Shown here: positions 1-64,000 of the stretch, piece after piece
Position numbering within the stretch: position 1 is the first letter of the stretch
Layout: every line of letters starts with the position of its first letter
Assembly (NCBI RefSeq): GCF_007970185.1
Contig: NZ_CP042431.1
Coordinates: 7,113,342 to 7,177,341, forward strand
DNA from: Pseudobacter ginsenosidimutans
GTDB lineage: Bacteria > Bacteroidota > Bacteroidia > Chitinophagales > Chitinophagaceae
Length of the DNA stretch: 64,000 bases
Reading direction: 5' to 3'
Notes under the pieces: model-generated
What the model was told of the DNA's origin: nothing
Seen by the model: the letters and a program-made list of their open reading frames with translations, nothing else
Database searches by the model: none
Position numbers and translations under genes: made by a program

Positions 1-105
1 GTCCTGCCTTCATCCGGTACTATCAATGGCAGCCCCAGTGCTGTTATTGCAGATGGCTTATCACTTAGATTGCAAAGCAATCTCACCGATATCTATTCCT
101 TTTGA
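1..105 (+). CDS. C-terminal end of an unidentified protein (partial)
   Basis: An open frame enters from the left edge and ends at TGA (103-105), giving 34 residues that finish in SLRLQSNLTDIYSF. No domain can be recognised from so short a tail. It is followed 11 bp later by a strong hairpin that also ends the convergent thioredoxin gene, which fits a real gene end. The start lies outside the window, so product and length are unknown. Confidence 0.45.
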   Translation, partial: VLPSSGTINGSPSAVIADGLSLRLQSNLTDIYSF

Positions 106-116
106 TTATTTTTAAA

Positions 117-145
117 AATGGCGCCTTTGTTCAGAAGGCGCCATT
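117..145. terminator. Terminator hairpin between convergent genes
   Basis: A perfect 11-bp stem (AATGGCGCCTT / AAGGCGCCATT) closes a 7-nt loop. Read on the minus strand it is followed by a T-rich run (TTTTTAAAAATAATC), as expected for a Rho-independent terminator of the downstream thioredoxin-family gene. On the plus strand the tail is less T-rich, so bidirectional action is only possible. Confidence 0.8.
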
Positions 146-157
146 TCATATAATGTA

Positions 158-1264
158 CTACTTCAATAACCCTTCCAGCGTTGTGATCAAACCTTTCTGC
201 CAGATCGGAGGTCCGAAAGGCTCTGAAGCTTTCGATCCATTGGCTATGAATGCAATCACTTTCCCTTCCTGATCTATCAATGTATAAGCAGGAATGCTGT
301 TCAACCTGAACACTCTGTGCATAGCATCATCCACCTCATCCGCGCCATGCTGCCAGTTGATGCCATGGTTATCGATGGCCTTGCGCCAGCCCTGCTCCTG
401 CTCATTTTGAGTAATTCCAAGAATGCTGAAACCTTTGTCTTTGAATTTCGCATATACTTCCCTGAGAAAAGGGAATTCGCCAACACATGGACCACACCAG
501 GTTCCCCAGTAATCGATCAGTGTCAGTTTGTTCTTTTTTGCAATTTCCCTGATGGAAACAGTATCGCCATCCAGCATCCTTATCCTGAACTCGGGGATCA
601 AAGCCCCTTCACGCAAAGGCTCGGAAAGTTTTTTATTATAGATGGCATTGGAAAGCAGCTGACCATAATAACCCTCACGTGCAACCGGAGACAGTTTCTC
701 AAATGCGATCTTCTTTTCCTCACTGGTCATGCTGGCGCTCTGCAACAGGATCAGCGGGAGATAAAGATTATCAGGATGTGCGGTGGCATATTTGGTAATG
801 CCGGTGCTGATGGCAGCCCCTTTTTGATTCATGATTTTGTTTGAAAGATAGGTTTGAAAATCCGTCATCTGCACAGTGCCCCTGGAGCCGCTCACTTTTA
901 CTTTGGGCCATTCCTCCATGGCGCCACGAACACTGATCTTTTCCTTGTTGCAGATCAGGAGCGAAGCTGAGCTATTTTTTCCTTCGATAGTGAGAATGAA
1001 TAATTTCCCTTCGTAGACGATCGCCTTGCTGAAGCTTGCTTTTTCACCACTGGCGGTTGTTACGGCAATTGTATCCCTGTATTTTGATCCCGGTTTTTCC
1101 AGGTCTGCATCTTTTTTGGCAATCAGGTATAATCTTGTTCCATCCGGAAGACCTTTCAGGTTGATGGAAACAGTAAACCCATCCGCCTGCGGAGAAAGCG
1201 GGGTATTTGCGGATGCCGCATTCACCAGGAAAGGAATGCAAAAGGCCAAATGAAATGCTTTCAT
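158..1264 (-). CDS. TlpA-like thioredoxin-family protein with DUF4369-like N-terminus
   Basis: 368 aa, probably a periplasmic thiol-disulfide oxidoreductase. A cleavable signal peptide (MKAFHLAFCIPFLVNAASA) precedes a beta-rich region (about 25-230) resembling the DUF4369 module common before Bacteroidota TlpA domains. The C-terminal 140 residues form a thioredoxin/AhpC-TSA-like fold with the redox motif WCGPC near residue 256 and a cis-Pro context NSIPAYTLID. Such proteins usually reduce disulfides in exported proteins; the substrate here is unknown. The gene stands alone, with a terminator 13 bp after its stop. Family assignment is firm; the specific role is inference. Confidence 0.9.
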   Translation of the reverse strand: MKAFHLAFCIPFLVNAASANTPLSPQADGFTVSINLKGLPDGTRLYLIAKKDADLEKPGSKYRDTIAVTTASGEKASFSKAIVYEGKLFILTIEGKNSSASLLICNKEKISVRGAMEEWPKVKVSGSRGTVQMTDFQTYLSNKIMNQKGAAISTGITKYATAHPDNLYLPLILLQSASMTSEEKKIAFEKLSPVAREGYYGQLLSNAIYNKKLSEPLREGALIPEFRIRMLDGDTVSIREIAKKNKLTLIDYWGTWCGPCVGEFPFLREVYAKFKDKGFSILGITQNEQEQGWRKAIDNHGINWQHGADEVDDAMHRVFRLNSIPAYTLIDQEGKVIAFIANGSKASEPFGPPIWQKGLITTLEGLLK

Positions 1265-1365
1265 GACTTTTGATTGATTGGGAATAAAAAATAGTTACAA
1301 CAATAATTTGCTGTAATGATCAAAAGAAGCACTGAAAGAAAAAAAAGATTTTCGATTCACCCTGT

Positions 1366-1397
1366 CAAAAAAATGCCCTCCGGAATCCGGAGGGCAT
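1366..1397 (-). terminator. Rho-independent terminator of mutS2
   Basis: An 11-bp perfect stem (ATGCCCTCCGG / CCGGAGGGCAT, 3-nt loop) lies 30 bp beyond the mutS2 stop. On the minus strand it is followed directly by a run of seven T. Confidence 0.9.
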
Positions 1398-1427
1398 CGA
1401 TATACTGAACTAATTTTTAATTCTTTA

Positions 1428-3560
1428 TCACTTTTTTGTTTTCAATTCTTCACTCCCTTCTTTTTCTGCAACAACTACCAGATCACTCAGGTCGACCGTG
1501 ATTGGCATCAACCCTAATTGCACTACGGCTTTCTTTCCGCGGATCTCCTTCACTTCACCCACCTGGTGGTTCTTCTTCATCAGTACTTTGTTACCAACTA
1601 CAATTTCGCCTCCCACCTGATCGTATTTGGAACCGATCTTCTTTTTCACTTTTTCATTGGCGTGTTGCTGGTTCTGTTTGAAGAGCAGGATCTGTAATTG
1701 TTTGATCAGTTCTTTCCTGTCTTCAGTTACTTCCGTCTTGCGCCAGTCCAGTACGATCTGTTTGAGCTTGCGCTCCATGTCTTTCAGATAAGCGATCCTG
1801 TCTTCCGTGATCTTGTTCTGATGCTTCAGCAATTCCACCTGCTGATGGTGTCGTTCCTTATTCATCAGGGCTTCCATTTCCTTGCGCATGCGTTCATTTT
1901 CTCTCAGCGCCTTATTGAGCTCTTTCTCTTTCTTTTCCACTTCGCGGAGGTCCTGTTCCGTTCTGTTGAGCAGTTTATCCAGCCTGAAATGATCTTCATC
2001 CACCAGTTTGCGCGCCCGCGCGATCAGTTCAGGTGAAAGCCCGATCCTTTCCGCGATAGAGAAAGTATAGGAACTACCGGGTTTACCGATAATGAGTTTA
2101 TACAAAGGCAGAAGGTTCACTTCATCAAAGGCCATTGCGCCGTTGACGATGCCGGGTGTTTTATTGCCCATCACCTTCAGGTTGAGATAATGCGTGGTAA
2201 CGATGCCCAGTGCATGTTTCTTCACCAGTTCCTCCATGATCACTTCCGCGAAAGAGCCGCCGAGATTGGGATCCGAGCCGCTTCCCAGCTCATCGATGAA
2301 GAACAGGGTTCTCCCATTCGCATTCTCGATCATATGCTTCATATGCTTGAGATGCGAGCTGTAAGTACTCAATTCGAATTCCAGGCTCTGCGTATCCCCG
2401 ATATGGATCATCATCTGTTTGAAGATGCCGAACTCGGAAGTTGGATGAACCGGCACCAGCAGGCCTGCCTGTATCATGATCTGCAGCAGCCCTGCAGTTT
2501 TCATGGTAACAGTCTTACCACCGGCGTTTGGACCGGAGATCACCAGGATCCTGTCTTTTTCGTTAAGATAGATATTGGTGGGGATAGTAGGTTTCTGCGC
2601 GCGGATATTGTACAGGTAGAGCAAAGGGTGGTAAGCGTCTACCAGTTTGATCACGCTCTTGTCTGACAGCAGCGGGAAATTCCCGTTCACATCTACTGCC
2701 AGCCTGGCTTTGGCGCGAATGAAATCGTATTCGCCAAGGATATCGTGATAGGTACGTAACAGTGCCGCATATACGGAAACGCGGGCGGTGAGCTCGCGGA
2801 GGATGCGGTATACTTCACGACTTTCTTCATTTTCGAGTGCGAAAATATCGTTGTTGAGCTCGATGGTTTCTTCGGGCTCGATGAAAGCTGTTTTTCGGGT
2901 ATCGCTTTCACCATGAAGGATACCTTTCACTTGTCTTTTCTGTTCTGCAAATACAGCCACTACCCTTCTTCCGTTGAGGAAAGCTTCTTCGATATCGGCT
3001 ACATATCCCTGTTTGCCGAGATTCTTGACGATACGATCGAACATGCGGCGCAGCTCATTGCGGCGCCTGTAGAGGCTGAGACGGATATTGGCAAGCTCTT
3101 CGGAGGCATCGTCCTTCACCACACCGGATTCGTCCAGCACTTCATCGATCATGGTGAGGATGGTCTTCTCGAAATAGGTTTCGGCAATCACTTTACTGAG
3201 GGCCGGGTATGCCAGGCGGCGATCATTATCGAACCAGCGAAAAATGGATTGCATGCTGTCTGCCAGCTTGCGTACCTGCATAAACTGGTCGCCCGTGAGC
3301 ACAGCGCCGGGAATGCCCAGCAACTTGAGATCGCGGTTCAGGTTCAGTACATGATCGTTGGGAAAATATTGTCCGTGTTGAACAATCAGTTTGTATTCAT
3401 GACTCTGCCGGAGTTCCAGCTCTATAAATTCTTTTCGGGTATGTATGCGGAGTTCCTCTGCTTTCTCTTTGGCATACACACTCTTGCAATGTTCTACCAG
3501 CAAAGCCTTCACTTTATCGAACTCCAGCTGCACCAGGGCGGACCCGGGGAAAAACTTCAT
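1428..3560 (-). CDS. mutS2: Endonuclease MutS2-type ATPase lacking the Smr domain
   Basis: 710 aa cytoplasmic DNA-binding ATPase of the MutS2 branch, which acts on recombination intermediates or stalled ribosomes rather than mismatches. Visible parts: MutS core/lever region (1-300), Walker A GPNAGGKT (about 341-348), Walker B FFIDELGSGSDP (about 420), a long charged coiled coil (about 500-610) and a small KOW-like beta domain at the end. MutS2 of other phyla is about 785 aa and ends with an Smr nuclease domain of roughly 75 residues; here the chain stops before it, so nuclease activity, if any, must reside elsewhere. A TACCTTTG promoter element lies upstream and a terminator downstream. Confidence 0.95.
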   Translation of the reverse strand: MKFFPGSALVQLEFDKVKALLVEHCKSVYAKEKAEELRIHTRKEFIELELRQSHEYKLIVQHGQYFPNDHVLNLNRDLKLLGIPGAVLTGDQFMQVRKLADSMQSIFRWFDNDRRLAYPALSKVIAETYFEKTILTMIDEVLDESGVVKDDASEELANIRLSLYRRRNELRRMFDRIVKNLGKQGYVADIEEAFLNGRRVVAVFAEQKRQVKGILHGESDTRKTAFIEPEETIELNNDIFALENEESREVYRILRELTARVSVYAALLRTYHDILGEYDFIRAKARLAVDVNGNFPLLSDKSVIKLVDAYHPLLYLYNIRAQKPTIPTNIYLNEKDRILVISGPNAGGKTVTMKTAGLLQIMIQAGLLVPVHPTSEFGIFKQMMIHIGDTQSLEFELSTYSSHLKHMKHMIENANGRTLFFIDELGSGSDPNLGGSFAEVIMEELVKKHALGIVTTHYLNLKVMGNKTPGIVNGAMAFDEVNLLPLYKLIIGKPGSSYTFSIAERIGLSPELIARARKLVDEDHFRLDKLLNRTEQDLREVEKKEKELNKALRENERMRKEMEALMNKERHHQQVELLKHQNKITEDRIAYLKDMERKLKQIVLDWRKTEVTEDRKELIKQLQILLFKQNQQHANEKVKKKIGSKYDQVGGEIVVGNKVLMKKNHQVGEVKEIRGKKAVVQLGLMPITVDLSDLVVVAEKEGSEELKTKK

Positions 3561-3588
3561 AATGCTAATATAATTCTTTTACGGTCTG

Positions 3589-3596
3589 CAAAGGTA
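3589..3596 (-). promoter_or_regulatory. -7 element of mutS2 promoter
   Basis: On the minus strand the sequence TACCTTTG matches the Bacteroidota -7 consensus TAnnTTTG and sits 29 bp before the mutS2 start codon. No clear -33 TTTG was found at the usual 19-21 bp, so the call rests on the -7 box alone. Confidence 0.5.
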
Positions 3597-3787
3597 ACAC
3601 AAGTTTGGGGATCAGCGCTTGCGGACTGCCGCTATCCGGTTTGTCCGTAAACCGCTGCAATTGAACCATTCATTTGCTGAATTTGTTTTTACTCCGTATT
3701 ATTGAGGTTTCACAAACGTTGACATCCACCCTTTAAAAGCAATGCATGCATTTTTGTTAACCTAATGGTAATTGGCATTCCATAGCC

Positions 3788-3818
3788 TTGATCCATGGGT
3801 AACTTGCACTTAATTTTG
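3788..3818 (+). promoter_or_regulatory. Promoter of msrA (TTG-N20-TAATTTTG)
   Basis: TTG (3788-3790), a 20-bp spacer and TAATTTTG (3811-3818) fit the Bacteroidota sigma-ABfr consensus. The expected transcription start near 3825 would leave an ATG at 3827 without leader, which supports the downstream ATG at 3854 as the true start of msrA. Confidence 0.65.
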
Positions 3819-3853
3819 ATTCTGGCATGAACGTTCTATTAAACCGAAGTGGT

Positions 3854-4519
3854 ATGAAACTGATGTTTACACAGGCTCTCGTGTCTATTACGCTCTGGTC
3901 CTGTGCGTTAAAAGAAAATCCACAAAAGAATATGAGTAACGACCTGACAGGTAATTCCCTGACCAGTAGCACCACTACAACCAGGGATACCGACACGGCC
4001 ACCCTGGGCACGGGTTGTTTCTGGTGTACAGAAGCTGTTTTTCAACAGCTCAAAGGTGTGCTGAAAGTGACTTCCGGTTATAGCGGAGGCAATGAAGTGA
4101 ACCCAACCTATAAAGATGTTTCTACCGGAACTACCGGTCATGCAGAAGTGATCCAGGTCGTGTACGATCCTGCTGAGATCACATTCGATGAGCTCCTGGA
4201 AGTTTTCTGGCAAACCCATGATCCCACTACCCTGAACCGCCAGGGTAACGATGTTGGCCCGCAGTACCGTAGTGCGATCTTCTATCACAATGCAGAACAG
4301 AAAGCAAAAGCGGAGAAATACAAAAAAGAATTAGGAGAAAGCGGTGCATTCGAAAAACCGATCGTAACCGAGATCTCGCCCTACACCGCTTTCTATAAAG
4401 CGGAAGATTATCACCAGGATTATTACAATAACAATGGCTCACAGCCTTATTGCTACTATGTGATCCGTCCGAAACTGGAAAAATTCCAAAAAGTTTTCAA
4501 GAACAAGATCAGACACTGA
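3854..4519 (+). CDS. msrA: Peptide-methionine (S)-S-oxide reductase MsrA, lipoprotein form
   Basis: Repairs oxidised methionine in proteins, using a catalytic cysteine regenerated by thioredoxin-like reductants. The signature GCFWCTE is present, with the nucleophile in the first Cys (about residue 55 from this start), followed by the family's conserved GGxxxNPTYKDVSTGTTGHAE block and DYHQDYY. The ATG at 3854 is preferred to one 27 bp upstream because it gives a lipoprotein signal (MKLMFTQALVSITLWSC) and a normal leader behind the promoter. It is therefore probably anchored in the periplasm or outer membrane. It converges on the FKBP gene with only 3 bp between stops. Confidence 0.95.
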   Translation: MKLMFTQALVSITLWSCALKENPQKNMSNDLTGNSLTSSTTTTRDTDTATLGTGCFWCTEAVFQQLKGVLKVTSGYSGGNEVNPTYKDVSTGTTGHAEVIQVVYDPAEITFDELLEVFWQTHDPTTLNRQGNDVGPQYRSAIFYHNAEQKAKAEKYKKELGESGAFEKPIVTEISPYTAFYKAEDYHQDYYNNNGSQPYCYYVIRPKLEKFQKVFKNKIRH

Positions 4520-4522
4520 TCC

Positions 4523-4957
4523 TTATTTGATCCCCAGTAATTCCACCTCGAAGATCAGGGTACTGTTGGGCCCGATCTGTGCGCTCACTTGCCTGTCGCC
4601 ATATCCAAGATGTGGCGGAATGAAGAAGCGCCATTTGCTGCCCAGCGGCATCAGGGCCACGCCTTCCGTCCAGCCCTTGATCACCGCGCTGAGCGGGAAA
4701 GATGCGGGCTGACCGCGTTTCACTGAACTATCAAAAACAGTTCCGTCGATCAGTGTGCCATGATAATGGCAGGTAACAGTATTGGCGGCAGTGGGTTTGG
4801 CGCCGTCCCCTTCTGTGATCACTTCATATTGCAATCCGCTAGCCAGCTCCACCACACCGGGTTTTGTTTTGTTGGCGGCCAGGAAATCCTGTCCGGCTTT
4901 CAGGTTTGCCTCAGATTTTTCTTTCTTCATCTGGAATAATTTATCTGCAATGCCCAT
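4523..4957 (-). CDS. FKBP-type peptidyl-prolyl cis-trans isomerase
   Basis: 144 aa. The C-terminal 95 residues are a complete FKBP domain: LQYEVITEGDG, VTCHYHGTLIDGTVFDSS, VIKGWTEGVALMPLGSKWRF, IPPHLGYG and IPNSTL-like IGPNSTLIFEVELLGIK, matching the FkpA/FklB class. A short charged N-terminal helix (KKEKSEANLKAGQDFLAANKT) resembles the dimerisation arm of FkpA/Mip-like enzymes. No signal peptide is visible, so a cytoplasmic place is likely. It speeds proline isomerisation during folding. A second, lipoprotein FKBP occurs at 23852-24343. Confidence 0.92.
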   Translation of the reverse strand: MGIADKLFQMKKEKSEANLKAGQDFLAANKTKPGVVELASGLQYEVITEGDGAKPTAANTVTCHYHGTLIDGTVFDSSVKRGQPASFPLSAVIKGWTEGVALMPLGSKWRFFIPPHLGYGDRQVSAQIGPNSTLIFEVELLGIK

Positions 4958-4990
4958 AGCTAAAAATTTGCTGCGAAATTACGGATTTGC

Positions 4991-6616
4991 TCATTGCTGG
5001 ATATAAGTACGCCTTAACTCCAAAAGATTGAGCCCATTGGCGATAAAATCCTTCACATGTAACTGCTCCAGGTGGATCACTTCATCGTACCAAAGCGGCA
5101 CCACAGGTGCATCTTCCACTATCAGCCTGTCCATCTGCTGGTACAATCCGTATCTGATGGAATCGTTCTCTGTGATCAGCGCTTTTTCATATAAGCGATC
5201 GAAAGCAGGATTTTTGTATTGTGTGTAATTCGGAGGTGCGGGATTCTTCCCGTAAAAAACACTGAGGTAGTTTTCAGCTTCGGGATAATCCGCTATCCAG
5301 CTTCCACGAAAGAACAGGGCTTCCGATTTGGCTGTCTGCTCCAGCAGCAGGGCTTTCTGTACTACTTCCACCTGTATTTTGATGCCCAGCTCTTCCAGTT
5401 GCCGCGCAATGAAACTTCCCAGGTCTGCATAGATGGGAACGGTGAGCAGCTTGATCACCGGCAATCCTCTTCCATCCGGAAAACCTGCATCAGACAAGAG
5501 TTTGCGCGCTTTCACCGGATCATAGCTGTACCCTTTTACAATATTTGGATCGAAACTGGGAAATCCTGCAGGAATGAATCCGCTCTCGGCCGGCGTACCG
5601 ATGGAATTGCGCAGGTACATCATCATCTTCCTTCTGTCGAACCCGTAGTTGATAGCTTGTCTGATGGCTTTGAAACGAAGCGGGCTCTGCTTCACGATGG
5701 CCTTGCTGCTGTCTACCAGGATGCCGAGATATTCTGTATTGAGATAAGGATGTTTGCTCAGGCGGATCTTTCCTTCCCAGTCTTTTCGCAATATGCCTTT
5801 CTTGGTAAGCACTTCATCTTTGAAACTGGGATCGATATCATTGATGAAATCCAGTTTTCCCTGGCGGAAGAGCAGGAATTCCGTGGCGCGGCTATCGTAA
5901 AAGGATATCTTGATACCATCCAATCGGGGTAAAGGTTTTCCGGCGCTGTCCTTTTCAAAATACCGGGTATTACGGCGAAGTATAAGCGCTTGCCCTTCTT
6001 CCCAGGCTTTGAACACGAATGGACCTGTACCGCAGGGATGGTTCCTGAAATCCTGTCCATATTTTTCCACCGCTTCGCGGGGCACAACGGAACAATATTT
6101 CATGCTGAGCAGTCCGAGTACAGGTGTAAAAGGACGGATCAGCGTCAATTGAAAAGTGGAATCATCAAGGGCTTTGAAGCTATTGTTGGGATCGATGCGG
6201 TCATTGAAGATCCAGGCGCCACTGCTGGCTGTAGCGGGATCGATGATGCGGTGAAAACTGTATACCACATCATGAGCCGTCATCTTTCTTCCCTTTCCTC
6301 CCGGGAATACTTCGTTATCGTGGAAAAAAACATCCTGTCGGAGATGGAAAATGTATTGTTTTCGATCTTCTGAAACATCCCATCTGTATGCGAGTGAAGG
6401 AACTATCCGCAGGGCATCATCGGTTTCCACCAAAGTATTGTACAATTGGTGAATGGGCCAGATAACGGACTGGTTCTTGGCAAAAGCCGGGTCCAGCGTA
6501 GCGATGCCGGTAGCCTCGTTATAATGGAATACCTGGTCATCACTGCTGTGTTTGCCGGAGCAGGAGCTCAGCAACAAGACAATAGAACAGGAAAAGAAGA
6601 AAACGGGAATTCGCAT
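4991..6616 (-). CDS. Oligopeptide/dipeptide ABC transporter substrate-binding lipoprotein (SBP family 5)
   Basis: 541 aa extracytoplasmic solute-binding protein. It begins with a lipoprotein signal (SIVLLLSSCSG) and carries the family 5 course: an early LAYRWDVSEDRKQYIFHL segment, MTAHDVVYSFHR, GTGPFVFKAWEEG, an extended middle lobe and the terminal DAPVVPLWY motif. Such proteins bind peptides or nickel/heme-like ligands and feed DppBCDF/OppBCDF-type permeases. No permease or ATPase genes adjoin it, so the partner must be encoded elsewhere, and the ligand cannot be told from sequence. Confidence 0.9.
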   Translation of the reverse strand: MRIPVFFFSCSIVLLLSSCSGKHSSDDQVFHYNEATGIATLDPAFAKNQSVIWPIHQLYNTLVETDDALRIVPSLAYRWDVSEDRKQYIFHLRQDVFFHDNEVFPGGKGRKMTAHDVVYSFHRIIDPATASSGAWIFNDRIDPNNSFKALDDSTFQLTLIRPFTPVLGLLSMKYCSVVPREAVEKYGQDFRNHPCGTGPFVFKAWEEGQALILRRNTRYFEKDSAGKPLPRLDGIKISFYDSRATEFLLFRQGKLDFINDIDPSFKDEVLTKKGILRKDWEGKIRLSKHPYLNTEYLGILVDSSKAIVKQSPLRFKAIRQAINYGFDRRKMMMYLRNSIGTPAESGFIPAGFPSFDPNIVKGYSYDPVKARKLLSDAGFPDGRGLPVIKLLTVPIYADLGSFIARQLEELGIKIQVEVVQKALLLEQTAKSEALFFRGSWIADYPEAENYLSVFYGKNPAPPNYTQYKNPAFDRLYEKALITENDSIRYGLYQQMDRLIVEDAPVVPLWYDEVIHLEQLHVKDFIANGLNLLELRRTYIQQ

Positions 6617-6671
6617 ATCTGGACCTAATTTAATGAAACAACCTATATTAGAGCTTTAAAATTTTTACCTG

Positions 6672-8351
6672 ATGGTTCCTCAACCTCGCTTACGCAGTCT
6701 TTCTGCAGCCTTAAGCCTTATCTGTGCCGGATTGCTGGCCACTTCAACCAGTTGTACCGCGCAACCGTTGAGCTCAAAGAAAGTATTCACACACCAGGAC
6801 ACGCTCCGCGGCAGCATCACGCCCGAACGCGCCTGGTGGAATGTGCTGAAATACGCCATCACGGTAGAACCTGATTACAATACAAAGACTATCAAGGGGA
6901 CCAATACGATCAGCTTTGCCGTGCTCCAAAGCAGCAGCAAAATGCAGATCGATCTGCAGCAACCGATGGAGCTGCTCTCCGCAAAATGGAACAATACCGA
7001 TATTCCTTTCAAGCGTGATGGAAATGTTTTTTACCTGAGCTTTCCCAATGCGCTTCCTGCCGGCACAACTCAGCAGATAACAATTGAGTTCGGAGGCAAA
7101 CCGCGTGAAGCAGTGCGTCCGCCCTGGGATGGCGGCTGGATCTGGCGTAAAGACGCCAAAGGCAATCCCTGGATGAGTGTGGCCTGTCAGGGTCTCGGCG
7201 CCAGTGTTTGGTATCCCTGCAAAGATCACCAGAGTGATGAGCCCGATCAGGGCGCTGCTTTGTCCATTATTGTACCGGATGATCTGGTGGCTGTCGGCAA
7301 TGGAAAGCTGGCTTCCAAAGGAGCTACCGGTAACGGTAAAACGAAATATGACTGGGTGGTCACCAATCCCATCAATAGCTACAATATCGTTCCTTATATC
7401 GGTAAGTATACTTATTTCGGAGAAGTGTATGACGGAGAGAAAGGCAAGCTGCAATGCGATTATTGGGTGATCGATGCCAATCTCGAAAAAGCCAAAGAGC
7501 AGTTCAAACAGGTTCCTAAAATGATGAAATGCTTCGAGCACTGGTTTGGCCCTTATCCTTTTTATGAAGACAGCTATAAATTAGTGGAGTCGCCACATTT
7601 GGGTATGGAGCATCAGAGTGCCGTGGCATATGGGAACAAATACCAGAACGGTTATCTCGGCAATGATCTTTCCGGTTCCGGATGGGGCAGCAAATGGGAT
7701 TTTATTATCATTCATGAAAGCGGTCACGAATGGTTTGCGAATAATATCACCACCAATGATATTGCAGACATGTGGGTACATGAAGGCTTCACCAATTATT
7801 CGGAATCACTTTTCACAGAATGCGAATACGGCAAACAGGCCGGCAGCGAATATGTGATCGGACTGAGAAAGAACATCTCGAATGATATTCCCGTGGAAGG
7901 CCCGTACGGCGTGAACCAGGAAGGCAGCGGCGATATGTATTACAAGGGCGCGAACATGATCCACACTATCCGCCAGATCATCGATAACGATGAATTGTTC
8001 AGGGATATTCTTCGCGGTCTGAATAAGGAATTCTATCACAAGACCGTTACTGCCAGGCAGGTGGAGGAATACATCAATAAGAGATCAGGAAAGGATTTCA
8101 GTAAAGTGTATGAGCAGTATCTGCGAACTACAAAAATCCCTGTGCTGGAATACAAAAGCAAAAAAGGAATTATCGAATATAAATGGACCAATGTGGTGGA
8201 TGGTTTCAACATGCCTGTGAAAGTTGATCTCGGCGGAAGAACGCAGTTCATTCAACCCACTACAAAATGGGAATCATTGAAACTGGCCGACTGGCATACA
8301 GGAGAAGCCTTCAAAGTGGACAGCAATTTCTATGTGACTGCTAAAAAGTGA
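6672..8351 (+). CDS. M1 family zinc metallopeptidase (aminopeptidase), lipoprotein
   Basis: 559 aa. The zinc site is intact: HESGHEW (HExxH) with the third ligand in WVHEGFTNYSES; GMEHQ takes the place of the GAMEN substrate-binding motif. The N-terminal beta saddle (about 60-240) and catalytic domain are complete, and the long C-terminal helical domain of the large M1 enzymes is absent, as in many Bacteroidota members. A lipobox-like TSTSC after a hydrophobic stretch indicates a lipoprotein. It probably trims N-terminal residues from peptides outside the inner membrane. An S58 peptidase follows on the same strand after 78 bp, suggesting a shared peptide-degrading role. Confidence 0.92.
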   Translation: MVPQPRLRSLSAALSLICAGLLATSTSCTAQPLSSKKVFTHQDTLRGSITPERAWWNVLKYAITVEPDYNTKTIKGTNTISFAVLQSSSKMQIDLQQPMELLSAKWNNTDIPFKRDGNVFYLSFPNALPAGTTQQITIEFGGKPREAVRPPWDGGWIWRKDAKGNPWMSVACQGLGASVWYPCKDHQSDEPDQGAALSIIVPDDLVAVGNGKLASKGATGNGKTKYDWVVTNPINSYNIVPYIGKYTYFGEVYDGEKGKLQCDYWVIDANLEKAKEQFKQVPKMMKCFEHWFGPYPFYEDSYKLVESPHLGMEHQSAVAYGNKYQNGYLGNDLSGSGWGSKWDFIIIHESGHEWFANNITTNDIADMWVHEGFTNYSESLFTECEYGKQAGSEYVIGLRKNISNDIPVEGPYGVNQEGSGDMYYKGANMIHTIRQIIDNDELFRDILRGLNKEFYHKTVTARQVEEYINKRSGKDFSKVYEQYLRTTKIPVLEYKSKKGIIEYKWTNVVDGFNMPVKVDLGGRTQFIQPTTKWESLKLADWHTGEAFKVDSNFYVTAKK

Positions 8352-8429
8352 AATAGTGGAACAGTACCTGTAGAAGCCGTGCAGAAGGCCGGCGACCATG
8401 GAATCAGAAACCTATAACGAAACATATCC

Positions 8430-9599
8430 ATGAGAAAGATCTATTCCGCCGCCGGCCTCTGCTGCCTGCTCCTCAACAGCATTGCTGCCATTGCACAACC
8501 ATCATCTCCGCTCAAAAGGGCCAGGGATTACGGCCTGATCAATGGCATACTCCCCACCGGCCAATGGAATGCCATCACCGATGTCAACGGTGTAAAGATT
8601 GGACATACCACTGTATTGAAAGGCGACAGTATTCGTACAGGCGTTACCGTTATCATGCCGCATACCGGCAATATTTTCCAGGAGAAAGTGCCTGCTGCTG
8701 TATTCGTGGGCAATGGCTTTGGCAAAAGCATAGGTACCACGCAGATCGTGGAGCTGGGCAATATCGAAACGCCAATTGCACTCACCAATACATTGAATGC
8801 TCCCATTGTTGCCAATGCCATCATCGATTATACACTTCAACAAAAAGGAAATGAAGAAGTGAGATCCGTAAATGCGGTGGTGGGAGAAACCAATGATGGT
8901 TATCTGAATGATATCCGAGGCAGACATGTAACGGCAACCGATGTTCGAAAAGCCATCGACAGCGCTGCTTCTGGTCCGGTTGCAGAAGGATGTATCGGAG
9001 CTGGCACCGGTACTATCTGCATGGGTTTCAAAGGCGGTATCGGCACATCTTCACGCAAGCTCGGACCTCAGCAGGGAGCTTATACTGTTGGCGTATTGGT
9101 ACAAACGAATTTTGGCGGCATACTCACCATTAATGGCGCACCCATCGGCCGGGAACTCAATAACTATTACATGCAGAAAACGAAGCGTCATGAAGCAGAT
9201 GGTTCCTGTATGATCATCATTGCCACTGATGCGCCGCTGAGTGCGCGTAACCTGGAAAGACTGGCCAGACGTTCTTTTCTGGCTTTTGGCAAAGTAGGAT
9301 CCTTCTCCTCGAATGGCAGTGGCGATTATTCCATCGCATTTTCAACGCATCCGCAATTGCGAATTCCCTTTTCAAAAAAAGATAAATCAGTAAGAGAAAT
9401 CCCTGACCTGGAGAATGATGATATGTCGCCGCTTTTCCTGGCTGTAGTGGAAGCCACGGAAGAAGCGATTTACAATTCACTGTTTATGGCCACTGACACA
9501 AAAGGATATCATGGCAATACTGTAAAAGCCATGCCAGTTGAGAAAGTGGTGGAATTGTTGAAGAAGTATGGAGCTTTAAACCAGGATAAGCTGCCATAA
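8430..9599 (+). CDS. P1/S58 family peptidase (DmpA-like aminopeptidase), secreted
   Basis: 389 aa Ntn-hydrolase-like precursor. The signal peptide ends near IAAIAQ. The mature part opens with RARDYGLINGILPTGQWNAITDVNGVKIGHTT, typical of DmpA/P1 proteins. The autoproteolytic Gly-Ser bond is visible as Gly258-Ser259 in ADGSCMIIIATDAPLS; cleavage would make Ser259 the N-terminal nucleophile of the beta chain. Family members release N-terminal residues, including D- or beta-amino acids, from peptides; specificity here is unknown. It follows the M1 peptidase and is convergent with the surface protein gene downstream. Confidence 0.92.
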   Translation: MRKIYSAAGLCCLLLNSIAAIAQPSSPLKRARDYGLINGILPTGQWNAITDVNGVKIGHTTVLKGDSIRTGVTVIMPHTGNIFQEKVPAAVFVGNGFGKSIGTTQIVELGNIETPIALTNTLNAPIVANAIIDYTLQQKGNEEVRSVNAVVGETNDGYLNDIRGRHVTATDVRKAIDSAASGPVAEGCIGAGTGTICMGFKGGIGTSSRKLGPQQGAYTVGVLVQTNFGGILTINGAPIGRELNNYYMQKTKRHEADGSCMIIIATDAPLSARNLERLARRSFLAFGKVGSFSSNGSGDYSIAFSTHPQLRIPFSKKDKSVREIPDLENDDMSPLFLAVVEATEEAIYNSLFMATDTKGYHGNTVKAMPVEKVVELLKKYGALNQDKLP

Positions 9600-9614
9600 G
9601 CCAACGGAGCGTGC

Positions 9615-10730
9615 TTATTTATTCGTTGGCTGTTTAAGCCGCTCTATTTCCTGTTGAAGGTATTCCAGCTTATTATTGAGCTTCTCAATCATTTGCATTT
9701 GTTTCTCCTGAACTTTATTTTGTTCAATTGTGTACAACATCAGTTCTTCTATCTTCTTCAATAATACAGCCTGATTATCGCCCAAGTCAAGCCCATTTGT
9801 TTGTACTTCTACCGCGGAAGGAACATCAGGTAAATGTTGATGCTTTTTGATATAAGCTTCTACCTCCTGTAATGTTGGAAGATGATAGGAAGGGTGAAAC
9901 ACATGATCTGCCCAGGAGCTTTGATCTACTCTTACTTTTCGGGTGCGGATACTTCCTTCAACATACAATTTATAGGTATTGTCGCTGATATTGGTAGTAC
10001 CAATGCCTACGTTGCCATTGGCATCGATGCGCACACGCTCAATACTGTTGGTCCCAAACTTGATCGGACCATTCTCGTAATTCCAGAAACTAAACTGGTT
10101 AGGCGCACTATGTGTACTGCTCGACAGCCATATGCTGGCCCCATGTGTACCCAGGGTTGCACCTGTATTATTAAATAAATGAATGCGGGTAGAAGCTACA
10201 TTCCCTGCATTTTGATTCCTGACAGTCAAAACCGGATTAGTGCTATTCGCATTTTCAAGTACTGCCAGCTTTCCATCCGGGCTCGTCATACCAATGCCAA
10301 CTCTTCCATTATTTCTTATACTAAAAAGTGTACTGTTATTATCATGATATCCCATTGCAAAGAAAGCGCCCCTGTTAGCAATATTGAACCTGTTGGCGCC
10401 TCCTGAAGTAAAGGCAATAAAACCAGGATACCCATCAGGTGTGCTTACCATCAAACTGCCAGCCTCGGCGGAGCCTGTGTTTAAGGTCCAATGCTGGCCT
10501 CCGCCCGCAAAAATATGAGTTCGTGCCGTGCCATCTGCATCAAGTATCTTGAAAGCAGGTGTTGTAACAGCAGTTCCCGGAGCCGGAACATTGATTTGAA
10601 GCGGAACGCCAGGGCTTGCTGTACCTATACCGATGTTCCCCGTAGCAGGCCAGGGATAAGTATTCTGTGCACAAAGTTGAGTAGAGGCAAGACTTCCGAA
10701 GAAAAAAGAAACCAGCATCAGGCGTTTCAT
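9615..10730 (-). CDS. Secreted tail-fibre-like protein with conserved C-terminal domain and coiled coil
   Basis: 371 aa with signal peptide (MKRLMLVSFFFGSLASTQLCAQ). The body carries several GIGT/GVGIG motifs (GNIGIGTASP, NGRVGIGMTSPDGK, GNVGIGTTNIS), each starting a beta repeat as in trimeric fibre proteins. Near residue 270 comes RTRKVRVDQSSWADHVFHP, then HLPDVPSA and LGDNQAVLLKKIEELMLY, leading to a terminal coiled coil. The same C-terminal module recurs in the protein at 47896-49242. It is distinct from the peptidase S74 chaperone domain, which it resembles in placement. Probably an outer-surface or secreted fibre; function unknown. Confidence 0.8.
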   Translation of the reverse strand: MKRLMLVSFFFGSLASTQLCAQNTYPWPATGNIGIGTASPGVPLQINVPAPGTAVTTPAFKILDADGTARTHIFAGGGQHWTLNTGSAEAGSLMVSTPDGYPGFIAFTSGGANRFNIANRGAFFAMGYHDNNSTLFSIRNNGRVGIGMTSPDGKLAVLENANSTNPVLTVRNQNAGNVASTRIHLFNNTGATLGTHGASIWLSSSTHSAPNQFSFWNYENGPIKFGTNSIERVRIDANGNVGIGTTNISDNTYKLYVEGSIRTRKVRVDQSSWADHVFHPSYHLPTLQEVEAYIKKHQHLPDVPSAVEVQTNGLDLGDNQAVLLKKIEELMLYTIEQNKVQEKQMQMIEKLNNKLEYLQQEIERLKQPTNK

Positions 10731-10873
10731 TCAAATAGATTAAGGGGTTTATCAATAAGGGAAAACAAAAAGCATATACCTGGGCTGGTACATGCTAAGC
10801 TAACTTATCTGGTTCAATTTATTGTTAACCAGGCTTTTAAATTTTGGAAAATAAGAAGTTCTCTGTAGATGAA

Positions 10874-10940
10874 CTACCTTACTCTTCCACAGACTGCAAA
10901 GCCCCTCACATAATAACTATCGTCCAGATCATTGATGATC
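10874..10940 (-). pseudogene. Decayed 3' end of a second NlpC/P60 gene
   Basis: Minus-strand translation gives IINDLDDSYYVRGFAV then CGRVR and a stop, against IINDLGDSYYARTFAG then CGRVK and a stop at the end of the intact NlpC/P60 gene at 12427. Nucleotide similarity covers about 67 bp and stops abruptly upstream, where an in-frame TAG occurs. No start or catalytic residues remain, so this is a remnant of a duplicated gene. Confidence 0.75.
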
Positions 10941-10955
10941 TAGTCCTACTGCTAA

Positions 10956-11396
10956 TTATTCGCACCTACTTATAGCAAGTTGTATAGCTTCGCTAATTTC
11001 TTTATCATCGGCTTGCTTACTAACAGATACGGGATCATTTGAGCTGTGAACATAGCCTTTATCAGGAGCAACAGCATGCTTTGTTGGTATGAATGTAATA
11101 ATGTTATCTTTTAATTGAATGGCACAATGTTTAATGGTTGGCTTTTCCAAATCACTAGCTGATTTTATTCCTAATCCATCAGTTATCAGTTTTCTTAATA
11201 CCGAAAAATCAGGATTGGGAAGCCCTTCTCTGGAATTTTCCAAAACTTTTCGAATCGCACTCACCCATTTGGAAGAATCCGCATTTGATTCCAACCGAAT
11301 AAATGGCGCCGATGCCATCAAAAAACCGGCTTTAGCTTTAGAGTTAGAATAAAGATAAATTGCTTTCTTGCTAACAAAAATGGCTGCTGATTGCAT
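10956..11396 (-). CDS. Hypothetical protein
   Basis: 146 aa, no signal peptide or membrane segment, mixed alpha/beta composition with many Ser and Lys; begins MQSAAIFVSKKAIYLYS. No family is recognised. It starts 3 bp after the stop of a 64-codon frame on the same strand, so the two may be co-translated. Base composition is more AT-rich than the neighbouring core genes, and the surrounding stretch holds remnants of other genes, consistent with acquired DNA. A small cytoplasmic partner of a truncated toxin-like tail (an orphan immunity protein) is one untested possibility. Confidence 0.55.
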   Translation of the reverse strand: MQSAAIFVSKKAIYLYSNSKAKAGFLMASAPFIRLESNADSSKWVSAIRKVLENSREGLPNPDFSVLRKLITDGLGIKSASDLEKPTIKHCAIQLKDNIITFIPTKHAVAPDKGYVHSSNDPVSVSKQADDKEISEAIQLAISRCE

Positions 11397-11399
11397 ATT

Positions 11400-11594
11400 C
11401 TATTTAAAAAATCTAAGTGAAAAATCTATGCTATTGCTCTTTGCATATTTGTATGCTTTGGCGATTTCGATCCATTGATTCAATGACGTCTTCACAGGAT
11501 TAATCGCTACCTGTAATACACTTTTAGATATTTCATTCTGAGTAATTGTAACACTACTTAATGAACCGTACTCAAAATTCGCCAGCTTATTCAC
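11400..11594 (-). CDS. Small hypothetical ORF, possible C-terminal remnant of a larger protein
   Basis: 64 codons from a GTG start. The frame stays open 11 codons further upstream (YQALVLSTLKGY precedes the GTG) with no better start, so it may be the surviving tail of a longer, lost gene rather than a complete one. The sequence (NKLANFEYGSLSSVT..., ending SIDFSLRFFK) shows no recognised domain. It is tightly followed by the 146-aa hypothetical gene. Confidence 0.35.
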   Translation of the reverse strand: MNKLANFEYGSLSSVTITQNEISKSVLQVAINPVKTSLNQWIEIAKAYKYAKSNSIDFSLRFFK

Positions 11595-11611
11595 ATATCC
11601 TTTGAGTGTAC

Positions 11612-12100
11612 TTAGGACGAGGGCCTGGTATTACCTGCCAATGAATTATAAATCTCAAGTTAAGACATCTCGATGCTCGCCCAATTGTTGACACGTGTAG
11701 CAATGAGAATCCTTACATACCGGCCATTTCCGTTCACAGCAAAGGAATCAGTACTGGCGTTATTATTGGTCCGGGAGAATATATCCGTCCAGTTGGTGGC
11801 GTCAGTAGAAACCTGCGCTTTGTAATCCTTACCTCTTCCATCTGTTTGCCAGATAATTTTGATTTTGCAGATATTGTAGGATTGGCCAAGGTCAACATAA
11901 ATATAATTATTGTCTCCTGGTGCGAACCAACCGGAGGAAACGTTTCCATCCACAGCATCTGCTCCAACATGATACTGTTGCTCCGCAGAAACTGTCACAG
12001 GTTTTCCCAGGGCAATATTGTTGATACCGCAGGTTTGAGCTTTCACAAAAAATGGCAGGAGTACAATAAAGACTACAACATATAAGGTTTTACAAGACAT
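11612..12100 (-). pseudogene. F5/8 type C (discoidin-like) domain protein with in-frame stop
   Basis: A signal peptide (MSCKTLYVVVFIVLLPFFVKA) precedes a carbohydrate-binding-like F5/8 type C domain: NIALGKPVTVSA, AVDGNVSSGWFAP, YIYVDLGQSYNICKIKI, NGNGRYVRILI, NWASIEMS. Translation stops at TAA (11660-11662), but the same frame continues LEIYNSLAG and ends at a second stop (11612-11614). The LEIY stretch matches the last beta strand (ELEIY or similar) of the domain, so the first TAA appears to be a nonsense mutation that removes the domain's final strand. The product may be unstable or the gene dead. Confidence 0.65.
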
Positions 12101-12426
12101 ACTAGCTGAAATTCGGTTAGGGGAAATGGGTATACTGGTTATAATGATAGACTGATCCGGAGAGTCAAAACAATTCCGACGAATCTTCTATTACTGAAGA
12201 CAATCAATTGCAGCACTATTCTATATTGAATGAATAATCCAGCGTTTGCTGGTAGCGAAGACTAAAGTCAGCGGAAAATGCTATGGAATTTAGATACGAA
12301 AACGGAATAAGGTAAAACATAACTTAGGGGTATTAACATGAACCGGGCTAAGTTAGACTATAACTCAATCTGTCTAATTACTCAAATCGATACTTTTTCA
12401 GAAATACATGATTCTATGTAGTAGAA
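12101..12426. other. Intergenic region without recognisable gene
   Basis: 326 bp of AT-rich sequence between the discoidin-domain gene and the NlpC/P60 gene. No open frame of note, no clear promoter consensus for the minus-strand discoidin gene, and no hairpin with T-tract was seen. It should hold the discoidin promoter and the end of the nlpC transcript. Confidence 0.5.
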
Positions 12427-13098
12427 CTACTTCACCCTCCCGCATCCCGCAAACGTTCTCGCATAATAACTATCACCAAGATCATTGATGATCACGCCTG
12501 ATGACGTGCTCGCATGAACGAACTTATTATTACGCAGATAAACGCCCACATGCGAGATCGCTTTTTTCTTTCCTGAAGTGCGGAAGAAAACCAGGTCCCC
12601 TTCCTGCAGATCGCCTTTATTGATGCGCCTGCTGTTTTCGTATTGAGATGCTGAAGTGCGGGGAACGCCCACATTATAAAGAGAAGAAATGAATGTTTGG
12701 GAAAAAGCTGAGCAATCGATACCTGTGCGGTCGTTGCCTCCGTAACGGTATTTGGTGCCGTACCAGCTCTCGATGAAGTCGAACAATTTGCCGTCAGTGA
12801 TACTTTCAACCGGAACATCCAGCAAAATAGCGTATTTGAAAGCCATCGGCGCCACTCCTTCCATATTGGAGGCCGGAGCTATCAGGGTAGGCATATAACC
12901 ACTCCCGCTGCTGCCTTTGAAATCATTGCTGTTGATGGAAATATTCTCTATGAACTTAGGCGGATGGGCCGTTTTGGCATTCGCCGCCGTTGATCCGCCT
13001 GCCGGGGAACTGGTAGTGGATCGCTTGAAAGTGTTGCAACTGGTGGCTCCCAGCGCGATCGTCGCCGCCAATAATGCATTCTTCACAATGTAGGACAT
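12427..13098 (-). CDS. NlpC/P60 family cell-wall peptidase, lipoprotein
   Basis: 223 aa C40 peptidase that probably cleaves peptide cross-bridges of peptidoglycan in the periplasm. A lipobox (LGATSC) follows the signal sequence, then a Ser/Thr-rich linker and a catalytic domain (about 105-223). The Cys nucleophile lies in GTKYRYGGNDRTGIDCSAF, the His in ISHVGVYL and the third polar residue in KFVHAS, so the triad is complete. It is transcribed from its own promoter (TTG-N19-TATATTTG on the minus strand), divergent from dnaE. A decayed copy of its 3' end lies at 10874-10940. Confidence 0.93.
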   Translation of the reverse strand: MSYIVKNALLAATIALGATSCNTFKRSTTSSPAGGSTAANAKTAHPPKFIENISINSNDFKGSSGSGYMPTLIAPASNMEGVAPMAFKYAILLDVPVESITDGKLFDFIESWYGTKYRYGGNDRTGIDCSAFSQTFISSLYNVGVPRTSASQYENSRRINKGDLQEGDLVFFRTSGKKKAISHVGVYLRNNKFVHASTSSGVIINDLGDSYYARTFAGCGRVK

Positions 13099-13123
13099 CG
13101 TTCAAACCGGGTTAGTAATCCGG

Positions 13124-13153
13124 CAAATATAACAAATACATTGCCAAATGCAA
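13124..13153 (-). promoter_or_regulatory. Promoter of the NlpC/P60 gene
   Basis: On the minus strand TTG (13151-13153), a 19-bp spacer and TATATTTG (13124-13131) match the Bacteroidota TTTG/TAnnTTTG consensus. The predicted start of transcription lies about 20 nt before the ATG. Confidence 0.7.
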
Positions 13154-13291
13154 TCCCCTCCTGCCCGGCAGCTGCCTCCGCTTTTTCGCACATACCCTGT
13201 GGATTAAAATTGTGCTCTTTTTTGCTCCCATTCAGGAACTTTGTAACGTTATTTGCTGTTTGATTGTTGTTACAGATAGAACCAGAAGATT

Positions 13292-16200
13292 ATGTCGAAA
13301 TTCTCACACCTGCACGTCCATACCCAGTTCTCATTGCTCGATGGAGCCGCCTCCATCCAAAGCCTTTACAAAAAAGCCATCAAGGATGGGCAGCCCGCTA
13401 TTGCCATTACGGACCACGGTAATATGTTCGGGGCTTTTGAATTTGTATCGGAAGCTTACAAGCACAAGAACGACGATGGCTCGCTCAAAGTAAAACCCGT
13501 GGTGGGCTGCGAGTTCTATGTGGTGGAAGACCGTACACGTAAAACCTTCTCCAAGGAACAAAAAGACGAACGCTACCACCAGGTACTGCTCGCAAAAAAT
13601 GCAAAAGGATACCAGAACCTCATCAAGCTCACTTCCCTCGGTTATATCGAAGGTATGTACAGCAAGTATCCGCGCATCGATAAAAAACTGATCGAACAAT
13701 ACCACGAAGGACTTATCGCCACCACCTGCTGTATCGGCGCCTATGTACCCCAGACCATCCTGCACGATGGCGAAGAAAAAGCAGAAACGGAATTCAAATG
13801 GTGGCTGGATCTCTTCGGCGAAGATTATTTCATCGAACTGCAGCGCCATAATCTCAAAGAGCAGATCCAGATCAATGAAGTGCTGCTTAAATTCTCGCTG
13901 AAATACAATGTGCCTGTAATTGCCACCAACGACAGTCATTATACAGACCAGGACGATTACAACGCCCACGATATCCTCCTTTGTATCAACACCGGCGAAA
14001 AGAAAGCCACACCGGGCTTTGACGATTTTGTGAACGATGATGCCATAGTGAAGGAACGCCGTTTCAAATTCCCGAACGACCAGTTCTATTTCAAGACGCA
14101 GGATGAAATGAAGAAACTCTTCGCAGACATCCCACAGGCCATCGACAATACCAATATGATCGTGGACCGCGTGGAAGTACTGAACCTGAAGAAAGATATT
14201 CTTCTCCCGGCGTTCCCGCTACCCAAAGAATTCCAGCTCACAGACGACAGTAACCTGAACCAGTGGGAATTCCTGAAGCATATCACCTACGAAGGAGCAA
14301 AGATGCGCTACGTGGAGATCACCGATGATATCCGCGAAAGGCTCGACTTTGAGCTCTTCACCATCAAAACGATGGGATTCGCCGGTTACTTTTTGATCGT
14401 GAGTGATTTCATCAAAGCCGGAAGGGACCTCGGCGTATTCATCGGACCGGGCCGTGGATCGGCCGCCGGTAGCGCTGTGGCCTATTGTATCGGTATCACC
14501 AATATCGACCCCATCAAATACAACCTGCTGTTCGAGAGGTTCCTCAACCCGGATCGTAAGAGCATGCCGGATATCGATACGGACTTCGACGATGAAGGCC
14601 GCCAAAAAGTAATTGATTACGTTGTTGATAAATATGGCAAGAACCAGGTAGCGCAGATCATCACCTATGGTACCATGGCCGCCAAGATGAGTATCAAGGA
14701 CGTGGCCCGCGCACTCGACCTGCCGCTTCCCGAAGCCAATGCTCTCGCAAAACTGGTTCCCGATAAACCAGGTATCGAACTGGGCCGCGTGCTGAAAGCG
14801 CCCATAACAGCAAAGGAAGGTGAGAAATCGCTGGAAGAAAAAGATCAGCTCGGACCTGATGATCTAGAAAATGTGAAACGCATCCGTGAAATATACCGGG
14901 GTACTAACCTCAATGCACAGGTGCTGCACGAAGCTGAACGTCTCGAAGGCTCCGTACGCAATACAGGTATCCATGCAGCGGGTATCATCATCGCCCCCAA
15001 AGACCTTACTGAACTGATCCCCGTGTGTACCGCCAAGGACTCCAGTCTCTGGGTTACACAGATCGAAGGCAGCATCATCGAAGATGCAGGCGTTATCAAG
15101 ATGGACTTCCTGGGTCTGAAGACCCTCACCATCATCAAGAATGCCCTGCGCATGATCAAGGAGAACCACGGGATCGATATCGTGATCGACGATATCCCGC
15201 TTGATGATCAGAAAACCTACGAGATCTACCAGCGCGCTGATACCATCGGCACATTCCAGTTCGAGAGCCCCGGTATGCAGAAATACCTGCGCGACCTCAA
15301 ACCTGACCAGTTCGCGGATCTGATTGCGATGAACGCCCTTTATCGCCCCGGTCCGCTCGCGTACATCCCATTGTTTATCGACCGTAAGCATGGCCGTGAG
15401 CCCATCACCTACGATCTTCCCGAAATGGAAGAATACCTCGCCGAGTCCTACGGGATCACGGTTTACCAGGAACAGGTGATGTTGCTGGCGCAAAGTCTCG
15501 CCGGCTTCTCCAAAGGTGATGCGGACGTACTGCGTAAGGCGATGGGTAAAAAGCAGAAATCGGTACTGGATAAAATGAAGACCCAGTTCATCAATGGCGC
15601 CACAGCCAAGGGCCATCCGGCCGATAAACTGGAGAAGATCTGGACAGACTGGGAAGCCTTCGCCCAATACGCGTTCAACAAATCGCACTCTACCTGTTAC
15701 GCCTTCGTGGCCTACCAGACAGCCTATCTCAAAGCGCACTATCCTTCCGAATACATGGCCGCCGTTTTGAACAACGCCGGTAATATCGAAAAGATCACCT
15801 TCTTCATGGAGGAATGTAAGCGCATGGGACTGAAAGTACTCGGTCCGGACATCAATGAATCCAAAAAAGGTTTTGCCGTTAACAAGGCCGGCGATATCCG
15901 TTTCGGCCTGGGTGGGCTGAAAGGCGTGGGTGAAGCTGCGGTAGACAGCATCATTGCCGAGCGCACAGAAAAAGGTCCTTACTCTTCCATCTTCGATATG
16001 GCCAAACGCGTGAACCAGCGCACGGTGAACAAGAAAACACTTGAAAGTCTCGTATACGCTGGCGCTTTCGATTGCTTCCCCGAACTGCACCGCGCTCAAT
16101 ATTTCACCATCCCGCCAAACGATACCAGCTCCGGTCTGGAGAAGATCATCAAATACGGGAATATCTTACAGGCAGAGAGCCAGAATGCTTCCAACAGTCT

Positions 16201-16957
16201 TTTCGGCAATCTCTCCACCAATATCGAGATCGCACCACCGAAGATCGCGCCCTGCGAGCCCTGGACGCTCACAGACCTGCTCAATAAAGAAAAGGAAGTA
16301 ACGGGCATCTTCATGAGCGGTCACCCGCTGGACCATTTCAAATTCGAACTGCATCATTACGGCATCAAACCACTGGTTGAATACAACGAGATCCAGAACA
16401 CCGAATTGCTGATGGCTCAGTACGCCGGTAAAACACTCCGCATCGCCGGTTTAGTGACGGATGCACAGCATCGCGTGACGAAGACGGGTAAAAACTTTGC
16501 GAAAGTGGTGATCGAAGATTATACCGGTAATGCAGAGCTCCTTTTCTGGAGTAACGATTACCCGCGTTTCAGTTCATTTTTCCAGAACGGACTGAACCTT
16601 CTGGTTACAGGAACCTTTTCACAAAAACGCAGCTTCAATCCCGATCCCAACAAGCCACCTGAATACGAGTTCAAGGCATCCGAGATCACTTTGCTGGAAA
16701 CTGTCAAAGGCAAATACACCAAGCAACTGATCCTCGATATCCAGGCCAGGCACCTGACGCCGGAACTGATCGATTTCCTTGAAGATAATGTTAAAAAAAA
16801 TCCGGGCGGGGCAGGCCTTCGCTTCAATATCATCGAGCCAAAAGCGCAGTTGAAGATCAGCATGTACAGTCTGGAAGCGAAGTTCCAGATGAATGACGAA
16901 ATGACGGCCTGGCTCAGGGAAAAGCCTGAGGTAGAGGTGGCTGTAGTGACTAGCTAG
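13292..16957 (+). CDS. dnaE: DNA polymerase III subunit alpha
   Basis: 1221 aa replicative polymerase. The N-terminal PHP domain begins with HLHVHTQFSLLDGA; the catalytic palm has GPGRGSAAGS (about 385) and the metal-binding MPDIDTDFDDEG (about 424). Later blocks include the tandem HhH region, the OB fold (about 1050-1130, LRIAGLVTDAQHRVTKTGKNF) and a short C-terminal tail of the DnaE1 type. Length is usual for the single chromosomal replicase. It extends DNA within the Pol III holoenzyme with the beta clamp. The intergenic gap to the divergent NlpC gene should carry its promoter, but no good consensus was seen. Confidence 0.98.
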   Translation: MSKFSHLHVHTQFSLLDGAASIQSLYKKAIKDGQPAIAITDHGNMFGAFEFVSEAYKHKNDDGSLKVKPVVGCEFYVVEDRTRKTFSKEQKDERYHQVLLAKNAKGYQNLIKLTSLGYIEGMYSKYPRIDKKLIEQYHEGLIATTCCIGAYVPQTILHDGEEKAETEFKWWLDLFGEDYFIELQRHNLKEQIQINEVLLKFSLKYNVPVIATNDSHYTDQDDYNAHDILLCINTGEKKATPGFDDFVNDDAIVKERRFKFPNDQFYFKTQDEMKKLFADIPQAIDNTNMIVDRVEVLNLKKDILLPAFPLPKEFQLTDDSNLNQWEFLKHITYEGAKMRYVEITDDIRERLDFELFTIKTMGFAGYFLIVSDFIKAGRDLGVFIGPGRGSAAGSAVAYCIGITNIDPIKYNLLFERFLNPDRKSMPDIDTDFDDEGRQKVIDYVVDKYGKNQVAQIITYGTMAAKMSIKDVARALDLPLPEANALAKLVPDKPGIELGRVLKAPITAKEGEKSLEEKDQLGPDDLENVKRIREIYRGTNLNAQVLHEAERLEGSVRNTGIHAAGIIIAPKDLTELIPVCTAKDSSLWVTQIEGSIIEDAGVIKMDFLGLKTLTIIKNALRMIKENHGIDIVIDDIPLDDQKTYEIYQRADTIGTFQFESPGMQKYLRDLKPDQFADLIAMNALYRPGPLAYIPLFIDRKHGREPITYDLPEMEEYLAESYGITVYQEQVMLLAQSLAGFSKGDADVLRKAMGKKQKSVLDKMKTQFINGATAKGHPADKLEKIWTDWEAFAQYAFNKSHSTCYAFVAYQTAYLKAHYPSEYMAAVLNNAGNIEKITFFMEECKRMGLKVLGPDINESKKGFAVNKAGDIRFGLGGLKGVGEAAVDSIIAERTEKGPYSSIFDMAKRVNQRTVNKKTLESLVYAGAFDCFPELHRAQYFTIPPNDTSSGLEKIIKYGNILQAESQNASNSLFGNLSTNIEIAPPKIAPCEPWTLTDLLNKEKEVTGIFMSGHPLDHFKFELHHYGIKPLVEYNEIQNTELLMAQYAGKTLRIAGLVTDAQHRVTKTGKNFAKVVIEDYTGNAELLFWSNDYPRFSSFFQNGLNLLVTGTFSQKRSFNPDPNKPPEYEFKASEITLLETVKGKYTKQLILDIQARHLTPELIDFLEDNVKKNPGGAGLRFNIIEPKAQLKISMYSLEAKFQMNDEMTAWLREKPEVEVAVVTS

Positions 16958-16985
16958 CAGATGTGGATATGTGGAAATGTCACCG

Positions 16986-17016
16986 TTTCAGTAAAATGAA
17001 AATGGTTATATATTTG
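16986..17016 (+). promoter_or_regulatory. Probable trxA promoter
   Basis: TATATTTG (17009-17016) is a full match to TAnnTTTG, preceded by TTT (16986-16988) with a 20-bp spacer. Transcription starting near 17023 would give a leader of about 115 nt before the trxA ATG. It would also contain a 12-codon frame starting at 17029, which may be chance. Confidence 0.5.
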
Positions 17017-17139
17017 CTCTCTTTACCCCATGGAACAAAGACTGGAAGCGATGGTAAAGGTGAGATGAACAAAACGGTTCCCTCGCCTGTTTTAATCAGA
17101 TACAGTCTTCATTCAAATAATATTTATAAAAACATTTTT

Positions 17140-17457
17140 ATGGCTTTAGAATTTACTGATGCGAACTTCCAGGAAAAGGTACTTTCTTCCGATAAACTGT
17201 CTGTAGTGGATTGCTGGGCTGAGTGGTGCGGACCCTGTCGTGCAATTGGACCCGTTATCGACGATTTATCCAAAGAATATGAAGGACGTGTGAATGTAGG
17301 TAAAGTGAATGTTGACCATAATCCTGAGATCAGCATCAACTACGGAATCACTTCTATCCCTGCGATCCTCTTCTTCAAAGGTGGAAAGATCGTAGACAAG
17401 CTGGTAGGTGCACAACCTAAAGCAAACTTCGTTAAGAAGATCGAACAGCACATGTAG
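17140..17457 (+). CDS. trxA: Thioredoxin
   Basis: 105 aa cytoplasmic thioredoxin with the classical WAEWCGPCRAIGPV active site, the buried Asp in SVVDCWAEW and the cis-Pro in TSIPAILFFKGG. It reduces protein disulfides and supplies electrons to enzymes such as MsrA and ribonucleotide reductase. The frame can be read further upstream, but the ATG at 17140 gives the standard thioredoxin N-terminus (MALEFTDANFQEKV), and a promoter-like sequence lies upstream of it. A strong terminator follows 37 bp after the stop, so the gene is a single transcription unit. Confidence 0.96.
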   Translation: MALEFTDANFQEKVLSSDKLSVVDCWAEWCGPCRAIGPVIDDLSKEYEGRVNVGKVNVDHNPEISINYGITSIPAILFFKGGKIVDKLVGAQPKANFVKKIEQHM

Positions 17458-17493
17458 TATTCGCGATATAAAAGCAGTTTACTGCTGACATTG

Positions 17494-17524
17494 AAGACCG
17501 GTTATTATAACCGGTCTTTTTTAT
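17494..17524 (+). terminator. Rho-independent terminator of trxA
   Basis: A near-perfect palindrome AAGACCGGTTAT/ATAACCGGTCTT (12-bp arms) is followed by TTTTATTATTA. Strong and correctly placed after trxA. Confidence 0.93.
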
Positions 17525-17572
17525 TATTAATAATGCTTATATTGAAAGGTCTTTTCATCCAAACTGACCTAC

Positions 17573-18868
17573 ATGAGTCCTGTACTGGAAAATATTCTCC
17601 GCGGCATGCTTGGCATGTTCTTCCTCATTTTCGTATGCTTCCTTCTCAGTAACAATCGCAGGGCTATCAACTGGAAACTGGTATTGATAGGTGTTGTAGC
17701 ACAGGTCTGTTTTGCACTGGGCATCCAGAAAGTGCATTTCATTAAGATCATCTTCCAGTGGCTCTCAGAGAAATTTGTTGAAGTGATCAATATCGGTCAC
17801 AAGGGAATTGAATTCCTCTTCGGAAACCTCGCCAATGCAGAAGGTTCCTGGGCCTATATTTTCGCGGTGCAGGTATTGCCCAATATCATTTTCTTCTCCG
17901 CGCTCTCCGCCATGTTCTACTATCTCGGCATCCTTCAGAAAGTAGTATATGTATTTGCGTGGATGCTGAAGAAACTGGGTATTTCCGGTCCGGAAAGCGT
18001 GAGCACAGCCGCCAATATTTTTCTCGGTCAAACCGAAGCGCCGCTGATGATCCGTCCCTTCCTCGACAAACTCACACGCTCTGAAATACTTTGTATCATG
18101 GTGGGCGGTATGGCCAATACTGCCGGCAGTGTTCTGGCAGCTTATGTAGGCTTCCTTGGCGGCAATGATCCCGATCAGCAGAAATTTTTCGCATTGCATA
18201 TGCTCGGACAAAGCATCATGAGCGCTCCGGCCGCCATCGTGGTATCCAAGATCTTGTTCCCTCAAACGGAGCCGTATATGCGAGAACTGAAAGTGCCGCG
18301 CGAAAAACTCGGCGACAATTTCCTGGACGCCATCTCCCTCGGCACTACAGACGGTATGAAACTGGCCGTGAATGTAGGTGCCATGCTCATCGTATTTACC
18401 GCGCTGATGTATTTCGCCAACTGGATACTGGGCAGTATCGGCTCCTGGACCAATCTCAACAGCACCATCGCGGCCGCTACCAATGGCCGTTATGAATCGC
18501 TTTCACTGCAAATGCTGCTCGGTTATATCTTCTCCCCCGTTGCCTGGCTCATTGGCGTTGACTCGCGGGAAATGATCCCCGTAGGACAACTACTGGGGGA
18601 AAAGACCATCCTCAACGAATTTGTGGCTTATATTTCATTCGGACAGATGAAAACCGCCGGCGTCATCTCTGATCCAAAGTCGATACTGATCACTACTTAT
18701 GCCCTCTGCGGCTTCGCGAATTTTGCCAGTATCGGTATCCAGATCGGAGGTATCAGCCAGCTGGCGCCCAACCAGCGCAGGAACCTCACGGAGCTGGGAG
18801 TGAAAGCCCTGATCGGCGGCACCATCGCCTGCCTGATGTGCGGCTGTATCGCCGGCGCACTGATGTAA
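17573..18868 (+). CDS. Concentrative nucleoside transporter (NupC/CNT family)
   Basis: 431 aa polytopic inner-membrane protein that imports nucleosides with Na+ or H+. The CNT core is clear: GQTEAPLMIRPFLDKLTRSE, GGMANTAGSVLAAYVGFLGG, the SIMSAPAAIVVSKI stretch and the late FANFASIGIQIGGISQLAPNQR gate motif. About eight or more hydrophobic segments are visible, and the length is standard. It lies between trxA and mqnE, each with separate signals, so it is probably monocistronic. Na+ versus H+ coupling cannot be settled from sequence reading alone. Confidence 0.93.
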   Translation: MSPVLENILRGMLGMFFLIFVCFLLSNNRRAINWKLVLIGVVAQVCFALGIQKVHFIKIIFQWLSEKFVEVINIGHKGIEFLFGNLANAEGSWAYIFAVQVLPNIIFFSALSAMFYYLGILQKVVYVFAWMLKKLGISGPESVSTAANIFLGQTEAPLMIRPFLDKLTRSEILCIMVGGMANTAGSVLAAYVGFLGGNDPDQQKFFALHMLGQSIMSAPAAIVVSKILFPQTEPYMRELKVPREKLGDNFLDAISLGTTDGMKLAVNVGAMLIVFTALMYFANWILGSIGSWTNLNSTIAAATNGRYESLSLQMLLGYIFSPVAWLIGVDSREMIPVGQLLGEKTILNEFVAYISFGQMKTAGVISDPKSILITTYALCGFANFASIGIQIGGISQLAPNQRRNLTELGVKALIGGTIACLMCGCIAGALM

Positions 18869-18943
18869 GCGACCGAACAATAAGTTTAACCGGCTTTTCA
18901 TTCCTGTAAACATTATTGCCTGCGAACTGTTATGGGACTATTG

Positions 18944-18951
18944 TACCTTTG
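18944..18951 (+). promoter_or_regulatory. -7 element of mqnE promoter
   Basis: TACCTTTG matches TAnnTTTG exactly, 30 bp before the mqnE ATG, giving an expected leader of about 24 nt. The nearest upstream TTG is 25 bp away, longer than usual. Confidence 0.55.
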
Positions 18952-18981
18952 CGGCATTGAATCAAAGGCAGTTTTACAACC

Positions 18982-20151
18982 ATGAATACTTCTATCGAGA
19001 AACTAATAGCCGCCGAAACGGACGCCACCCTTCGCAGTATCGCAGAAAAGGTTGTTCGTAAGGAACGCATCACCCCGGAAGACGGCCTCTACCTTTTTGA
19101 ACATGCAAGCCTCCCCTACGTTGGCGCCCTCGCCAATTTCGTAAGAGAAAGACTGCACGGAAACACTACTTATTTCAATCGCAACTTCCATATCGAACCC
19201 ACCAACGTATGTGTGTTCGCCTGCAAATTCTGCTCGTACTCACGCCTCTACGCCCACCGCGAAGAAGGATGGGAACTCAGCACCGAACAAATGCTGGACA
19301 TCGTAAAGAAATACGATGGTAAACCTGTTACCGAAGTTCATATCGTTGGCGGTGTTCACCCGAAAATGAACCTCGAATTCTTTGCTGACCTCATCCGCAA
19401 GATACGCGCTCATCGTCCCGATCTCCATATCAAAGGATTCACTGCCGTGGAACTGGACTATATGTTCCGCAAAGCAAAGAAGACCATCGATGAAGGCATG
19501 GCCTATCTTCATGAAGCAGGACTTCAATCGCTGCCCGGCGGTGGCGCCGAGATCTTCGATCAGGAAATCCGCGAACAGATCTGTGCCGATAAGATCGATG
19601 GCGAAGGATGGCTCGCCATTCACAAAGCTGCACACAAACTGGGCATGCACAGCAACGCTACCATGCTCTACGGTCATATCGAAACCTATGCGCATCGCAT
19701 CGATCATATGGAACGCCTCCGCAAACTGCAGGACGAAACCGGCGGCTTCAACACTTTCATCCCGCTGAAATTCCGCAATGGCGACAATGAAATGAGCCAT
19801 GTGAATGAACTCAGCATCATTGAAGACATGCGTCTTTACGCCATCGCACGTTTGTATATGGACAATTTCCCGCATCTCAAAGCCTACTGGCCGATGCTGG
19901 GCCGCAACAATGCGCAGCTTTCACTCAGCTTTGGTGTGAATGATATCGATGGCACCATTGATGACTCCACGAAGATCTATTCCATGGCCGGCTCTGAAGA
20001 ACAAACTCCTGCCATGAGTACTGCACAACTGGTAACACTGATCAAGCAGGTGAAACGAAAACCAGTGGAGCGCGATACATTGTATAACGAGATCCGTGAT
20101 TATTCTGAAATAGATATAAAGGAAATTGAAACGAATCCGTTGCTGAATTGA
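18982..20151 (+). CDS. mqnE: Aminofutalosine synthase (radical SAM)
   Basis: 389 aa radical SAM enzyme that joins 3-[(1-carboxyvinyl)oxy]benzoate to the adenosyl radical, giving aminodeoxyfutalosine, in the futalosine route to menaquinone. The [4Fe-4S] cluster motif CVFACKFC (CX3CX2C) lies near residue 76 after IEPTNV, with the VHIVGGVHP glycine-rich strand, LPGGGAEIF and the C-terminal GVNDIDGTIDDSTKIYSMAG segment typical of MqnE rather than MqnC. Its presence implies that this organism makes menaquinone by the futalosine pathway. Other mqn genes are not in the window. It has its own -7 box and terminator. Confidence 0.95.
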   Translation: MNTSIEKLIAAETDATLRSIAEKVVRKERITPEDGLYLFEHASLPYVGALANFVRERLHGNTTYFNRNFHIEPTNVCVFACKFCSYSRLYAHREEGWELSTEQMLDIVKKYDGKPVTEVHIVGGVHPKMNLEFFADLIRKIRAHRPDLHIKGFTAVELDYMFRKAKKTIDEGMAYLHEAGLQSLPGGGAEIFDQEIREQICADKIDGEGWLAIHKAAHKLGMHSNATMLYGHIETYAHRIDHMERLRKLQDETGGFNTFIPLKFRNGDNEMSHVNELSIIEDMRLYAIARLYMDNFPHLKAYWPMLGRNNAQLSLSFGVNDIDGTIDDSTKIYSMAGSEEQTPAMSTAQLVTLIKQVKRKPVERDTLYNEIRDYSEIDIKEIETNPLLN

Positions 20152-20172
20152 TTGCAGCGTTTAAAGTTTTGA

Positions 20173-20205
20173 AGCATCAGGTTTTTCGCCTGGTGCTTTT
20201 TTATT
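20173..20205 (+). terminator. Rho-independent terminator of mqnE
   Basis: Stem AAGCATCAGG / CCTGGTGCTT (one T-G pair), loop TTTTTCG, followed by TTTTATTTG. It sits 21 bp after the mqnE stop, just before the first long-hairpin repeat. Confidence 0.88.
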
Positions 20206-20218
20206 TGTTGGTGGCAAA

Positions 20219-20380
20219 GGGGTATGCGCAACGCGGCTGATGAAACAAACCGGTGCGGGAGGATTTTTGATGAACTTTTTGTTGGCAGGATTGAGCTGTG
20301 GGATATGGGCCGGGCTTTATCGCTTATGTTTCAAAGGCCGCTTATGCGCATACCCGCTTTGCCATGGGCTGCGTGGAGGT
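20219..20380 (+). repeat. Long-hairpin repeat, copy 1
   Basis: First of four copies. Outer stem GGGTATGCGCA (20220-20230) pairs with TGCGCATACCC (20345-20355). Next inward, GGCTGATGAAACA pairs with TGTTTCAAAGGCC. The loop side holds the shared blocks ACCGGTGCGGGAGGAT and GGCCGGGCTTTATCGCTTA. A 15-bp box, GGGCTGCGTGGAGGT (20366-20380), is also found beside copy 2. It lies between the mqnE terminator and the end of the convergent reductase gene. An 88-codon frame through it is not conserved as protein and is not called. Confidence 0.85.
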
Positions 20381-20423
20381 GTAGCAGTGATGAGTGCTGC
20401 TTTTATTTTTTTTCAATTGGTTT

Positions 20424-20990
20424 CTAGGCAGGCAGGTATTTGTGTAGCACTTTTCCATTTTTATAGGAAGTGGCGCTTTCCAGTTTCAGAATTTTTTGTT
20501 CCCTGAAAATGGGCATGCCTTCTCCGATAGCAACAGGGTTTATGAAGATATAGTATTCATCAATGAGGTTGAGGCTGATGAGAGCGCTTACAAAAGTTGC
20601 GCCGCCATAGACCATGATATTTTTTCCGGATTTTTGTTTCAGTGTATTTACAACAGTAGCCAGATCGCCGTTCTCCACTGTCACGTTGCGGCCTTTGATC
20701 TCTTTCTGTGTACGGCTGAAAATGATCTTGTGATGGTTCACCATCAGCTGCGCCAATGTATTCATGGGGCTTTGCGGCTGGTTGTCTACCACATCTTCCC
20801 AATAGTCTAAGAATTCCCTGCTCATCTTTCTTCCCATCAGAATAGTGTCGCAGCTTTCAGCCAGTTCAATTACACGCTTGAACCCTTCTTCATCCCTTTC
20901 GCCGGATAACCACATCCAGTCTGTTTTACCATCCGGTCTGGCTACATAACCATCGAGGGTCATATTCACCTGCATTAATAACTTACGCAT
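20424..20990 (-). CDS. Dihydrofolate reductase family protein (RibD C-terminal-like)
   Basis: 188 aa from the ATG at 20990; a frame 12 codons longer exists but the chosen start gives the family N-terminus MRKLLMQVNMTLDGYVA. Conserved parts: DGKTDWMW, LMGRKMSREF, HHKIIFSRT, MVYGGATFVSALISLNLIDEYYIFINPVAIGEGMPIF in outline. These NADPH-binding proteins resemble RibD reductase and DHFR, but true folate or riboflavin activity is rarely shown for this subgroup, so the substrate is unknown. The gene is isolated and enclosed by two facing copies of the long-hairpin repeat. Confidence 0.85.
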   Translation of the reverse strand: MRKLLMQVNMTLDGYVARPDGKTDWMWLSGERDEEGFKRVIELAESCDTILMGRKMSREFLDYWEDVVDNQPQSPMNTLAQLMVNHHKIIFSRTQKEIKGRNVTVENGDLATVVNTLKQKSGKNIMVYGGATFVSALISLNLIDEYYIFINPVAIGEGMPIFREQKILKLESATSYKNGKVLHKYLPA

Positions 20991-21216
20991 AGTATCGGTT
21001 TTAATTTTATGATGTTTCAATTCCATTCCAAATATCCGACGGCTTCACAAATCAAAGCGGGTATGAACACGACAGAATAGAGGTGAATTGTGCAAGAACC
21101 TGATCAGTGGAAGATTTTTATCACAACAAAGTGCTGAAGCCTAAAAGAAGCAATAGATGGATGGATGGTTGATGTATGATGGATGAAAGCGTGTCCTGAT
21201 GAACTATAACTACTGA

Positions 21217-21378
21217 ACCTCCACACTGCCCGTCTGAGATGAGGGTATATGAAATAACGGCCTATGAAATGTAAGCGAAGAAGCCCGGCCCCACTACCAC
21301 AGTCCCATCCAATCGATCCAAACCCCAATATATATTCTCCCGCGCCGGTTCATTTCATCAGCCGGATTTCATATACCC
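21217..21378 (-). repeat. Long-hairpin repeat, copy 2
   Basis: Read on the minus strand. Outer stem GGGTATATGAAAT/ATTTCATATACCC (13 bp, perfect; 21243-21255 with 21366-21378) differs in sequence from copy 1 yet is fully complementary. The inner stem is GGCTGATGAAATG / CATTTCATAGGCC, where an A-T change balances the C-G pair of copy 1. Loop blocks ACCGGCGCGGGAGAAT and GGGGCCGGGCTTCTTCGCTTA are shared. The flanking box at 21217-21231 matches 13 of 15 bases of the one beside copy 1. Confidence 0.85.
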
Positions 21379-21391
21379 CATCGAAGCCCTC

Positions 21392-22264
21392 CTACTCCGC
21401 ATCCAACACCCATGTCTGCCGGTATTTCAACCAATCATCCACCATTTCATTCCTGATCGGTGTTGTGAAATAACTCAATCCACTAAGCGTCTTATGCATT
21501 GTTGCCGCTTTATGCACAACCCGGAATCCGCAGCTGTTGAAGAATGCCTCTGCATCATTGTAAGTTTGGAATTTATTATCATTCACATTATGCTCGGCAA
21601 GGAATTCTTTCCATTTATTGTCTTCATGCGTTTGCTTGCCGTTGCCAGGCTCATGGTCAGGATTCTTCAGGTATACGTCACCGGTAATCCAATGGCCGCC
21701 GCGACGCTTGAGGATATTGCGGATGGTGGTACAGAGTGCTCGTTTTTCTTCATCATCCAGGTATACGAGCAACCCTTCGTTCACGATGGTGATGGGACCA
21801 GGCGGAAAGTATTGTAATGCATTTTCAAACTGCACTTCATCCATGGCGTTGAGCGGATGCACATAGAGCTTGCCTTTGCGGTGGACATGATGGATGCGGA
21901 TGAGATCGGTGATAAGACTTTTCTTGTTGCTGGCCGACTCCGGCAGGTCTGTATCGAGATACACTACCGGTTTGTACTGCGCCATTGCAAGACCGCGGCA
22001 ACTGAAGCCTGATGAGAGTTCCAGCACATTGGTGGGATGGAGTATATCCAGGCTTTGGTCGATGGTCTTGTAGCGGTTCTCGAAATGGAGAACGCGTACG
22101 AGGAATGTTTCGGAATGCTGTTGCTGCAAAAGCCGGTCGAATGCTTCCGGATCGAGTATCAGTGCAGCGGTTTCCCGGGCAAAGGGAATGTCTGTCAATG
22201 CCTTCATCAGCAGCAGTACGCGTGCTGATGGACTAATGGTGTTGAAGTTACGTTCTGTAGTCAT
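21392..22264 (-). CDS. Class I SAM-dependent methyltransferase, leucine carboxyl methyltransferase-like
   Basis: 290 aa, cytoplasmic. The SAM-binding glycine-containing loop is VLELSSGFSCRGLAMA, followed by the acidic residue in VVYLDTDLPE; later IVNEGLLVYLDDEEK corresponds to the LCM family's conserved ExLxxYL motif. This resembles the LCM/Tcmp-like O-methyltransferases often annotated as 'involved in polyketide biosynthesis'; no biosynthetic cluster adjoins it, so the acceptor is unknown. It is followed immediately by long-hairpin repeat copy 2 (14 bp from its stop). Confidence 0.85.
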   Translation of the reverse strand: MTTERNFNTISPSARVLLLMKALTDIPFARETAALILDPEAFDRLLQQQHSETFLVRVLHFENRYKTIDQSLDILHPTNVLELSSGFSCRGLAMAQYKPVVYLDTDLPESASNKKSLITDLIRIHHVHRKGKLYVHPLNAMDEVQFENALQYFPPGPITIVNEGLLVYLDDEEKRALCTTIRNILKRRGGHWITGDVYLKNPDHEPGNGKQTHEDNKWKEFLAEHNVNDNKFQTYNDAEAFFNSCGFRVVHKAATMHKTLSGLSYFTTPIRNEMVDDWLKYRQTWVLDAE

Positions 22265-22378
22265 ACCAGTTGTTTTTTAAGAATGAACAACAGGGACCAG
22301 GGCGTCTGGAACGCAACGAAGAATTGGTTGATGTCTGAGAAGGTCAATGGCCAGGAGGCAAACAAACGGCAAGTTCCG

Positions 22379-23806
22379 TTAGCATTCACTCAGGCTGATC
22401 GGTATATGAACAGCCAGTCCGCCTTCAGCGGTCTCCTTGTATTTGAAACTCATATCCCTTGCTGTATCCCACATGGTTCTGATCACACCGTCGAGAGACA
22501 CGCGTGCGAAGTCCGGCGTGCTCTGCAAAGCCAGTTGAGAAGCAGTGATAGCTTTGATAGCGCCCATGGTATTGCGCTCGATGCAGGGGATCTGTACCAG
22601 TCCGGCAATAGGATCGCAGGTGAGGCCAAGGTGGTGCTCCATAGCGATCTCTGCCGCCATCATGGCCTGTCGCTGGCTTCCGCCCTGCGCTTCCGTTAAG
22701 CCGGCAGCAGCCATGGCGGAGGACACACCGATCTCGGCCTGACAGCCACCCATAGCCGCAGAAATGGTAGCCCCTTTCTTGAAGATGCTGCCGATCTCCG
22801 CTGCAGTGAGCATGAACTGTAAGATCCTGTCTTCCTTATATCCGTCGCAGAAGGTCACGAAATATTGTAACACGGCCGGGATCACGCCGGCAGCGCCATT
22901 GGTGGGGGCTGTTACTACCCTGCCGAAAGAAGCGTTCTCTTCATTCACGGCAAGTGCAAAGCAGCTCACCCAGTCAAGTATGTACTGGAATTGTTGTCCA
23001 CCATCACGGATGGCCTGTAACCAGGAATCGTAATCGTGGTAAGTTCTTCCGTTGAGCAGTTTCTTATTGAGGTCTGCCGCACGGCGCTTTACATTCAGTC
23101 CGCCGGGAAGCGTACCCTGTGTATGACAACCGCGGTAGATGCAATCTTTCATCACCTGCCAGATATTGAGCATGCCTGCTTTCGTTTCCGATTCACTGCG
23201 CCAGCTATTCTCGTTTTCCATCACTACTTCGTGAATGGCAAGACCGGTCTTGCGGCACCAATGCAGCAGGTCATCGGCAGTATCCACCGGGAAAGGAAGC
23301 TGAACGGCTGCAGCGCCACCGGCTTCTTCTCCTTCCTGTACAACAAATCCGCCGCCAACAGAATAATAAGTTTCCGCGATCTGTTCTCCATTTTCAAAAG
23401 TGGCGAGACAGGTCATTGCATTGGGATGGAAAGGCAGGCTTTCCGTCATGAGCAATTCTATATCTTCGGCGGGATCGAAATCAATTTCATGGCGTCCGTT
23501 CAGCACCAGCTTTTTCATGGCTGCAATGTCTTTGATCTTGGGTTGGATCTGGTGAACATCGAAGGTTACCGGGTCATCTCCGCAGAGACCCAGTTGAACG
23601 GCGATATCGGTACCGTGGCCCTTGCCTGTTTTGGCGAGGGAACCATACAGCAATACGCGAACGGATACTACATTGAAAATGGACTGACGGGATTCAAGTG
23701 CGCTGAGAAATCGTTGAGCGGCACGCCAGGGGCCCAGTGTATGCGAGCTTGAAGGCCCTACACCGATCTTGAACATATCAAATACTGAGATAGCTTCGTG
23801 TGGCAA
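22379..23806 (-). CDS. sdaA: L-serine ammonia-lyase, iron-sulfur dependent, single chain
   Basis: 475 aa enzyme converting L-serine to pyruvate and ammonia through a [4Fe-4S] cluster. The N-terminal (beta-type) domain opens with [21 protein letters not shown]; the C-terminal (alpha-type) domain has [31 protein letters not shown] and [16 protein letters not shown], which holds cluster cysteines. Both domains are fused as in E. coli SdaA (454 aa). A -7 box TATCTTTG lies 19 bp before the start. The methyltransferase downstream is 115 bp away and probably separate. Confidence 0.95.
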
Positions 23807-23824
23807 GTGATCATCTATTTACTA

Positions 23825-23832
23825 CAAAGATA
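23825..23832 (-). promoter_or_regulatory. -7 element of sdaA promoter
   Basis: On the minus strand TATCTTTG fully matches TAnnTTTG, 18 bp before the start codon, so the leader would be about 12 nt. No convincing -33 was seen. Confidence 0.5.
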
Positions 23833-23851
23833 GCTGAAAAGCGATTCATTC

Positions 23852-24343
23852 CTAACTCACTTCCAGGAGTGTTACTTCGTAGATAATCACGGGAGTATGC
23901 GGGGCAACAAGTACGATGTTCGTGTTCTTGTCTTTCTTCCCTTCCGCGCCGTAGCCAAGTGTGGGAGGTACATAAAAACGGATCCTTCCACCGGGTTTGA
24001 TCAGCGGCAATGCGATCCTCCAGCTTTCCAGCATTAATTTAAGATTAAGAACTACATCATTGCTGCTTTCAAATTCAACGCCGTTCACCAGCTTTCCGGA
24101 GAACCGGACACGGATGCTGGAACAGATCTGGGGAGTCATGCCCATGCCTTCAGAAAGGATTTGATAAAAGAGCCCGCTTGCATGTTCGGTGGCAACGATA
24201 TTGGCCCCACCCAGATAATCCTTCACTGCCTGTTTCTCCGATGCCGGCGCCGTGATATTCCGGGGAGCACAATCATTTTCCTTCTTGAAACATTGGGAAA
24301 ACACCAGCAGTATGGCGCAACAAAGCAGTGCAGTTTTTCGCAT
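23852..24343 (-). CDS. FKBP-type peptidyl-prolyl isomerase, lipoprotein
   Basis: 163 aa. A lipoprotein signal (LLCCAILLVFSQC) is followed by a linker and an FKBP fold: GLFYQILSEGMG, IRVRFSGKLVNGVEFESSNDV, WRIALPLIKPGGRIRFYVPPTLGYG and TPVIIYEVTLLEVS. The usual DGxxFDSS motif appears as NGVEFESS, and several active-site aromatics are changed, so catalytic rate may be low. It probably acts on exported proteins. Gene order with the small membrane-protein gene upstream (46 bp gap) suggests co-transcription. Confidence 0.87.
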   Translation of the reverse strand: MRKTALLCCAILLVFSQCFKKENDCAPRNITAPASEKQAVKDYLGGANIVATEHASGLFYQILSEGMGMTPQICSSIRVRFSGKLVNGVEFESSNDVVLNLKLMLESWRIALPLIKPGGRIRFYVPPTLGYGAEGKKDKNTNIVLVAPHTPVIIYEVTLLEVS

Positions 24344-24389
24344 CGGTTATATTTGGCTGTTGATGAACATATAGACAGTGATTCAAATA

Positions 24390-24743
24390 TTAGTGCTGCA
24401 CCGGGCCATTGACGGAATCCTTCTCTTTATTTTCTCTTTCTTCCCTTGCCTTCAGCTCTCTGTATTGCTGCTCCTTCATGTCCCATTGGTGGCGCTTGTA
24501 AAAGATGGCTACAAAGATGGCGATGATCACTACGCAGATGATCAGCAGGGTGGGACTTAAACTGGCGTTTGCTTCCATATCGGCCCGTACATACCAGTAG
24601 CGGCCGGTGAAAACGATGATGATGATAGGTAACGAAAAAAGCAGTCCGATTGGTATTCCAACCATCAACTGATATTGCCATTTTTTTTCCCTCAACCGGT
24701 TGGCCTCCCAGTATTCAATGAATTGGAGCTCTCTTTCTGTCAT
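24390..24743 (-). CDS. Hypothetical two-transmembrane protein
   Basis: 117 aa with two hydrophobic helices (about 27-46, GIPIGLLFSLPIIIIVF, and 64-82, LLIICVVIIAIFVAIFY) and charged ends; the C-terminal tail (WDMKEQQYRELKAREERENKEK) is likely helical. No catalytic motif. Probably an inner-membrane protein conserved mainly in related Bacteroidota. A TAATTTTG box lies only 5 bp before the ATG, so the message could be nearly leaderless. Confidence 0.75.
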   Translation of the reverse strand: MTERELQFIEYWEANRLREKKWQYQLMVGIPIGLLFSLPIIIIVFTGRYWYVRADMEANASLSPTLLIICVVIIAIFVAIFYKRHQWDMKEQQYRELKAREERENKEKDSVNGPVQH

Positions 24744-24747
24744 ATCG

Positions 24748-24755
24748 CAAAATTA
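24748..24755 (-). promoter_or_regulatory. -7 element before the two-TM protein gene
   Basis: TAATTTTG on the minus strand is a full match to TAnnTTTG. It is so close to the start codon that transcription would begin at or near the ATG. Confidence 0.4.
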
Positions 24756-24804
24756 CGGCCTGCCTTGCTTCTTTGTTTGCATACCAACAATTTATGTTTA
24801 ACTT

Positions 24805-25740
24805 GTGCCAAATAAAATCCATCATATCTTGAAATTTGCCGTTCTACTAGCGAAATACTTCTACACTAAAAAACACCTGGCCCTGCCCGGCATCGGTGTA
24901 CTCCACCTGGACGCCGCAGTAACCGTTCCTGATTTCAGCGACAAAAATTTCAGGGAAGTATTGAAGTACATACAGTTCACACAGAAGAATATTGCAAAAG
25001 CAGATGATGAACTGATCGACTTTATCCGCACACAAACAGGAAAGATCAGGCCACTCGCGGAATCCGACCTGGAATCCTACCTGGCAGACGGCAAACTGTT
25101 ACTGAACATCGGCAAACCTTTCACTATTGAAGGCATCGGGTCTCTGCAGAAAATGAAATCCGGCGACCTGATCTTCACTCCCGGTGAGCCCACCATCGAG
25201 AAACTGGATTTCCATACAGAAGATAAAACACCCGATAAATCCGTCAGGCATATTCCTGGCTATGATGAGAGCCAGTCCAGGCACACAGTCCATAATAACC
25301 AGCGCCGCGTACTGCTGGTAGGCACGCTCGTTGTGATCGGACTGATCGTGATCCTCTGGGGTGGTTACAGCCTGTACAACAAAGCCGATAACCAGCCTGC
25401 ACAGGTATCATCCGAGGTGAATACGCCTATCACCAATCCTGACTCCACCACCATCCGGCAACCCGACAGCAATATAACTGAACAGCCTGCTGTAGCGGCA
25501 ACTCCTCCCGGAACCTATAAATTCATTTTCGAGAAAACAGACAGGAAAGCAAGAGCCCTCAGAAGGTTTGCTTTTGTGCACGATCTCAGCCCGCGCATAC
25601 AGATGGAGACAAGCGATTCCCTCAACTTCACCATCTTCGTGCGCCTCTCTGCCATGTCAACCGATACCGGCAGGCTGAAAGATTCACTGAATGCCTGGTA
25701 CTACGGCACCAAGCCTGTTAAAGTGATGATCGAGCCTTAG
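24805..25740 (+). CDS. Membrane protein with N-terminal HU/CCDC81-like domains
   Basis: 311 aa from a GTG start. Residues 1-140 contain two HU-like units of the CCDC81 prokaryotic type: TKKHLALPGIGVLHL, then ADGKLLLNIGKPFTIEGIGSLQKMKSGDLIFTPGE. A single membrane helix follows (VLLVGTLVVIGLIVILWGGY, about 170-190), then a Thr/Pro-rich linker and a C-terminal domain (about 235-311) that may be SPOR-like, a peptidoglycan-binding fold. The layout puts an HU fold in the cytoplasm and a wall-binding-like domain in the periplasm. Its last 23 bp overlap the end of the convergent permease gene. Confidence 0.8.
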   Translation: MPNKIHHILKFAVLLAKYFYTKKHLALPGIGVLHLDAAVTVPDFSDKNFREVLKYIQFTQKNIAKADDELIDFIRTQTGKIRPLAESDLESYLADGKLLLNIGKPFTIEGIGSLQKMKSGDLIFTPGEPTIEKLDFHTEDKTPDKSVRHIPGYDESQSRHTVHNNQRRVLLVGTLVVIGLIVILWGGYSLYNKADNQPAQVSSEVNTPITNPDSTTIRQPDSNITEQPAVAATPPGTYKFIFEKTDRKARALRRFAFVHDLSPRIQMETSDSLNFTIFVRLSAMSTDTGRLKDSLNAWYYGTKPVKVMIEP

Positions 25741-27157
25741 TTTTCGATTTCCTGAAATACAGGTATAGCGGTGCTCCCAGCGCAGTGATCACCAGCCCCA
25801 GCAATGAATTGATAACGGGTGTTTGACCCGCATTGTATTTGTTTATATCGTTCATGATGGTGCTGATCACATAGAAAGCGGCAAAGCCGATGAACAGCAA
25901 TGGCACCAACGGGTATCCCCAAACCCTGTAGGGACGAGGATGATCGGGCATCTTCCTTCTCAATACAAATACGCCGATCGCTCCGAAAGTATATGCCACC
26001 CAGGCTACGAACACGAACATATCCGCCAGCATATCGAAACTGCCGCTCACTACTAACACCGATGCCCATACGCAGTGCAGCCATAATGCATTGCCCGGCG
26101 TTCCATACTTCGTATGTTCCTTACCGGTAAAAGCGAAAAAGAGACGGTCCTTTCCCATTGCATAGGTTACCCTCGCTTCTGTCATCGTATTTCCATTGAT
26201 AGCCCCGAATGTGCAGATCACGATCATGGCCGCCACAATGGCGCCACTGGTTTCACCGAGTGCAATGGCGATAGCATCAGCCGCCACCAGTGAAGAGGCG
26301 GACATCCGGTCTACCGGCAACACATAGAGATAGGCCTGATTCACCAGGAGATAAATGATAACGCAGGACAACAAACCCATCAGCAAACTCCGGGGAATAT
26401 TGCGTTGTGGATCTTTGATCTCCCCTCCTACAAATGTTACATTCACCCAGCCATCATAGGCCATGAAAGCACCTGTGAGCGCAGCTACCAGTCCTCCTGC
26501 CAGTTGCCATCCCTCTTTCGGATTGGCGGAAGGCTGAACAAAATGTTGTACGCTTCCATTACCGCTCAGGAAGATGCCGAACACCAGCAGGATGATCACA
26601 CCTACTTTGATCATTGTACTCACCACCTGCACGATGCCGCCCGCTTTCACGCTACGGTAATTGAGCCAGGTAAGCCCCACTATCAATGCAATGGCCAGAG
26701 ATTTCACGCCGGCATTTTCCAAAGGATATAAATTGCCAAGCAAGGGGATATGCCAGACCACGGCTTTCTCTGTGGCTTCAGCAAATTGCGGTAACTGTAA
26801 AAAGAAATCGGCATATTGCGCACACACGAATGAGATAGCCGAAACAGCAGCCGTATTGATCACGGCAAAACCTGCCCAGCCATACATGAAGGCAAAGAAA
26901 TCGCCGAACATTTTCTGGAAATAGATATAGAGCCCGCCGGTTTGCGGGAACATCGCTCCCACTTCCGCATAGATGAGCCCACCTATCAGCGAGAGCAGTC
27001 CTGCCACTACCCAGACCAGTGCCAGCCAAACCGGCGAAGCCGTCTGTGCGGCCATGGTAGCCGGTTTCATGAATACGCCCGAACCGATGATACTGCCCAC
27101 CACAATACTGGTGGCTGACCAGAACCCAAGCATCCGGCGCGCTGAAGGAATAGCCAT
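25718..27157 (-). CDS. Amino acid permease (APC superfamily)
   Basis: 479 aa, about 12 membrane helices. The family's first helix signature GFWSATSIVVGSIIGSGVFMKP holds the GSGVF substrate loop, and EVGAMFPQTGGLYIYFQ follows. Sequence style (LAT/amino acid exchanger group: FMAYDGWVNVTFVGGEIKDPQRNIP) suggests an amino acid transporter or exchanger in the inner membrane; the substrate is not evident. It starts 12 bp after the Rieske gene's stop on the same strand, so the two may form a transcription unit. Confidence 0.92.
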   Translation of the reverse strand: MAIPSARRMLGFWSATSIVVGSIIGSGVFMKPATMAAQTASPVWLALVWVVAGLLSLIGGLIYAEVGAMFPQTGGLYIYFQKMFGDFFAFMYGWAGFAVINTAAVSAISFVCAQYADFFLQLPQFAEATEKAVVWHIPLLGNLYPLENAGVKSLAIALIVGLTWLNYRSVKAGGIVQVVSTMIKVGVIILLVFGIFLSGNGSVQHFVQPSANPKEGWQLAGGLVAALTGAFMAYDGWVNVTFVGGEIKDPQRNIPRSLLMGLLSCVIIYLLVNQAYLYVLPVDRMSASSLVAADAIAIALGETSGAIVAAMIVICTFGAINGNTMTEARVTYAMGKDRLFFAFTGKEHTKYGTPGNALWLHCVWASVLVVSGSFDMLADMFVFVAWVAYTFGAIGVFVLRRKMPDHPRPYRVWGYPLVPLLFIGFAAFYVISTIMNDINKYNAGQTPVINSLLGLVITALGAPLYLYFRKSKTKARSSL

Positions 27158-27169
27158 AGCTGTATCGGT

Positions 27170-28255
27170 TTAAGGGTTGAGCAGACTGGAAATAATGCGA
27201 TGGAAATGATGCGTACCCTGCTCCCTGGTAACGGAATATCTTCCATGCCCGTAGAATCTGCTGCGAACACCCAGCTGCACCGCTTCCACCACTGCCTCAT
27301 CTTCCATCTCCACTGTATTGAGGTCCGATCCAGCTCCTGTATTGAACTTATCTTCTTTCCAAACATAGGTAAGGAAAGACACTTTGCACCGGTCTATCGC
27401 CAATGGTTGAACGATATTGATACTTAGCCCCCAGGGATAGAAATTGAACATCATATTCGGGAAAACGAAAAAATAATAAGCAGCCACTTTCTTCCCGAAA
27501 TCCGGTGAAGAAGAAGGCAGATCGAAAACATCATCATCATCCTTTGCAATCCCCAACTGGAGATTGGAATATTTGAAAAGTTCTGTTGTATAATTCCCGT
27601 AATCGATCACAGCATTCAGTCCTGCATGAACAAATGGAATATGGAACCCTTCCAGGTAGTTCTCGCAATAAAGTGCCCAGTGCGCATTTACGATGTAATC
27701 CTTACTCAGGTCTGGCCTGGGCTTAAGTTCATCCACAGGCAGCCATCCCACCCTGTCTGTCATATCTTTCAGGTAAGGCGATGGATCTGCATTGTTTTGC
27801 AGCGAAGCAAACAACCAGGGCCCCCACTGATGCACCGGCAATTGTGTGAGATCATCTGAAGGAGCAGGAAAACCCATTACTTCTTTGAACTCGGGCATGG
27901 ATTTGAATTTGCCATCGAGCGAAAACAACCTTCCATGATAACGGCAACGCAGGTTCGCAGCTTTGCAGGGTTCGTGAACTACAATAGTGCCCCTGTGCGT
28001 GCAAACATTACTGAGGCAATGCAGTTTTCCGGTATTGTCTTTAGTGAGTACAAGCGGCTCATTCAGGTAGCCATCCAGGTAAGTAAAAGGATAACAATCC
28101 CCGGGAGCCTTTACAGCATGTTGATCTCCGATTAACTGCCAGGATGGAGTAAAGATCTTTTCTTTGGCCAGTTCATACATCGCCGGATCTGTATAGAAAT
28201 CGGTGTGTAATGTTCTGGCCACGGAAATATCCGGATCAACATAAAATCGGTTCAT
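27170..28255 (-). CDS. Rieske (2Fe-2S) aromatic ring-hydroxylating-type oxygenase, alpha subunit
   Basis: 361 aa from the ATG at 28255, giving MNRFYVDPDISVART; a longer frame upstream is unlikely. The Rieske cluster motif is CTHRGTIVVHEPC...LRCRYHG (about 80-105), and the mononuclear iron site is ENYLEGFHIPFVH (about 190). Layout matches the choline/carnitine monooxygenase and ring-hydroxylase alpha family, which uses a separate reductase not found here. The substrate is unknown; placement before an amino acid permease could hint at a quaternary amine or amino acid derivative, which is inference. Confidence 0.9.
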   Translation of the reverse strand: MNRFYVDPDISVARTLHTDFYTDPAMYELAKEKIFTPSWQLIGDQHAVKAPGDCYPFTYLDGYLNEPLVLTKDNTGKLHCLSNVCTHRGTIVVHEPCKAANLRCRYHGRLFSLDGKFKSMPEFKEVMGFPAPSDDLTQLPVHQWGPWLFASLQNNADPSPYLKDMTDRVGWLPVDELKPRPDLSKDYIVNAHWALYCENYLEGFHIPFVHAGLNAVIDYGNYTTELFKYSNLQLGIAKDDDDVFDLPSSSPDFGKKVAAYYFFVFPNMMFNFYPWGLSINIVQPLAIDRCKVSFLTYVWKEDKFNTGAGSDLNTVEMEDEAVVEAVQLGVRSRFYGHGRYSVTREQGTHHFHRIISSLLNP

Positions 28256-28303
28256 AAGGGGAAGGTTGTAAATGAAATATACTACCTTAATACGATAAAA
28301 CCA

Positions 28304-28909
28304 TTGGCTTTGAAACAAGTTATTTTAGCATGCTGCTGTATGCTCACGCTGGCAGCTTCCGCACAGAAAAATATCCGCCTCTTCAATGGCAAAGACCTCA
28401 GTGGCTGGACCATCCACGGAACTGAAAAATGGTATGTGGAGAAAGGCGGGCTGGTCTGCGAAAGCGGTCCGGACAAACAGTATGGTTACCTGAGTACAGA
28501 CAGCAATTACAATAATTTCGAATTCACCTGCAAATTCAAACAGGAAGCCAATGGCAATAGCGGCGTGTTCTTCCGCTCAGGCATCGAAGGCGTGAAGATC
28601 AGTGGCTGGCAGGTGGAAGTAGCGCCTCCCGATAAACATACCGGCGGCATTTACGAATCCTATGGCCGCGGCTGGTTGATCCAACCGAAAAAAGAAGATG
28701 AGCAATGGCTGAAAGCCGGCGAATGGAATACACTGAAGATCGTGGCGAACGGCAACAAGGTCACCACCTGGCTGAATGGCCATCAGATGGTGCAGATTGA
28801 TGATGAGAAGATCGGCACGGGCCGCGGATTCATTGCGCTTCAGATCCACGATGGCGGCGGCATCAAAGTGAGATGGAAAGAACTGAAAATAAAAAAACTG
28901 CCTGACTGA
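28304..28909 (+). CDS. DUF1080 (3-keto-disaccharide hydrolase-like) secreted protein
   Basis: 201 aa from a TTG start; a second TTG two codons on (giving LKQVILACC...) is equally possible. The signal peptide ends at LAASAQ and the rest is one concanavalin-like jelly-roll: IRLFNGKDLSGWTIHG, NNFEFTCKFKQEANGNSGVFFR, WNTLKIVANGNKVTTWLNGHQM, GFIALQIHDGGGIKVRWKELKIKKL. Members act on or bind carbohydrates, some as 3-keto-glycoside hydrolases or lyases. It is divergent from the Rieske gene, and the starts overlap closely. Confidence 0.88.
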   Translation: MALKQVILACCCMLTLAASAQKNIRLFNGKDLSGWTIHGTEKWYVEKGGLVCESGPDKQYGYLSTDSNYNNFEFTCKFKQEANGNSGVFFRSGIEGVKISGWQVEVAPPDKHTGGIYESYGRGWLIQPKKEDEQWLKAGEWNTLKIVANGNKVTTWLNGHQMVQIDDEKIGTGRGFIALQIHDGGGIKVRWKELKIKKLPD

Positions 28910-28914
28910 GCCTT

Positions 28915-29562
28915 CTACGGATTCAATTCATTGTATTTCGCTGTAAACTTTATAAAATCTTCCGCTGATCTCATTTTCAACTCTTCATCATTCATGAATT
29001 TCAGCAGCGATGCCTGCTGAGCAGGGAATTGTGCTGCCAGTTTCTCGCGATCATTTTTGATCAGTTTGGTGATGGCGCCATTGCTGAACAGGAAGAACTC
29101 GTCCTCATCTTCGAAAAAACGTTTGGTTGAACTTGGCAGGATATCTTTACTCTCCACAATGATCTTGGCCAGAACATAGAGCAGAACTGCCTTTCCCGTG
29201 GTCAATACCTGGTAGAAAGTTTCAGCATTGTATGTGCCGGAAGGCGGATATCCTTTGCGGAAGATCATCGAGTCCCTTGAGTTTTTGGGATAGAGCACAA
29301 AGGAAGTGATGCTGGCAGTTTGCGGAGAGAAGGTTTGTCCCTTGAATTCCATCTGCAGGTAATTGCGCGGACAATCGAAACGTAGCTTGAACTGGGTCAC
29401 CACTCTACCGTTCTTATAATAAACAGTACCATTCACCCAATCTTTGAGGAGGTAAGGGGAACCGGCCACGCCATCGTATTCGCTGCCTGGTTTATTGGGC
29501 TCTTTGGTTTGAGAAAAGCAGGAGCCTGATACAAACAGCAGGCACCAGAGGATTTGTTTCAT
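28915..29562 (-). CDS. Hypothetical secreted protein
   Basis: 215 aa with a signal sequence (MKQILWCLLFVSGSCFSQ) that could be either a type I or lipoprotein signal (GSC). The mature part is rich in aromatic and charged residues, with KNGRVVTQFKLRFDCP and FFEDEDEFFLFSNGAITKLIKNDREKL. It resembles conserved Bacteroidota secreted proteins of unknown function; no domain is named with confidence. Five bp separate its stop from the convergent DUF1080 stop. Confidence 0.7.
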   Translation of the reverse strand: MKQILWCLLFVSGSCFSQTKEPNKPGSEYDGVAGSPYLLKDWVNGTVYYKNGRVVTQFKLRFDCPRNYLQMEFKGQTFSPQTASITSFVLYPKNSRDSMIFRKGYPPSGTYNAETFYQVLTTGKAVLLYVLAKIIVESKDILPSSTKRFFEDEDEFFLFSNGAITKLIKNDREKLAAQFPAQQASLLKFMNDEELKMRSAEDFIKFTAKYNELNP

Positions 29563-29617
29563 AGCAAGGGTTTCTTAGAGGATCATAAGTTACATATTTC
29601 TTTGGGAAAAGGGTAAA

Positions 29618-29646
29618 TAAAAAACGCATCGTTGGAAACGATGCGT
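29618..29646 (-). terminator. Terminator of the Gld/MutS-like operon
   Basis: Stem ACGCATCGTT / AACGATGCGT with a 3-nt loop; on the minus strand it is followed by TTTTATTTACCC. It lies 215 bp beyond the last MutS-like gene, so the intervening small open frame would be part of the transcript. Confidence 0.85.
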
Positions 29647-29669
29647 AGTAATCAACTGATCAGTTGCAT

Positions 29670-29846
29670 TTATTTGGCCAGTTTGTTGGTGGTTAATTCT
29701 TTAATGCTGACCACAATGGGTGTTTCTACTTCCTCCTGATGAAGAGTGATCTGTTGGGCGGCGGCATCGCAGGTGTAAGTATCGTTCTCCGCTTCAGCGT
29801 CTTCATCTTCGTTGCATTTCTGCTTACCATGATTGTATGTTACAGA
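29670..29846 (-). pseudogene. Small acidic ORF without a start codon
   Basis: A minus-strand frame of about 57 codons ends at TAA (29670-29672) and reads SVTYNHGKQKCNEDED, then AEAENDTYTC and later KELTTNKLAK. It is acidic, with two cysteines, and its composition looks coding. No ATG, GTG or TTG occurs in frame; an ATG exists only in the next frame (rc of 29826-29834 region), which ends after about 34 codons. It lies inside the operon transcript, before the terminator. Either the start was lost by a frameshift or it is not translated. Confidence 0.35.
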
Positions 29847-29860
29847 TCAGTCAACTTTGA

Positions 29861-31189
29861 CTAAAGCTCCGGTGATTCCCTGATCAATTCCAGGATCCCT
29901 TCATTCCTGATGATCATCATACCCTGCCGATCCTCCGTTATGCCTTCTTCCAGTTTATAAGTATACCTGGGCCTGGCGCCTTCCATGATGGTAGGCATAA
30001 AGGCAAACTGAATATTCTTCGCTTCTTTCAGCGCCTCTCCCACTTCAATGATATGTGTGGATACGATGAACAAGCAATCCTGGTATTCTGCAAAAGCTTC
30101 AGTAACAGCCAGTGTACCATCGTAAGCATCCTTCACATTCGTTCCCTTGAACAATTCATCGAACATAAGCAGGAGCCGTTTACCGCTGGCAGCCGCTTCT
30201 GCGGCCTGTTTCACACGCACCACTTCCGCATAGAAATGGCTGTAGCCAAGTCCGATATTGTCCGCCACATTGATACTCGAATACATGCCCTCGCGTACGG
30301 AGAATTCAAACTTGCCGGCAGCAACGGGAAAGCCCATATGCGCCAGGTACATGCCGATGCCGATGGATTTCATGAGTGTTGATTTACCAGCCATATTGGC
30401 CCCTGTAAGAAAGACAACATTGCTGGATTCTGCCATGAAGATATTATTGCCAATAGCTCGATCGATACAGGGATGGCCAAGATTCGCGGCCTGTAGCAGG
30501 TTCTTTTCCGGCGCAAGTGCTTTGGCGTAGGTAAAGCCCCTGGCGCGAGCCACATCACTAACGGCAATGTACAGGTCAAGTTCATGAATGAAATTCAGCA
30601 CTTCTTCCATTTCACGCACAAATCTTGTTTTCAGAAGATGGTCATAAAAGGAAAGTGTTTTTACAGGAAGCGCTTTATAGATATCTGTTGTACGCAGCAT
30701 TTCCAGCCGCCTGTCTGAGAGGAGATCCAACAGCTCCTTCACTCTTTCCGCATAAGGCCCCATCATTGGTTGCAGCAATTCCAGGAAAGTATGACACCGG
30801 TTGAGGGTTACGATAGTGGCCTGCAACCCCTGCACTTTTTTCTTGTACCGCTCATCGCGGGTTAGACTGCTCAGCAACTTCAGCGTAACGGTATTGAGTA
30901 ATACAGACACCGGGTTTTTTCCGGCGCCTGTATCGAGGTATTCCCTCATCAGATTCAGTTGCTGTACATCGAAGGGGAAACTCAGCCTCGCCTGCTGGAA
31001 GAAGAGGAAGAGACTGCTTCGGCTGTTGATCTCCGTTACCTGCTGAAGCGGATTTCGGAACATCTCGTCGAGCAGCCGCTCACCTCCCCGCGTTTTTACA
31101 TGATTGAACAGGTGGTAAACAGAGCCCTGGCGGAACTTGCCGAGCAGGTTGAGCTCATCCACCGTTTGTTTGTCTGTATTGAAACTCAT
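29861..31189 (-). CDS. Short MutS-like ATPase (paralogue B)
   Basis: 442 aa. Contains the MutS lever/core region (about 1-230) and the MutS ATPase domain: Walker A TGANMAGKSTLMK (about 256), the SSINVADNIGLGYSHFYAEV segment, Walker B LLLMFDELFKGTNVKD and the STHIIEVGEAL switch. The mismatch-recognition domain I (with its Phe-X-Glu) and connector are absent, so it is not a canonical mismatch sensor. It follows its paralogue by 11 bp, about 40% identical by eye in the ATPase part, suggesting a heterodimer. Last gene of an operon with Gld-type ABC transporter genes. Confidence 0.88.
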   Translation of the reverse strand: MSFNTDKQTVDELNLLGKFRQGSVYHLFNHVKTRGGERLLDEMFRNPLQQVTEINSRSSLFLFFQQARLSFPFDVQQLNLMREYLDTGAGKNPVSVLLNTVTLKLLSSLTRDERYKKKVQGLQATIVTLNRCHTFLELLQPMMGPYAERVKELLDLLSDRRLEMLRTTDIYKALPVKTLSFYDHLLKTRFVREMEEVLNFIHELDLYIAVSDVARARGFTYAKALAPEKNLLQAANLGHPCIDRAIGNNIFMAESSNVVFLTGANMAGKSTLMKSIGIGMYLAHMGFPVAAGKFEFSVREGMYSSINVADNIGLGYSHFYAEVVRVKQAAEAAASGKRLLLMFDELFKGTNVKDAYDGTLAVTEAFAEYQDCLFIVSTHIIEVGEALKEAKNIQFAFMPTIMEGARPRYTYKLEEGITEDRQGMMIIRNEGILELIRESPEL

Positions 31190-31200
31190 AATTTTTATAT

Positions 31201-32532
31201 TTAATCAGCGTATGACCCGATAGTTCTGCGGACTGCGCGTTTGCGGCCATGCTGCAATATCTCCAGTATACCTTCATTACGGATAATGATCATGCCATGA
31301 CGATCAGCCGTGATCCCATTCTCCAGTGTATAGGTGTATTCAGGCATATGTCCGTTCATGCGTGTAGGCAGGTACTGGAAACCGATAGAAGGCACCTGCT
31401 GCAGCCGTTCTCCCGCTTCCACAATATGGGAAGAGATGATGAACAAACTGTTCTTCTTTGCAGCAAAGGCAATGGAGATCTCCACGGTAGCTTCATGCGC
31501 ATCTTTCACATTGGTGCCGCGGAACATTTCATCGAAGATGATGAAGAGCGATTTCCCTGCATTCAGTTCTGTTGCCACTTTCTTTACCCGCAATACTTCA
31601 GCATAGAAATGGCTTGCACCGATACCTAGATTATCCGGCAGGTTGATAGTGGTATAAATGCCATCAAATACAGAGAACTCCATCAGCTTTGCAGCAACAG
31701 GAAAGCCCATATGCGCCACATACACCGCAGTGCTCACAGCTCGCAGGAAAGTGGATTTACCGGCCATATTGGCGCCGGTAAGGAAGAGCAGGTTCCGCTC
31801 CGGATGCATAGCGAAATCATTGCTGACAGGGTTGGACAATTCGGGATGGTAAACGCCCTCAATGCGTAAATGGCATTTCCCTTTTTCCATCGCTTTGGGA
31901 AAAACGAATTTCCTTTCTTTCGCTACTTTGGCTACAGACATATACACATCCAGAAAATAGATATGCCCCAGCAGTTTTTCCACCTTGCTGCGCTCCCTGT
32001 GACGGAAGAGCAGATCATAAGCAGTAACAGCGGCATAGGCAATCTTCCCCTTTCCCTGTTCTCTCATTACGGGCTCGAAAGCAGTATCCTGCAGCAATAA
32101 GATGATTGACTCACGTTCCGGCGTAAGCGCAGATATCCCGGTTACCTCTTTTCGATCCACGAATTCCCTGATACGCTGTATCAGTTCGATCACCGCCATT
32201 ACGCCATTGGCAATCTCCTTTTCACTCAGCACAGCATGCTGAGTTCCCTGCTTTTTCTGTTCATCCGCGGCTGTCAGGTATTTCTCTGCCATATCGAACA
32301 AAGCAGCTTCGAAGGGAAATGACAGGCCCATGCCAGCAAAATGTTCGATGATACTACTTCTCCTGTTGATCTCTCCCTGGTCCGCCAGCGGCTTTGTGAA
32401 CATCTCTTTCAGCACCGTTTCCGCACCGCGGGTATGCGTGCTGTTGTAGAGATCGTACATACCGCTGCTATCACGCTGACCGAAGATCCGCAGGTCACCG
32501 ATCGTTTGCTCGTCTGTCAATAGGTACTTCAT
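31201..32532 (-). CDS. Short MutS-like ATPase (paralogue A)
   Basis: 443 aa, same layout as its neighbour: core region, then TGANMAGKSTFLRAV (about 249), FDGIYTTINLPDNLGIGASHFYAE, FIIFDEMFRGTNVKDAHEA and ISSHIVEAGERL. It lacks the N-terminal mismatch-binding and connector domains. It begins 2 bp after the stop of the Gld permease fusion, indicating translational coupling. MutS-family proteins of this short type occur in several Bacteroidota and are annotated as mismatch repair proteins, but their role is not established. Bound ATP-driven clamp movement on DNA is the family's general property. Confidence 0.88.
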   Translation of the reverse strand: MKYLLTDEQTIGDLRIFGQRDSSGMYDLYNSTHTRGAETVLKEMFTKPLADQGEINRRSSIIEHFAGMGLSFPFEAALFDMAEKYLTAADEQKKQGTQHAVLSEKEIANGVMAVIELIQRIREFVDRKEVTGISALTPERESIILLLQDTAFEPVMREQGKGKIAYAAVTAYDLLFRHRERSKVEKLLGHIYFLDVYMSVAKVAKERKFVFPKAMEKGKCHLRIEGVYHPELSNPVSNDFAMHPERNLLFLTGANMAGKSTFLRAVSTAVYVAHMGFPVAAKLMEFSVFDGIYTTINLPDNLGIGASHFYAEVLRVKKVATELNAGKSLFIIFDEMFRGTNVKDAHEATVEISIAFAAKKNSLFIISSHIVEAGERLQQVPSIGFQYLPTRMNGHMPEYTYTLENGITADRHGMIIIRNEGILEILQHGRKRAVRRTIGSYAD

Positions 32533-32534
32533 TT

Positions 32535-34862
32535 TTATTTTCGTTTACGTCTGATCAATAGAACTGTGCCAAGCACCATTACGGCAGCGGGCAGGATCCA
32601 GATAAAGATGCTTTTTTGTACATCAGCCGTTTCCGGACTGATGGTCAGCAATACGTCTTTGGGCTTTGGCCTCACCAGTTTTATAGGATATTTCTCATAG
32701 TGCAGCCAGGACCAGTATAGCATTGAAAAGGAAAGCGATCCTCCTCTCAGTGTACTTAGAAAGTCGGCATCACCGCTGACCACAATGCGTTGCTCTTTGT
32801 TGCCAAGCTGACGGGACAAAGCCAGGGTGATATCGAAGGAATCCCTTTTATAATCGCCTTCAAGTGCAGTGAATACCGGTGCAGCAGAATCTGTAACCAG
32901 CACACCTGTTTTCACCCAGGCATTCCTGCCACGGGTCACCTCGAGATGTTTTATTTTGAAAGCGCTGTCAGCATACCCAACCGGGGCTGTTCCTGCATGG
33001 AGAAACCTGGATGTATCGCCATCTTTCAGGTTCTTTAAAAGAGGCTTTTCAAGTTCCGCGGATTTGACAAGTGATCCAAAATCATGATTGACATATGGCA
33101 TTACCATATGCGGCATTTCATCTTTGGTTACTTCCACAACAGTGCCGGGCAACAGGCTGGCGCCTGCATATTGAAGCATAGGATTGATCACATGTTGTTT
33201 TCCCGGCTCTCCAACAATCATCATGTTCCCGCCGCGGTCAAGGTAATTTTTGAAATGCGCCACTGCTTTTTCATTCCAGATCACTTTCGGATCGGCAACC
33301 AGCAATTCCGTGGCATCTGCCGGTACTTCCCGCTCCTGGATATTCACTGTATCCAGCTCGAAGCCATGATTGATCAACGAGAAGCGGTTAGATTTCCTGG
33401 TAGCGAAGAAATCATATTCACGTTCACCCTTTTTGTAGATATCGCGTTCAAGGCTTCCGGTTGCAGCATATAATTTCGGTATTTCCGTTTCCAGCAATCG
33501 CCTGAAAACAGCACAGTAGTGCTCTTCATCCGGCCATACTTTAGGATCGGTATAGGTGCGGAGGAACATCGATTTCCCTTTGTATTTCACCTGCATCACC
33601 AATTGCATGTTCTCATCATTCAGGTTGATGATCTTGCGTATATCCTGTGGCGGCATGAACCAGTTCAGTTTCACCTGCTGGAACTTCGTGTACTCTTTGG
33701 CGATCTCATGAATATTCTTTCCCGGCATCATTTTATAAAGACCGCTATCGCCATCCACGGCATCATAATACATCACATATTTCAGCTGGATATTCGGATT
33801 GAACCTGATATAGGGTTCCCATACTTTCGAGATGTACTGGTTCCTTGCCTCGGGCATTCCATGAGGGCCGTTCGCACCCAGCAGGTTGGTATAGAGGGTC
33901 ACTTCAATGGGTTCATCACCCATCGCTTTCAACAGCTCCTGTGTTTTTTTGGTAACGGTATTGCTCTTGGTTTCTGTGGCATCCAGGTAACCGATATAAC
34001 CCGGCCTTGAAGTAAGATAACCTGTTACCAGCACCACCACAATCACAGTGAGGTATCGGACAGATTTTTTATACCAGGGAACGGACTCGCGCGCGCCTTT
34101 CAGTTTCAATATCGTGAAGGATACGAACATGGAAGCGATCAGGATAAAATAGATAAGGTCCTTTGTAGTGATCAACCCGGCCATCATCTTATCTGTTCTT
34201 CCATTGATAGCGAGGAAATAGGTAAGGTCCCTTACAAAATCAAATTGCTGCCAGAGTGTTCCGATACGGCCCAGTATAAAGAAGAGCACAAAAGTGGCGA
34301 TAGCTGAAACGATCTGGTAAGTGCTCAGGCTGCTCATGAACATACCGATGGCTGCATAGGCACACATGAGCAGAAAGAAACCCAGCATGGCCGAAAGCAG
34401 CAGCCCGTAATCCACCGCAACGATGTTGAATGCTCCCATGATGGAGAACATAGCAATGATCAGCAAGAGGAGAAAATTGTATGCCATGATGGCCAGGAAT
34501 TTTCCCAGTACGATCTGCCGCATGCTTACCGGAGAAGAGTACAGGAGGTTCACTGTGCCGTTATTGATCTCGCGGCTGATCAATCCCATTGTCAGCAAGG
34601 GAACAAAGAGAAAGAGATTTTTCAGAACGTTCACGAAGATCCCATCCGGGTTGAGGAAGATCGAGTTGGTGAGCGTCATACCGAAATCTGTGAACTTCGG
34701 CATATTCTTCACGGCCGTGTCCTGGAACAGGGCGATGGTATGCACCGGCGTGGTATAGAAATACCCGCAAAAGATCAGGAACACCACGGTAAGGAACCAG
34801 GCAACAGGCGAGTAGAACAGATTGCGTAGTTCGGTGCGCGCAATTTTGAATATCATTTTCAT
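32535..34862 (-). CDS. GldF-GldG-type ABC transporter permease fusion
   Basis: 775 aa inner-membrane protein. Residues 1-240 form an ABC-2 type permease with six helices (RTELRNLFYSPVAWFLTVVFLIFCGYF, then LFVPLLTMGLISREINNGTVNLLYSSPVS), equivalent to GldF. After a further membrane helix near 270-290 comes a large periplasmic GldG-like domain (about 300-740) containing LLVADPKVIWNEKAV and GGNMMIVGEPGKQ, closed by a C-terminal helix and RRKRK. GldA/F/G were first linked to gliding, but fused homologues occur in non-gliding species. It pairs with the ATPase gene upstream. Confidence 0.9.
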   Translation of the reverse strand: MKMIFKIARTELRNLFYSPVAWFLTVVFLIFCGYFYTTPVHTIALFQDTAVKNMPKFTDFGMTLTNSIFLNPDGIFVNVLKNLFLFVPLLTMGLISREINNGTVNLLYSSPVSMRQIVLGKFLAIMAYNFLLLLIIAMFSIMGAFNIVAVDYGLLLSAMLGFFLLMCAYAAIGMFMSSLSTYQIVSAIATFVLFFILGRIGTLWQQFDFVRDLTYFLAINGRTDKMMAGLITTKDLIYFILIASMFVSFTILKLKGARESVPWYKKSVRYLTVIVVVLVTGYLTSRPGYIGYLDATETKSNTVTKKTQELLKAMGDEPIEVTLYTNLLGANGPHGMPEARNQYISKVWEPYIRFNPNIQLKYVMYYDAVDGDSGLYKMMPGKNIHEIAKEYTKFQQVKLNWFMPPQDIRKIINLNDENMQLVMQVKYKGKSMFLRTYTDPKVWPDEEHYCAVFRRLLETEIPKLYAATGSLERDIYKKGEREYDFFATRKSNRFSLINHGFELDTVNIQEREVPADATELLVADPKVIWNEKAVAHFKNYLDRGGNMMIVGEPGKQHVINPMLQYAGASLLPGTVVEVTKDEMPHMVMPYVNHDFGSLVKSAELEKPLLKNLKDGDTSRFLHAGTAPVGYADSAFKIKHLEVTRGRNAWVKTGVLVTDSAAPVFTALEGDYKRDSFDITLALSRQLGNKEQRIVVSGDADFLSTLRGGSLSFSMLYWSWLHYEKYPIKLVRPKPKDVLLTISPETADVQKSIFIWILPAAVMVLGTVLLIRRKRK

Positions 34863-34957
34863 CCGTTAATTTTTAATTGATTATTTGGCCGCATGGAACT
34901 CCGCAAATAAATCCCCGTGTTTCGGAGATTTATTATGCTTCGTTTCATGGCTATACT

Positions 34958-35884
34958 TTATTGCAGGGATTGAGAGGATAATTGTTTGAAGATATCGTCG
35001 AGCAAACCTTTTTCAGGATTGATCTCGCGGATGCGCCATTCCTGCGAAACGCCGGCGGCAATCACTCTTTCGGCGATCTCTTCATCGCCATCGAAGAAAA
35101 TGCGCGCCTGTTTGTCTGTAAGGAATTCAGCTTTGGTGATCCCTTTCACCTGCATCAGGTCTGTTATTGATGGCGGGTTGCCGAATTTCACCAGCAGGCT
35201 GTGAGGTTGCAGATAATTGTTGAATGCGTCCATGGTATCGGAGAAGATGATCCTGCCGGATTCGATCATGATCACCTCTCTGCAAAGCAGGTGGATCTCT
35301 GAAAGGATATGGGAAGATAAGAGCACGGTCCTTTCCTGTGAGATCTCCCTGATCAGTTTTCTCGCTTCGATGAGCTGGTTGGGATCGAGGCCATTGGTTG
35401 GCTCATCCATTACAACCAGTTTGGGTTTGTGGATGATGGCCTGTGCAATGCCTACACGCTGACGATAGCCGCCAGACAGGTTTTTGATGAGGCGTGAGCT
35501 GAAATGCGCGATACCTGTTTTTTCTTTCGCTTCTTCTACCGCGGCTTTGATCTTACCGCCCTCGATCATACGCAGCTCGGCTGTGTAAGTGAGGTATTCA
35601 TTCACGGTAAGGTCTGTATACAATGGCGGGTTTTGCGGAAGAAATCCAATATGTTGTTTGGCCAGCTCAGATTCTTTTCGTGTATCCGCGCCATTGATGG
35701 TCACCTGGCCTTCCGTTTGGTTGAGCACGCCGCAAACGATATTCATGATAGTGGATTTGCCCGCCCCGTTGGAACCAAGCAATCCGATCACTCCGTTCTG
35801 TTGGATCTCCAGATTAATGTCACGGACCGCCCAGTTGGTCGCATAGCGATGCGATAGCTTTTCGATTTTCAGAATGCTACTCAT
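34958..35884 (-). CDS. GldA-like ABC transporter ATP-binding protein
   Basis: 308 aa ATPase. Walker A GSNGAGKST (about 37), Q-loop FLPQNPPLYTDLTV, signature LSGGYRQRVGIAQA (about 138), Walker B LVVMDEPTNGLDP and the switch His in LLSSHILSEI are all present. The C-terminal 80 residues form the extra domain typical of ABC-2 exporters (GldA/CcmA/NatA class). It is the first gene of the unit with the GldF-GldG fusion (95 bp later) and the two MutS-like genes, and presumably energises that permease. Confidence 0.92.
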   Translation of the reverse strand: MSSILKIEKLSHRYATNWAVRDINLEIQQNGVIGLLGSNGAGKSTIMNIVCGVLNQTEGQVTINGADTRKESELAKQHIGFLPQNPPLYTDLTVNEYLTYTAELRMIEGGKIKAAVEEAKEKTGIAHFSSRLIKNLSGGYRQRVGIAQAIIHKPKLVVMDEPTNGLDPNQLIEARKLIREISQERTVLLSSHILSEIHLLCREVIMIESGRIIFSDTMDAFNNYLQPHSLLVKFGNPPSITDLMQVKGITKAEFLTDKQARIFFDGDEEIAERVIAAGVSQEWRIREINPEKGLLDDIFKQLSSQSLQ

Positions 35885-35938
35885 AAAAGTTGAATGGATG
35901 GTAAATGAAAAAGTTACATGGCCTCTTACCCGGCTTGA

Positions 35939-36688
35939 TCAGAACCCGGTAAGATGCGACAGCCGGAATGTCCGGTGGGCCAGCTGCCCTGATTCTCCAG
36001 GCAGACCTCCGAACACCACGGTGTAAAAGTTTCGACGGTACCTGAGGTTGCCCGCCGTTTTCGTGAACGTATATGATGTGATCAGGTTCCCACTCAGGGC
36101 ATCCCTGATCTCAAAAACATAATCTGCTGTTGTTGCCAGCACAACATATTTCCTGAAATCTGTAACCTGCCTGTACGCCAGACCACTTACGATCTTCTCA
36201 CTACTCCCCTGCAAATTCACGGTAACCGCTTCACTGCCTGGCGACAGGTGAATGAAACGCACCGCCATGGCACTGTCTTTCCAGGGGATCTCAGGAAAGG
36301 ATTCATTCAGCCTTACAGACTCCGGAGCGGCAGTTGTACCGGTAAGGAATAATGTTTGCATGGAGCCCGGAGGAATTTCGAAACGCATATCAAAAAGCGG
36401 TTGATCCTTAACGGTAGTATCAGGATATTGATAGAGCTTTAAATGCTGCTCTCCTTTATAACCCAGGTAAAAGTTGCTGTTGGTGCTCACATCTCCGTAG
36501 GAAATAGACCTTGAGTAAATGAACAATGGATTCTTCCCATCGGTGAAATCGGCTTTCAATGGTTTACTTCCCGGAATGGCATTCACGATCACCAGTGAGG
36601 TTGATCCTTCCGGGAATGTGTTGCTCTTTTTGCAGGATGCCAGTAAAAAGAAGAACAGCAAATAATATATATGATTAGAGTATTTCAT
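35939..36688 (-). CDS. DUF4397 domain lipoprotein
   Basis: 249 aa from the ATG at 36688, which gives a clean lipoprotein signal (YYLLFFFLLASCKKS); a frame 9 codons longer is open but unlikely. The mature chain has two beta-sandwich repeats of the DUF4397 type: SLVIVNAIPGSKPLKADFTD and AVRFIHLSPGSEAVTVNLQG. It lies 10 bp after the susD homologue on the same strand and is very probably a third surface component of that uptake system. Ligand unknown. Confidence 0.85.
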   Translation of the reverse strand: MKYSNHIYYLLFFFLLASCKKSNTFPEGSTSLVIVNAIPGSKPLKADFTDGKNPLFIYSRSISYGDVSTNSNFYLGYKGEQHLKLYQYPDTTVKDQPLFDMRFEIPPGSMQTLFLTGTTAAPESVRLNESFPEIPWKDSAMAVRFIHLSPGSEAVTVNLQGSSEKIVSGLAYRQVTDFRKYVVLATTADYVFEIRDALSGNLITSYTFTKTAGNLRYRRNFYTVVFGGLPGESGQLAHRTFRLSHLTGF

Positions 36689-36724
36689 TTTATTCTGCGC
36701 CATATTGAACAGCATTAAAGATGA

Positions 36725-38212
36725 TTAGAATAGATAGCCCGGATTCTGCAGCAGGTTATTATTGTATTCGATCTCTTTTTCGGGTATCGGGTACAGTAAC
36801 TGGTAATCTCCCTGCCAGGGTTGTTTCATGGAGATGGAAGAAAGCACGGTAGTAGCCCGGTTGGTCCGTTTCAGATCAAACCATCTGTGTCCCCATTCTG
36901 CAAACAGTTCCACCTGTCTTTCCTTTTCGATGGCCAGCAGCAGATCCTCTTTTCCCATCTCTTCCGGAAGATCATCCAGTCCTGCACGATGCCTGATCAC
37001 ATTGATATCGGCTACACCTGCGGCTGGTCCTCCTTCCGCGCCGTTGGCTCTGGCCTCACTCCTGATGAGATACATTTCCGCCAGCCTGAGCAGAACATAA
37101 TATTCCCTGGGAGAGCTTACCGTATTGTTGAACTGACCGATCCTATATTTTAAGGGATAGTAAGATTTTACTGGTGGACGATTATCAGAAGAATTATCGG
37201 TGCTGTCTATCCAGGCCCGGCGTTTGTCGCCTGGCTCGAAAGCATCCAGCAGGTGTGGCATCAAATTGAATTGCGGAGTAAGTGTATGTTGGGAAGAATT
37301 GAGCAGATACCCTTCAGGTGTAGCATACATCAGACCATTCGTAACATTGGACTTCAGTTGCCAGATCGCTTCCCTGCTGGTAGCAATGAATGTTTTGGTA
37401 AGATCGGTCTCTAGGCCAAACGATCCGGTTTCATTGATCACTTCAGTGGCCATTGCAGCAGCATTCGGATAATCGCCGGTATAGAGATAAACTCTGGCCA
37501 GCAAAGCAGAGGCGGCAAATTTATTGGGTCTTACCCTTTCTCCAGCAGCCTGTGAGAAATCTGTTTTCAATCCTTCCCTGGCATCTTTCAGGTCCTGGAT
37601 GATCTGACGGTAAATATCCTGCACCGGCGTTTTCCTCATGCGCTTCGTTTGGTTGTGATCAACAGTGAGCGCCAGAGGTACATCACCATAGATATTGATG
37701 AGATAGAAATAGGCCAGTGCTCTTACCAGTTTTGCTTCGGCGGAGAACTGCTTTCTTGCTTCAGCAGAAAATGCGCCCGACTCCGAGTCTGCAATGCCTT
37801 CAATGATGCCGTTAGCCAGATAAATGGATTTGTATATAGTAGTCCAGATATTATTGGTGACGGCTCCTGTAATAAGTGTAAGCCTGTTGGTAGTGAGTGC
37901 GTAATAAGCAGCGTTATCGGTCCCGTCCGGATTGACGAACTCACCGGCAGACATTCCTGTCATCAGTGTTATCATGCCGGCAGACCAGAGCTCTTTTGCA
38001 AGGTTCCGTTCTGTTGCCACAGATCCGCTATTGATCATCAGCGTATACATTCCTGCAACTGCACCCTCAGCCTGAACATCATTCCCGAAAACCTGTGAAG
38101 TTGTGATCGTATTTCGTGGAGGCGGAACAGTTATGAGCTTTTCACAACCGGCAAACAGCACTAAACCTGTCAGCAGCATCGATACTTTGAATATATTTTG
38201 AAGTGGGTTCAT
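36725..38212 (-). CDS. SusD/RagB family nutrient-binding outer-membrane lipoprotein
   Basis: 495 aa. Lipobox LVLFAGC, TPR-like helical core and the family's landmarks: LVRALAYFYLINIYGDVPL, FAASALLARVYLYTGDYPNAA, REYYVLLRLAEMYLIRSEARA and the C-terminal FAEWGHRWFDLKRTNRA. SusD proteins form the lid over a SusC pore and bind the ligand at the cell surface. It starts 11 bp after the susC homologue and precedes the DUF4397 lipoprotein. No glycoside hydrolase is in the cluster, so the nutrient may not be a polysaccharide. Confidence 0.95.
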   Translation of the reverse strand: MNPLQNIFKVSMLLTGLVLFAGCEKLITVPPPRNTITTSQVFGNDVQAEGAVAGMYTLMINSGSVATERNLAKELWSAGMITLMTGMSAGEFVNPDGTDNAAYYALTTNRLTLITGAVTNNIWTTIYKSIYLANGIIEGIADSESGAFSAEARKQFSAEAKLVRALAYFYLINIYGDVPLALTVDHNQTKRMRKTPVQDIYRQIIQDLKDAREGLKTDFSQAAGERVRPNKFAASALLARVYLYTGDYPNAAAMATEVINETGSFGLETDLTKTFIATSREAIWQLKSNVTNGLMYATPEGYLLNSSQHTLTPQFNLMPHLLDAFEPGDKRRAWIDSTDNSSDNRPPVKSYYPLKYRIGQFNNTVSSPREYYVLLRLAEMYLIRSEARANGAEGGPAAGVADINVIRHRAGLDDLPEEMGKEDLLLAIEKERQVELFAEWGHRWFDLKRTNRATTVLSSISMKQPWQGDYQLLYPIPEKEIEYNNNLLQNPGYLF

Positions 38213-38223
38213 TTTTCAGTGCA

Positions 38224-41200
38224 TTAAAAAGTGAGGTTAATACCGGTATTGATCACACGCTGGATCGGAGTATCTATCCCTGTGACCGGATCCACTCCCT
38301 TGTACTTTGTAAATACAAAGAAGTTGGAACTGTTAAGATTGATTGTACAGGAGGAAAACCTGAGCTTTCTCAAAATACCCGGCGCCAGGCTATAGGAAAG
38401 CGCTACATTGTTGAGGCGGAGATAAAAGGTTTTCGAATACCCAAAATCTGACTGATTCAGAGAACCCATATCAGCACCGGTATTACTGAGCTTTGGATAT
38501 TTTGCAAGATCCCCCGGTTTTCTCCAGGTGTTTTTCAGCACATCATCCGGAACGAATCTCACACTTCTTGTACCTGGACGCAGCATTGAGAAAGGATCCC
38601 GCATCCACTGGTAAGCATATGATCCCGTTAAGGATAATGAGAATCCTTTGTAAGAAAGATTAGAACTGATGCCACCGCTTACAAAGGGGTCCATCACGAT
38701 CTTTATATACCTGTCATTTCCCGGAGCGCCCGGCGCCAATGATCCTGAATAGATCACACCATCTTTTGAATGATCTTCAAACGTTGGAATCCCGGTAAGT
38801 GGATCCACACCTGTGTAATGCAGGAAATAGTATGTACTCAGCGATTGTCCTATAACGTATGTATTTGCCCAGGGCGACTCTTTTAGATTGGGGAATGACT
38901 TGATCAGGTTCCTGTTCCTGGATCCATTGATGCTGGCAGTCCAGGTGAAGGTTCCCCGCGACAGGATGGTCCCATTGATCGCAAGTTCAATTCCTTCGTT
39001 CAACATGGTGGCTGGAGAATTTCCTTTCACATAAGGGAAACCGGTATATTCAGGCGTAGGTATATTCATGATCTGGTTATCTGTCAGCTTCCTGTATACA
39101 GTAGCGCGGATATTCAGTTTATTTCTGAAGAAGCCGAAATCAAAAGATCCGTTGAACTGCCTTGTTCTCTCCCATTGATATTTCTGATTTACCGGAATCA
39201 CCGGAACAAATGGCACCATTCCGTTATAGTCGGGATACCTTGTACCTATAGAATTGAGGTCGAATCCACCCCATTGTGATAAATACTGGTAATCGCCCAC
39301 ATTATTATTGCCGATCACTCCATAGTTGGCGGAGAGCTTGAAAAAGCTGAACCATTCAGGCAGTAACTGCTTCGCCCATTTTTCTTCATTTACATTCCAG
39401 GCAAGCCCGAAGGAGCCGAAACTTCCAAACTGGTTTTGTGTACCGAACTGTGAAGATCCATCACGATTACCAGTAAGCGATAATATGTATTTGTTTTCCC
39501 AGTTGTAGGTCACTCTGGTTCGGAAACCCAGCATACGCTGTTGAGCAAAAGCATCCAATGTCTGGTAAAAAGAAGCATTCATGAGACTGCGAAGCAGGTT
39601 ATCATTGGTATAGCCAGCAGCCAGAATGGTAATGGCATTGGTCATGGTGGCATTGTATTCAAAACCCAGCCCCACAGAAAGGTTCCCCCTGCTGATACGG
39701 GCGTTGTAATCGATGCCTGATCCTATGGTTATGGAATTGCTTTTTGTAGTTCCAAAAATTGTGGAGCCCAATTGCTTCATGATTGGATCCTGCGCCCTGA
39801 TGGGTGTAAAATTATCGTTGTCGTTATAGTTGAAATTGTAGCCAATACTTGCTTTGTACTCAAGGTTCCTCAGGAACTTGTAATTGAAAGTAAGGTTGCT
39901 GCTGATCGTATTGGATTTAGTTTCATTTGGCATGAACAATCGCGTAAAAGGATATTCTTCATTGCCATCTGGTCCCCGCCAGCCCTCAAAGTTGGGATTT
40001 CCTTTACTGTCCAGCACATCCGGAGAGCTGGGCGCTATATTGAATGGTATGGCTCCCATGAACAGGGCATTCGTATATGTATAAACGTAAGAAACATCGC
40101 CGGAGATCGTCATCTTCTTATCATTGCTCTTAAGCTCAGATCTCAGGTTGATGCTGAAGGCCTGGTTCTTGCCACTCCAGCTGTTCATGCCTTTGGTATC
40201 GGTGAATTGCGTAGACAAACCAAACACAGCGCGTTCATCACCTCCGGAAATTCCGAATCCCAGTGTGGTAACAGCGCCTTTATTGTAAAAGATCTTCCTG
40301 AAATCCGTATTCCGCGTAGTATCCCAGAACATGAGATCAGGAGCAGATGAAGGCGTGGGTTCCTGTCCATCATTGGCGAAAGCTTCACGCCTGAGCTGGT
40401 AATAAGTGGATGGACTGATCAGTTTAGGATATGCCGGTATATCTGTAACAGCGCGGTTGAGAGACAATGTAACGGCTGTTTTTCCGGGTTTCGGTTTCCT
40501 GGTGGTGATAATGATCACTCCATTGGCGCCTCTGGAACCATAGATAGCTGTTGCATCCGCGTCCATCAATACTTCAATACTTTCTATATCGTTCATGTTC
40601 ATCCCAAACAAGGGGCTTTGTCCGCCTGTGAGTGAAAAGCCTCCCTGCACTGCTCCGGATGAAACGCCTGCGCGCTGCGTGAATGCATTGCCGGTTTGCA
40701 GATAATTGATCGGCCTTCCATCGATCACGTACAGTGGATCTCCGGGGAACTGAGGGTTCAAAGAATTCCTTCCCCTGATCTCCACACCTATCGGAGCATG
40801 TGCATAATTGGTCCAGGGTGTTATGGTAAGTCCGGGTACTTTACCCATCAGGGCCATCAGAGGATTTTGCACGGGTTGTTTCCGGATCTCATCGCCACTG
40901 ACCTTAACGATGGTGCCTGTACTCAAACGTCTGCTGGTAGTGCCATAGGCCTGAACGATGGCCTCATCCAGTTCATTCACGGCCATTTTCAGTGCAACAT
41001 TCATAACGGCTTCGGCAGGAAGTACGCGCAGCTGGTAACCTACAATCGAAAATTCAACACTATCACCCGGAGTGAAATCCTTCAGCATGAAAAGTCCTGA
41101 TGCATCAGATTGTGTGCCTTTGCCGGAACGTTTCAGTACTATACTTACACCATACAATGGCGATCCCCGTTCATCCTGCACAAACCCTTTCAATGTGTTC

Positions 41201-41622
41201 TCCTTCTTTACTTCAATCTCTACATTCATCCCAATAACTTTTGGTTGAACGATGATCAGGTTACGAACAATGGTATGGTGCAGCGACAATTTCCCCAATA
41301 CCTGTCTGAGAAAGGATTCCAGCGGTTCCTTCTTTGCATTCACCGATACTTTCACATTCACATCCACTTCATTGGCATTATAGATCACATCATAATTCGT
41401 CTGTTTCTTGATCTCGTTGAAGATGATGAGCAGGCTGGTTTTACTATTCGCCATTGTGATGAAAGAATTTGCTGGTGGCGATTGAGCATGCAATGTTGCA
41501 GGCGGAAGAAAGACCATTGCAAGCAACCATACGCTGAGCAATATGCGCTTACGCTGATGTTTTGGAATGAACGGCAGTTTTGTTGGTGCATGGAACCGCC
41601 GCCCCGGTGGGATTGGTAGCAT
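38224..41622 (-). CDS. SusC/RagA TonB-dependent outer-membrane transporter with STN signalling domain
   Basis: 1132 aa. After the signal sequence (about 1-47) comes an STN domain (about 58-125; SLLIIFNEIKKQTNYDVIYN), a carboxypeptidase-like beta domain (GFVQDERGSPLYGVSIVLKR), the TonB plug (VQNPLMALMGKVPGLTI, then NDIESIEVLMDADATAIYGSRGANGVI) and a 22-strand barrel ending FTKYKGVDPVTGIDT...INLTF. The STN domain normally contacts a FecR-type anti-sigma, and FecR and sigma genes lie directly upstream, so uptake is probably coupled to transcription. Imports a ligand captured by the SusD partner using TonB energy. Confidence 0.96.
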   Translation of the reverse strand: MLPIPPGRRFHAPTKLPFIPKHQRKRILLSVWLLAMVFLPPATLHAQSPPANSFITMANSKTSLLIIFNEIKKQTNYDVIYNANEVDVNVKVSVNAKKEPLESFLRQVLGKLSLHHTIVRNLIIVQPKVIGMNVEIEVKKENTLKGFVQDERGSPLYGVSIVLKRSGKGTQSDASGLFMLKDFTPGDSVEFSIVGYQLRVLPAEAVMNVALKMAVNELDEAIVQAYGTTSRRLSTGTIVKVSGDEIRKQPVQNPLMALMGKVPGLTITPWTNYAHAPIGVEIRGRNSLNPQFPGDPLYVIDGRPINYLQTGNAFTQRAGVSSGAVQGGFSLTGGQSPLFGMNMNDIESIEVLMDADATAIYGSRGANGVIIITTRKPKPGKTAVTLSLNRAVTDIPAYPKLISPSTYYQLRREAFANDGQEPTPSSAPDLMFWDTTRNTDFRKIFYNKGAVTTLGFGISGGDERAVFGLSTQFTDTKGMNSWSGKNQAFSINLRSELKSNDKKMTISGDVSYVYTYTNALFMGAIPFNIAPSSPDVLDSKGNPNFEGWRGPDGNEEYPFTRLFMPNETKSNTISSNLTFNYKFLRNLEYKASIGYNFNYNDNDNFTPIRAQDPIMKQLGSTIFGTTKSNSITIGSGIDYNARISRGNLSVGLGFEYNATMTNAITILAAGYTNDNLLRSLMNASFYQTLDAFAQQRMLGFRTRVTYNWENKYILSLTGNRDGSSQFGTQNQFGSFGSFGLAWNVNEEKWAKQLLPEWFSFFKLSANYGVIGNNNVGDYQYLSQWGGFDLNSIGTRYPDYNGMVPFVPVIPVNQKYQWERTRQFNGSFDFGFFRNKLNIRATVYRKLTDNQIMNIPTPEYTGFPYVKGNSPATMLNEGIELAINGTILSRGTFTWTASINGSRNRNLIKSFPNLKESPWANTYVIGQSLSTYYFLHYTGVDPLTGIPTFEDHSKDGVIYSGSLAPGAPGNDRYIKIVMDPFVSGGISSNLSYKGFSLSLTGSYAYQWMRDPFSMLRPGTRSVRFVPDDVLKNTWRKPGDLAKYPKLSNTGADMGSLNQSDFGYSKTFYLRLNNVALSYSLAPGILRKLRFSSCTINLNSSNFFVFTKYKGVDPVTGIDTPIQRVINTGINLTF

Positions 41623-41735
41623 AGTTAGCAGTTTTCCTGTTGTTTTGGTTACAGTTATTGGTTAATGATGGTCCGGTTCAGGCAAGCCAATGCCTGTTGC
41701 CTTCCGGCAAGAAATGCATCCTGTATGTTTGAAGC

Positions 41736-42911
41736 CTATTTTAAAACCGTCAGTTTCTTATCCACGATCCTGTAGCGAAGTCCTATTTTTTCGAGTGTGA
41801 TCAATGCTTCCGTCAAAGTGAAGTCGCGCCTGATACCACCACTGAGTGCGAAATCCGGTATCCCATTTTCGTAAACCACTTCTATATCATACCATCTTGC
41901 AAACTGGCGTAGTATCTCGTCCAATGGTGTATGATCGAATATGAAATAGCCATCTTTCCAGGCCATCACCATTTTCAGGTCAGGCAACTGTATCAGTTGA
42001 AGTTCCTGTGCTTTCAGCTTTGCCTGCTGACCCGGGCTGAGCAATATGGGGCTGCCTGCCGCTCCGTCTTTCAGTACTTTCACAGCACCATCGATAAGCG
42101 TTGTATTGATGGATGGTCCGTCCGCATAGGCATTCACGTTAAAACTGGTTCCCAGCACCTGAACTTCCATCTTTCCGTCAACATCCACCAGGAATGGTTG
42201 CTGAGGATTCTTAGCCACGTCTATAAATACTTCACCGGTCACAGTCACTTTTCTATCCTTACCTGTGAAAGCGGCGGGATAGCGGATGGAGGAAGCAGCA
42301 TTCAACCATACATGCGTTCCGTCTGGTAGTTGTACATGGAATTGTCTTCCCCTGGGTGTGCTCAAAGTATTGTAAACGACCTCAGGCGTTGCGGAAGCTC
42401 GCGGCGTATAGGCGATGGCGTTATTATTCAAAATCACTTCCGATCCGTTCTCAGTTGCGATCACTCCGTTGGTGCGATCGTCCAGCACTACTCTTGCGCC
42501 ATCAGACAATGTGAGGATGGCGCCATCCTTGCCGGGAGGAATATCATGCGGCACTATTGCCTGTCTTACCGGTTGTTTTACATTATCTCCGGAGATGTAC
42601 CAAAAGTATGCGCCTCCTGAAAGCAGCAGCAGTACAGAAGCTGCTGCCCACGATATCTTTCTTCTCTTCATTGGTACAACAGGCGCCTGCTCTTTGTTAT
42701 GATGCAGGATGGATTCAAGCACCAGTTGTTGTTGCAATGGCGAAGCCAGTTCTTCATATCCGCCGTCGCTGAGCAAATCATCCATCTGCTGTTCCCATTG
42801 CGCAAGGTATTCCTGTTGAGAAAGGGTTTGCCATAAAGCAAGGAATTCCTCTCTGCTCAGCTCTTCCGAGATATATCGATCCAATAATTGCTGTATGGCT
42901 TCTGGTGTCAT
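41736..42911 (-). CDS. FecR family anti-sigma factor
   Basis: 391 aa inner-membrane regulator. The cytoplasmic part (1-85) holds the sigma-binding DRYISEELSREEFLALWQ helix; one membrane helix (about 90-107, AASVLLLLSGGAYFWYIS) follows; the periplasmic FecR domain has TPRGRQFHVQLPDGTHVWLNAASSIRYP and EVFIDVAKNPQQPFLV, and a DUF4974 C-terminal domain ends at IVDKKLTVLK. It should hold the ECF sigma factor encoded 77 bp upstream and respond to the STN domain of the SusC protein. Confidence 0.94.
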   Translation of the reverse strand: MTPEAIQQLLDRYISEELSREEFLALWQTLSQQEYLAQWEQQMDDLLSDGGYEELASPLQQQLVLESILHHNKEQAPVVPMKRRKISWAAASVLLLLSGGAYFWYISGDNVKQPVRQAIVPHDIPPGKDGAILTLSDGARVVLDDRTNGVIATENGSEVILNNNAIAYTPRASATPEVVYNTLSTPRGRQFHVQLPDGTHVWLNAASSIRYPAAFTGKDRKVTVTGEVFIDVAKNPQQPFLVDVDGKMEVQVLGTSFNVNAYADGPSINTTLIDGAVKVLKDGAAGSPILLSPGQQAKLKAQELQLIQLPDLKMVMAWKDGYFIFDHTPLDEILRQFARWYDIEVVYENGIPDFALSGGIRRDFTLTEALITLEKIGLRYRIVDKKLTVLK

Positions 42912-42988
42912 TGACCGGTATGATTTGTTAGGGCCTATAGTATGAAGACAGGCAACTTTGAAATGAGGGGGGTATGCCTGAAAAAAAA

Positions 42989-43570
42989 TTATCCGAAAAT
43001 GATCCCGAACAGGATCACATACATGGAAGAATAGCCATGGGCCTTCAGATGCTGACGTAAGGTTGCCAGCGCTTTCACGATATGCTCTTTCACGGTGGCG
43101 CGACTGATCTGCATTTCAGCAGCGATCTGTTCATGTGTGAGCCCGTCCAGCCTGCTGAGGCGAAAGGCCCGTTGCTGTTGCGGCGATAACTGCTGTACTC
43201 CTTCCTGCACCAACTTGTCCAGCTCCTGGTAAGTCACCTGGTCTGTTTTGCCGGATTCTTTGTGGAGTATATAATTCCTGTAAGCCGTTTCCACGTCCAT
43301 TCTCGACAAACTGTTCAAGACTTTATTGCGGGCCGCAATGAATAAATAAGCGGAGAGGTCCCTGATGGCTGTGGCTTTCTCCCTGTCTTTCCACAGTCGT
43401 GCAAAGATCTCCTGTGCTATATCTTCTGCTATGGAGGGAGATTTACTGATCACCAGCATGGAGGAAAAGATCCGGGGCCAGTAATGATTGAAGATGATGG
43501 TAAATGCATCGGGGTCACCTGAAGCCAGGCGATCCAGTAGTTCCTGTTCGTTATGTAGAGCATTAACCAA
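42989..43570 (-). CDS. ECF RNA polymerase sigma-70 factor (Bacteroidetes expansion type)
   Basis: 193 aa from a TTG start. Region 2 is ALHNEQELLDRLASGDPDAFTIIFNHYWPRIF...AEDIAQEIFARLWKDR; region 4 is LSPQQQRAFRLSRLDGLTHEQIAAEMQISRATVKEHIVKA. A hydrophobic C-terminal tail (MYVILFGIIFG) is common in this group. It heads the FecR-SusC-SusD-DUF4397 gene row and is inferred to activate it when FecR releases it. Confidence 0.93.
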   Translation of the reverse strand: MVNALHNEQELLDRLASGDPDAFTIIFNHYWPRIFSSMLVISKSPSIAEDIAQEIFARLWKDREKATAIRDLSAYLFIAARNKVLNSLSRMDVETAYRNYILHKESGKTDQVTYQELDKLVQEGVQQLSPQQQRAFRLSRLDGLTHEQIAAEMQISRATVKEHIVKALATLRQHLKAHGYSSMYVILFGIIFG

Positions 43571-43687
43571 TCAGTGATGAATAAATATGATCAATGAAAC
43601 GAGTAACAGGATAAGGTTCGGCTGAACACAATATAATATTTTTTGTGAAAACAACTAAGGGTTGAAAAAAGAGAGCATGCATAAACG

Positions 43688-43714
43688 AAAAAGGCGCATC
43701 GGAATGATGCGCCT
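43688..43714 (-). terminator. Terminator of groESL
   Basis: Stem AGGCGCATC/GATGCGCCT with a 5-nt loop; on the minus strand it is followed by TTTTCGTTTATG. It lies about 25 bp beyond the groEL stop. The other strand also has CTTTTCTATT, but no plus-strand gene ends here. Confidence 0.8.
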
Positions 43715-43737
43715 CTTTTCTATTAGATCGAATGAGA

Positions 43738-45372
43738 TTAATAATCCATTCCACCCATGCCTGGAGCACCAGGATGAGCATGAGCCTCTTCTTTCTTAGG
43801 CTTGTCGGCAATCACGCACTCAGTAGTGAGTACCATACCGGCAATAGAAGAAGCGTTCTCGAGAGCGATACGGGTTACTTTGGTAGGATCGATAACACCA
43901 GCTTTGAACAGGTTCTCATAAACCTCGGTGCGGGCGTTGAAACCGTAATCCTTTGTACCTTCTTTCACTTTCTGAACCACGATGCTTCCTTCGATACCGC
44001 TGTTGGCCACGATCTGACGGATAGGCTCTTCGAGCGCTCTCTTCACGATCTGGATACCAGTGGTCTCGTCTTCGTTGGCGCCTTTAGCTTTTTCCAGCGC
44101 TTCGATAGCACGGATATAAGCTACACCACCACCGGGAACGATACCTTCTTCAACAGCAGCGCGTGTTGCGTGCAGGGCGTCGTCTACGCGGTCTTTCTTT
44201 TCTTTCATTTCAACTTCTGTAGCAGCACCAACATAGAGAACTGCAACACCACCGCTCAGTTTAGCGAGGCGCTCCTGTAATTTCTCTTTATCGTAATCGG
44301 AAGTAGTTACTTCGATCTGTGCTTTGATCTGGTTAACGCGGGCATTGATATCATCTTTTTTGCCTTTGCCACCAACAACAACAGTGTTGTCTTTGTCGAT
44401 AGTGATGCTGGCAGCCTGTCCGAGGTAGCTCAGGTCAGCATTCTCCAGTTTGTATCCTTGCTCTTCAGAGATCACGATACCTTTGGTGAGGATCGCAATG
44501 TCCTGCAGCATTTCCTTACGACGGTCGCCAAAGCCAGGAGCTTTAACAGCAGCCACTTTCAGGGTACCGCGGAGTTTGTTCACTACGAGTGTGGCGAGTG
44601 CTTCACCTTCGAGGTCTTCTGCGATGATCACGAGGGGACGGCCGCTTTGAGCAACTTTCTCCAGGATGTGGAGGATATCTTTCATAGCGCTGATCTTCTT
44701 GTCGTAGATCAGGATGTAAGGGCTTTGCAGCTCAGCTTCCATCTTTTCGCTGTTGGTAACGAAATAAGGAGAGATATAGCCACGGTCGAATTGCATACCT
44801 TCTACTACGTCAACGGTAGTTTCAGTGTTCTTTGCTTCTTCAACAGTGATAACGCCTTCTTTGCCTACTTTACCGAAAGCTTCAGCGATGAGTTTGCCGA
44901 TGGTGTCGTCGTTGTTGGCAGAGATAGAAGCCACTTGCTGGATCTTCTTGCTGTCTGTACCTACGGTTTGAGACTGGGCGCGGAGGTTATCGATAACTTT
45001 GATAACAGCTTTGTCGATACCGCGTTTCAGGTCCATTGGGTTAGCGCCGGCGGCTACGTTCTTCAGACCTTCGCTGATGATCGCTTGTGCCAGAACGGTA
45101 GCAGTGGTAGTACCATCACCTGCAATGTCAGCAGTTTTGGAAGCTACTTCTTTTACCATTTGAGCGCCCATATTTTCGATGGGATCTTCCAGTTCGATTT
45201 CTTTGGCAACACTAACACCGTCTTTAGTAACGGCAGGTGCACCGAATTTTTTCTCGATAACCACATTACGGCCTTTGGGACCCAGTGTCACTTTCACTGC
45301 ATTGGCCAGGGTATCTACCCCTTTCTTCATTTTATTACGTGCTTCGATGTCGAAGAACAGTTGCTTTGCCAT
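43738..45372 (-). CDS. groL: Chaperonin GroEL
   Basis: 544 aa, full-length 60-kDa chaperonin. Landmarks: [48 protein letters not shown] (ATP site), GGGVAYIRA and the C-terminal [10 protein letters not shown] tail. With GroES it encloses and folds cytosolic proteins. It lies 49 bp after groES in the usual operon, and codon choice is strongly biased as in highly expressed genes. Confidence 0.99.
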
Positions 45373-45421
45373 ATACTGTTAATTTGAAAATTTTTGAATT
45401 AGAAGGAACGAACGTCCTTAA

Positions 45422-45703
45422 TTATACGATTGCTAAGATGTCGCTTTCTCTCATGATCAGGAGGTCTTCACCTTCGATCTGGATCTCAGTACCGGCATAC
45501 TTGCCATACAGTACAGTGTCCCCAACTTTAACGGTAACGGGCTCATCTTTTTTGCCGGGGCCGGCAGCTACGATGGTTCCGCGCTGGGGTTTCTCCTTGG
45601 CAGTATCAGGAATGATGATACCTCCGGCAGTTTTCTCTTCCGCTTTAGCAGGTTTCACAATTACCCTGTCGTGCAGTGGGGTAACATTTAACTTCTTAGC
45701 CAT
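45422..45703 (-). CDS. groS: Co-chaperonin GroES
   Basis: 93 aa. Begins [19 protein letters not shown], with the mobile loop [20 protein letters not shown] and the closing [14 protein letters not shown]. Caps GroEL. The operon promoter carries the normal vegetative TACCTTTG box; no CIRCE inverted repeat (TTAGCACTC-N9-GAGTGCTAA) was seen upstream, so HrcA control is not apparent. Confidence 0.98.
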
Positions 45704-45759
45704 TTTTATAGGTTTTTAAAATTTAAGATTGAATTCAGCCTGTAAAAGACTGAGGTTGG

Positions 45760-45767
45760 CAAAGGTA
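45760..45767 (-). promoter_or_regulatory. -7 element of groESL promoter
   Basis: TACCTTTG on the minus strand, full match to TAnnTTTG, 56 bp before the groES ATG. A possible -33 TTG is 15 bp upstream, shorter than usual. Confidence 0.55.
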
Positions 45768-45925
45768 AACGAATTTCATACCAATCGGCCCGAACTCCTG
45801 CCGGAAAGTCATTTTTTCCGGATTGAGCAGGCCTCCTGACAAAAAATGCCCAATTATCGGACCTATCTCATTCATTCCCAATGTCAAATTTTCAGACGGG
45901 CCCGATATTGCACCCCAATCCTAAT

Positions 45926-45957
45926 TTTGGGGGGTAGACCTAAATGATTTAGCTTTG
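45926..45957 (+). promoter_or_regulatory. Promoter of nusB (TTTG-N20-TAGCTTTG)
   Basis: Complete Bacteroidota consensus: TTTG (45926-45929), a 20-bp spacer, TAGCTTTG (45950-45957). The predicted leader before the nusB ATG is about 19 nt. This is the best promoter match in the window. Confidence 0.75.
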
Positions 45958-45982
45958 CCCGCTCTAAAACAGTTCTTAGAAA

Positions 45983-46945
45983 ATGATCAGCAGAAGAAAT
46001 ATTCGTGTGAAAGTAATGCAGACCTTGTATGCTGTGGAAACCCAGTTCGCAGAGTCAGGCGAAGATAAGAAATTGACCACCGCAGAACAGGTGAAGATCT
46101 TACAGAAACAATTCGATCAGTCGCAGCAACTGTTTGTGTTCATGGTTCATTTTCTTACAGAATTGGCCCGCTACGCAGAAACCGATGCACGCAACCGCGC
46201 CGCCAAACACCTTCCCTCAGCCCAGGACCTCAGTGTGAATACCAAGCTCGCAGGCAATGAAGTACTCTGGAAAATACTGGAATCACCTTCCTGGCTGCAA
46301 GCGAAGAAAGAAGCAAAACCGTCTTCCATCACTGATCAGGATATGGTAAAGAAGATCTACCTGGAATTAGTGGAGAAGCCCGAATACAAAGAATATATCG
46401 CTGTTCAGGGCAGGGATAAAAAACAGGAAAAAGAGATCCTGGAATTCATCTTTACACAACTGATGCTGAGCAACGAACGTTTCGACAGCTATGTGGAAGA
46501 ATATTTCAGCAACTGGGACGATGATGGAGACATGCTCAGCCAGCTGCTCATGACCTTCCTGTCAAAGCCTGCCAATTTCAATTTCCAGGAACTCCTGGGA
46601 AATGAAAAATGGTACTTCGCCAAAAGCCTGCTGGAGACCACTGTAGAGAAGAAAGAGCTCACCATGGAATATATCCGTCCCAAACTGAAGAACTGGGATG
46701 CAGACAGGATCGCGGTACTGGATATGCTGCTGATGCGCATGGGCGTTTGCGAATTCCTTTTCTTTGAAACCATTCCCCCCAAGGTGACCATCAATGAATA
46801 CATCGATCTGGCCAAAGAATACAGCACTCCGCAAAGCGGCCAGTTCGTAAATGGAATACTGGACAATATTCATAAGGACCTGGTGCGCGACAATAAAATG
46901 CGCAAAGTGGCATTTTCACCGAATCCTAATAACAAACAAAGCTGA
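45983..46945 (+). CDS. nusB: Transcription antitermination factor NusB
   Basis: 320 aa, the long Bacteroidota form (E. coli NusB is 139 aa). The start MISRRNIRVKVMQTLYAVETQ and the C-terminal half, AVLDMLLMRMGVCEFLFFETIPPKVTINEYIDLAKEYSTPQSGQFVNGILDNI, are the NusB fold; the middle holds an extra helical segment. NusB with NusE binds boxA RNA and prevents early termination in rRNA operons. First gene of nusB-DUF1573-yajC. Confidence 0.94.
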   Translation: MISRRNIRVKVMQTLYAVETQFAESGEDKKLTTAEQVKILQKQFDQSQQLFVFMVHFLTELARYAETDARNRAAKHLPSAQDLSVNTKLAGNEVLWKILESPSWLQAKKEAKPSSITDQDMVKKIYLELVEKPEYKEYIAVQGRDKKQEKEILEFIFTQLMLSNERFDSYVEEYFSNWDDDGDMLSQLLMTFLSKPANFNFQELLGNEKWYFAKSLLETTVEKKELTMEYIRPKLKNWDADRIAVLDMLLMRMGVCEFLFFETIPPKVTINEYIDLAKEYSTPQSGQFVNGILDNIHKDLVRDNKMRKVAFSPNPNNKQS

Positions 46946-46962
46946 TCAAACCCATCATTCAT

Positions 46963-46970
46963 TAGATTTG
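46963..46970 (+). promoter_or_regulatory. -7 element before the DUF1573 gene
   Basis: TAGATTTG matches TAnnTTTG. Transcription from it would begin near 46977, which favours the second ATG (46988) over the first (46976). Confidence 0.45.
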
Positions 46971-46987
46971 CAAAAATGGCTGGCCTG

Positions 46988-47413
46988 ATGAAAATAGCAT
47001 TCTCACTCATTATAGTAGCAGCACTGGCAACAGCCTGCGGCAACAGCGAGCAGACCTACAAACAACCGGAGCTGATCAATTCGAAAGAACTGACAGATAT
47101 CCAGTGGATCAATCCCAATGTAGATCTGGGCAAGATCAATGAAGGACAAATGGTGGAAGTAGTGTTCCGTTTCAAGAACACAGGCAAGAAACCACTGGTG
47201 ATCCGCGGCGTTCATCCCGGTTGCGGATGCACGGTAGCCAATCCTCCGGCAGAGCCCATCGCTCCCGGTGCAGAAGGCGAGATCAAAGCCACATTCGACA
47301 GCAAGGGCAGAGCCGGCGTGAACCACAAGAGCATCTCCGTGGATGCCAATACCAACGGTTCTCAGACCCATGAAGTATCTTTCAACGTTGAAGTAGTTCC
47401 CACGAAAAAATAA
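46988..47413 (+). CDS. DUF1573 lipoprotein
   Basis: 141 aa from the ATG at 46988, which gives a standard lipoprotein signal (MKIAFSLIIVAALATAC); a start 4 codons upstream is also possible. The DUF1573 domain is an immunoglobulin-like (ASH/MSP) fold: NPNVDLGKINEGQMVEVVFRFKNTGKKPLVIRGVHPGCGCTVANPP, in which CGC is the conserved motif. Periplasmic or outer-membrane role unknown. Gene order nusB-DUF1573-yajC is commonly seen in this phylum. Confidence 0.9.
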   Translation: MKIAFSLIIVAALATACGNSEQTYKQPELINSKELTDIQWINPNVDLGKINEGQMVEVVFRFKNTGKKPLVIRGVHPGCGCTVANPPAEPIAPGAEGEIKATFDSKGRAGVNHKSISVDANTNGSQTHEVSFNVEVVPTKK

Positions 47414-47452
47414 CAAACCTCATTACAAACACAAATTCTCAAATTCAATACA

Positions 47453-47785
47453 ATGACACAGTTAGTGATTTTCTTACAGGCACAAGGCGGCGGCGCAGGT
47501 TGGATGAACATGGTTTTACTGGGTGGAATGATCCTGGTATTCTGGTTGTTCATGATCCGTCCGCAAGCCAAAAAAGCCAAGCTGGCAAAACAATTCCAGG
47601 AGAACCTGCAAAAAGGTGACAAGATCGTTACCATCGCTGGTATCCACGGTGTGGTTAACAAAATGAACGAAGATGGCACCATCCAACTGGAAACCAGCCC
47701 CGGCAGCTATATCAAGATCGAAAAGAGCGCCATCTCCATGGAGTGGACCAATAATATCAATAAGGCAGCTACTCCCGCTAAGTAG
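47453..47785 (+). CDS. yajC: Preprotein translocase subunit YajC
   Basis: 110 aa with one membrane helix (about 17-37, MNMVLLGGMILVFWLFMI) followed by the YajC signature RPQAKKAKLAKQFQENLQKGDKIVTIAGIHGVV. It associates with SecDF at the SecYEG channel. secDF itself is at 58127 in this window. A strong terminator 29 bp after its stop ends the nusB-DUF1573-yajC unit. Confidence 0.95.
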   Translation: MTQLVIFLQAQGGGAGWMNMVLLGGMILVFWLFMIRPQAKKAKLAKQFQENLQKGDKIVTIAGIHGVVNKMNEDGTIQLETSPGSYIKIEKSAISMEWTNNINKAATPAK

Positions 47786-47813
47786 TTTTGCTTAGAAATA
47801 AAAAAATCATTCT

Positions 47814-47852
47814 AAAAAAATCCCGGTTGAAATTTCAACCGGGATTTTTTTT
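47814..47852 (+). terminator. Rho-independent terminator after yajC
   Basis: A perfect palindrome, ATCCCGGTTGAAATTTCAACC completing to GGGAT, framed by A7 and T8 runs, so it can work on both strands. It separates yajC from the surface-protein gene that follows. Confidence 0.95.
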
Positions 47853-47895
47853 CTAGTTTTGATCCAACCAGCCCCTCATCTATAACTCCTTATTT

Positions 47896-49242
47896 ATGTT
47901 TAGATCACTTAGCCTTACCCTGGCATTTTTGTTTAGTATATCCATTTCTGTTATTTCTCAGTCGTACATCCCTTATAACAGTTATGTAACTTCAAACGGA
48001 ATTCACGGACAACCTAACCTCCGCCATCAGTACATAGACAACCTACTGTACGTTGCAACAAGTCGCTACGCAGTTACGCTGGATGCTCCGGTGACGGCTA
48101 CACTCGCCGGACTTTTCAATGGTCACTATGATACTCCACAACCTTTCATCCTTGAAGCTGGCCAAACAGGGAAAATAACCATTGAGTTCGGCACTAAAGG
48201 ATCAAGCAATATTACATATCCGGGCGGCAAGGTATATCTGCATTTTTATTACACCAGCATCCCGCTTTCAGTTTCCGGGCGCGTTCAGAGGACCGATGAT
48301 ACTTGGTTCGATATTTCCGACTGGATCAATATTTCAAGTTCATCCATTTCTGCCATATGGCAGGGAACTGTTACCAATGCCTGGACAGGCATGAAAAAAA
48401 TGGAAGTCACCATCAATGCCAGGACCACCGGCCCTGCCAGTCTGATTGAATTTGAATATGTACCGGATAGACGAAGCATTGAGTCGGGCGTGGTCACCAA
48501 ATTTGCGCCAAATACTTTATACAGGAACTTATATTGGAGAAATACAGACAATACACTTGTAGCTCAGATATCGGAAACGGGCGATGCTTATTTCAAGGGG
48601 AACGTAGGGGTGAATCTGACTAACCCTACAGCAAACCTCCATGTTACCGGCACAACCATCATTACCGGCAATACCAAAGTAGGTTCGCTTTCTATATCAA
48701 CAGGCGCCGGACTCGGCAAAGTGCTCACCAGCGATGCATCAGGTAACGCCACCTGGCAAACTCCTTCAGCCAGCGGCCCCGGCAATTCCTGGGGCTTCGG
48801 AGGTTCGCCGGTACCGGCAGAACAAACTATTGGTACTACCAGCAACTATGATCTTCCGTTTATAAGCAATAATTTAGAAAGAATGCGCATCAGCAAAAAT
48901 GGAAGCATAGGAATTGGTACCACCAATATCGGTACAGACTATAAACTGTATGTAGAAGGTAATATCAGAACAAGGAAAGTGAGGGTAGATCAAAGCAGCT
49001 GGCCTGATTATGTTTTCCATCCAACTTACCAGCTCATGCCCCTGAATGAACTGCAGCAATTCATTCATAAGAACCAGCACCTTCCCGGAGTTCCTGCTGC
49101 ACAGGAAGTTTCCAGGACCGGGATCGATTTGGGTGATAACCAGGCCATCCTCCTGAAAAAGATCGAAGAACTTACCCTGTATATCCTGGAGCAGAACAAA
49201 AGAATTGAAGAGCTCGAGCGTACCGTAAAATCCTGCAAATAG
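47896..49242 (+). CDS. Secreted surface protein with tail-fibre-like repeats and shared C-terminal module
   Basis: 448 aa. The signal peptide ends near ISVISQ. An N-terminal beta domain (about 20-200) is unrelated to the protein at 9615-10730, but the second half shares its plan: GNVGVNLTNPTANLHV, GSIGIGTTNIG, then YKLYVEGNIRTRKVRVDQ, SSWPDYVFHPTYQL, HLPGVPAA, LGDNQAILLKKIEELTLY and a terminal coiled coil. It is probably a trimeric fibre on the cell surface. The gene breaks the usual yajC...coaE neighbourhood and has its own terminator, hinting at later insertion. Confidence 0.8.
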   Translation: MFRSLSLTLAFLFSISISVISQSYIPYNSYVTSNGIHGQPNLRHQYIDNLLYVATSRYAVTLDAPVTATLAGLFNGHYDTPQPFILEAGQTGKITIEFGTKGSSNITYPGGKVYLHFYYTSIPLSVSGRVQRTDDTWFDISDWINISSSSISAIWQGTVTNAWTGMKKMEVTINARTTGPASLIEFEYVPDRRSIESGVVTKFAPNTLYRNLYWRNTDNTLVAQISETGDAYFKGNVGVNLTNPTANLHVTGTTIITGNTKVGSLSISTGAGLGKVLTSDASGNATWQTPSASGPGNSWGFGGSPVPAEQTIGTTSNYDLPFISNNLERMRISKNGSIGIGTTNIGTDYKLYVEGNIRTRKVRVDQSSWPDYVFHPTYQLMPLNELQQFIHKNQHLPGVPAAQEVSRTGIDLGDNQAILLKKIEELTLYILEQNKRIEELERTVKSCK

Positions 49243-49260
49243 TTGTTTGCAGGATTTATT
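49228..49260 (+). terminator. Terminator overlapping the stop codon of the surface-protein gene
   Basis: Stem AAATCCTGCAAA / TTTGCAGGATTT (12 bp, perfect); the TAG stop (49240-49242) is in the 6-nt loop, and ATTATT follows. Because it overlaps the end of the coding region, translating ribosomes would cover its left arm. Confidence 0.75.
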
Positions 49261-49288
49261 ATTAAGTGGCTTCCGTATCTTAGCTGCC

Positions 49289-49885
49289 ATGATCAGCGTT
49301 GGCATTACCGGCGGTATCGGCTCAGGCAAAAGTACTGTTGCCCGCATCTTTGAAGTGCTCGGCATTCCTGTTTATTATGCAGACGATGCCGCCAAGCGCA
49401 TCATGAATACAGACCCCGAGCTCCGCCAGGCCATCATCGATACATTCGGCCCGGAAACCTATACTAACGGTGTGCTTAACCGAAGCGTTCTCTCCTCCCT
49501 CGTTTTCAACAATCAGGAAAAACTGGAACAGCTCAACTCACTGGTACATCCCGCCACCATTCGCGACGGAGAAAAATGGATGCAGGCCCAAACCACGCCC
49601 TACGCCATCAAGGAGGCCGCCCTCTTCTTCGAATCCGGATCAGCAGCATCCCTGGATTATATCATCGGCGTGTATGCGCCTGCCAGCCTCCGCATCCACC
49701 GCGCCATGCAGCGCGACAATATCACACGCGAAGCTGTAATTGCCCGCATGAGCAAACAAATAGACGAGAATATCAAAATGCGGTTGTGCAACTTCGTTAT
49801 AGTGAATGATGAGCAGCAACCCGTACTACCGCAGGTACTCGCTCTCCACAAGGAACTCTTAGCCCTTTCAGCTCAGAAACGCTGA
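49289..49885 (+). CDS. coaE: Dephospho-CoA kinase
   Basis: 198 aa from the ATG at 49289; a 14-codon longer frame starting at TTG lies within the preceding terminator and is rejected. P-loop GITGGIGSGKSTV, YYADDAAKRIMNTDPELR, LVHPATIRDGEKWM and MRLCNFVIVNDE are typical. It phosphorylates the ribose of dephospho-CoA in the last step of CoA synthesis. Usually found near nusB/yajC in this phylum, here separated by one surface-protein gene. Confidence 0.96.
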   Translation: MISVGITGGIGSGKSTVARIFEVLGIPVYYADDAAKRIMNTDPELRQAIIDTFGPETYTNGVLNRSVLSSLVFNNQEKLEQLNSLVHPATIRDGEKWMQAQTTPYAIKEAALFFESGSAASLDYIIGVYAPASLRIHRAMQRDNITREAVIARMSKQIDENIKMRLCNFVIVNDEQQPVLPQVLALHKELLALSAQKR

Positions 49886-49953
49886 TTACCTTCTATCATT
49901 TCCATTTGACTTTTGGAGCTTTAACTGCTATATTTATTTCCAAATAAATCTGC

Positions 49954-51594
49954 ATGAGAAAAGCCCTGACAGCCCTTGCGCTGTGCAGCCTGCCCATATT
50001 ACTGGCAGCGCAGTCCCCGGCCGATTACAGCAATCATCAACAACAATCCCGGCGTATCCAGGCACTTGCCTCCGGCTATCCTTCACTGGTAAGCGTTCAA
50101 TCGCTCACCAAAACTGCAGGCGGAAAAGATATCTGGATGATCACCATCGGCACACAGCCGGCCGATGCAAAACCCGCCATTGCCATTGTTGGAGGAGTGG
50201 AAGGTCAACATCTGCTCGGCGCGGAACTGGCGCTGGGATTTGCGGAAAACCTTCTGGCAGCAAGTCAATCCGATTCCATCCGCCAATTGCTCAACCGCAC
50301 TACATTTTACGTTTTTCCGAATATGAGCCCGGACGCATCGGAGCAATATTTCGCAAAACTTAAATATGAACGTCAGGCAAATGCCGGTAAAACAGATGAC
50401 GACCGCGATGGCAAACTCAATGAAGATGATTTTGATGATCTCGACAATAATGGAAAGATCACTTTCATGCGCGTGGAATCCCCCATCGGTCAATACAAAC
50501 TCCATCCTGACGATCCCCGTGTACTGATCAAAGCTGATCCTGCAAAAGGTGAAAAAGGACAATACCTTCTCTATTCCGAAGGCATCGACAATGATAAAGA
50601 TGATCGCTTCAATGAAGACGGGGAAGGCGGGGTACACTTCAACAAAAACCTTACACATAATTATCCGCCCTTCATTCCCGGCTCCGGCGAATTTGCCGTG
50701 TCTGAACCGGAAACAAGAGCCCTGCTGGACAAACTCTATGAACTCTTCAACGTGTTTGCAGTAGCGAGCTTCAGCAGCAATAACAACCTGAGCACACCCC
50801 TCTCCTACAATGCAGCAGCAGCATCGCAGAAACTCGTGAATGGCTGGCTGGAAGCCGATGTGAGAGCCAATGCCGCTGTATCAGATCTCTACAATAAAAC
50901 AGTAACATTCAAAGACGCGCCCAGAACCAATGCCGCCGGCGGGGATCTTCTCTCCTGGGCTTATTATCATTATGCCCGCTACAGTTTCAGTACACCCGGC
51001 TGGGCCGTCCCCAAAACAAAACCAGACACAACAAAAAAAGAAAAAGCATTCACTGTTGAAGATCCCACTGCCAGCTATCTGCGCTGGGCTTCGCAACAAG
51101 GGATCAGTAATACATTCACCGATTGGAAACCCATATCCCACCCGGATTTCCCTGGTCAGAAAGTGGAAGTGGGCGGCATAGACCCGTTTGTGCTGATCAA
51201 TCCTCCGTATAAAATGGTGCCTGCTATCGTGCAGCAACATACGAATTTCCTGGTTAAGCTGGCAGGCTACCAGCCATCGCTTGAGATCCTTAACATCAAA
51301 ACTGAGAAAGTATCGGCAGGTCTCACCCGCGTTACCCTTGAGATCACCAACAAAGGTTTGCTGGCCTCCCATACCAAAATCGGAGAGCGGAATTATTTCA
51401 CAAAGCGCATACTGGTCAAGGTAAGCACTACCGGCAACCAACAGGTGATCAGTGGCCGGAAAAGCCAGTTGCTGGGATCGCTGGAAGCCAATAGCAGCCA
51501 GCAACTCAGCTGGCTGATCAAAGGAACAGGTAAACTATCCATTGAAGCTGCTTGCCCAACCACCGGCAATGCCAGCGCTTCTGTAAACCTGTAA
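49954..51594 (+). CDS. M14-like carboxypeptidase homologue, probably catalytically inactive
   Basis: 546 aa with signal peptide (LCSLPILLAAQ). It aligns with the next protein across the M14 fold, but the zinc motif HSNE is replaced by EGQH, the third ligand (SYHNAG) by SFSSNN, the substrate-binding Asn-Arg (PNRDW) by KNLTH and the catalytic Glu position (FSNELW) by FSTPGW. Two EF-hand-like calcium loops are kept, DDDRDGKLNEDDFDDLDNNG and DNDKDDRFNED. A beta-rich C-terminal domain (about 440-546) ends the protein. It may bind peptides or assist its active neighbour, 24 bp downstream, rather than cut. Confidence 0.82.
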   Translation: MRKALTALALCSLPILLAAQSPADYSNHQQQSRRIQALASGYPSLVSVQSLTKTAGGKDIWMITIGTQPADAKPAIAIVGGVEGQHLLGAELALGFAENLLAASQSDSIRQLLNRTTFYVFPNMSPDASEQYFAKLKYERQANAGKTDDDRDGKLNEDDFDDLDNNGKITFMRVESPIGQYKLHPDDPRVLIKADPAKGEKGQYLLYSEGIDNDKDDRFNEDGEGGVHFNKNLTHNYPPFIPGSGEFAVSEPETRALLDKLYELFNVFAVASFSSNNNLSTPLSYNAAAASQKLVNGWLEADVRANAAVSDLYNKTVTFKDAPRTNAAGGDLLSWAYYHYARYSFSTPGWAVPKTKPDTTKKEKAFTVEDPTASYLRWASQQGISNTFTDWKPISHPDFPGQKVEVGGIDPFVLINPPYKMVPAIVQQHTNFLVKLAGYQPSLEILNIKTEKVSAGLTRVTLEITNKGLLASHTKIGERNYFTKRILVKVSTTGNQQVISGRKSQLLGSLEANSSQQLSWLIKGTGKLSIEAACPTTGNASASVNL

Positions 51595-51617
51595 CGTTCA
51601 TCAACAAATTCAGCATT

Positions 51618-53363
51618 ATGTCATTCAACATAAAAAAAATTCTACTGCCTGCCGCATTGATCCTCGGTATCAGCACACAGGCACAGCAACCCAACCAGGT
51701 ATTCAAAGCTGTTGGCACACCGGTAAATCCCAAAGTACCGATCAGCTGGAACCGTTACAACGATTATGCAGCCATCACGGAGATCTGCAAAAAGCTGGCG
51801 ACAGCATATCCTGATCTCTGCAAACTGGAATCGCTTGGTAAATCCTTCAAGGGCAAAGAACTCTGGTGCCTCACGATCTCAAATCTTAAAAAGGGTGACC
51901 CTCACCGTAAGCCTGCAATGTATATCGATGGGAATATCCATTCCAACGAAGTACAGGGCAGCGAGTTTGCCATGTACACCGCCTGGTACCTGCTGGAATC
52001 CTTTGCAGATAATACCTTTATCAGGGAACTGCTGGAAGACAAAACATTTTACATCGTTCCCACCATCAACCCCGACGCAAGGGATTATTTCTTCCATGAG
52101 CCCAATACGGCGCACTCGCCGCGATCAGGACTGATCCCCATCGACAATGACCGCGACGGATCCATAGATGAAGACCCTTACGATGATCTCGATGGGGACG
52201 GCAGCATCACGATGATGCGCAGACGAAATCCCAATGGCCGCTGGAAGCAGGACCCCGTAGATCCACGAAAAATGGTGCAGGCAGGACCTGAAGAAAAAGG
52301 TGAATACGATGTACTCGGCGCAGAAGGCATCGACAATGATGGTGACGGACTGGTGAACGAAGATGCGCCTACCCATCAATATGATCCCAACCGCGACTGG
52401 GGCTGGAACTGGCAGCCCAATACCATTCAGGGAGGCGCCTACAAATATCCATTCTCATTGCCCGAGAACCGCGCCGTGATGGAGTTTGTGATGAAGCATC
52501 CGAATATCGCAGCGGCACAATCTTACCACAATGCAGGCGGTATGATCCTTCGCGGCCCCGGCGCCATCGAAGATATCAGCACCTACAACCAGGCTGATAT
52601 TGCCATTTACGATTACCTCGCTAAAAAAGGCGAAAGCCTGATGCCCGGATACCGCTACCTGGTGGTGTATAAAGATATGTATTCCGTATACGGCGGAGAA
52701 CTCGACTGGTTCTATGGCGGCCGTGGCATCTACACTTTCTCCAACGAACTCTGGACAGGTTACCTGATGTTCAACAAGGGGAACGATGATGAACCACCTG
52801 CCGCCGATCCTTCGTATACATTCGACCGTTATCTCCTGTTCAAAGATGCATTCGTGGAATGGAAACCCTTCGATCATCCCCAATATGGAAAGATCGAGAT
52901 CGGCGGTTTCAAGAAGAATTTCGGACGAATGCACCCGGGCTTCCTGCTGGAAGCAGATGCACATCGTAATATGAGCTTCAGCGTATTTCATTGCTATCAG
53001 ACACCGAAGCTCAGTATCGACTCCATCATGGAAAAAGAGCTGGGAGATGGATTGAAAGAAGTGACAGCCATCATCAGCAACCAGCGCGTGATCCCTACGC
53101 ATGCAAGCCAGGACCTGAAATACAAAATTGAGCAACCCGATAAGATCAGCATTAACGGCGCCAAAGTACTGGCCGGCATGCTGGTGGAGAACCGCGATCT
53201 GAATATCACGAAAGAACAGAAAAATGATCCCGCAGTAATTGAAGTAGCAAATATTCCGGGAACAGGTACAGTAACTGTGCGATGGATAGTACAAGGAAAT
53301 AACACTTATTCGATTACGGTAGACAGTAAAAAGGGTGGCATTACAAGCAGGAAAAAAATCTAA
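51618..53363 (+). CDS. M14 family zinc carboxypeptidase
   Basis: 581 aa from the ATG at 51618, giving a proper signal peptide (KKILLPAALILGISTQAQ). The active site is complete: GNIHSNEVQGSE (zinc His and Glu), PNRDWGWNW (substrate carboxylate), QSYHNAGGM (third ligand) and FSNELWTGY (probable catalytic Glu). Two EF-hand-like loops, DNDRDGSIDEDPYDDLDGDG and DNDGDGLVNED, are inserted in the fold and should bind calcium. A C-terminal beta domain follows. It likely removes C-terminal residues from proteins or wall peptides outside the cell. Same strand and close to the degenerate paralogue, so probably co-expressed. Confidence 0.9.
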   Translation: MSFNIKKILLPAALILGISTQAQQPNQVFKAVGTPVNPKVPISWNRYNDYAAITEICKKLATAYPDLCKLESLGKSFKGKELWCLTISNLKKGDPHRKPAMYIDGNIHSNEVQGSEFAMYTAWYLLESFADNTFIRELLEDKTFYIVPTINPDARDYFFHEPNTAHSPRSGLIPIDNDRDGSIDEDPYDDLDGDGSITMMRRRNPNGRWKQDPVDPRKMVQAGPEEKGEYDVLGAEGIDNDGDGLVNEDAPTHQYDPNRDWGWNWQPNTIQGGAYKYPFSLPENRAVMEFVMKHPNIAAAQSYHNAGGMILRGPGAIEDISTYNQADIAIYDYLAKKGESLMPGYRYLVVYKDMYSVYGGELDWFYGGRGIYTFSNELWTGYLMFNKGNDDEPPAADPSYTFDRYLLFKDAFVEWKPFDHPQYGKIEIGGFKKNFGRMHPGFLLEADAHRNMSFSVFHCYQTPKLSIDSIMEKELGDGLKEVTAIISNQRVIPTHASQDLKYKIEQPDKISINGAKVLAGMLVENRDLNITKEQKNDPAVIEVANIPGTGTVTVRWIVQGNNTYSITVDSKKGGITSRKKI

Positions 53364-53372
53364 GAAAATCAG

Positions 53373-53963
53373 ATGGGAATCTTCGATAAACTTAAGAAGC
53401 TGCTGGAACCGAAGTACGAATTCGATAATGCTCCGAAAGTGATCCCTGATGCAGTATACAAGCAACAGTTCTTCAACAGGAAAGAGTGGATGGGGCAATT
53501 CGAATTAAATGGAAAGACTTTTTTCCGTATCTCGTATTATGGGCAGCTGCATGAAAAACATAACAACCTGATCACCGGAACTTCATTTGCTCCTGCGTTG
53601 GTGCTGGCTACAGAGCCGGAATCGGCAACCAGCTTTGTACTATTTGACGGCTGCCGGCATGGATATGATGCTATGTTCAGCGATGAATACATGGAAGAAC
53701 AAATCAACAACAGACCAGCAGATAATATCTATACCGATAGTTCCGGCAATGAGCTCTTCGAATTGCAAATGCGGTTAAAATATAATTATGATTTCGATGA
53801 TGAATTCGGCCATGAAGTAGACGAAAATGGGATGTTAGAATTACCCGGAGGAATAAAACGTCCATTTGAAACCGTTAAATGGAATGGCTTTGATTCCATC
53901 ATTGTACTTGCAAAGAACCGAGAAGGCAAGATCATACCCATCTTAATTGAAGAAACCGGTTAA
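53373..53963 (+). CDS. Hypothetical protein
   Basis: 196 aa, cytoplasmic by absence of a signal; starts MGIFDKLKKLLEPKYEFDN and is acidic in the last third (YNYDFDDEFGHEVDENG). No family is recognised. Nine bp separate it from the M14 gene, so it may share that transcript. The IS256 element inserted directly behind it: its TAA stop lies inside the target-site duplication, so the protein itself is intact but its original terminator is now 1.3 kb away. Confidence 0.7.
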   Translation: MGIFDKLKKLLEPKYEFDNAPKVIPDAVYKQQFFNRKEWMGQFELNGKTFFRISYYGQLHEKHNNLITGTSFAPALVLATEPESATSFVLFDGCRHGYDAMFSDEYMEEQINNRPADNIYTDSSGNELFELQMRLKYNYDFDDEFGHEVDENGMLELPGGIKRPFETVKWNGFDSIIVLAKNREGKIIPILIEETG

Positions 53964-53967
53964 CTCG
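53959..53967. repeat. Target-site duplication of the IS256-family element (left; right copy 55265-55273)
   Basis: GTTAACTCG occurs at both borders of the element, 9 bp, within the 8-9 bp usual for this family. The exact match shows that the insertion has not been followed by rearrangement. Confidence 0.88.
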
Positions 53968-55264
53968 AGAGTATTACAAAAAGTGTGTCAGTAAAAAGTT
54001 TAATAACTTTAAACTGGCAACATGGAAAAGAAAAACTTTGATTTCGAGAGCTTCAAGAAGCAGGCAACAAGTCGTTTGAAGAACGGCGAAAGCCTTTTAG
54101 GTAAGGATGGAGTACTCACCCCATTGCTGAAAGAGTTCCTGGAAGGGGCTCTGGATGGGGAACTGGAAGCTCATTTAGAGGAAGATCCTGCAGAGAACAA
54201 TCGTAAGAATGGCAAAGGCCGCAAACAGGTAAAGACTTCGATTGGTACTGTAGACATCAACCCACCGCGTGATCGCAATGGCAGCTTCGAGCCGGAGCTG
54301 ATTCCCAAAAGACATAAGACGTTAGGAGTAGATCTGGACCGCCAGATTATAGCCTTATATGCTCGTGGAGCAAGCTATAGTGATATTCGGGACCATCTGA
54401 TGGATATGTATGGCCTGGAAGCCTCCACAGCAACCATCAGCCGTGTTACTGATAAAATTCTTCCCCTGATCCAGGAGTGGCGCAGTCGTCCATTGGAGCG
54501 GGTCTATCCGTTTGTATGGCTGGATGCCATTCATTACAAGGTTCGTCATGAAGGTCGTGTGGTAAGTCGTGCTGTCTATTGCATTATCGGCCTCACTCAG
54601 GAAGGGTACAAGGAACTGCTGGGTATGTACATCGGAGAAAATGAAGGTGCAAAATTCTGGCTGCAGGTACTTACTGATCTGCAAAACCGAGGTCTGGAAG
54701 ATATTTTCATTGCCTGTATTGATAACCTGACTGGCTTTGCCGATGCTATCGAGAGTGTGTTTCCGAAAACAGAAGTCCAGTTATGTATTGTGCACCAGGT
54801 CCGCAATTCTCAAAAATATCTCTCTTACAAAGACCTCAAGCCTTTTATGAAAGACTTGCAAAACGTCTACAAAGCAACTACCATAGAACTGGCGGAACGC
54901 AGCCTTGATCAGCTGGAATCCAACTGGGGAGAGCGTTATCCGAAGGTTATCGAATCCTGGAGAAAGAACTGGCCCAGACTGAGCAACTACTTCCAGTATA
55001 ACAAAGATGTTCGAAGGATCATGTACACCACTAACATCATTGAAGGCTTCCATCGTCAACTAAGAGCTGTCACCAAATCAAAAGGCGCCTTCCAATCGGA
55101 AGACGCCCTAATGAAGCTTTTATTCCTGGTGCAGGAAAATATATGTGCCAGGTGGAATAAGCCTGTCCACAACTGGAACCAGACATTGGCTCAATTATCC
55201 ATTATCTTTAGTGATAGATTAAAACTCAATCTTTAAAAAGTGACACACTTAATGTAACACTACC
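53968..55264 (+). mobile_element. IS256-family insertion sequence, complete (1297 bp)
   Basis: Ends carry imperfect inverted repeats: left AGAGTATTACAAAAAGTGTG continuing TCA (53968-53990); right, on the other strand, AGTGTTACATTAAGTGTGTC continuing A, ending at 55264. One transposase gene fills the element. It sits between the hypothetical gene at 53373 and the bidirectional terminator at 55285. Size, repeat type and target duplication all fit IS256. Confidence 0.92.
54022..55236 (+). CDS. IS256-family transposase
   Basis: 404 aa mutator-type transposase. The DDE triad can be placed at Asp168 (FVWLDAIHYKVR), Asp234 (FIACIDNLTGFADAI) and Glu341 (TTNIIEGFHRQLR); the C-x2-H motif is CIVHQVRNS. 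The N-terminal region has the family's ELEAHL segment and a helical DNA-binding part (YARGASYSDIRDHL). The frame is uninterrupted, so the element is potentially active. Confidence 0.97.
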   Translation: MEKKNFDFESFKKQATSRLKNGESLLGKDGVLTPLLKEFLEGALDGELEAHLEEDPAENNRKNGKGRKQVKTSIGTVDINPPRDRNGSFEPELIPKRHKTLGVDLDRQIIALYARGASYSDIRDHLMDMYGLEASTATISRVTDKILPLIQEWRSRPLERVYPFVWLDAIHYKVRHEGRVVSRAVYCIIGLTQEGYKELLGMYIGENEGAKFWLQVLTDLQNRGLEDIFIACIDNLTGFADAIESVFPKTEVQLCIVHQVRNSQKYLSYKDLKPFMKDLQNVYKATTIELAERSLDQLESNWGERYPKVIESWRKNWPRLSNYFQYNKDVRRIMYTTNIIEGFHRQLRAVTKSKGAFQSEDALMKLLFLVQENICARWNKPVHNWNQTLAQLSIIFSDRLKLNL

Positions 55265-55284
55265 GTTAACTCGTTACAAACAAA

Positions 55285-55320
55285 AAAACTCCGGCAGCGC
55301 TTACGCATTGCCGGAGTTTT
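55285..55320. terminator. Bidirectional terminator
   Basis: Stem AAAACTCCGGCA/TGCCGGAGTTTT (12 bp) with A and T runs on both sides. It originally lay between the convergent hypothetical gene (53373) and the aminotransferase gene; the IS element now separates it from the former. Confidence 0.88.
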
Positions 55321-55338
55321 ATCTTTATAAAAAGTCTC

Positions 55339-56529
55339 TTACTTCAATTTAGCCAGCGCTGCGCTGATCCTCTTCCACCCTTCTTCGATCTTCTCCATGC
55401 TGTTCGCAAAAGAGATCCGGATACAGGTTGGCTCACCAAATGCACGGCCGGTAACTGTAGATACATGTGCATTGTTGAGAATATACATACAAAGATCATC
55501 GGCATCCTTGATAGTTTCGTTGCCATCGGATTTACCGAAATAGCTGCTCACGATCGGGAATACGTAGAAAGCACCATCGGGCTCAGCCAGTTCCAGACCA
55601 GGAATTGCGGCGATGATCTCCAGTACACGCTTCTTTCTTCTTGCGAACTCTTCCACCATAATCTCCGTGGGACGCAGATCAGAAGTGAGCGCCACGATAG
55701 CAGCACGCTGCGTAATGCTGTTGGTGCCGCTGGTGAATTGTCCCTGGAGTTTTTCGCATGCTTTCACCACATCAGGGTGTGCAGCTACATATCCGAGACG
55801 GTAGCCGGTCATGGCGAAACCTTTGCTCAGACCATTGAGAACGATCACACGATCTTTCAGGTCTTCGAACTGTGCGATGCTCTCGTGTTTACCCACGAAG
55901 TTGATGTATTCATAGATCTCATCGGAGAGGATGAATACATTGGGGAATTTGCGGAATACTTCTGCCAGTCCTTCCAGTTCGGCTTTGCTGTACACTGAAC
56001 CGCTGGGGTTACAGGGAGAAGAAAAGATGAACAGTCTTGTTTTATCGGTGATCGCTGCTTCGAGTTGAGCAGGCGTGATCTTGTATTTATTTTCAACGGA
56101 AGTGGAAACGAGTTTGCAAACACCTTCGCCCAGCTTCACAATTTCAGAGTAGGTAACCCAGTAAGGAGTTGGGATCACCACTTCATCCCCTTTGCTCACA
56201 GTAGCGAGTACCACGTTGGCCAGGCTTTGCTTGGCGCCGGTAGAAACGATGATGTTCTCAGGTTTGTAATCCAGGTTATTGTCGCGCTTCAGCTTGAAAC
56301 AAACCGCTTCACGCAGATCGGGGTAACCTGCTACAGGCGTGTAGTGGCTGTAGTTGTCGTCAATAGCTTTCTTCGCTGCCTCTTTGATGTGTTCAGGGGT
56401 ATCGAAATCGGGTTCGCCCAAACTCAGGTCAATTACATCGAAGCCTTTGGCGCGCAGTTCGCGGCCGAGCTTTGCCATTTTCAACGTCTCTGGCTCGTTG
56501 AAAAGGTTCAATCGGGATGATAGTTGCAT
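55339..56529 (-). CDS. aspC: Pyridoxal-phosphate aspartate aminotransferase
   Basis: 396 aa fold-type I, class I aminotransferase. Landmarks: DLSLGEPDFDTPEHI, STGAKQSLANV (phosphate cup), PYWVTYSEIV, SPCNPSGSVYSKAE, SDEIYEYINF and the PLP lysine in GLSKGFAMTGYRLGY (about residue 236); the terminal Arg lies in CIRISFANS. This subgroup (AspB/AspC of Gram-positive and Bacteroidota type) moves amino groups between aspartate and 2-oxoglutarate; related activities such as prephenate cannot be excluded. Confidence 0.93.
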   Translation of the reverse strand: MQLSSRLNLFNEPETLKMAKLGRELRAKGFDVIDLSLGEPDFDTPEHIKEAAKKAIDDNYSHYTPVAGYPDLREAVCFKLKRDNNLDYKPENIIVSTGAKQSLANVVLATVSKGDEVVIPTPYWVTYSEIVKLGEGVCKLVSTSVENKYKITPAQLEAAITDKTRLFIFSSPCNPSGSVYSKAELEGLAEVFRKFPNVFILSDEIYEYINFVGKHESIAQFEDLKDRVIVLNGLSKGFAMTGYRLGYVAAHPDVVKACEKLQGQFTSGTNSITQRAAIVALTSDLRPTEIMVEEFARRKKRVLEIIAAIPGLELAEPDGAFYVFPIVSSYFGKSDGNETIKDADDLCMYILNNAHVSTVTGRAFGEPTCIRISFANSMEKIEEGWKRISAALAKLK

Positions 56530-56562
56530 AATGTTTGTCTGTTGCTTGCTTTACGTGAGACG

Positions 56563-56570
56563 CAAAAGTA
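56563..56570 (-). promoter_or_regulatory. -7 element of aspC promoter
   Basis: TACTTTTG on the minus strand matches TAnnTTTG and lies 34 bp before the start codon. The -33 box is not evident. Confidence 0.5.
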
Positions 56571-56602
56571 AGGCATAACGTTCAATCGGACTTTCGGATT
56601 TC

Positions 56603-57937
56603 TTACTTATCGTACAACAATTTGAACTCATTCAAATCAGGGGCGTTTTTCCTGCTTCTTTTTAATTCATATTCATAAATCACGCGTCCGAGCTGCTTCA
56701 TGAAAGGAAATCCGATGGTCTCATAATCATATTGACTATCGTTGAACACACCATCTTTATTGGCAAGGATGGTGGCGGAGAGCATGAATTCGATATTCCT
56801 GTCGAAGTCTGCGAAGTAGGCTGCATCTACCAGGAAGCCATAAGCGTCGCCAATCTTATTGAAGATGCGGAACTGTTTGGGCAGGCTGCCTTTTTCCGCT
56901 CCGTAATAAAGGTATTTGGCGTAAGCGTCCTGGAAGCTGGTATCGTAGGGCGGGTACACGCTTTCCTGCGGGTACTGGCTCATGTATTTCCACACGAAAC
57001 GATAATCATCGGCATCGATATTGAATCGTTGCTGTTCGCTCACGGCCTGCGGGAACAGGATGGCTTTGAGAATGCCGGTAAGGTCTTCGAGGCTGATGCG
57101 GTTCTTTCTTGAAAAATCGAAGGGCTGCTTCACCAGTTGTCCGTTGCGCTCGAATCCGGTGCCGAGGAAATCATGACGGGCCAGTGGCGCGAGGGCGCTT
57201 ACCTGCATGGGTTGATGGAAGAGCGTGTCGCCGGCGGGACCGAAAAAGGTAACAGGATTGGTATGACGATTTTCATCCTGCGACATCACCACTTCAAGGT
57301 GATGGATGATCTCGGTGGAACTGTATCCCTTCTTTCGAAGTTCTTCATTGAGGTATTGTTGTCCAAGGAATTCATACAGACGATTATACGCATCATTATC
57401 ACTTACCATAAAGATCTTCCGGATGTATTGGGCGATATTGGGTTTGCCGTCCGGTGTGGTGGGATCATTGAACACAGGCGTTTGCCGGCTGTAAGCGCTA
57501 TCGGTCACCATGGTGGTGAACTTGTTCACTCCCGGCAGTTTCATTTCGTGTAGCTTTTGCAGTGCGAGCAATGCCGTTGGCATTTTGACCGTACTGGCCG
57601 GGTAAAAGTACCGGTTGGGGTCCACCTGGTAATAATATGGAGTGAAAACCGGCATGTTGTTGGGGCCGCGATCGATCTGCGTATAGATGATCTGCACCCG
57701 GTAATCATCGGGTTTACGCAGAATGGAATCGAAATACTGCGGGTATTGCTGTAAAATGGACAGGAGCAGGGAGTCCGTCTTCCCGCTTGGTATTTCAGCC
57801 GGTAATACAGGCGGGGGCTGGGTTGCAGCGGCTTCTTCAATGCGTTTTTCGGACAGCTTCTGTATCTCTTTCTGTTGTTTGCATGACAAAAAAAGATAAG
57901 AGGATAAGCAAATCAGAGCCAGAACACGTATTTTCAT
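56603..57937 (-). CDS. Serine hydrolase with class A beta-lactamase-like fold, lipoprotein
   Basis: 444 aa. After a lipobox (YLFLSC) and linker, the catalytic domain shows YPASTVKMPTAL (SxxK, about residue 115), SDNDAYNRLY (SDN) and KIGDAYGFLVDAA (KTG-like box with Ile in place of Thr). This combination is found in beta-lactamase-like and DD-peptidase-like serine hydrolases; the long spacer regions and lipid anchor argue against a typical secreted beta-lactamase. It may act on peptidoglycan or another amide or ester in the periplasm. Divergent from secDF. Confidence 0.85.
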   Translation of the reverse strand: MKIRVLALICLSSYLFLSCKQQKEIQKLSEKRIEEAAATQPPPVLPAEIPSGKTDSLLLSILQQYPQYFDSILRKPDDYRVQIIYTQIDRGPNNMPVFTPYYYQVDPNRYFYPASTVKMPTALLALQKLHEMKLPGVNKFTTMVTDSAYSRQTPVFNDPTTPDGKPNIAQYIRKIFMVSDNDAYNRLYEFLGQQYLNEELRKKGYSSTEIIHHLEVVMSQDENRHTNPVTFFGPAGDTLFHQPMQVSALAPLARHDFLGTGFERNGQLVKQPFDFSRKNRISLEDLTGILKAILFPQAVSEQQRFNIDADDYRFVWKYMSQYPQESVYPPYDTSFQDAYAKYLYYGAEKGSLPKQFRIFNKIGDAYGFLVDAAYFADFDRNIEFMLSATILANKDGVFNDSQYDYETIGFPFMKQLGRVIYEYELKRSRKNAPDLNEFKLLYDK

Positions 57938-58065
57938 TGCCGAAAATTACAAAATCCACGCAAAGTTTGATAACAGTTGCAGGTCATATTGAAATTGGTT
58001 CAGAAATGCCCGGAATCCCCGTCCGGACAGGAGTTAGAAACCCCTCTGGCAGCCTGATTTTCGTA

Positions 58066-58096
58066 TTTCCGATTCTGCCTGAAAACCCTATCTTTG
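58066..58096 (+). promoter_or_regulatory. Promoter of secDF
   Basis: TATCTTTG (58089-58096) with TTT (58066-58068) 20 bp upstream. The TTG at 58094 is part of the -7 box and cannot be the translation start; the ATG at 58127 follows a leader of about 24 nt. Confidence 0.65.
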
Positions 58097-58126
58097 CCAA
58101 CTCCTAAAAAAATAAACAACACTGAA

Positions 58127-61100
58127 ATGAGAGCACTGGTTAGCATTTTTACTGCCCTTTTAATAGGCATCTCGCTGTACCAGCTTTCTTTTACCTGGTT
58201 CGTGAACAAGCACGAAAAGGCCATGGGTGAGAAAGCCTTGCAGCAGATCAAAAGAGCCTACCCTACAGCCGCTACGAAGTTCCCGGGCGACAAAGAAGCT
58301 GCTGCCCTTTACCAGGACACTCTGGACCAACTGCTGAGAAAACGCAAGCAGGAACTGCTTGACAGCACTGCCGACACCAAGATCACATGGTGGGGACAGA
58401 CTTACCAGAAAGCTAAAGAAAGCGAACTGAGACTTGGTCTCGACCTTCAGGGTGGTATCAACGTAACACTCGATATCGCACTGGATGGACTGATCAAAGG
58501 CCTTGCCAACAATCCCAAAGATCCTCAGATCGTAAAAGCTATTGAAAGAGCTAACCAGTTAAAGCTGAATAGTGACCAGAACTATATCGCTCTCTTCGCC
58601 ACTGCTTTCAAGGAAGTGAATGCCGGTGCCCGCATGGCTCCTCATTTCGCCAATCCAAATAACAAACTCGCCAATACTGCATCCGATAACCAGGTTACCA
58701 CCTTTATCAATGAGCAGGCGAACAACGCAATGGCTCAGACCTACGAGGTACTGAGAAAGCGTATCGATAAATTCGGTGTAGCTCAACCTACCATTTCACT
58801 GGATGAGACCAAAGGTATCATCACTGTGGAACTGGCCGGCGCCAGCGATCCCGAGCGTGTAAGGAAATACCTGCAATCAACTGCCAACCTGCAATTCTGG
58901 GAAGTATACACCCTGGAACAGATCGCAGGCTCACTGCAGGCTGCCGACAAAACACTCGAAGGCTACCTCGCCGGTGGCAATAAAGTGGACTCACTCGGCA
59001 ATATCATACCTGATACTACCAGCTCTGCAAAAGTGGACTCATCCAAAATGAATCCTCTCTTCCAGAAACTGTTCCCTGCACAACCACAACAGGACCCAAC
59101 ATCTGGCCGCGTTGTATATTCCAACTTCATCGGAACATCCCGTCTGCAGGATACAGGTGCCGTGAACAGCTACCTGGCCATCCCTGCGGTACGCAATAAC
59201 TTCCCCGGCAATATCAAATTCCTCTGGGGCAAACAGGAAAGGAATGCCAATGGCACCCTGATCCCCGCCCTCAACCTCTACGCTATCAAAACCATCCCTG
59301 GTAAAGAAGGCGCAGAACTGGAAGGCGAAGCCATCGAAGATGCCAAACAGGAATTCGACCCCGTTACCAACGAGGTTCTGGTTACCATGACCATGACCCC
59401 TGCGGGCGCCAGCACCTGGGCGCGTATGACTGAAAAGAATATCGGTAAGTCGATTGCCATCGTACTGGACGATATCGTTTATACAGCACCGAATGTTCAG
59501 CAAAAGATCGATGGTGGCAGCTCACGCATCACCATGGGCCGCGGCACTCAAAATCGTCAGCTCGTGATCGAAGAAGCACAGGACATCTCCAGTATCCTGA
59601 AATCAGGTAAACTGGAAGCTCCTGCCAAGATCGTTCAGGAACAAGTGGTAGGACCTACCCTCGGTCAGGCTGCCGTTAAAGGTGGTATACTTTCTTTCGC
59701 CATCTCTTTCGCAGTGATCTTCCTGCTGATGATCGTTTATTACAACACCGGCGGCTGGGTGGCTAATATCGCCCTCATCCTCAACCTGCTCTTCACTGTG
59801 GGTGTGCTCAGTGCCATGGGCGCTACGCTCACTGCTCCGGGTATCGCAGGTCTGGTACTCACCATCGGTATCGCGGTAGACACCAACGTACTGATCTTCG
59901 AACGTATCAAGGAGGAACTTACCAAAGGCAAGAGCTACCAGCAGGCTGTGATCGATGGCTACAAGCGCTCCATGGCGCCTGTGTTCGACGCCCACATCAC
60001 CAACCTGTTGACCGCTATCATCCTTTTCTACTTCGGTCTCGGTCCTGTACTCGGTTTCGCTACCACTCAGATCATCGGTATCATCCTGTCGCTCTTCTGC
60101 GGTATCCTGGTATCAAGACTGATCAGCGATTTCTGGACAAGAAAGAACCGTCACTTCAACTATTTCACTCCGCTGAGCCGTAAAGTGTTCAAGCATGCTG
60201 CTTACAAGTTCATCGAACTGCGTAAGAAAACCTATATGGTATCCTTCGTGATCCTCGCATTGGGTATCGGCGCGCTGATCAACGGTTTCAAATATGGTGT
60301 AGAATTCTCCGGTGGCCGCAGCTACGTGGTGAAATTCGATAAACCCACCAACCCCGAGCAGGTACGCGTTGCCCTCGAGCACGCCTTCCAGGCAACTCCG
60401 GTTGTTAAGACTTATGGTGCTACCAACCAGCTGGACATCACTACCGACTATATGATCGAGCAGGCTGGAACTGCCGGCGACTCTGTAGTGCTGAACAAAC
60501 TGTACGACGGCCTGAAGCCCTTCCTGAAAGAAGGAGCCACTCATGAAGACTTCAACACCAAATATGTTCAGGGCTTCAAACGCGTTGACGCCACCATCTC
60601 CGATGACCTGAAAAAAGGCGCTCAGTGGGCCACCTTCTGGAGCTTGTTCATCATCGCAGCGTATATCCTTCTCCGTTTCCGCGACTGGAGGTATTCACTC
60701 GGAACCATCGTAGGTCTGTTGCACGACGTACTGGTTACCCTGGCAGTATTCTCCTTCCTGAAAGACGTGATGCCATTCTCACTGGAAGTTGACCAGCACT
60801 TCATTGCTGCGATCCTGACGGTGATCGGCTTCTCGATGAACGACAAGGTGATCGTGTTCGACCGGATCCGCGAATACAGCCGCGAAATGATCGGTGCCGA
60901 CAAGACCACCATCATCAACAAAGCGATCAACGATACCCTGAGCCGTACCATTATGACATCCTTCACTGTGTTCCTGACCATCCTGATCCTCTTCCTGGTA
61001 GGTGGTGAGGTAACCAAAGGTTTCGCATTCGCGATGCTGATCGGTGTACTGACTGGTGTGTATTCTTCTATCTTTGTATCTGCTCCGATCCTGGTTGACT

Positions 61101-61192
61101 TTGGAAAAGACAAACCACTGGGTGAAGTTCCCAAAGCAAATACAGCATCAACTCCGGTAAAACCGAAAGCGCCTGTTGCCAGGAAAGCATAA
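58127..61192 (+). CDS. secDF: Protein translocase SecDF (fused SecD and SecF)
   Basis: 1021 aa, twelve-helix inner-membrane protein that uses the proton gradient to pull proteins through SecYEG. SecD part: LRLGLDLQGGINVTLDI, the large P1 head (about 100-500), then GPTLGQAAVKGGILSFAISFAVIF and AVDTNVLIFERIKEEL. SecF part begins about residue 690 with FKYGVEFSGGRSYVVKF and includes GFSMNDKVIVFDRIREYSRE. Fusion into one chain is usual in Bacteroidota. Start chosen from the promoter position and the MRALVSIFTALLIGISLYQL helix. Confidence 0.97.
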   Translation: MRALVSIFTALLIGISLYQLSFTWFVNKHEKAMGEKALQQIKRAYPTAATKFPGDKEAAALYQDTLDQLLRKRKQELLDSTADTKITWWGQTYQKAKESELRLGLDLQGGINVTLDIALDGLIKGLANNPKDPQIVKAIERANQLKLNSDQNYIALFATAFKEVNAGARMAPHFANPNNKLANTASDNQVTTFINEQANNAMAQTYEVLRKRIDKFGVAQPTISLDETKGIITVELAGASDPERVRKYLQSTANLQFWEVYTLEQIAGSLQAADKTLEGYLAGGNKVDSLGNIIPDTTSSAKVDSSKMNPLFQKLFPAQPQQDPTSGRVVYSNFIGTSRLQDTGAVNSYLAIPAVRNNFPGNIKFLWGKQERNANGTLIPALNLYAIKTIPGKEGAELEGEAIEDAKQEFDPVTNEVLVTMTMTPAGASTWARMTEKNIGKSIAIVLDDIVYTAPNVQQKIDGGSSRITMGRGTQNRQLVIEEAQDISSILKSGKLEAPAKIVQEQVVGPTLGQAAVKGGILSFAISFAVIFLLMIVYYNTGGWVANIALILNLLFTVGVLSAMGATLTAPGIAGLVLTIGIAVDTNVLIFERIKEELTKGKSYQQAVIDGYKRSMAPVFDAHITNLLTAIILFYFGLGPVLGFATTQIIGIILSLFCGILVSRLISDFWTRKNRHFNYFTPLSRKVFKHAAYKFIELRKKTYMVSFVILALGIGALINGFKYGVEFSGGRSYVVKFDKPTNPEQVRVALEHAFQATPVVKTYGATNQLDITTDYMIEQAGTAGDSVVLNKLYDGLKPFLKEGATHEDFNTKYVQGFKRVDATISDDLKKGAQWATFWSLFIIAAYILLRFRDWRYSLGTIVGLLHDVLVTLAVFSFLKDVMPFSLEVDQHFIAAILTVIGFSMNDKVIVFDRIREYSREMIGADKTTIINKAINDTLSRTIMTSFTVFLTILILFLVGGEVTKGFAFAMLIGVLTGVYSSIFVSAPILVDFGKDKPLGEVPKANTASTPVKPKAPVARKA

Positions 61193-61221
61193 TATCATAT
61201 CACTTGTTGATTATATTTTAG

Positions 61222-61250
61222 AGCCCCGGTTTTGCCGGGGCTTTTTTTTG
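61222..61250 (+). terminator. Rho-independent terminator of secDF
   Basis: Stem AGCCCCGG/CCGGGGCT, loop TTTTG, followed by T7. It lies 29 bp after the secDF stop and 22 bp before the next long-hairpin repeat. Confidence 0.93.
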
Positions 61251-61271
61251 TGGTGTTGCAGGCCGGGATCG

Positions 61272-61406
61272 GGGGATGGTGAAGTCGGGCTGATGAAACA
61301 AACCGGCGCATTTGTTGGTTATCTGAGCTATGGATTGGAAGGGTTGGGCTGTAGTAATGCTATGATCTTCTTCGCTTATGTTTCATAGGCCCTTTTCCCC
61401 ATCCCC
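61272..61406 (+). repeat. Long-hairpin repeat, copy 3
   Basis: Outer stem GGGGATGG-TGAAG-TCGGGC (61272-61290) pairs with GCCCTTTTCCCCATCCCC (61389-61406), again unlike copies 1 and 2 in sequence. The inner stem GGCTGATGAAACA / TGTTTCATAGGCC is as in copy 1. Shared loop blocks are AAACAAACCGGCGC, GGGTTGGGCTGTAGTA and CTTCTTCGCTTATG; the GGGAG box seen in the others is missing here. Confidence 0.83.
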
Positions 61407-61499
61407 GCGCTCCCGGCCCCTTCCGCATAGGCATCATTGTTAGCCCGGCATTTTTTTGAAATACTAAGAGCTGCTCTCTTCTTATCAGTAACATATCAG

Positions 61500-61690
61500 C
61501 AATCAAAAAGCAACCGGCAGCAATAAGCCTGCTTTCAACCAACATTTAACCAACAATCAACAAGCAATTAATTGGCAACGCATCAGCTACATTTTCACCA
61601 ATCAGTCTTCAATAAGCCTGCTAACAATCAGCAACACATCAAACATTAACCAACCAATCAATCAATCAACCAATCAATCAACCACTATCC
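61500..61690. repeat. G-poor region with (AATC)n-type microsatellite and a 13-bp direct repeat
   Basis: The stretch between repeat copies 3 and 4 is rich in CAAC/CAAT/AATC units, purest at about 61648-61684. CAATAAGCCTGCT occurs twice (61521-61533, 61610-61622). No open frame, promoter or RNA gene is recognised. Strand skew is strong (very few G on the plus strand). Confidence 0.7.
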
Positions 61691-61809
61691 TCCTCAGGCA
61701 CCCAATGCAACATTTACTTCGGGTGATGCACTTTTCCCCATCCCCCCTCTCCTTTTTTATTGAGTGAGTGGAAGAATGGGGACAATTGGTGTTACACGTC
61801 CGGGGAGGT

Positions 61810-61959
61810 GGGCGCAAAGTGATATGCAGTGGCGGTCCAGGAAACATAAGCGTAAAAGCCCGGCCGGGCACCACAGCCCAACCCCACCAATCAAAAGCTC
61901 AACCAACATTCTCCCGCGCCGGTTTGTTTCCCAACCGCCCCTGCATATCCTTTGCGCCC
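61810..61959 (-). repeat. Long-hairpin repeat, copy 4
   Basis: Longest outer stem: GGGCGCAAAG-GATATGCAG on one side matches its complement on the other (61810-61829 with 61940-61959) with one bulge, and pairing continues through GGCGGT and GGAAACA/TGTTTCC. In this copy the GGCTGATGAAAC stem has become GGTTGGGAAAC, with matching changes opposite. Loop blocks CCGGCGCGGGAGAAT and GGCCGGGCTTTTACGCTTATG are kept. Minus orientation, facing copy 3. Confidence 0.83.
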
Positions 61960-62009
61960 CTCCCGCCACAATAAAAAAACATCCCTCAAAAAACGCCCCA
62001 GGAACGAAA

Positions 62010-62044
62010 TAAAAAAACGCCGTACTTATCCCTGTACGACGTTC
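62010..62044 (-). terminator. Terminator of the small basic secreted protein gene
   Basis: Stem AACGCCGTAC/GTACGACGTT (one mismatch), 8-nt loop; on the minus strand followed by TTTTTATTTCG. It lies 106 bp past the stop of the gene at 62150. Confidence 0.7.
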
Positions 62045-62149
62045 ATAAAAACCCCTAATACAAACCTAGTTTATGCTATTGCTTAGTTTCTTAATGTTGC
62101 TTCGAAGTAGATTGTTTATTTGTAACTGTTGAATATGATGTGATGCCGG

Positions 62150-62335
62150 TTACTTTGAGGGCTTCGCTGCATGATGTTTTTTGGCATGATGAGCGTGTTT
62201 GGCTGTGGAGCCTTTGGCAGGTGCGGATTTTTCTGTCTTCTCAGTTTTTGCCTGAGTTTTGGCAGGTGTGGTCTGCGCGGTGGCCAATCCTGTCATAGCT
62301 AATACGAATCCCGCAACGATCAATAACTTTTTCAT
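62150..62335 (-). CDS. Small secreted Lys/Ala/His-rich protein
   Basis: 61 aa. Signal peptide MKKLLIVAGFVLAMTGLATAQ, then a 40-residue basic tail made of TPAKTQAKTEK-like units ending in KHAHHAKKHHAAKPSK with six histidines. Low complexity, no fold expected; it could bind metal, nucleic acid or wall polymers, which is inference. It is divergent from the DUF1003 gene, and the shared upstream region holds a triple TTAAC array that may control both. Confidence 0.75.
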   Translation of the reverse strand: MKKLLIVAGFVLAMTGLATAQTTPAKTQAKTEKTEKSAPAKGSTAKHAHHAKKHHAAKPSK

Positions 62336-62418
62336 CTTCTGTATGATTTTAAATGAGAGAATTGATTACGACATAAAGCTATCCATTATTATTTTCCATC
62401 AGCTTTTTTGAAGTCTGC

Positions 62419-62444
62419 TTAACCGCGGTTTAACGAGTGTTAAC
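62419..62444. promoter_or_regulatory. Triple TTAAC array (operator-like), copy 1
   Basis: TTAAC at 62419, 62430 and 62440 in direct orientation, start-to-start spacing 11 and 10 bp, as in tandem half-sites of OmpR-class response regulators. The intergenic region serves two divergent genes. The same array with the same spacing occurs at 63478-63503 before a sensor kinase gene. Confidence 0.55.
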
Positions 62445-62509
62445 GGTTGGCTAAGCGGGTTGTTCAGGTGTGCATCCGAAACAGTAACTTCATAGTAAAA
62501 TGAATTGCT

Positions 62510-63115
62510 ATGAATCCCGAAAAGGCAAAATATATCCATAACCTGCTGGACACCGAGAATGATCATCTCAGGAAACTTCATGATATCGTTTGCCAGGCAG
62601 TAGAGCAGGAAAAACTGATCTTACAGAAGATTGAAGAGCCTTCGTTAGAGAAGCTCAGTACCGGCCAACGCGTTGCAGACAGGGTAGCCAGGTTTGGAGG
62701 CAGTTGGAAATTCATTCTTTCATTTATGGGCATCCTCATTATCTGGATCATTTTCAACCTGCAGTTACCACAGGAAAAAAGATTCGATCCCTATCCTTTC
62801 ATCCTGCTGAACCTGGTGCTGAGCTGCCTGGCGGCAGTGCAGGCGCCGGTGATCATGATGAGCCAGAACAGACAGGAGGAAAAAGACCGGAAGCGTAATG
62901 AAAATGATTATATCGTGAACCTGAAAGCAGAGATCGAGATCAGGACCCTGCATCAGAAAATGGACCTGCTCCTGGAAGAACAGTTCAAGAAACTGATGGA
63001 AGCACAGGCTGACCAGATCCGGTTGCTGCAATCACTGATCAAAGAAGAATACAGGAAGAGTACCGGAACGGACGATGCAAAAAAAACGCCGCCCACAAAG
63101 GACGGCGCAGCATAG
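62510..63115 (+). CDS. DUF1003 family membrane protein
   Basis: 201 aa. An N-terminal helical region is followed by RVADRVARFGGSWKFILSFMGILIIWIIFN (first membrane helix, about 65-84) and FDPYPFILLNLVLSCLAAVQAPVIMMSQNRQ (second helix, about 92-115), the DUF1003 signature, then a long charged coiled coil (RKRNENDYIVNLKAEIEIR). The N- and C-termini are probably cytoplasmic. Function of the family is unknown, though members are often found with stress genes. Its start lies 66 bp after the triple TTAAC array. Confidence 0.9.
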   Translation: MNPEKAKYIHNLLDTENDHLRKLHDIVCQAVEQEKLILQKIEEPSLEKLSTGQRVADRVARFGGSWKFILSFMGILIIWIIFNLQLPQEKRFDPYPFILLNLVLSCLAAVQAPVIMMSQNRQEEKDRKRNENDYIVNLKAEIEIRTLHQKMDLLLEEQFKKLMEAQADQIRLLQSLIKEEYRKSTGTDDAKKTPPTKDGAA

Positions 63116-63133
63116 ACGCAAATAAAACCAACC

Positions 63134-63399
63134 TTAGCTCTTTTTCTTATTTTTTTTGTAACGCTGATCGGGCGTCCCATCTTTTTTACGATGCACTACC
63201 ACAGTAGTGTCTTTGTTGGCCTTGTAAATTCTGTCTGGAGTGCCATCTTTCTTTGCCGGACCTGCTCCTTTGGAAGCATAAACCGGACGGGCCTTCCTGG
63301 CAGTATCGCTCACGGCTTTCCATTTCTTTACAACAGGGCGTGCTTTTTGGGTGGTGCCGGCTACAGCTTTTTCTTTTTTGACAACAGGAGGTTTTTCAT
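63134..63399 (-). pseudogene. Small basic KKDGTPD-repeat protein gene, start lost or frameshifted
   Basis: A minus-strand frame of about 85 codons reads KPPVVKKEKAVAGTTQ, ARPVVKKWKAVSDTAR, KKDGTPDRIYKANKDT, KKDGTPDQRYKKNKKKS then TAA. The KKDGTPDxxYKxNK motif occurs twice, as in small Bacteroidota proteins of unknown role. No start codon exists in this frame; an ATG (63397-63399) opens the neighbouring frame (MKNLLLSKKKKL then stop). Moving between frames at the A-rich runs CAAAAAAGAAAAAGC would give one protein, so a frameshift, sequencing error in a homopolymer, or slippage is likely. Confidence 0.55.
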
Positions 63400-63477
63400 A
63401 ACAGGGGATTTTGATTGAACAATTAACTTACCTAAATCTAAATCATTAAACTGACCATCGATATACATACTAACGCT

Positions 63478-63503
63478 TTAACCGGCAGTTAACTTGTGTT
63501 AAG
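63478..63503. promoter_or_regulatory. Triple TTAAC array (operator-like), copy 2
   Basis: TTAAC (63478), TTAAC (63489) and TTAAG (63499), spacing 11 and 10 bp. The shared pattern with copy 1 is TTTAACCGnnnnTTAACnnG then TGTTAA. It lies 40 bp before the sensor kinase start and between that gene and the divergent small basic gene. Confidence 0.55.
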
Positions 63504-63542
63504 CAGATGTTGTTTGACCAGTAAAAAAAATTATTGTCCATA

Positions 63543-64000
63543 ATGAGAAGCAAATTTGCCATTGGTACTTATATAGACGGTATGCGTTCCAAAACCCTCA
63601 AATGGATTGTGCTCACAGCCACCCTGCTCATTATCGTAATTGTTGGGGTGCAGTTGTACTGGCTCAATAAGATATACTCCCTCGAGCAAAAGACCTTCAA
63701 CATGAACGTGGTGAAGAGTATCCGGGGACTTTATGAAGACGTGAAACTGGTGGACTCACCGGTGAATCATCTGCAGGATTATATTGAACATCCTTCACCT
63801 GATTATTTCCTGTTCAGAACAGGCTCTAATTACAACAAAGACTCCCTCATCTGGTATCTCAAAGATGAGCTCAACGATTTCGACGTTCTCACCGATGCAC
63901 ATATCAGTTTCTATAATTCAGGAAAACAAAAATACATTTCACGCGAATATATAACCGCAGCAGCAGCCCGTTATGATCCGGTGGTGTTCCCTTTTCCTGT
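63543..64000 (+). CDS. Sensor histidine kinase, N-terminal part (runs off the window)
   Basis: 152 codons are visible. A membrane helix (about 20-42, IVLTATLLIIVIVGVQLYWL) is followed by NKIYSLEQKTFNMNVVKSIRGLYEDV and the start of a periplasmic sensor region, a pattern typical of Bacteroidota histidine kinases with a short cytoplasmic N-terminus. A second ATG 13 codons on (MRSKTLKW) could be the true start. The kinase domain lies outside the window, so the assignment rests on this N-terminal pattern. A triple TTAAC array directly upstream may be the binding site of the partner regulator. Confidence 0.6.
   Translation, partial: MRSKFAIGTYIDGMRSKTLKWIVLTATLLIIVIVGVQLYWLNKIYSLEQKTFNMNVVKSIRGLYEDVKLVDSPVNHLQDYIEHPSPDYFLFRTGSNYNKDSLIWYLKDELNDFDVLTDAHISFYNSGKQKYISREYITAAAARYDPVVFPFP

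Follow-up and report, generated by a model that had tools for sequence, protein, structure and literature searches.

The window (the whole stretch of 64,000 nucleotides that was analysed) contains four long hairpins, c1 to c4, which form two inverted pairs, c1/c2 and c3/c4 (Table 1); this pairing was absent from the preliminary description, which had listed four copies of a hairpin repeat. All four were found where they had been placed, and each folded far better than its shuffled counterparts (0 of 200 dinucleotide shuffles of each copy folded as well), with stems that reach further out than the extents first given, so that the predicted folds are 145–162 nt long. The genes preceding c1, c2, and c3 are a radical SAM gene, a gene without a Pfam match, and secDF, respectively. 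The claim that every copy lies at the 3' end of a gene therefore stands for these three but not for c4, just upstream of which no co-oriented ORF of at least 80 aa was called.

The loop blocks common to the four copies and the balanced exchange in the inner stem (AAAC/GTTT versus AAAT/ATTT) are real. The outer stems are indeed unlike one another and self-pairing, but by eye they look like diverged forms of a loose consensus, approximately GCAAAGGGATATGAAAA, rather than four unrelated sequences. Motif finding on the copies recovered a T-tract on the 5' side and GAAnGTGCAnCAGT on the 3' side, and an internal loop with TGn or CGA opposite AAG recurs among copies.

Table 1. Hairpins, tails, terminators, and spacers of the two pairs in the window
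Feature	Positions	Strand	Basis or remark
Hairpin c1 (left member, pair 1)	20211..20365	+	fold z -5.76; model match G000:C1:7133562-7133694:+
Hairpin c2 (right member, pair 1)	21238..21382	-	fold z -4.47; model match 7134586-7134718:-
Hairpin c3 (left member, pair 2)	61265..61414	+	fold z -4.19; model match 7174614-7174745:+
Hairpin c4 (right member, pair 2)	61803..61964	-	fold z -6.40; model match 7175161-7175292:-
3' tail motif of c1, GGTGTAGCAGT (family form GAAnGTGCAnCAGT)	20378..20388	+	motif found in 3' flanks across copies
Decayed 3' tail motif of c2, GGTTCAGTAGT (P. rhizosphaerae: GGTGCATCAGT)	21209..21219	-	ortholog alignment
3' tail of c3 (P. rhizosphaerae: identical)	61425..61439	+	ortholog alignment
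3' tail motif of c4, GTGTAACACC	61788..61797	-	sequence; conserved in ortholog
Intrinsic terminator of the gene upstream of c1, directly before c1	20171..20205	+	sequence; terminator detection
Intrinsic terminator of secDF, directly before c3	61220..61249	+	sequence; terminator detection
Pair 1 spacer with RibD_C gene (20424-21026, minus)	20366..21237	.	same arrangement aligns in P. rhizosphaerae
Pair 2 spacer, no ORF of at least 80 aa wholly inside	61415..61802	.	P. rhizosphaerae: centre missing, both ends conserved

Copy number, distribution, and inheritance

The family extends well beyond the copies first described. A covariance-model search of the P. ginsenosidimutans genome returned 116 matches at E values up to 0.1, of which 115 were kept, distributed over 77 sites; the remaining match was the opposite-strand shadow of another copy. 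All 38 close pairs were inverted (plus then minus) with their 3' ends facing, single copies occupied the other 39 sites, and the median model scores of paired and single copies were 104.6 and 88.4 bits, respectively (p 0.0009). A second species (G001) carried 59 copies, and its 21 pairs within 2.5 kb were all plus then minus, 20 of them within 400 nt. Two further species carried at least 87 copies each. The hairpin family is restricted to a small group of soil bacteria within one genus: four of the 294 genomes of the bacterial family that were searched were positive, and the covariance-model search gave nothing above chance in two other members of the genus or in other genera. The preliminary description had not recognised the family, and no Rfam family matched the window at the gathering threshold; three Rfam matches far below gathering (E 0.1–0.66) fell in loci L001, L254, and L266. 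No description of the family was found in the open-licence PMC literature. Horizontal spread was rejected, copy 1 having no match in 50,697 phage and 72,556 plasmid records.

All 20 loci fetched from P. rhizosphaerae (Pseudoflavitalea rhizosphaerae, G004) matched element loci of P. ginsenosidimutans, which indicates that these elements were inherited in place. The corresponding figure for G001 was 17 of 26 loci, with nine matching none, and one of nine loci in BIN25 (L187) had no such match. Because most examined sites are common to the species, the copies are now vertically inherited. Neither a clean empty site nor a target duplication was shown; the sole outgroup site inspected (L110, in G003 and G005) lacks hairpins, and its sequence is too diverged for a junction to be defined.

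Evolution of stems and loops

The covariation noted in the stems of the four copies persisted with more sequences. Between P. ginsenosidimutans and P. rhizosphaerae, divergence was 5.5% in stems and 17.6% in loops. By part (34 of 41 ortholog pairs usable), substitution was 1.3% in the inner stem, 5.7% in the outer stem, 10.6% in the 5' flank, and 22.4% mid-loop. Rates at the beginning of the apical region (11.6%) and in the tail (13.5%) were no lower than in the 5' flank, and constraint there is thus less clear than on the stems, although gaps were far rarer in these two parts (0 and 0.9%, respectively) than in the 5' flank (8.5%). Two-sided changes to Watson–Crick pairs numbered 11 and 13 with the P. 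ginsenosidimutans and P. rhizosphaerae references (29 and 36 of 41 pairs usable), against null means of 0.76 and 0.94 and maxima of 4 and 6 in 2000 permutations. These changes were concentrated in few copies (p 0.0016, in a test based on 19 two-sided changes, including two that were not Watson–Crick). The ortholog set comprised 93 rows, 60 of which were used after dropping duplicates that arose where P. rhizosphaerae loci overlapped, shadows on the opposite strand, and one end-truncated row; exclusion of 17 BIN25 and two doubtful rows left the 41 pairs, and one further comparison used 36 of them. The statistics exclude an automatic outermost-pair parsing and a strict anchor parse (115 of 199 copies), both poor, as well as alignment A5 (28 of 199 copies), the register of which was off by one column.

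An alignment of G001 copies (A6) had two-sided changes in 95 cells (shuffles, 36.4) and one-sided changes in seven; it comprised 17 of 26 copies (59 in the genome) picked for clean pairing, so its percentage of paired positions leans upward. Pairs with a two-sided change (17 versus 14.8, 51 of 500 shuffles) and pair types (44 versus 38.5, 19 of 500 shuffles) were not extreme in A6.

On one strand, RNA stems are expected to tolerate G-U over A-C. Within the stems studied here, G.T and A.C juxtapositions were equally rare (31 versus 29 in P. ginsenosidimutans and 14 versus 19 in its relatives), which favours a DNA-level constraint. One-sided changes favoured neither mismatch consistently: those to G.T and A.C numbered 10 and 16 with the P. 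ginsenosidimutans reference and 24 and 17 with the P. rhizosphaerae reference, and those in the outer stem 9 and 6. The preliminary description had left the choice between folded RNA and hairpin DNA open; the stems do covary, and the evidence leans towards a DNA-level element rather than an RNA gene. Covariation is usually taken as proof of a functional RNA. It is strong here yet lacks the wobble signature, which makes the family a natural test case for DNA-level palindrome upkeep.

Loop cores were more alike within pairs than between pairs (0 of 1000 permutations for the 38 P. ginsenosidimutans pairs and 5 of 5000 for eight G001 pairs), as local exchange would leave. Outer arms were not more alike within pairs (736 of 1000 and 3206 of 5000 permutations, respectively). 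The sites common to four species make it possible to trace copying from arm to arm and the exchange of loops between the two hairpins of a pair.

Copying between arms could be the whole explanation, the hairpins being functionless relics of a dead mobile family, paired solely through template switching between arms. According to a published report (PMC8794818, in excerpt), hairpin stems are fixed and then maintained by template switching, and both the clustering of two-sided changes and the substitution rates of the apical start and tail agree with this account. We nevertheless regard it as improbable: unbiased arm copying should, by reasoning, not reduce divergence, yet both stem parts diverged less than the flank, and copies persist at common sites in four species.

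Gene context and transcription

By a crude ORF call, 19 of the 38 P. ginsenosidimutans pairs lay in a convergent gene context, 15 in a tandem, and four in a divergent one. A sense intrinsic terminator was detected in the 5' flank of 42 of 115 copies (against 3 of 115 for antisense terminators and 4.4% of random windows), and no upstream terminator was detected for the other 73. In the 3' flank, a sense terminator with a T-run was present at 11 of 115 copies. By these counts the elements themselves are unlikely to be intrinsic terminators, in which a T-run follows the hairpin. A second hairpin, terminator-like and carrying a T-run, lies beyond the tail at a single site in three species.

A structured RNA, that is, a small RNA or 3'-UTR element that is conserved at numerous loci and has its binding site in the apical core, would account for the strong covariation, the conserved apical blocks and recurring internal loop, the location near gene 3' ends, and the second hairpin after the tail. 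We consider it unlikely, since the stems lack the wobble preference generally expected of RNA, intrinsic terminators stand before the element more often than after it, no Rfam family matches, and the genome holds as many as 115 diverged copies. The convergent pairs raise another prospect, a bidirectional transcription barrier in which the hairpin folds as RNA from either strand and blocks read-through between neighbours; the need to act on both strands would also equalise G.T and A.C. This seems a poor candidate, given that few 3' flanks hold a sense terminator with a T-run, that the tandem and divergent pairs do not fit, and that termination needs no 75-nt patterned loop.

Search for a mobiliser and comparison with known systems

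Each of the six genus genomes, non-carriers included, contained one full-length Y1_Tnp match, with weaker partial matches in three. The six full-length loci align over nearly the whole 3.3 kb, and the only match to element model R1 in nine Y1 loci with flanks of approximately 1.5 kb was at chance level (5.9 bits, E 1.7). The preliminary description had held that many copies together with a REP-associated tyrosine transposase would favour a REP/MITE origin; the copies are many, but the Y1 gene was rejected as a specific mobiliser (the RAYT hypothesis) because it is syntenic, occurs in element-free genomes too, and has no flanking elements. No mobiliser was found for the hairpin family.

ERIC and YPAL are bacterial stem-loop repeats. 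The hairpins resemble such repeats and MITEs (70–300 bp, e.g., NEMIS; PMC3733652, in excerpt) in being non-coding, of similar size, and hairpin-forming. They differ from MITEs in that the stems covary rather than keep a fixed terminal sequence. They may also lack the target duplications of MITEs and the terminal inverted repeats that MITEs share with a known IS, neither of which was seen. REPINs are inverted doublets of REP sequences described in Pseudomonas fluorescens SBW25, and the excerpted account (PMC3116915) gives several points of likeness: high copy number, mostly intergenic location, an arrangement in inverted doublets separated by variable spacers, hairpin formation by the single-stranded DNA, and singles less conserved than doublets. 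REP sequences carry a GTAG or CGTC tag at one end; the motifs recovered beside the hairpins are the 5' T-tract and the 3' GAAnGTGCAnCAGT. However, REP sequences measure 20–40 bp (PMC3733652, in excerpt), whereas each member here is a hairpin of 145–162 nt in its own right, with a patterned apical region of approximately 75–82 nt; the spacers, at up to 0.9 kb, are able to hold a gene, there is no flanking RAYT, and most examined sites are common to the species. In the Bacteroidetes TnpA-Y1 subclass 2.6, atypical structures flank the tnpA gene. The likeness to the family lies in the Bacteroidetes host and in unusual secondary structures of which the genome holds further copies, but the Y1 gene here has no flanking structures by model R1, and its motif looks nearer to subclass 1.2, generally without such structures according to the same excerpted source (PMC6006769).

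We therefore favour, with a probability of about 0.55, a REPIN-like family of long DNA hairpins confined to one genus, probably once mobile and now anchored, in which arm-to-arm copying, selection, or both keep the stems paired. The usual unit is an inverted pair consisting of hairpin, short tail, spacer of 0.1–0.9 kb, tail, and hairpin, which may formerly have moved with a preference for the T-tract just past gene terminators. Its stems have kept their pairing through sequence change, and the loop middle varies faster; pairing could be maintained by arm-to-arm template switching in replication together with selection that favours a hairpin or cruciform in the DNA. A putative protein might recognise the inner stem, internal loop, and apical motifs. 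A related proposal, to which we give limited credence, is that a host protein binds the folded apical core of vertically inherited paired DNA hairpins at scores of sites, the core sequence having changed throughout the genome from one species to the next at sites they have in common, as co-evolution with the protein would predict. If the cores do bind a protein, the family would constitute a chromosome-wide structured DNA site.

Further observations

For pair 1, an autonomous element was rejected, the gene inside it being RibD_C and its region aligning at the orthologous site. Integron attC sites, marked by R and L boxes in a cassette array with an integrase gene, are another comparison, but the element sites are scattered and do not suggest a cassette array. 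A two-tetrad G-quadruplex in the loop was rejected as a family feature, its enrichment being confined to copies of P. ginsenosidimutans (72 of 115, against a mean of 36 and a maximum of 48 when shuffled) and P. rhizosphaerae (30 of 42 versus 12.4 shuffled, maximum 20); counts in BIN25 (6 of 16 versus 3.6, maximum 8) and G001 (10 of 30 versus 7.4, maximum 13) were not beyond shuffles. Elsewhere, the pair at L083 encloses an ORF of 226 aa.

Copies and pairs in the genome

The four hairpins of the preliminary description were recovered where it had placed them; they folded far better than shuffled sequence and formed two inverted pairs, the first with a RibD_C gene inside its spacer and the second downstream of secDF. 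With copy 1 as the blastn query, 40 matches were obtained in the 7.8-Mb genome of P. ginsenosidimutans, and 30 of these were used to build a covariance model (R1). The model search proposed in that description yielded 116 matches in this genome (E up to 0.1), of which 115 were kept, including a few weak ones (24–40 bits), after removal of one opposite-strand shadow. The 115 copies occupied 77 sites, 39 of them with a single copy and 38 with a pair. Every pair was oriented plus then minus, with 3' ends toward the spacer and gaps of 117–891 nt. When the 77 loci were fetched with 3-kb flanks and searched again, the singles gained no convincing partners: apart from strand shadows, just two new matches appeared, of 13.8 and 10.6 bits.

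Pairing of long hairpins is shown, as is the likeness of their loops within pairs: loop cores showed greater likeness within than between pairs both in P. ginsenosidimutans (0/1000 permutations) and among eight pairs of a second species, G001 (5/5000 permutations). The same tests detected no excess likeness of outer arms within pairs in either genome. In one G001 pair (L266/L258), some 60 bases of the inner arm and loop were identical in a run, and the outer stems were unlike.

Anatomy and surroundings

The outer stem is variable, reaching 20–28 bp in the folds seen, with a loose consensus of about GCAAAGGGATATGAAAA in P. ginsenosidimutans. Further in, TG(n) commonly faces AAG across a small internal loop, beyond which come the inner stem (around GAAACA/TGTTTC) and an apical region of about 75–82 nt; blocks recur near the start (ACCrGCGCGGGAGrAT) and near the end (CTTnTTCGCTTA) of this region. 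Many copies have a T-tract upstream, and many have a tail motif, GAAnGTGCAnCAGT, about 15–20 nt downstream. Terminators were found within 100 nt before the copy in 42/115 cases in sense and 3/115 in antisense, compared with 4.4% of random windows.

Four closely spaced GG tracts occurred in the G+T-rich apical loop of 72/115 copies in sense and none in antisense; these tracts, also present in Pseudoflavitalea rhizosphaerae (P. rhizosphaerae), could form a two-tetrad G-quadruplex, and G001 showed no such enrichment. At locus L123, the tail of the right hairpin is followed by its inverted copy and a T-run, forming a terminator-like hairpin in P. ginsenosidimutans, P. rhizosphaerae, and BIN25 (a Chitinophagaceae MAG). 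Short tandem duplications of outer-arm sequence or of a 5' half element adjoin hairpins at L138, L098, L159, and L157 of P. ginsenosidimutans.

Distribution and shared sites

With R1 (E up to 0.01), 4 of 39 genomes were positive, including that of P. ginsenosidimutans, all within the genus. When the threshold was relaxed to E up to 1, the two remaining genus members yielded weak matches only, three in G003 (19.7 bits and E = 0.015 for the strongest) and one in G005 (14.5 bits). Two of the three G003 matches were folded and did not resemble the element, and a second model, R2, gave none at E up to 0.1. R2, built on 17 copies from G001, recovered 59 copies there and also recognised the P. ginsenosidimutans type; the G001 copies represent a diverged subfamily with inner stems such as AAAACAGG/CCTGTTTT and AAATGTG/CACATTT. 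Under stricter filters, the wider Chitinophagaceae search that had been suggested gave R2 positives in 4 of 294 family genomes. A pattern scan of an 84,980-species genome set, which may not include the P. ginsenosidimutans genome itself, matched only P. rhizosphaerae and BIN25 (26 stretches). Copy 1 had no match in phage and plasmid records, the family was absent from Rfam, and the literature searches, which covered the open-licence PMC library, returned no description of it.

Sites are shared between species. The 20 stretches fetched from P. rhizosphaerae, picked among the best-scoring matches listed, all corresponded by their flanks to P. ginsenosidimutans element loci (87–92% identity); at one the counterpart is a 73-base fragment, and at another a P. 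ginsenosidimutans single is a pair in P. rhizosphaerae. Corresponding loci were found for 8/9 BIN25 loci (L187 being the exception) and 17/26 G001 loci (flank identity about 65–91%, a few via one flank only), leaving nine G001 loci without one. Hairpins at the sites shared with G001 were mostly of the other subtype, and two P. ginsenosidimutans-type copies in G001 were partnered with G001-type hairpins. By our own count from the copy comparison, 6/15 BIN25 copies at shared sites were closer to another P. ginsenosidimutans copy than to the same-site one. Flanks and tails were alignable across P. ginsenosidimutans, P. rhizosphaerae, and BIN25 at both L123 and L119. The two outer arms of BIN25 at L123 differ jointly; one L119 hairpin carries the same TA difference in both arms between P. 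ginsenosidimutans and P. rhizosphaerae. At the L110 site, G003 and G005 have the gene neighbourhood and no hairpins. Where P. ginsenosidimutans has a hairpin pair, the intergenic region of G005 carries another repeat, CACAAAGGCACGAAGG, together with the inverse of that sequence.

Stem constraint and compensation

Between P. ginsenosidimutans and P. rhizosphaerae orthologs (36/41 usable), change amounted to 5.5% in stems, 17.6% in loops, and 15.6% in flanks; the stems are therefore clearly constrained. A finer division (34/41 orthologs) gave 1.3% for the inner stem, 5.7% for the outer stem, 11.6% for the apical start, 22.4% for the loop middle, 5.6% for the apical end, 13.5% for the tail, and 10.6% (plus 8.5% gaps) for the 5' flank, the apical start and tail being slower than the flank in gaps only, not in substitutions. 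The stem covariation claimed initially was borne out: 11 and 13 two-sided changes preserved Watson-Crick pairing (P. ginsenosidimutans and P. rhizosphaerae as reference, respectively; expected 0.76 and 0.94). Such compensation happens in place, not between paralogs alone.

Compensation in the stems is DNA-symmetric. At positions with three Watson-Crick pairs on either side, G.T versus A.C counts were 31 versus 29 in P. ginsenosidimutans, where Watson-Crick pairs numbered 1093 and other mismatches 110. The relatives had counts of 14 versus 19, with 601 Watson-Crick pairs and 61 other mismatches; this test, run without a known RNA as control, speaks against an RNA. In an alignment of 17 G001 copies selected for clean pairing, helix tables contained 95 two-sided cells (36.4 in shuffles) and 7 one-sided ones, and two further measures were not extreme. 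A small number of copies held a disproportionate share of the two-sided changes (p = 0.0016), the pattern expected if several bases are copied in one event or if another copy converts the sequence. Such stems are reportedly created and repaired by template switching, according to excerpts of PMC8794818.

Comparison with REPINs and search for a mobiliser

We consider the elements to be genus-restricted, REPIN-like long DNA hairpins, probably once mobile and now anchored, with stems kept paired, at a probability of roughly 0.55, a value weighed with the apical start and tail rates and the missing RNA control. They would have originated by mobility into terminator T-tracts, arm-to-arm copying plus selection may maintain the stems, and the hairpins may have a protein partner. 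REPINs are the most alike in working, being inverted doublets whose singles are less conserved (excerpts of PMC3116915); in the hairpin family, too, single copies were less conserved than paired ones. Two of the REP features tested, a short palindrome and a flanking RAYT, are absent, and the hairpins are therefore not filed as REPINs.

No mobiliser of the hairpins was found. The only full-length Y1 transposase-like gene (Table) was rejected as a specific mobiliser: it is syntenic, also occurs in non-carriers, and has no flanking elements within about 1.5 kb. Of the two signs initially suggested for a REP/MITE origin, many copies were accordingly found and a REP-associated transposase was not.

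Table. Position of the Y1 transposase-like gene
Feature	Position	Loci	Synteny
Y1_Tnp gene	G000:C1:7347186-7347515	L160-L165	6/6 genus genomes

Its neighbours in G005 are presumably a DAHP synthase and an aroB gene, judged from their sequences. The presumed catalytic Tyr is present in G005 (YIQKQEEHH) and is Phe in the five other genus genomes, the G003 reading being a translation by eye.
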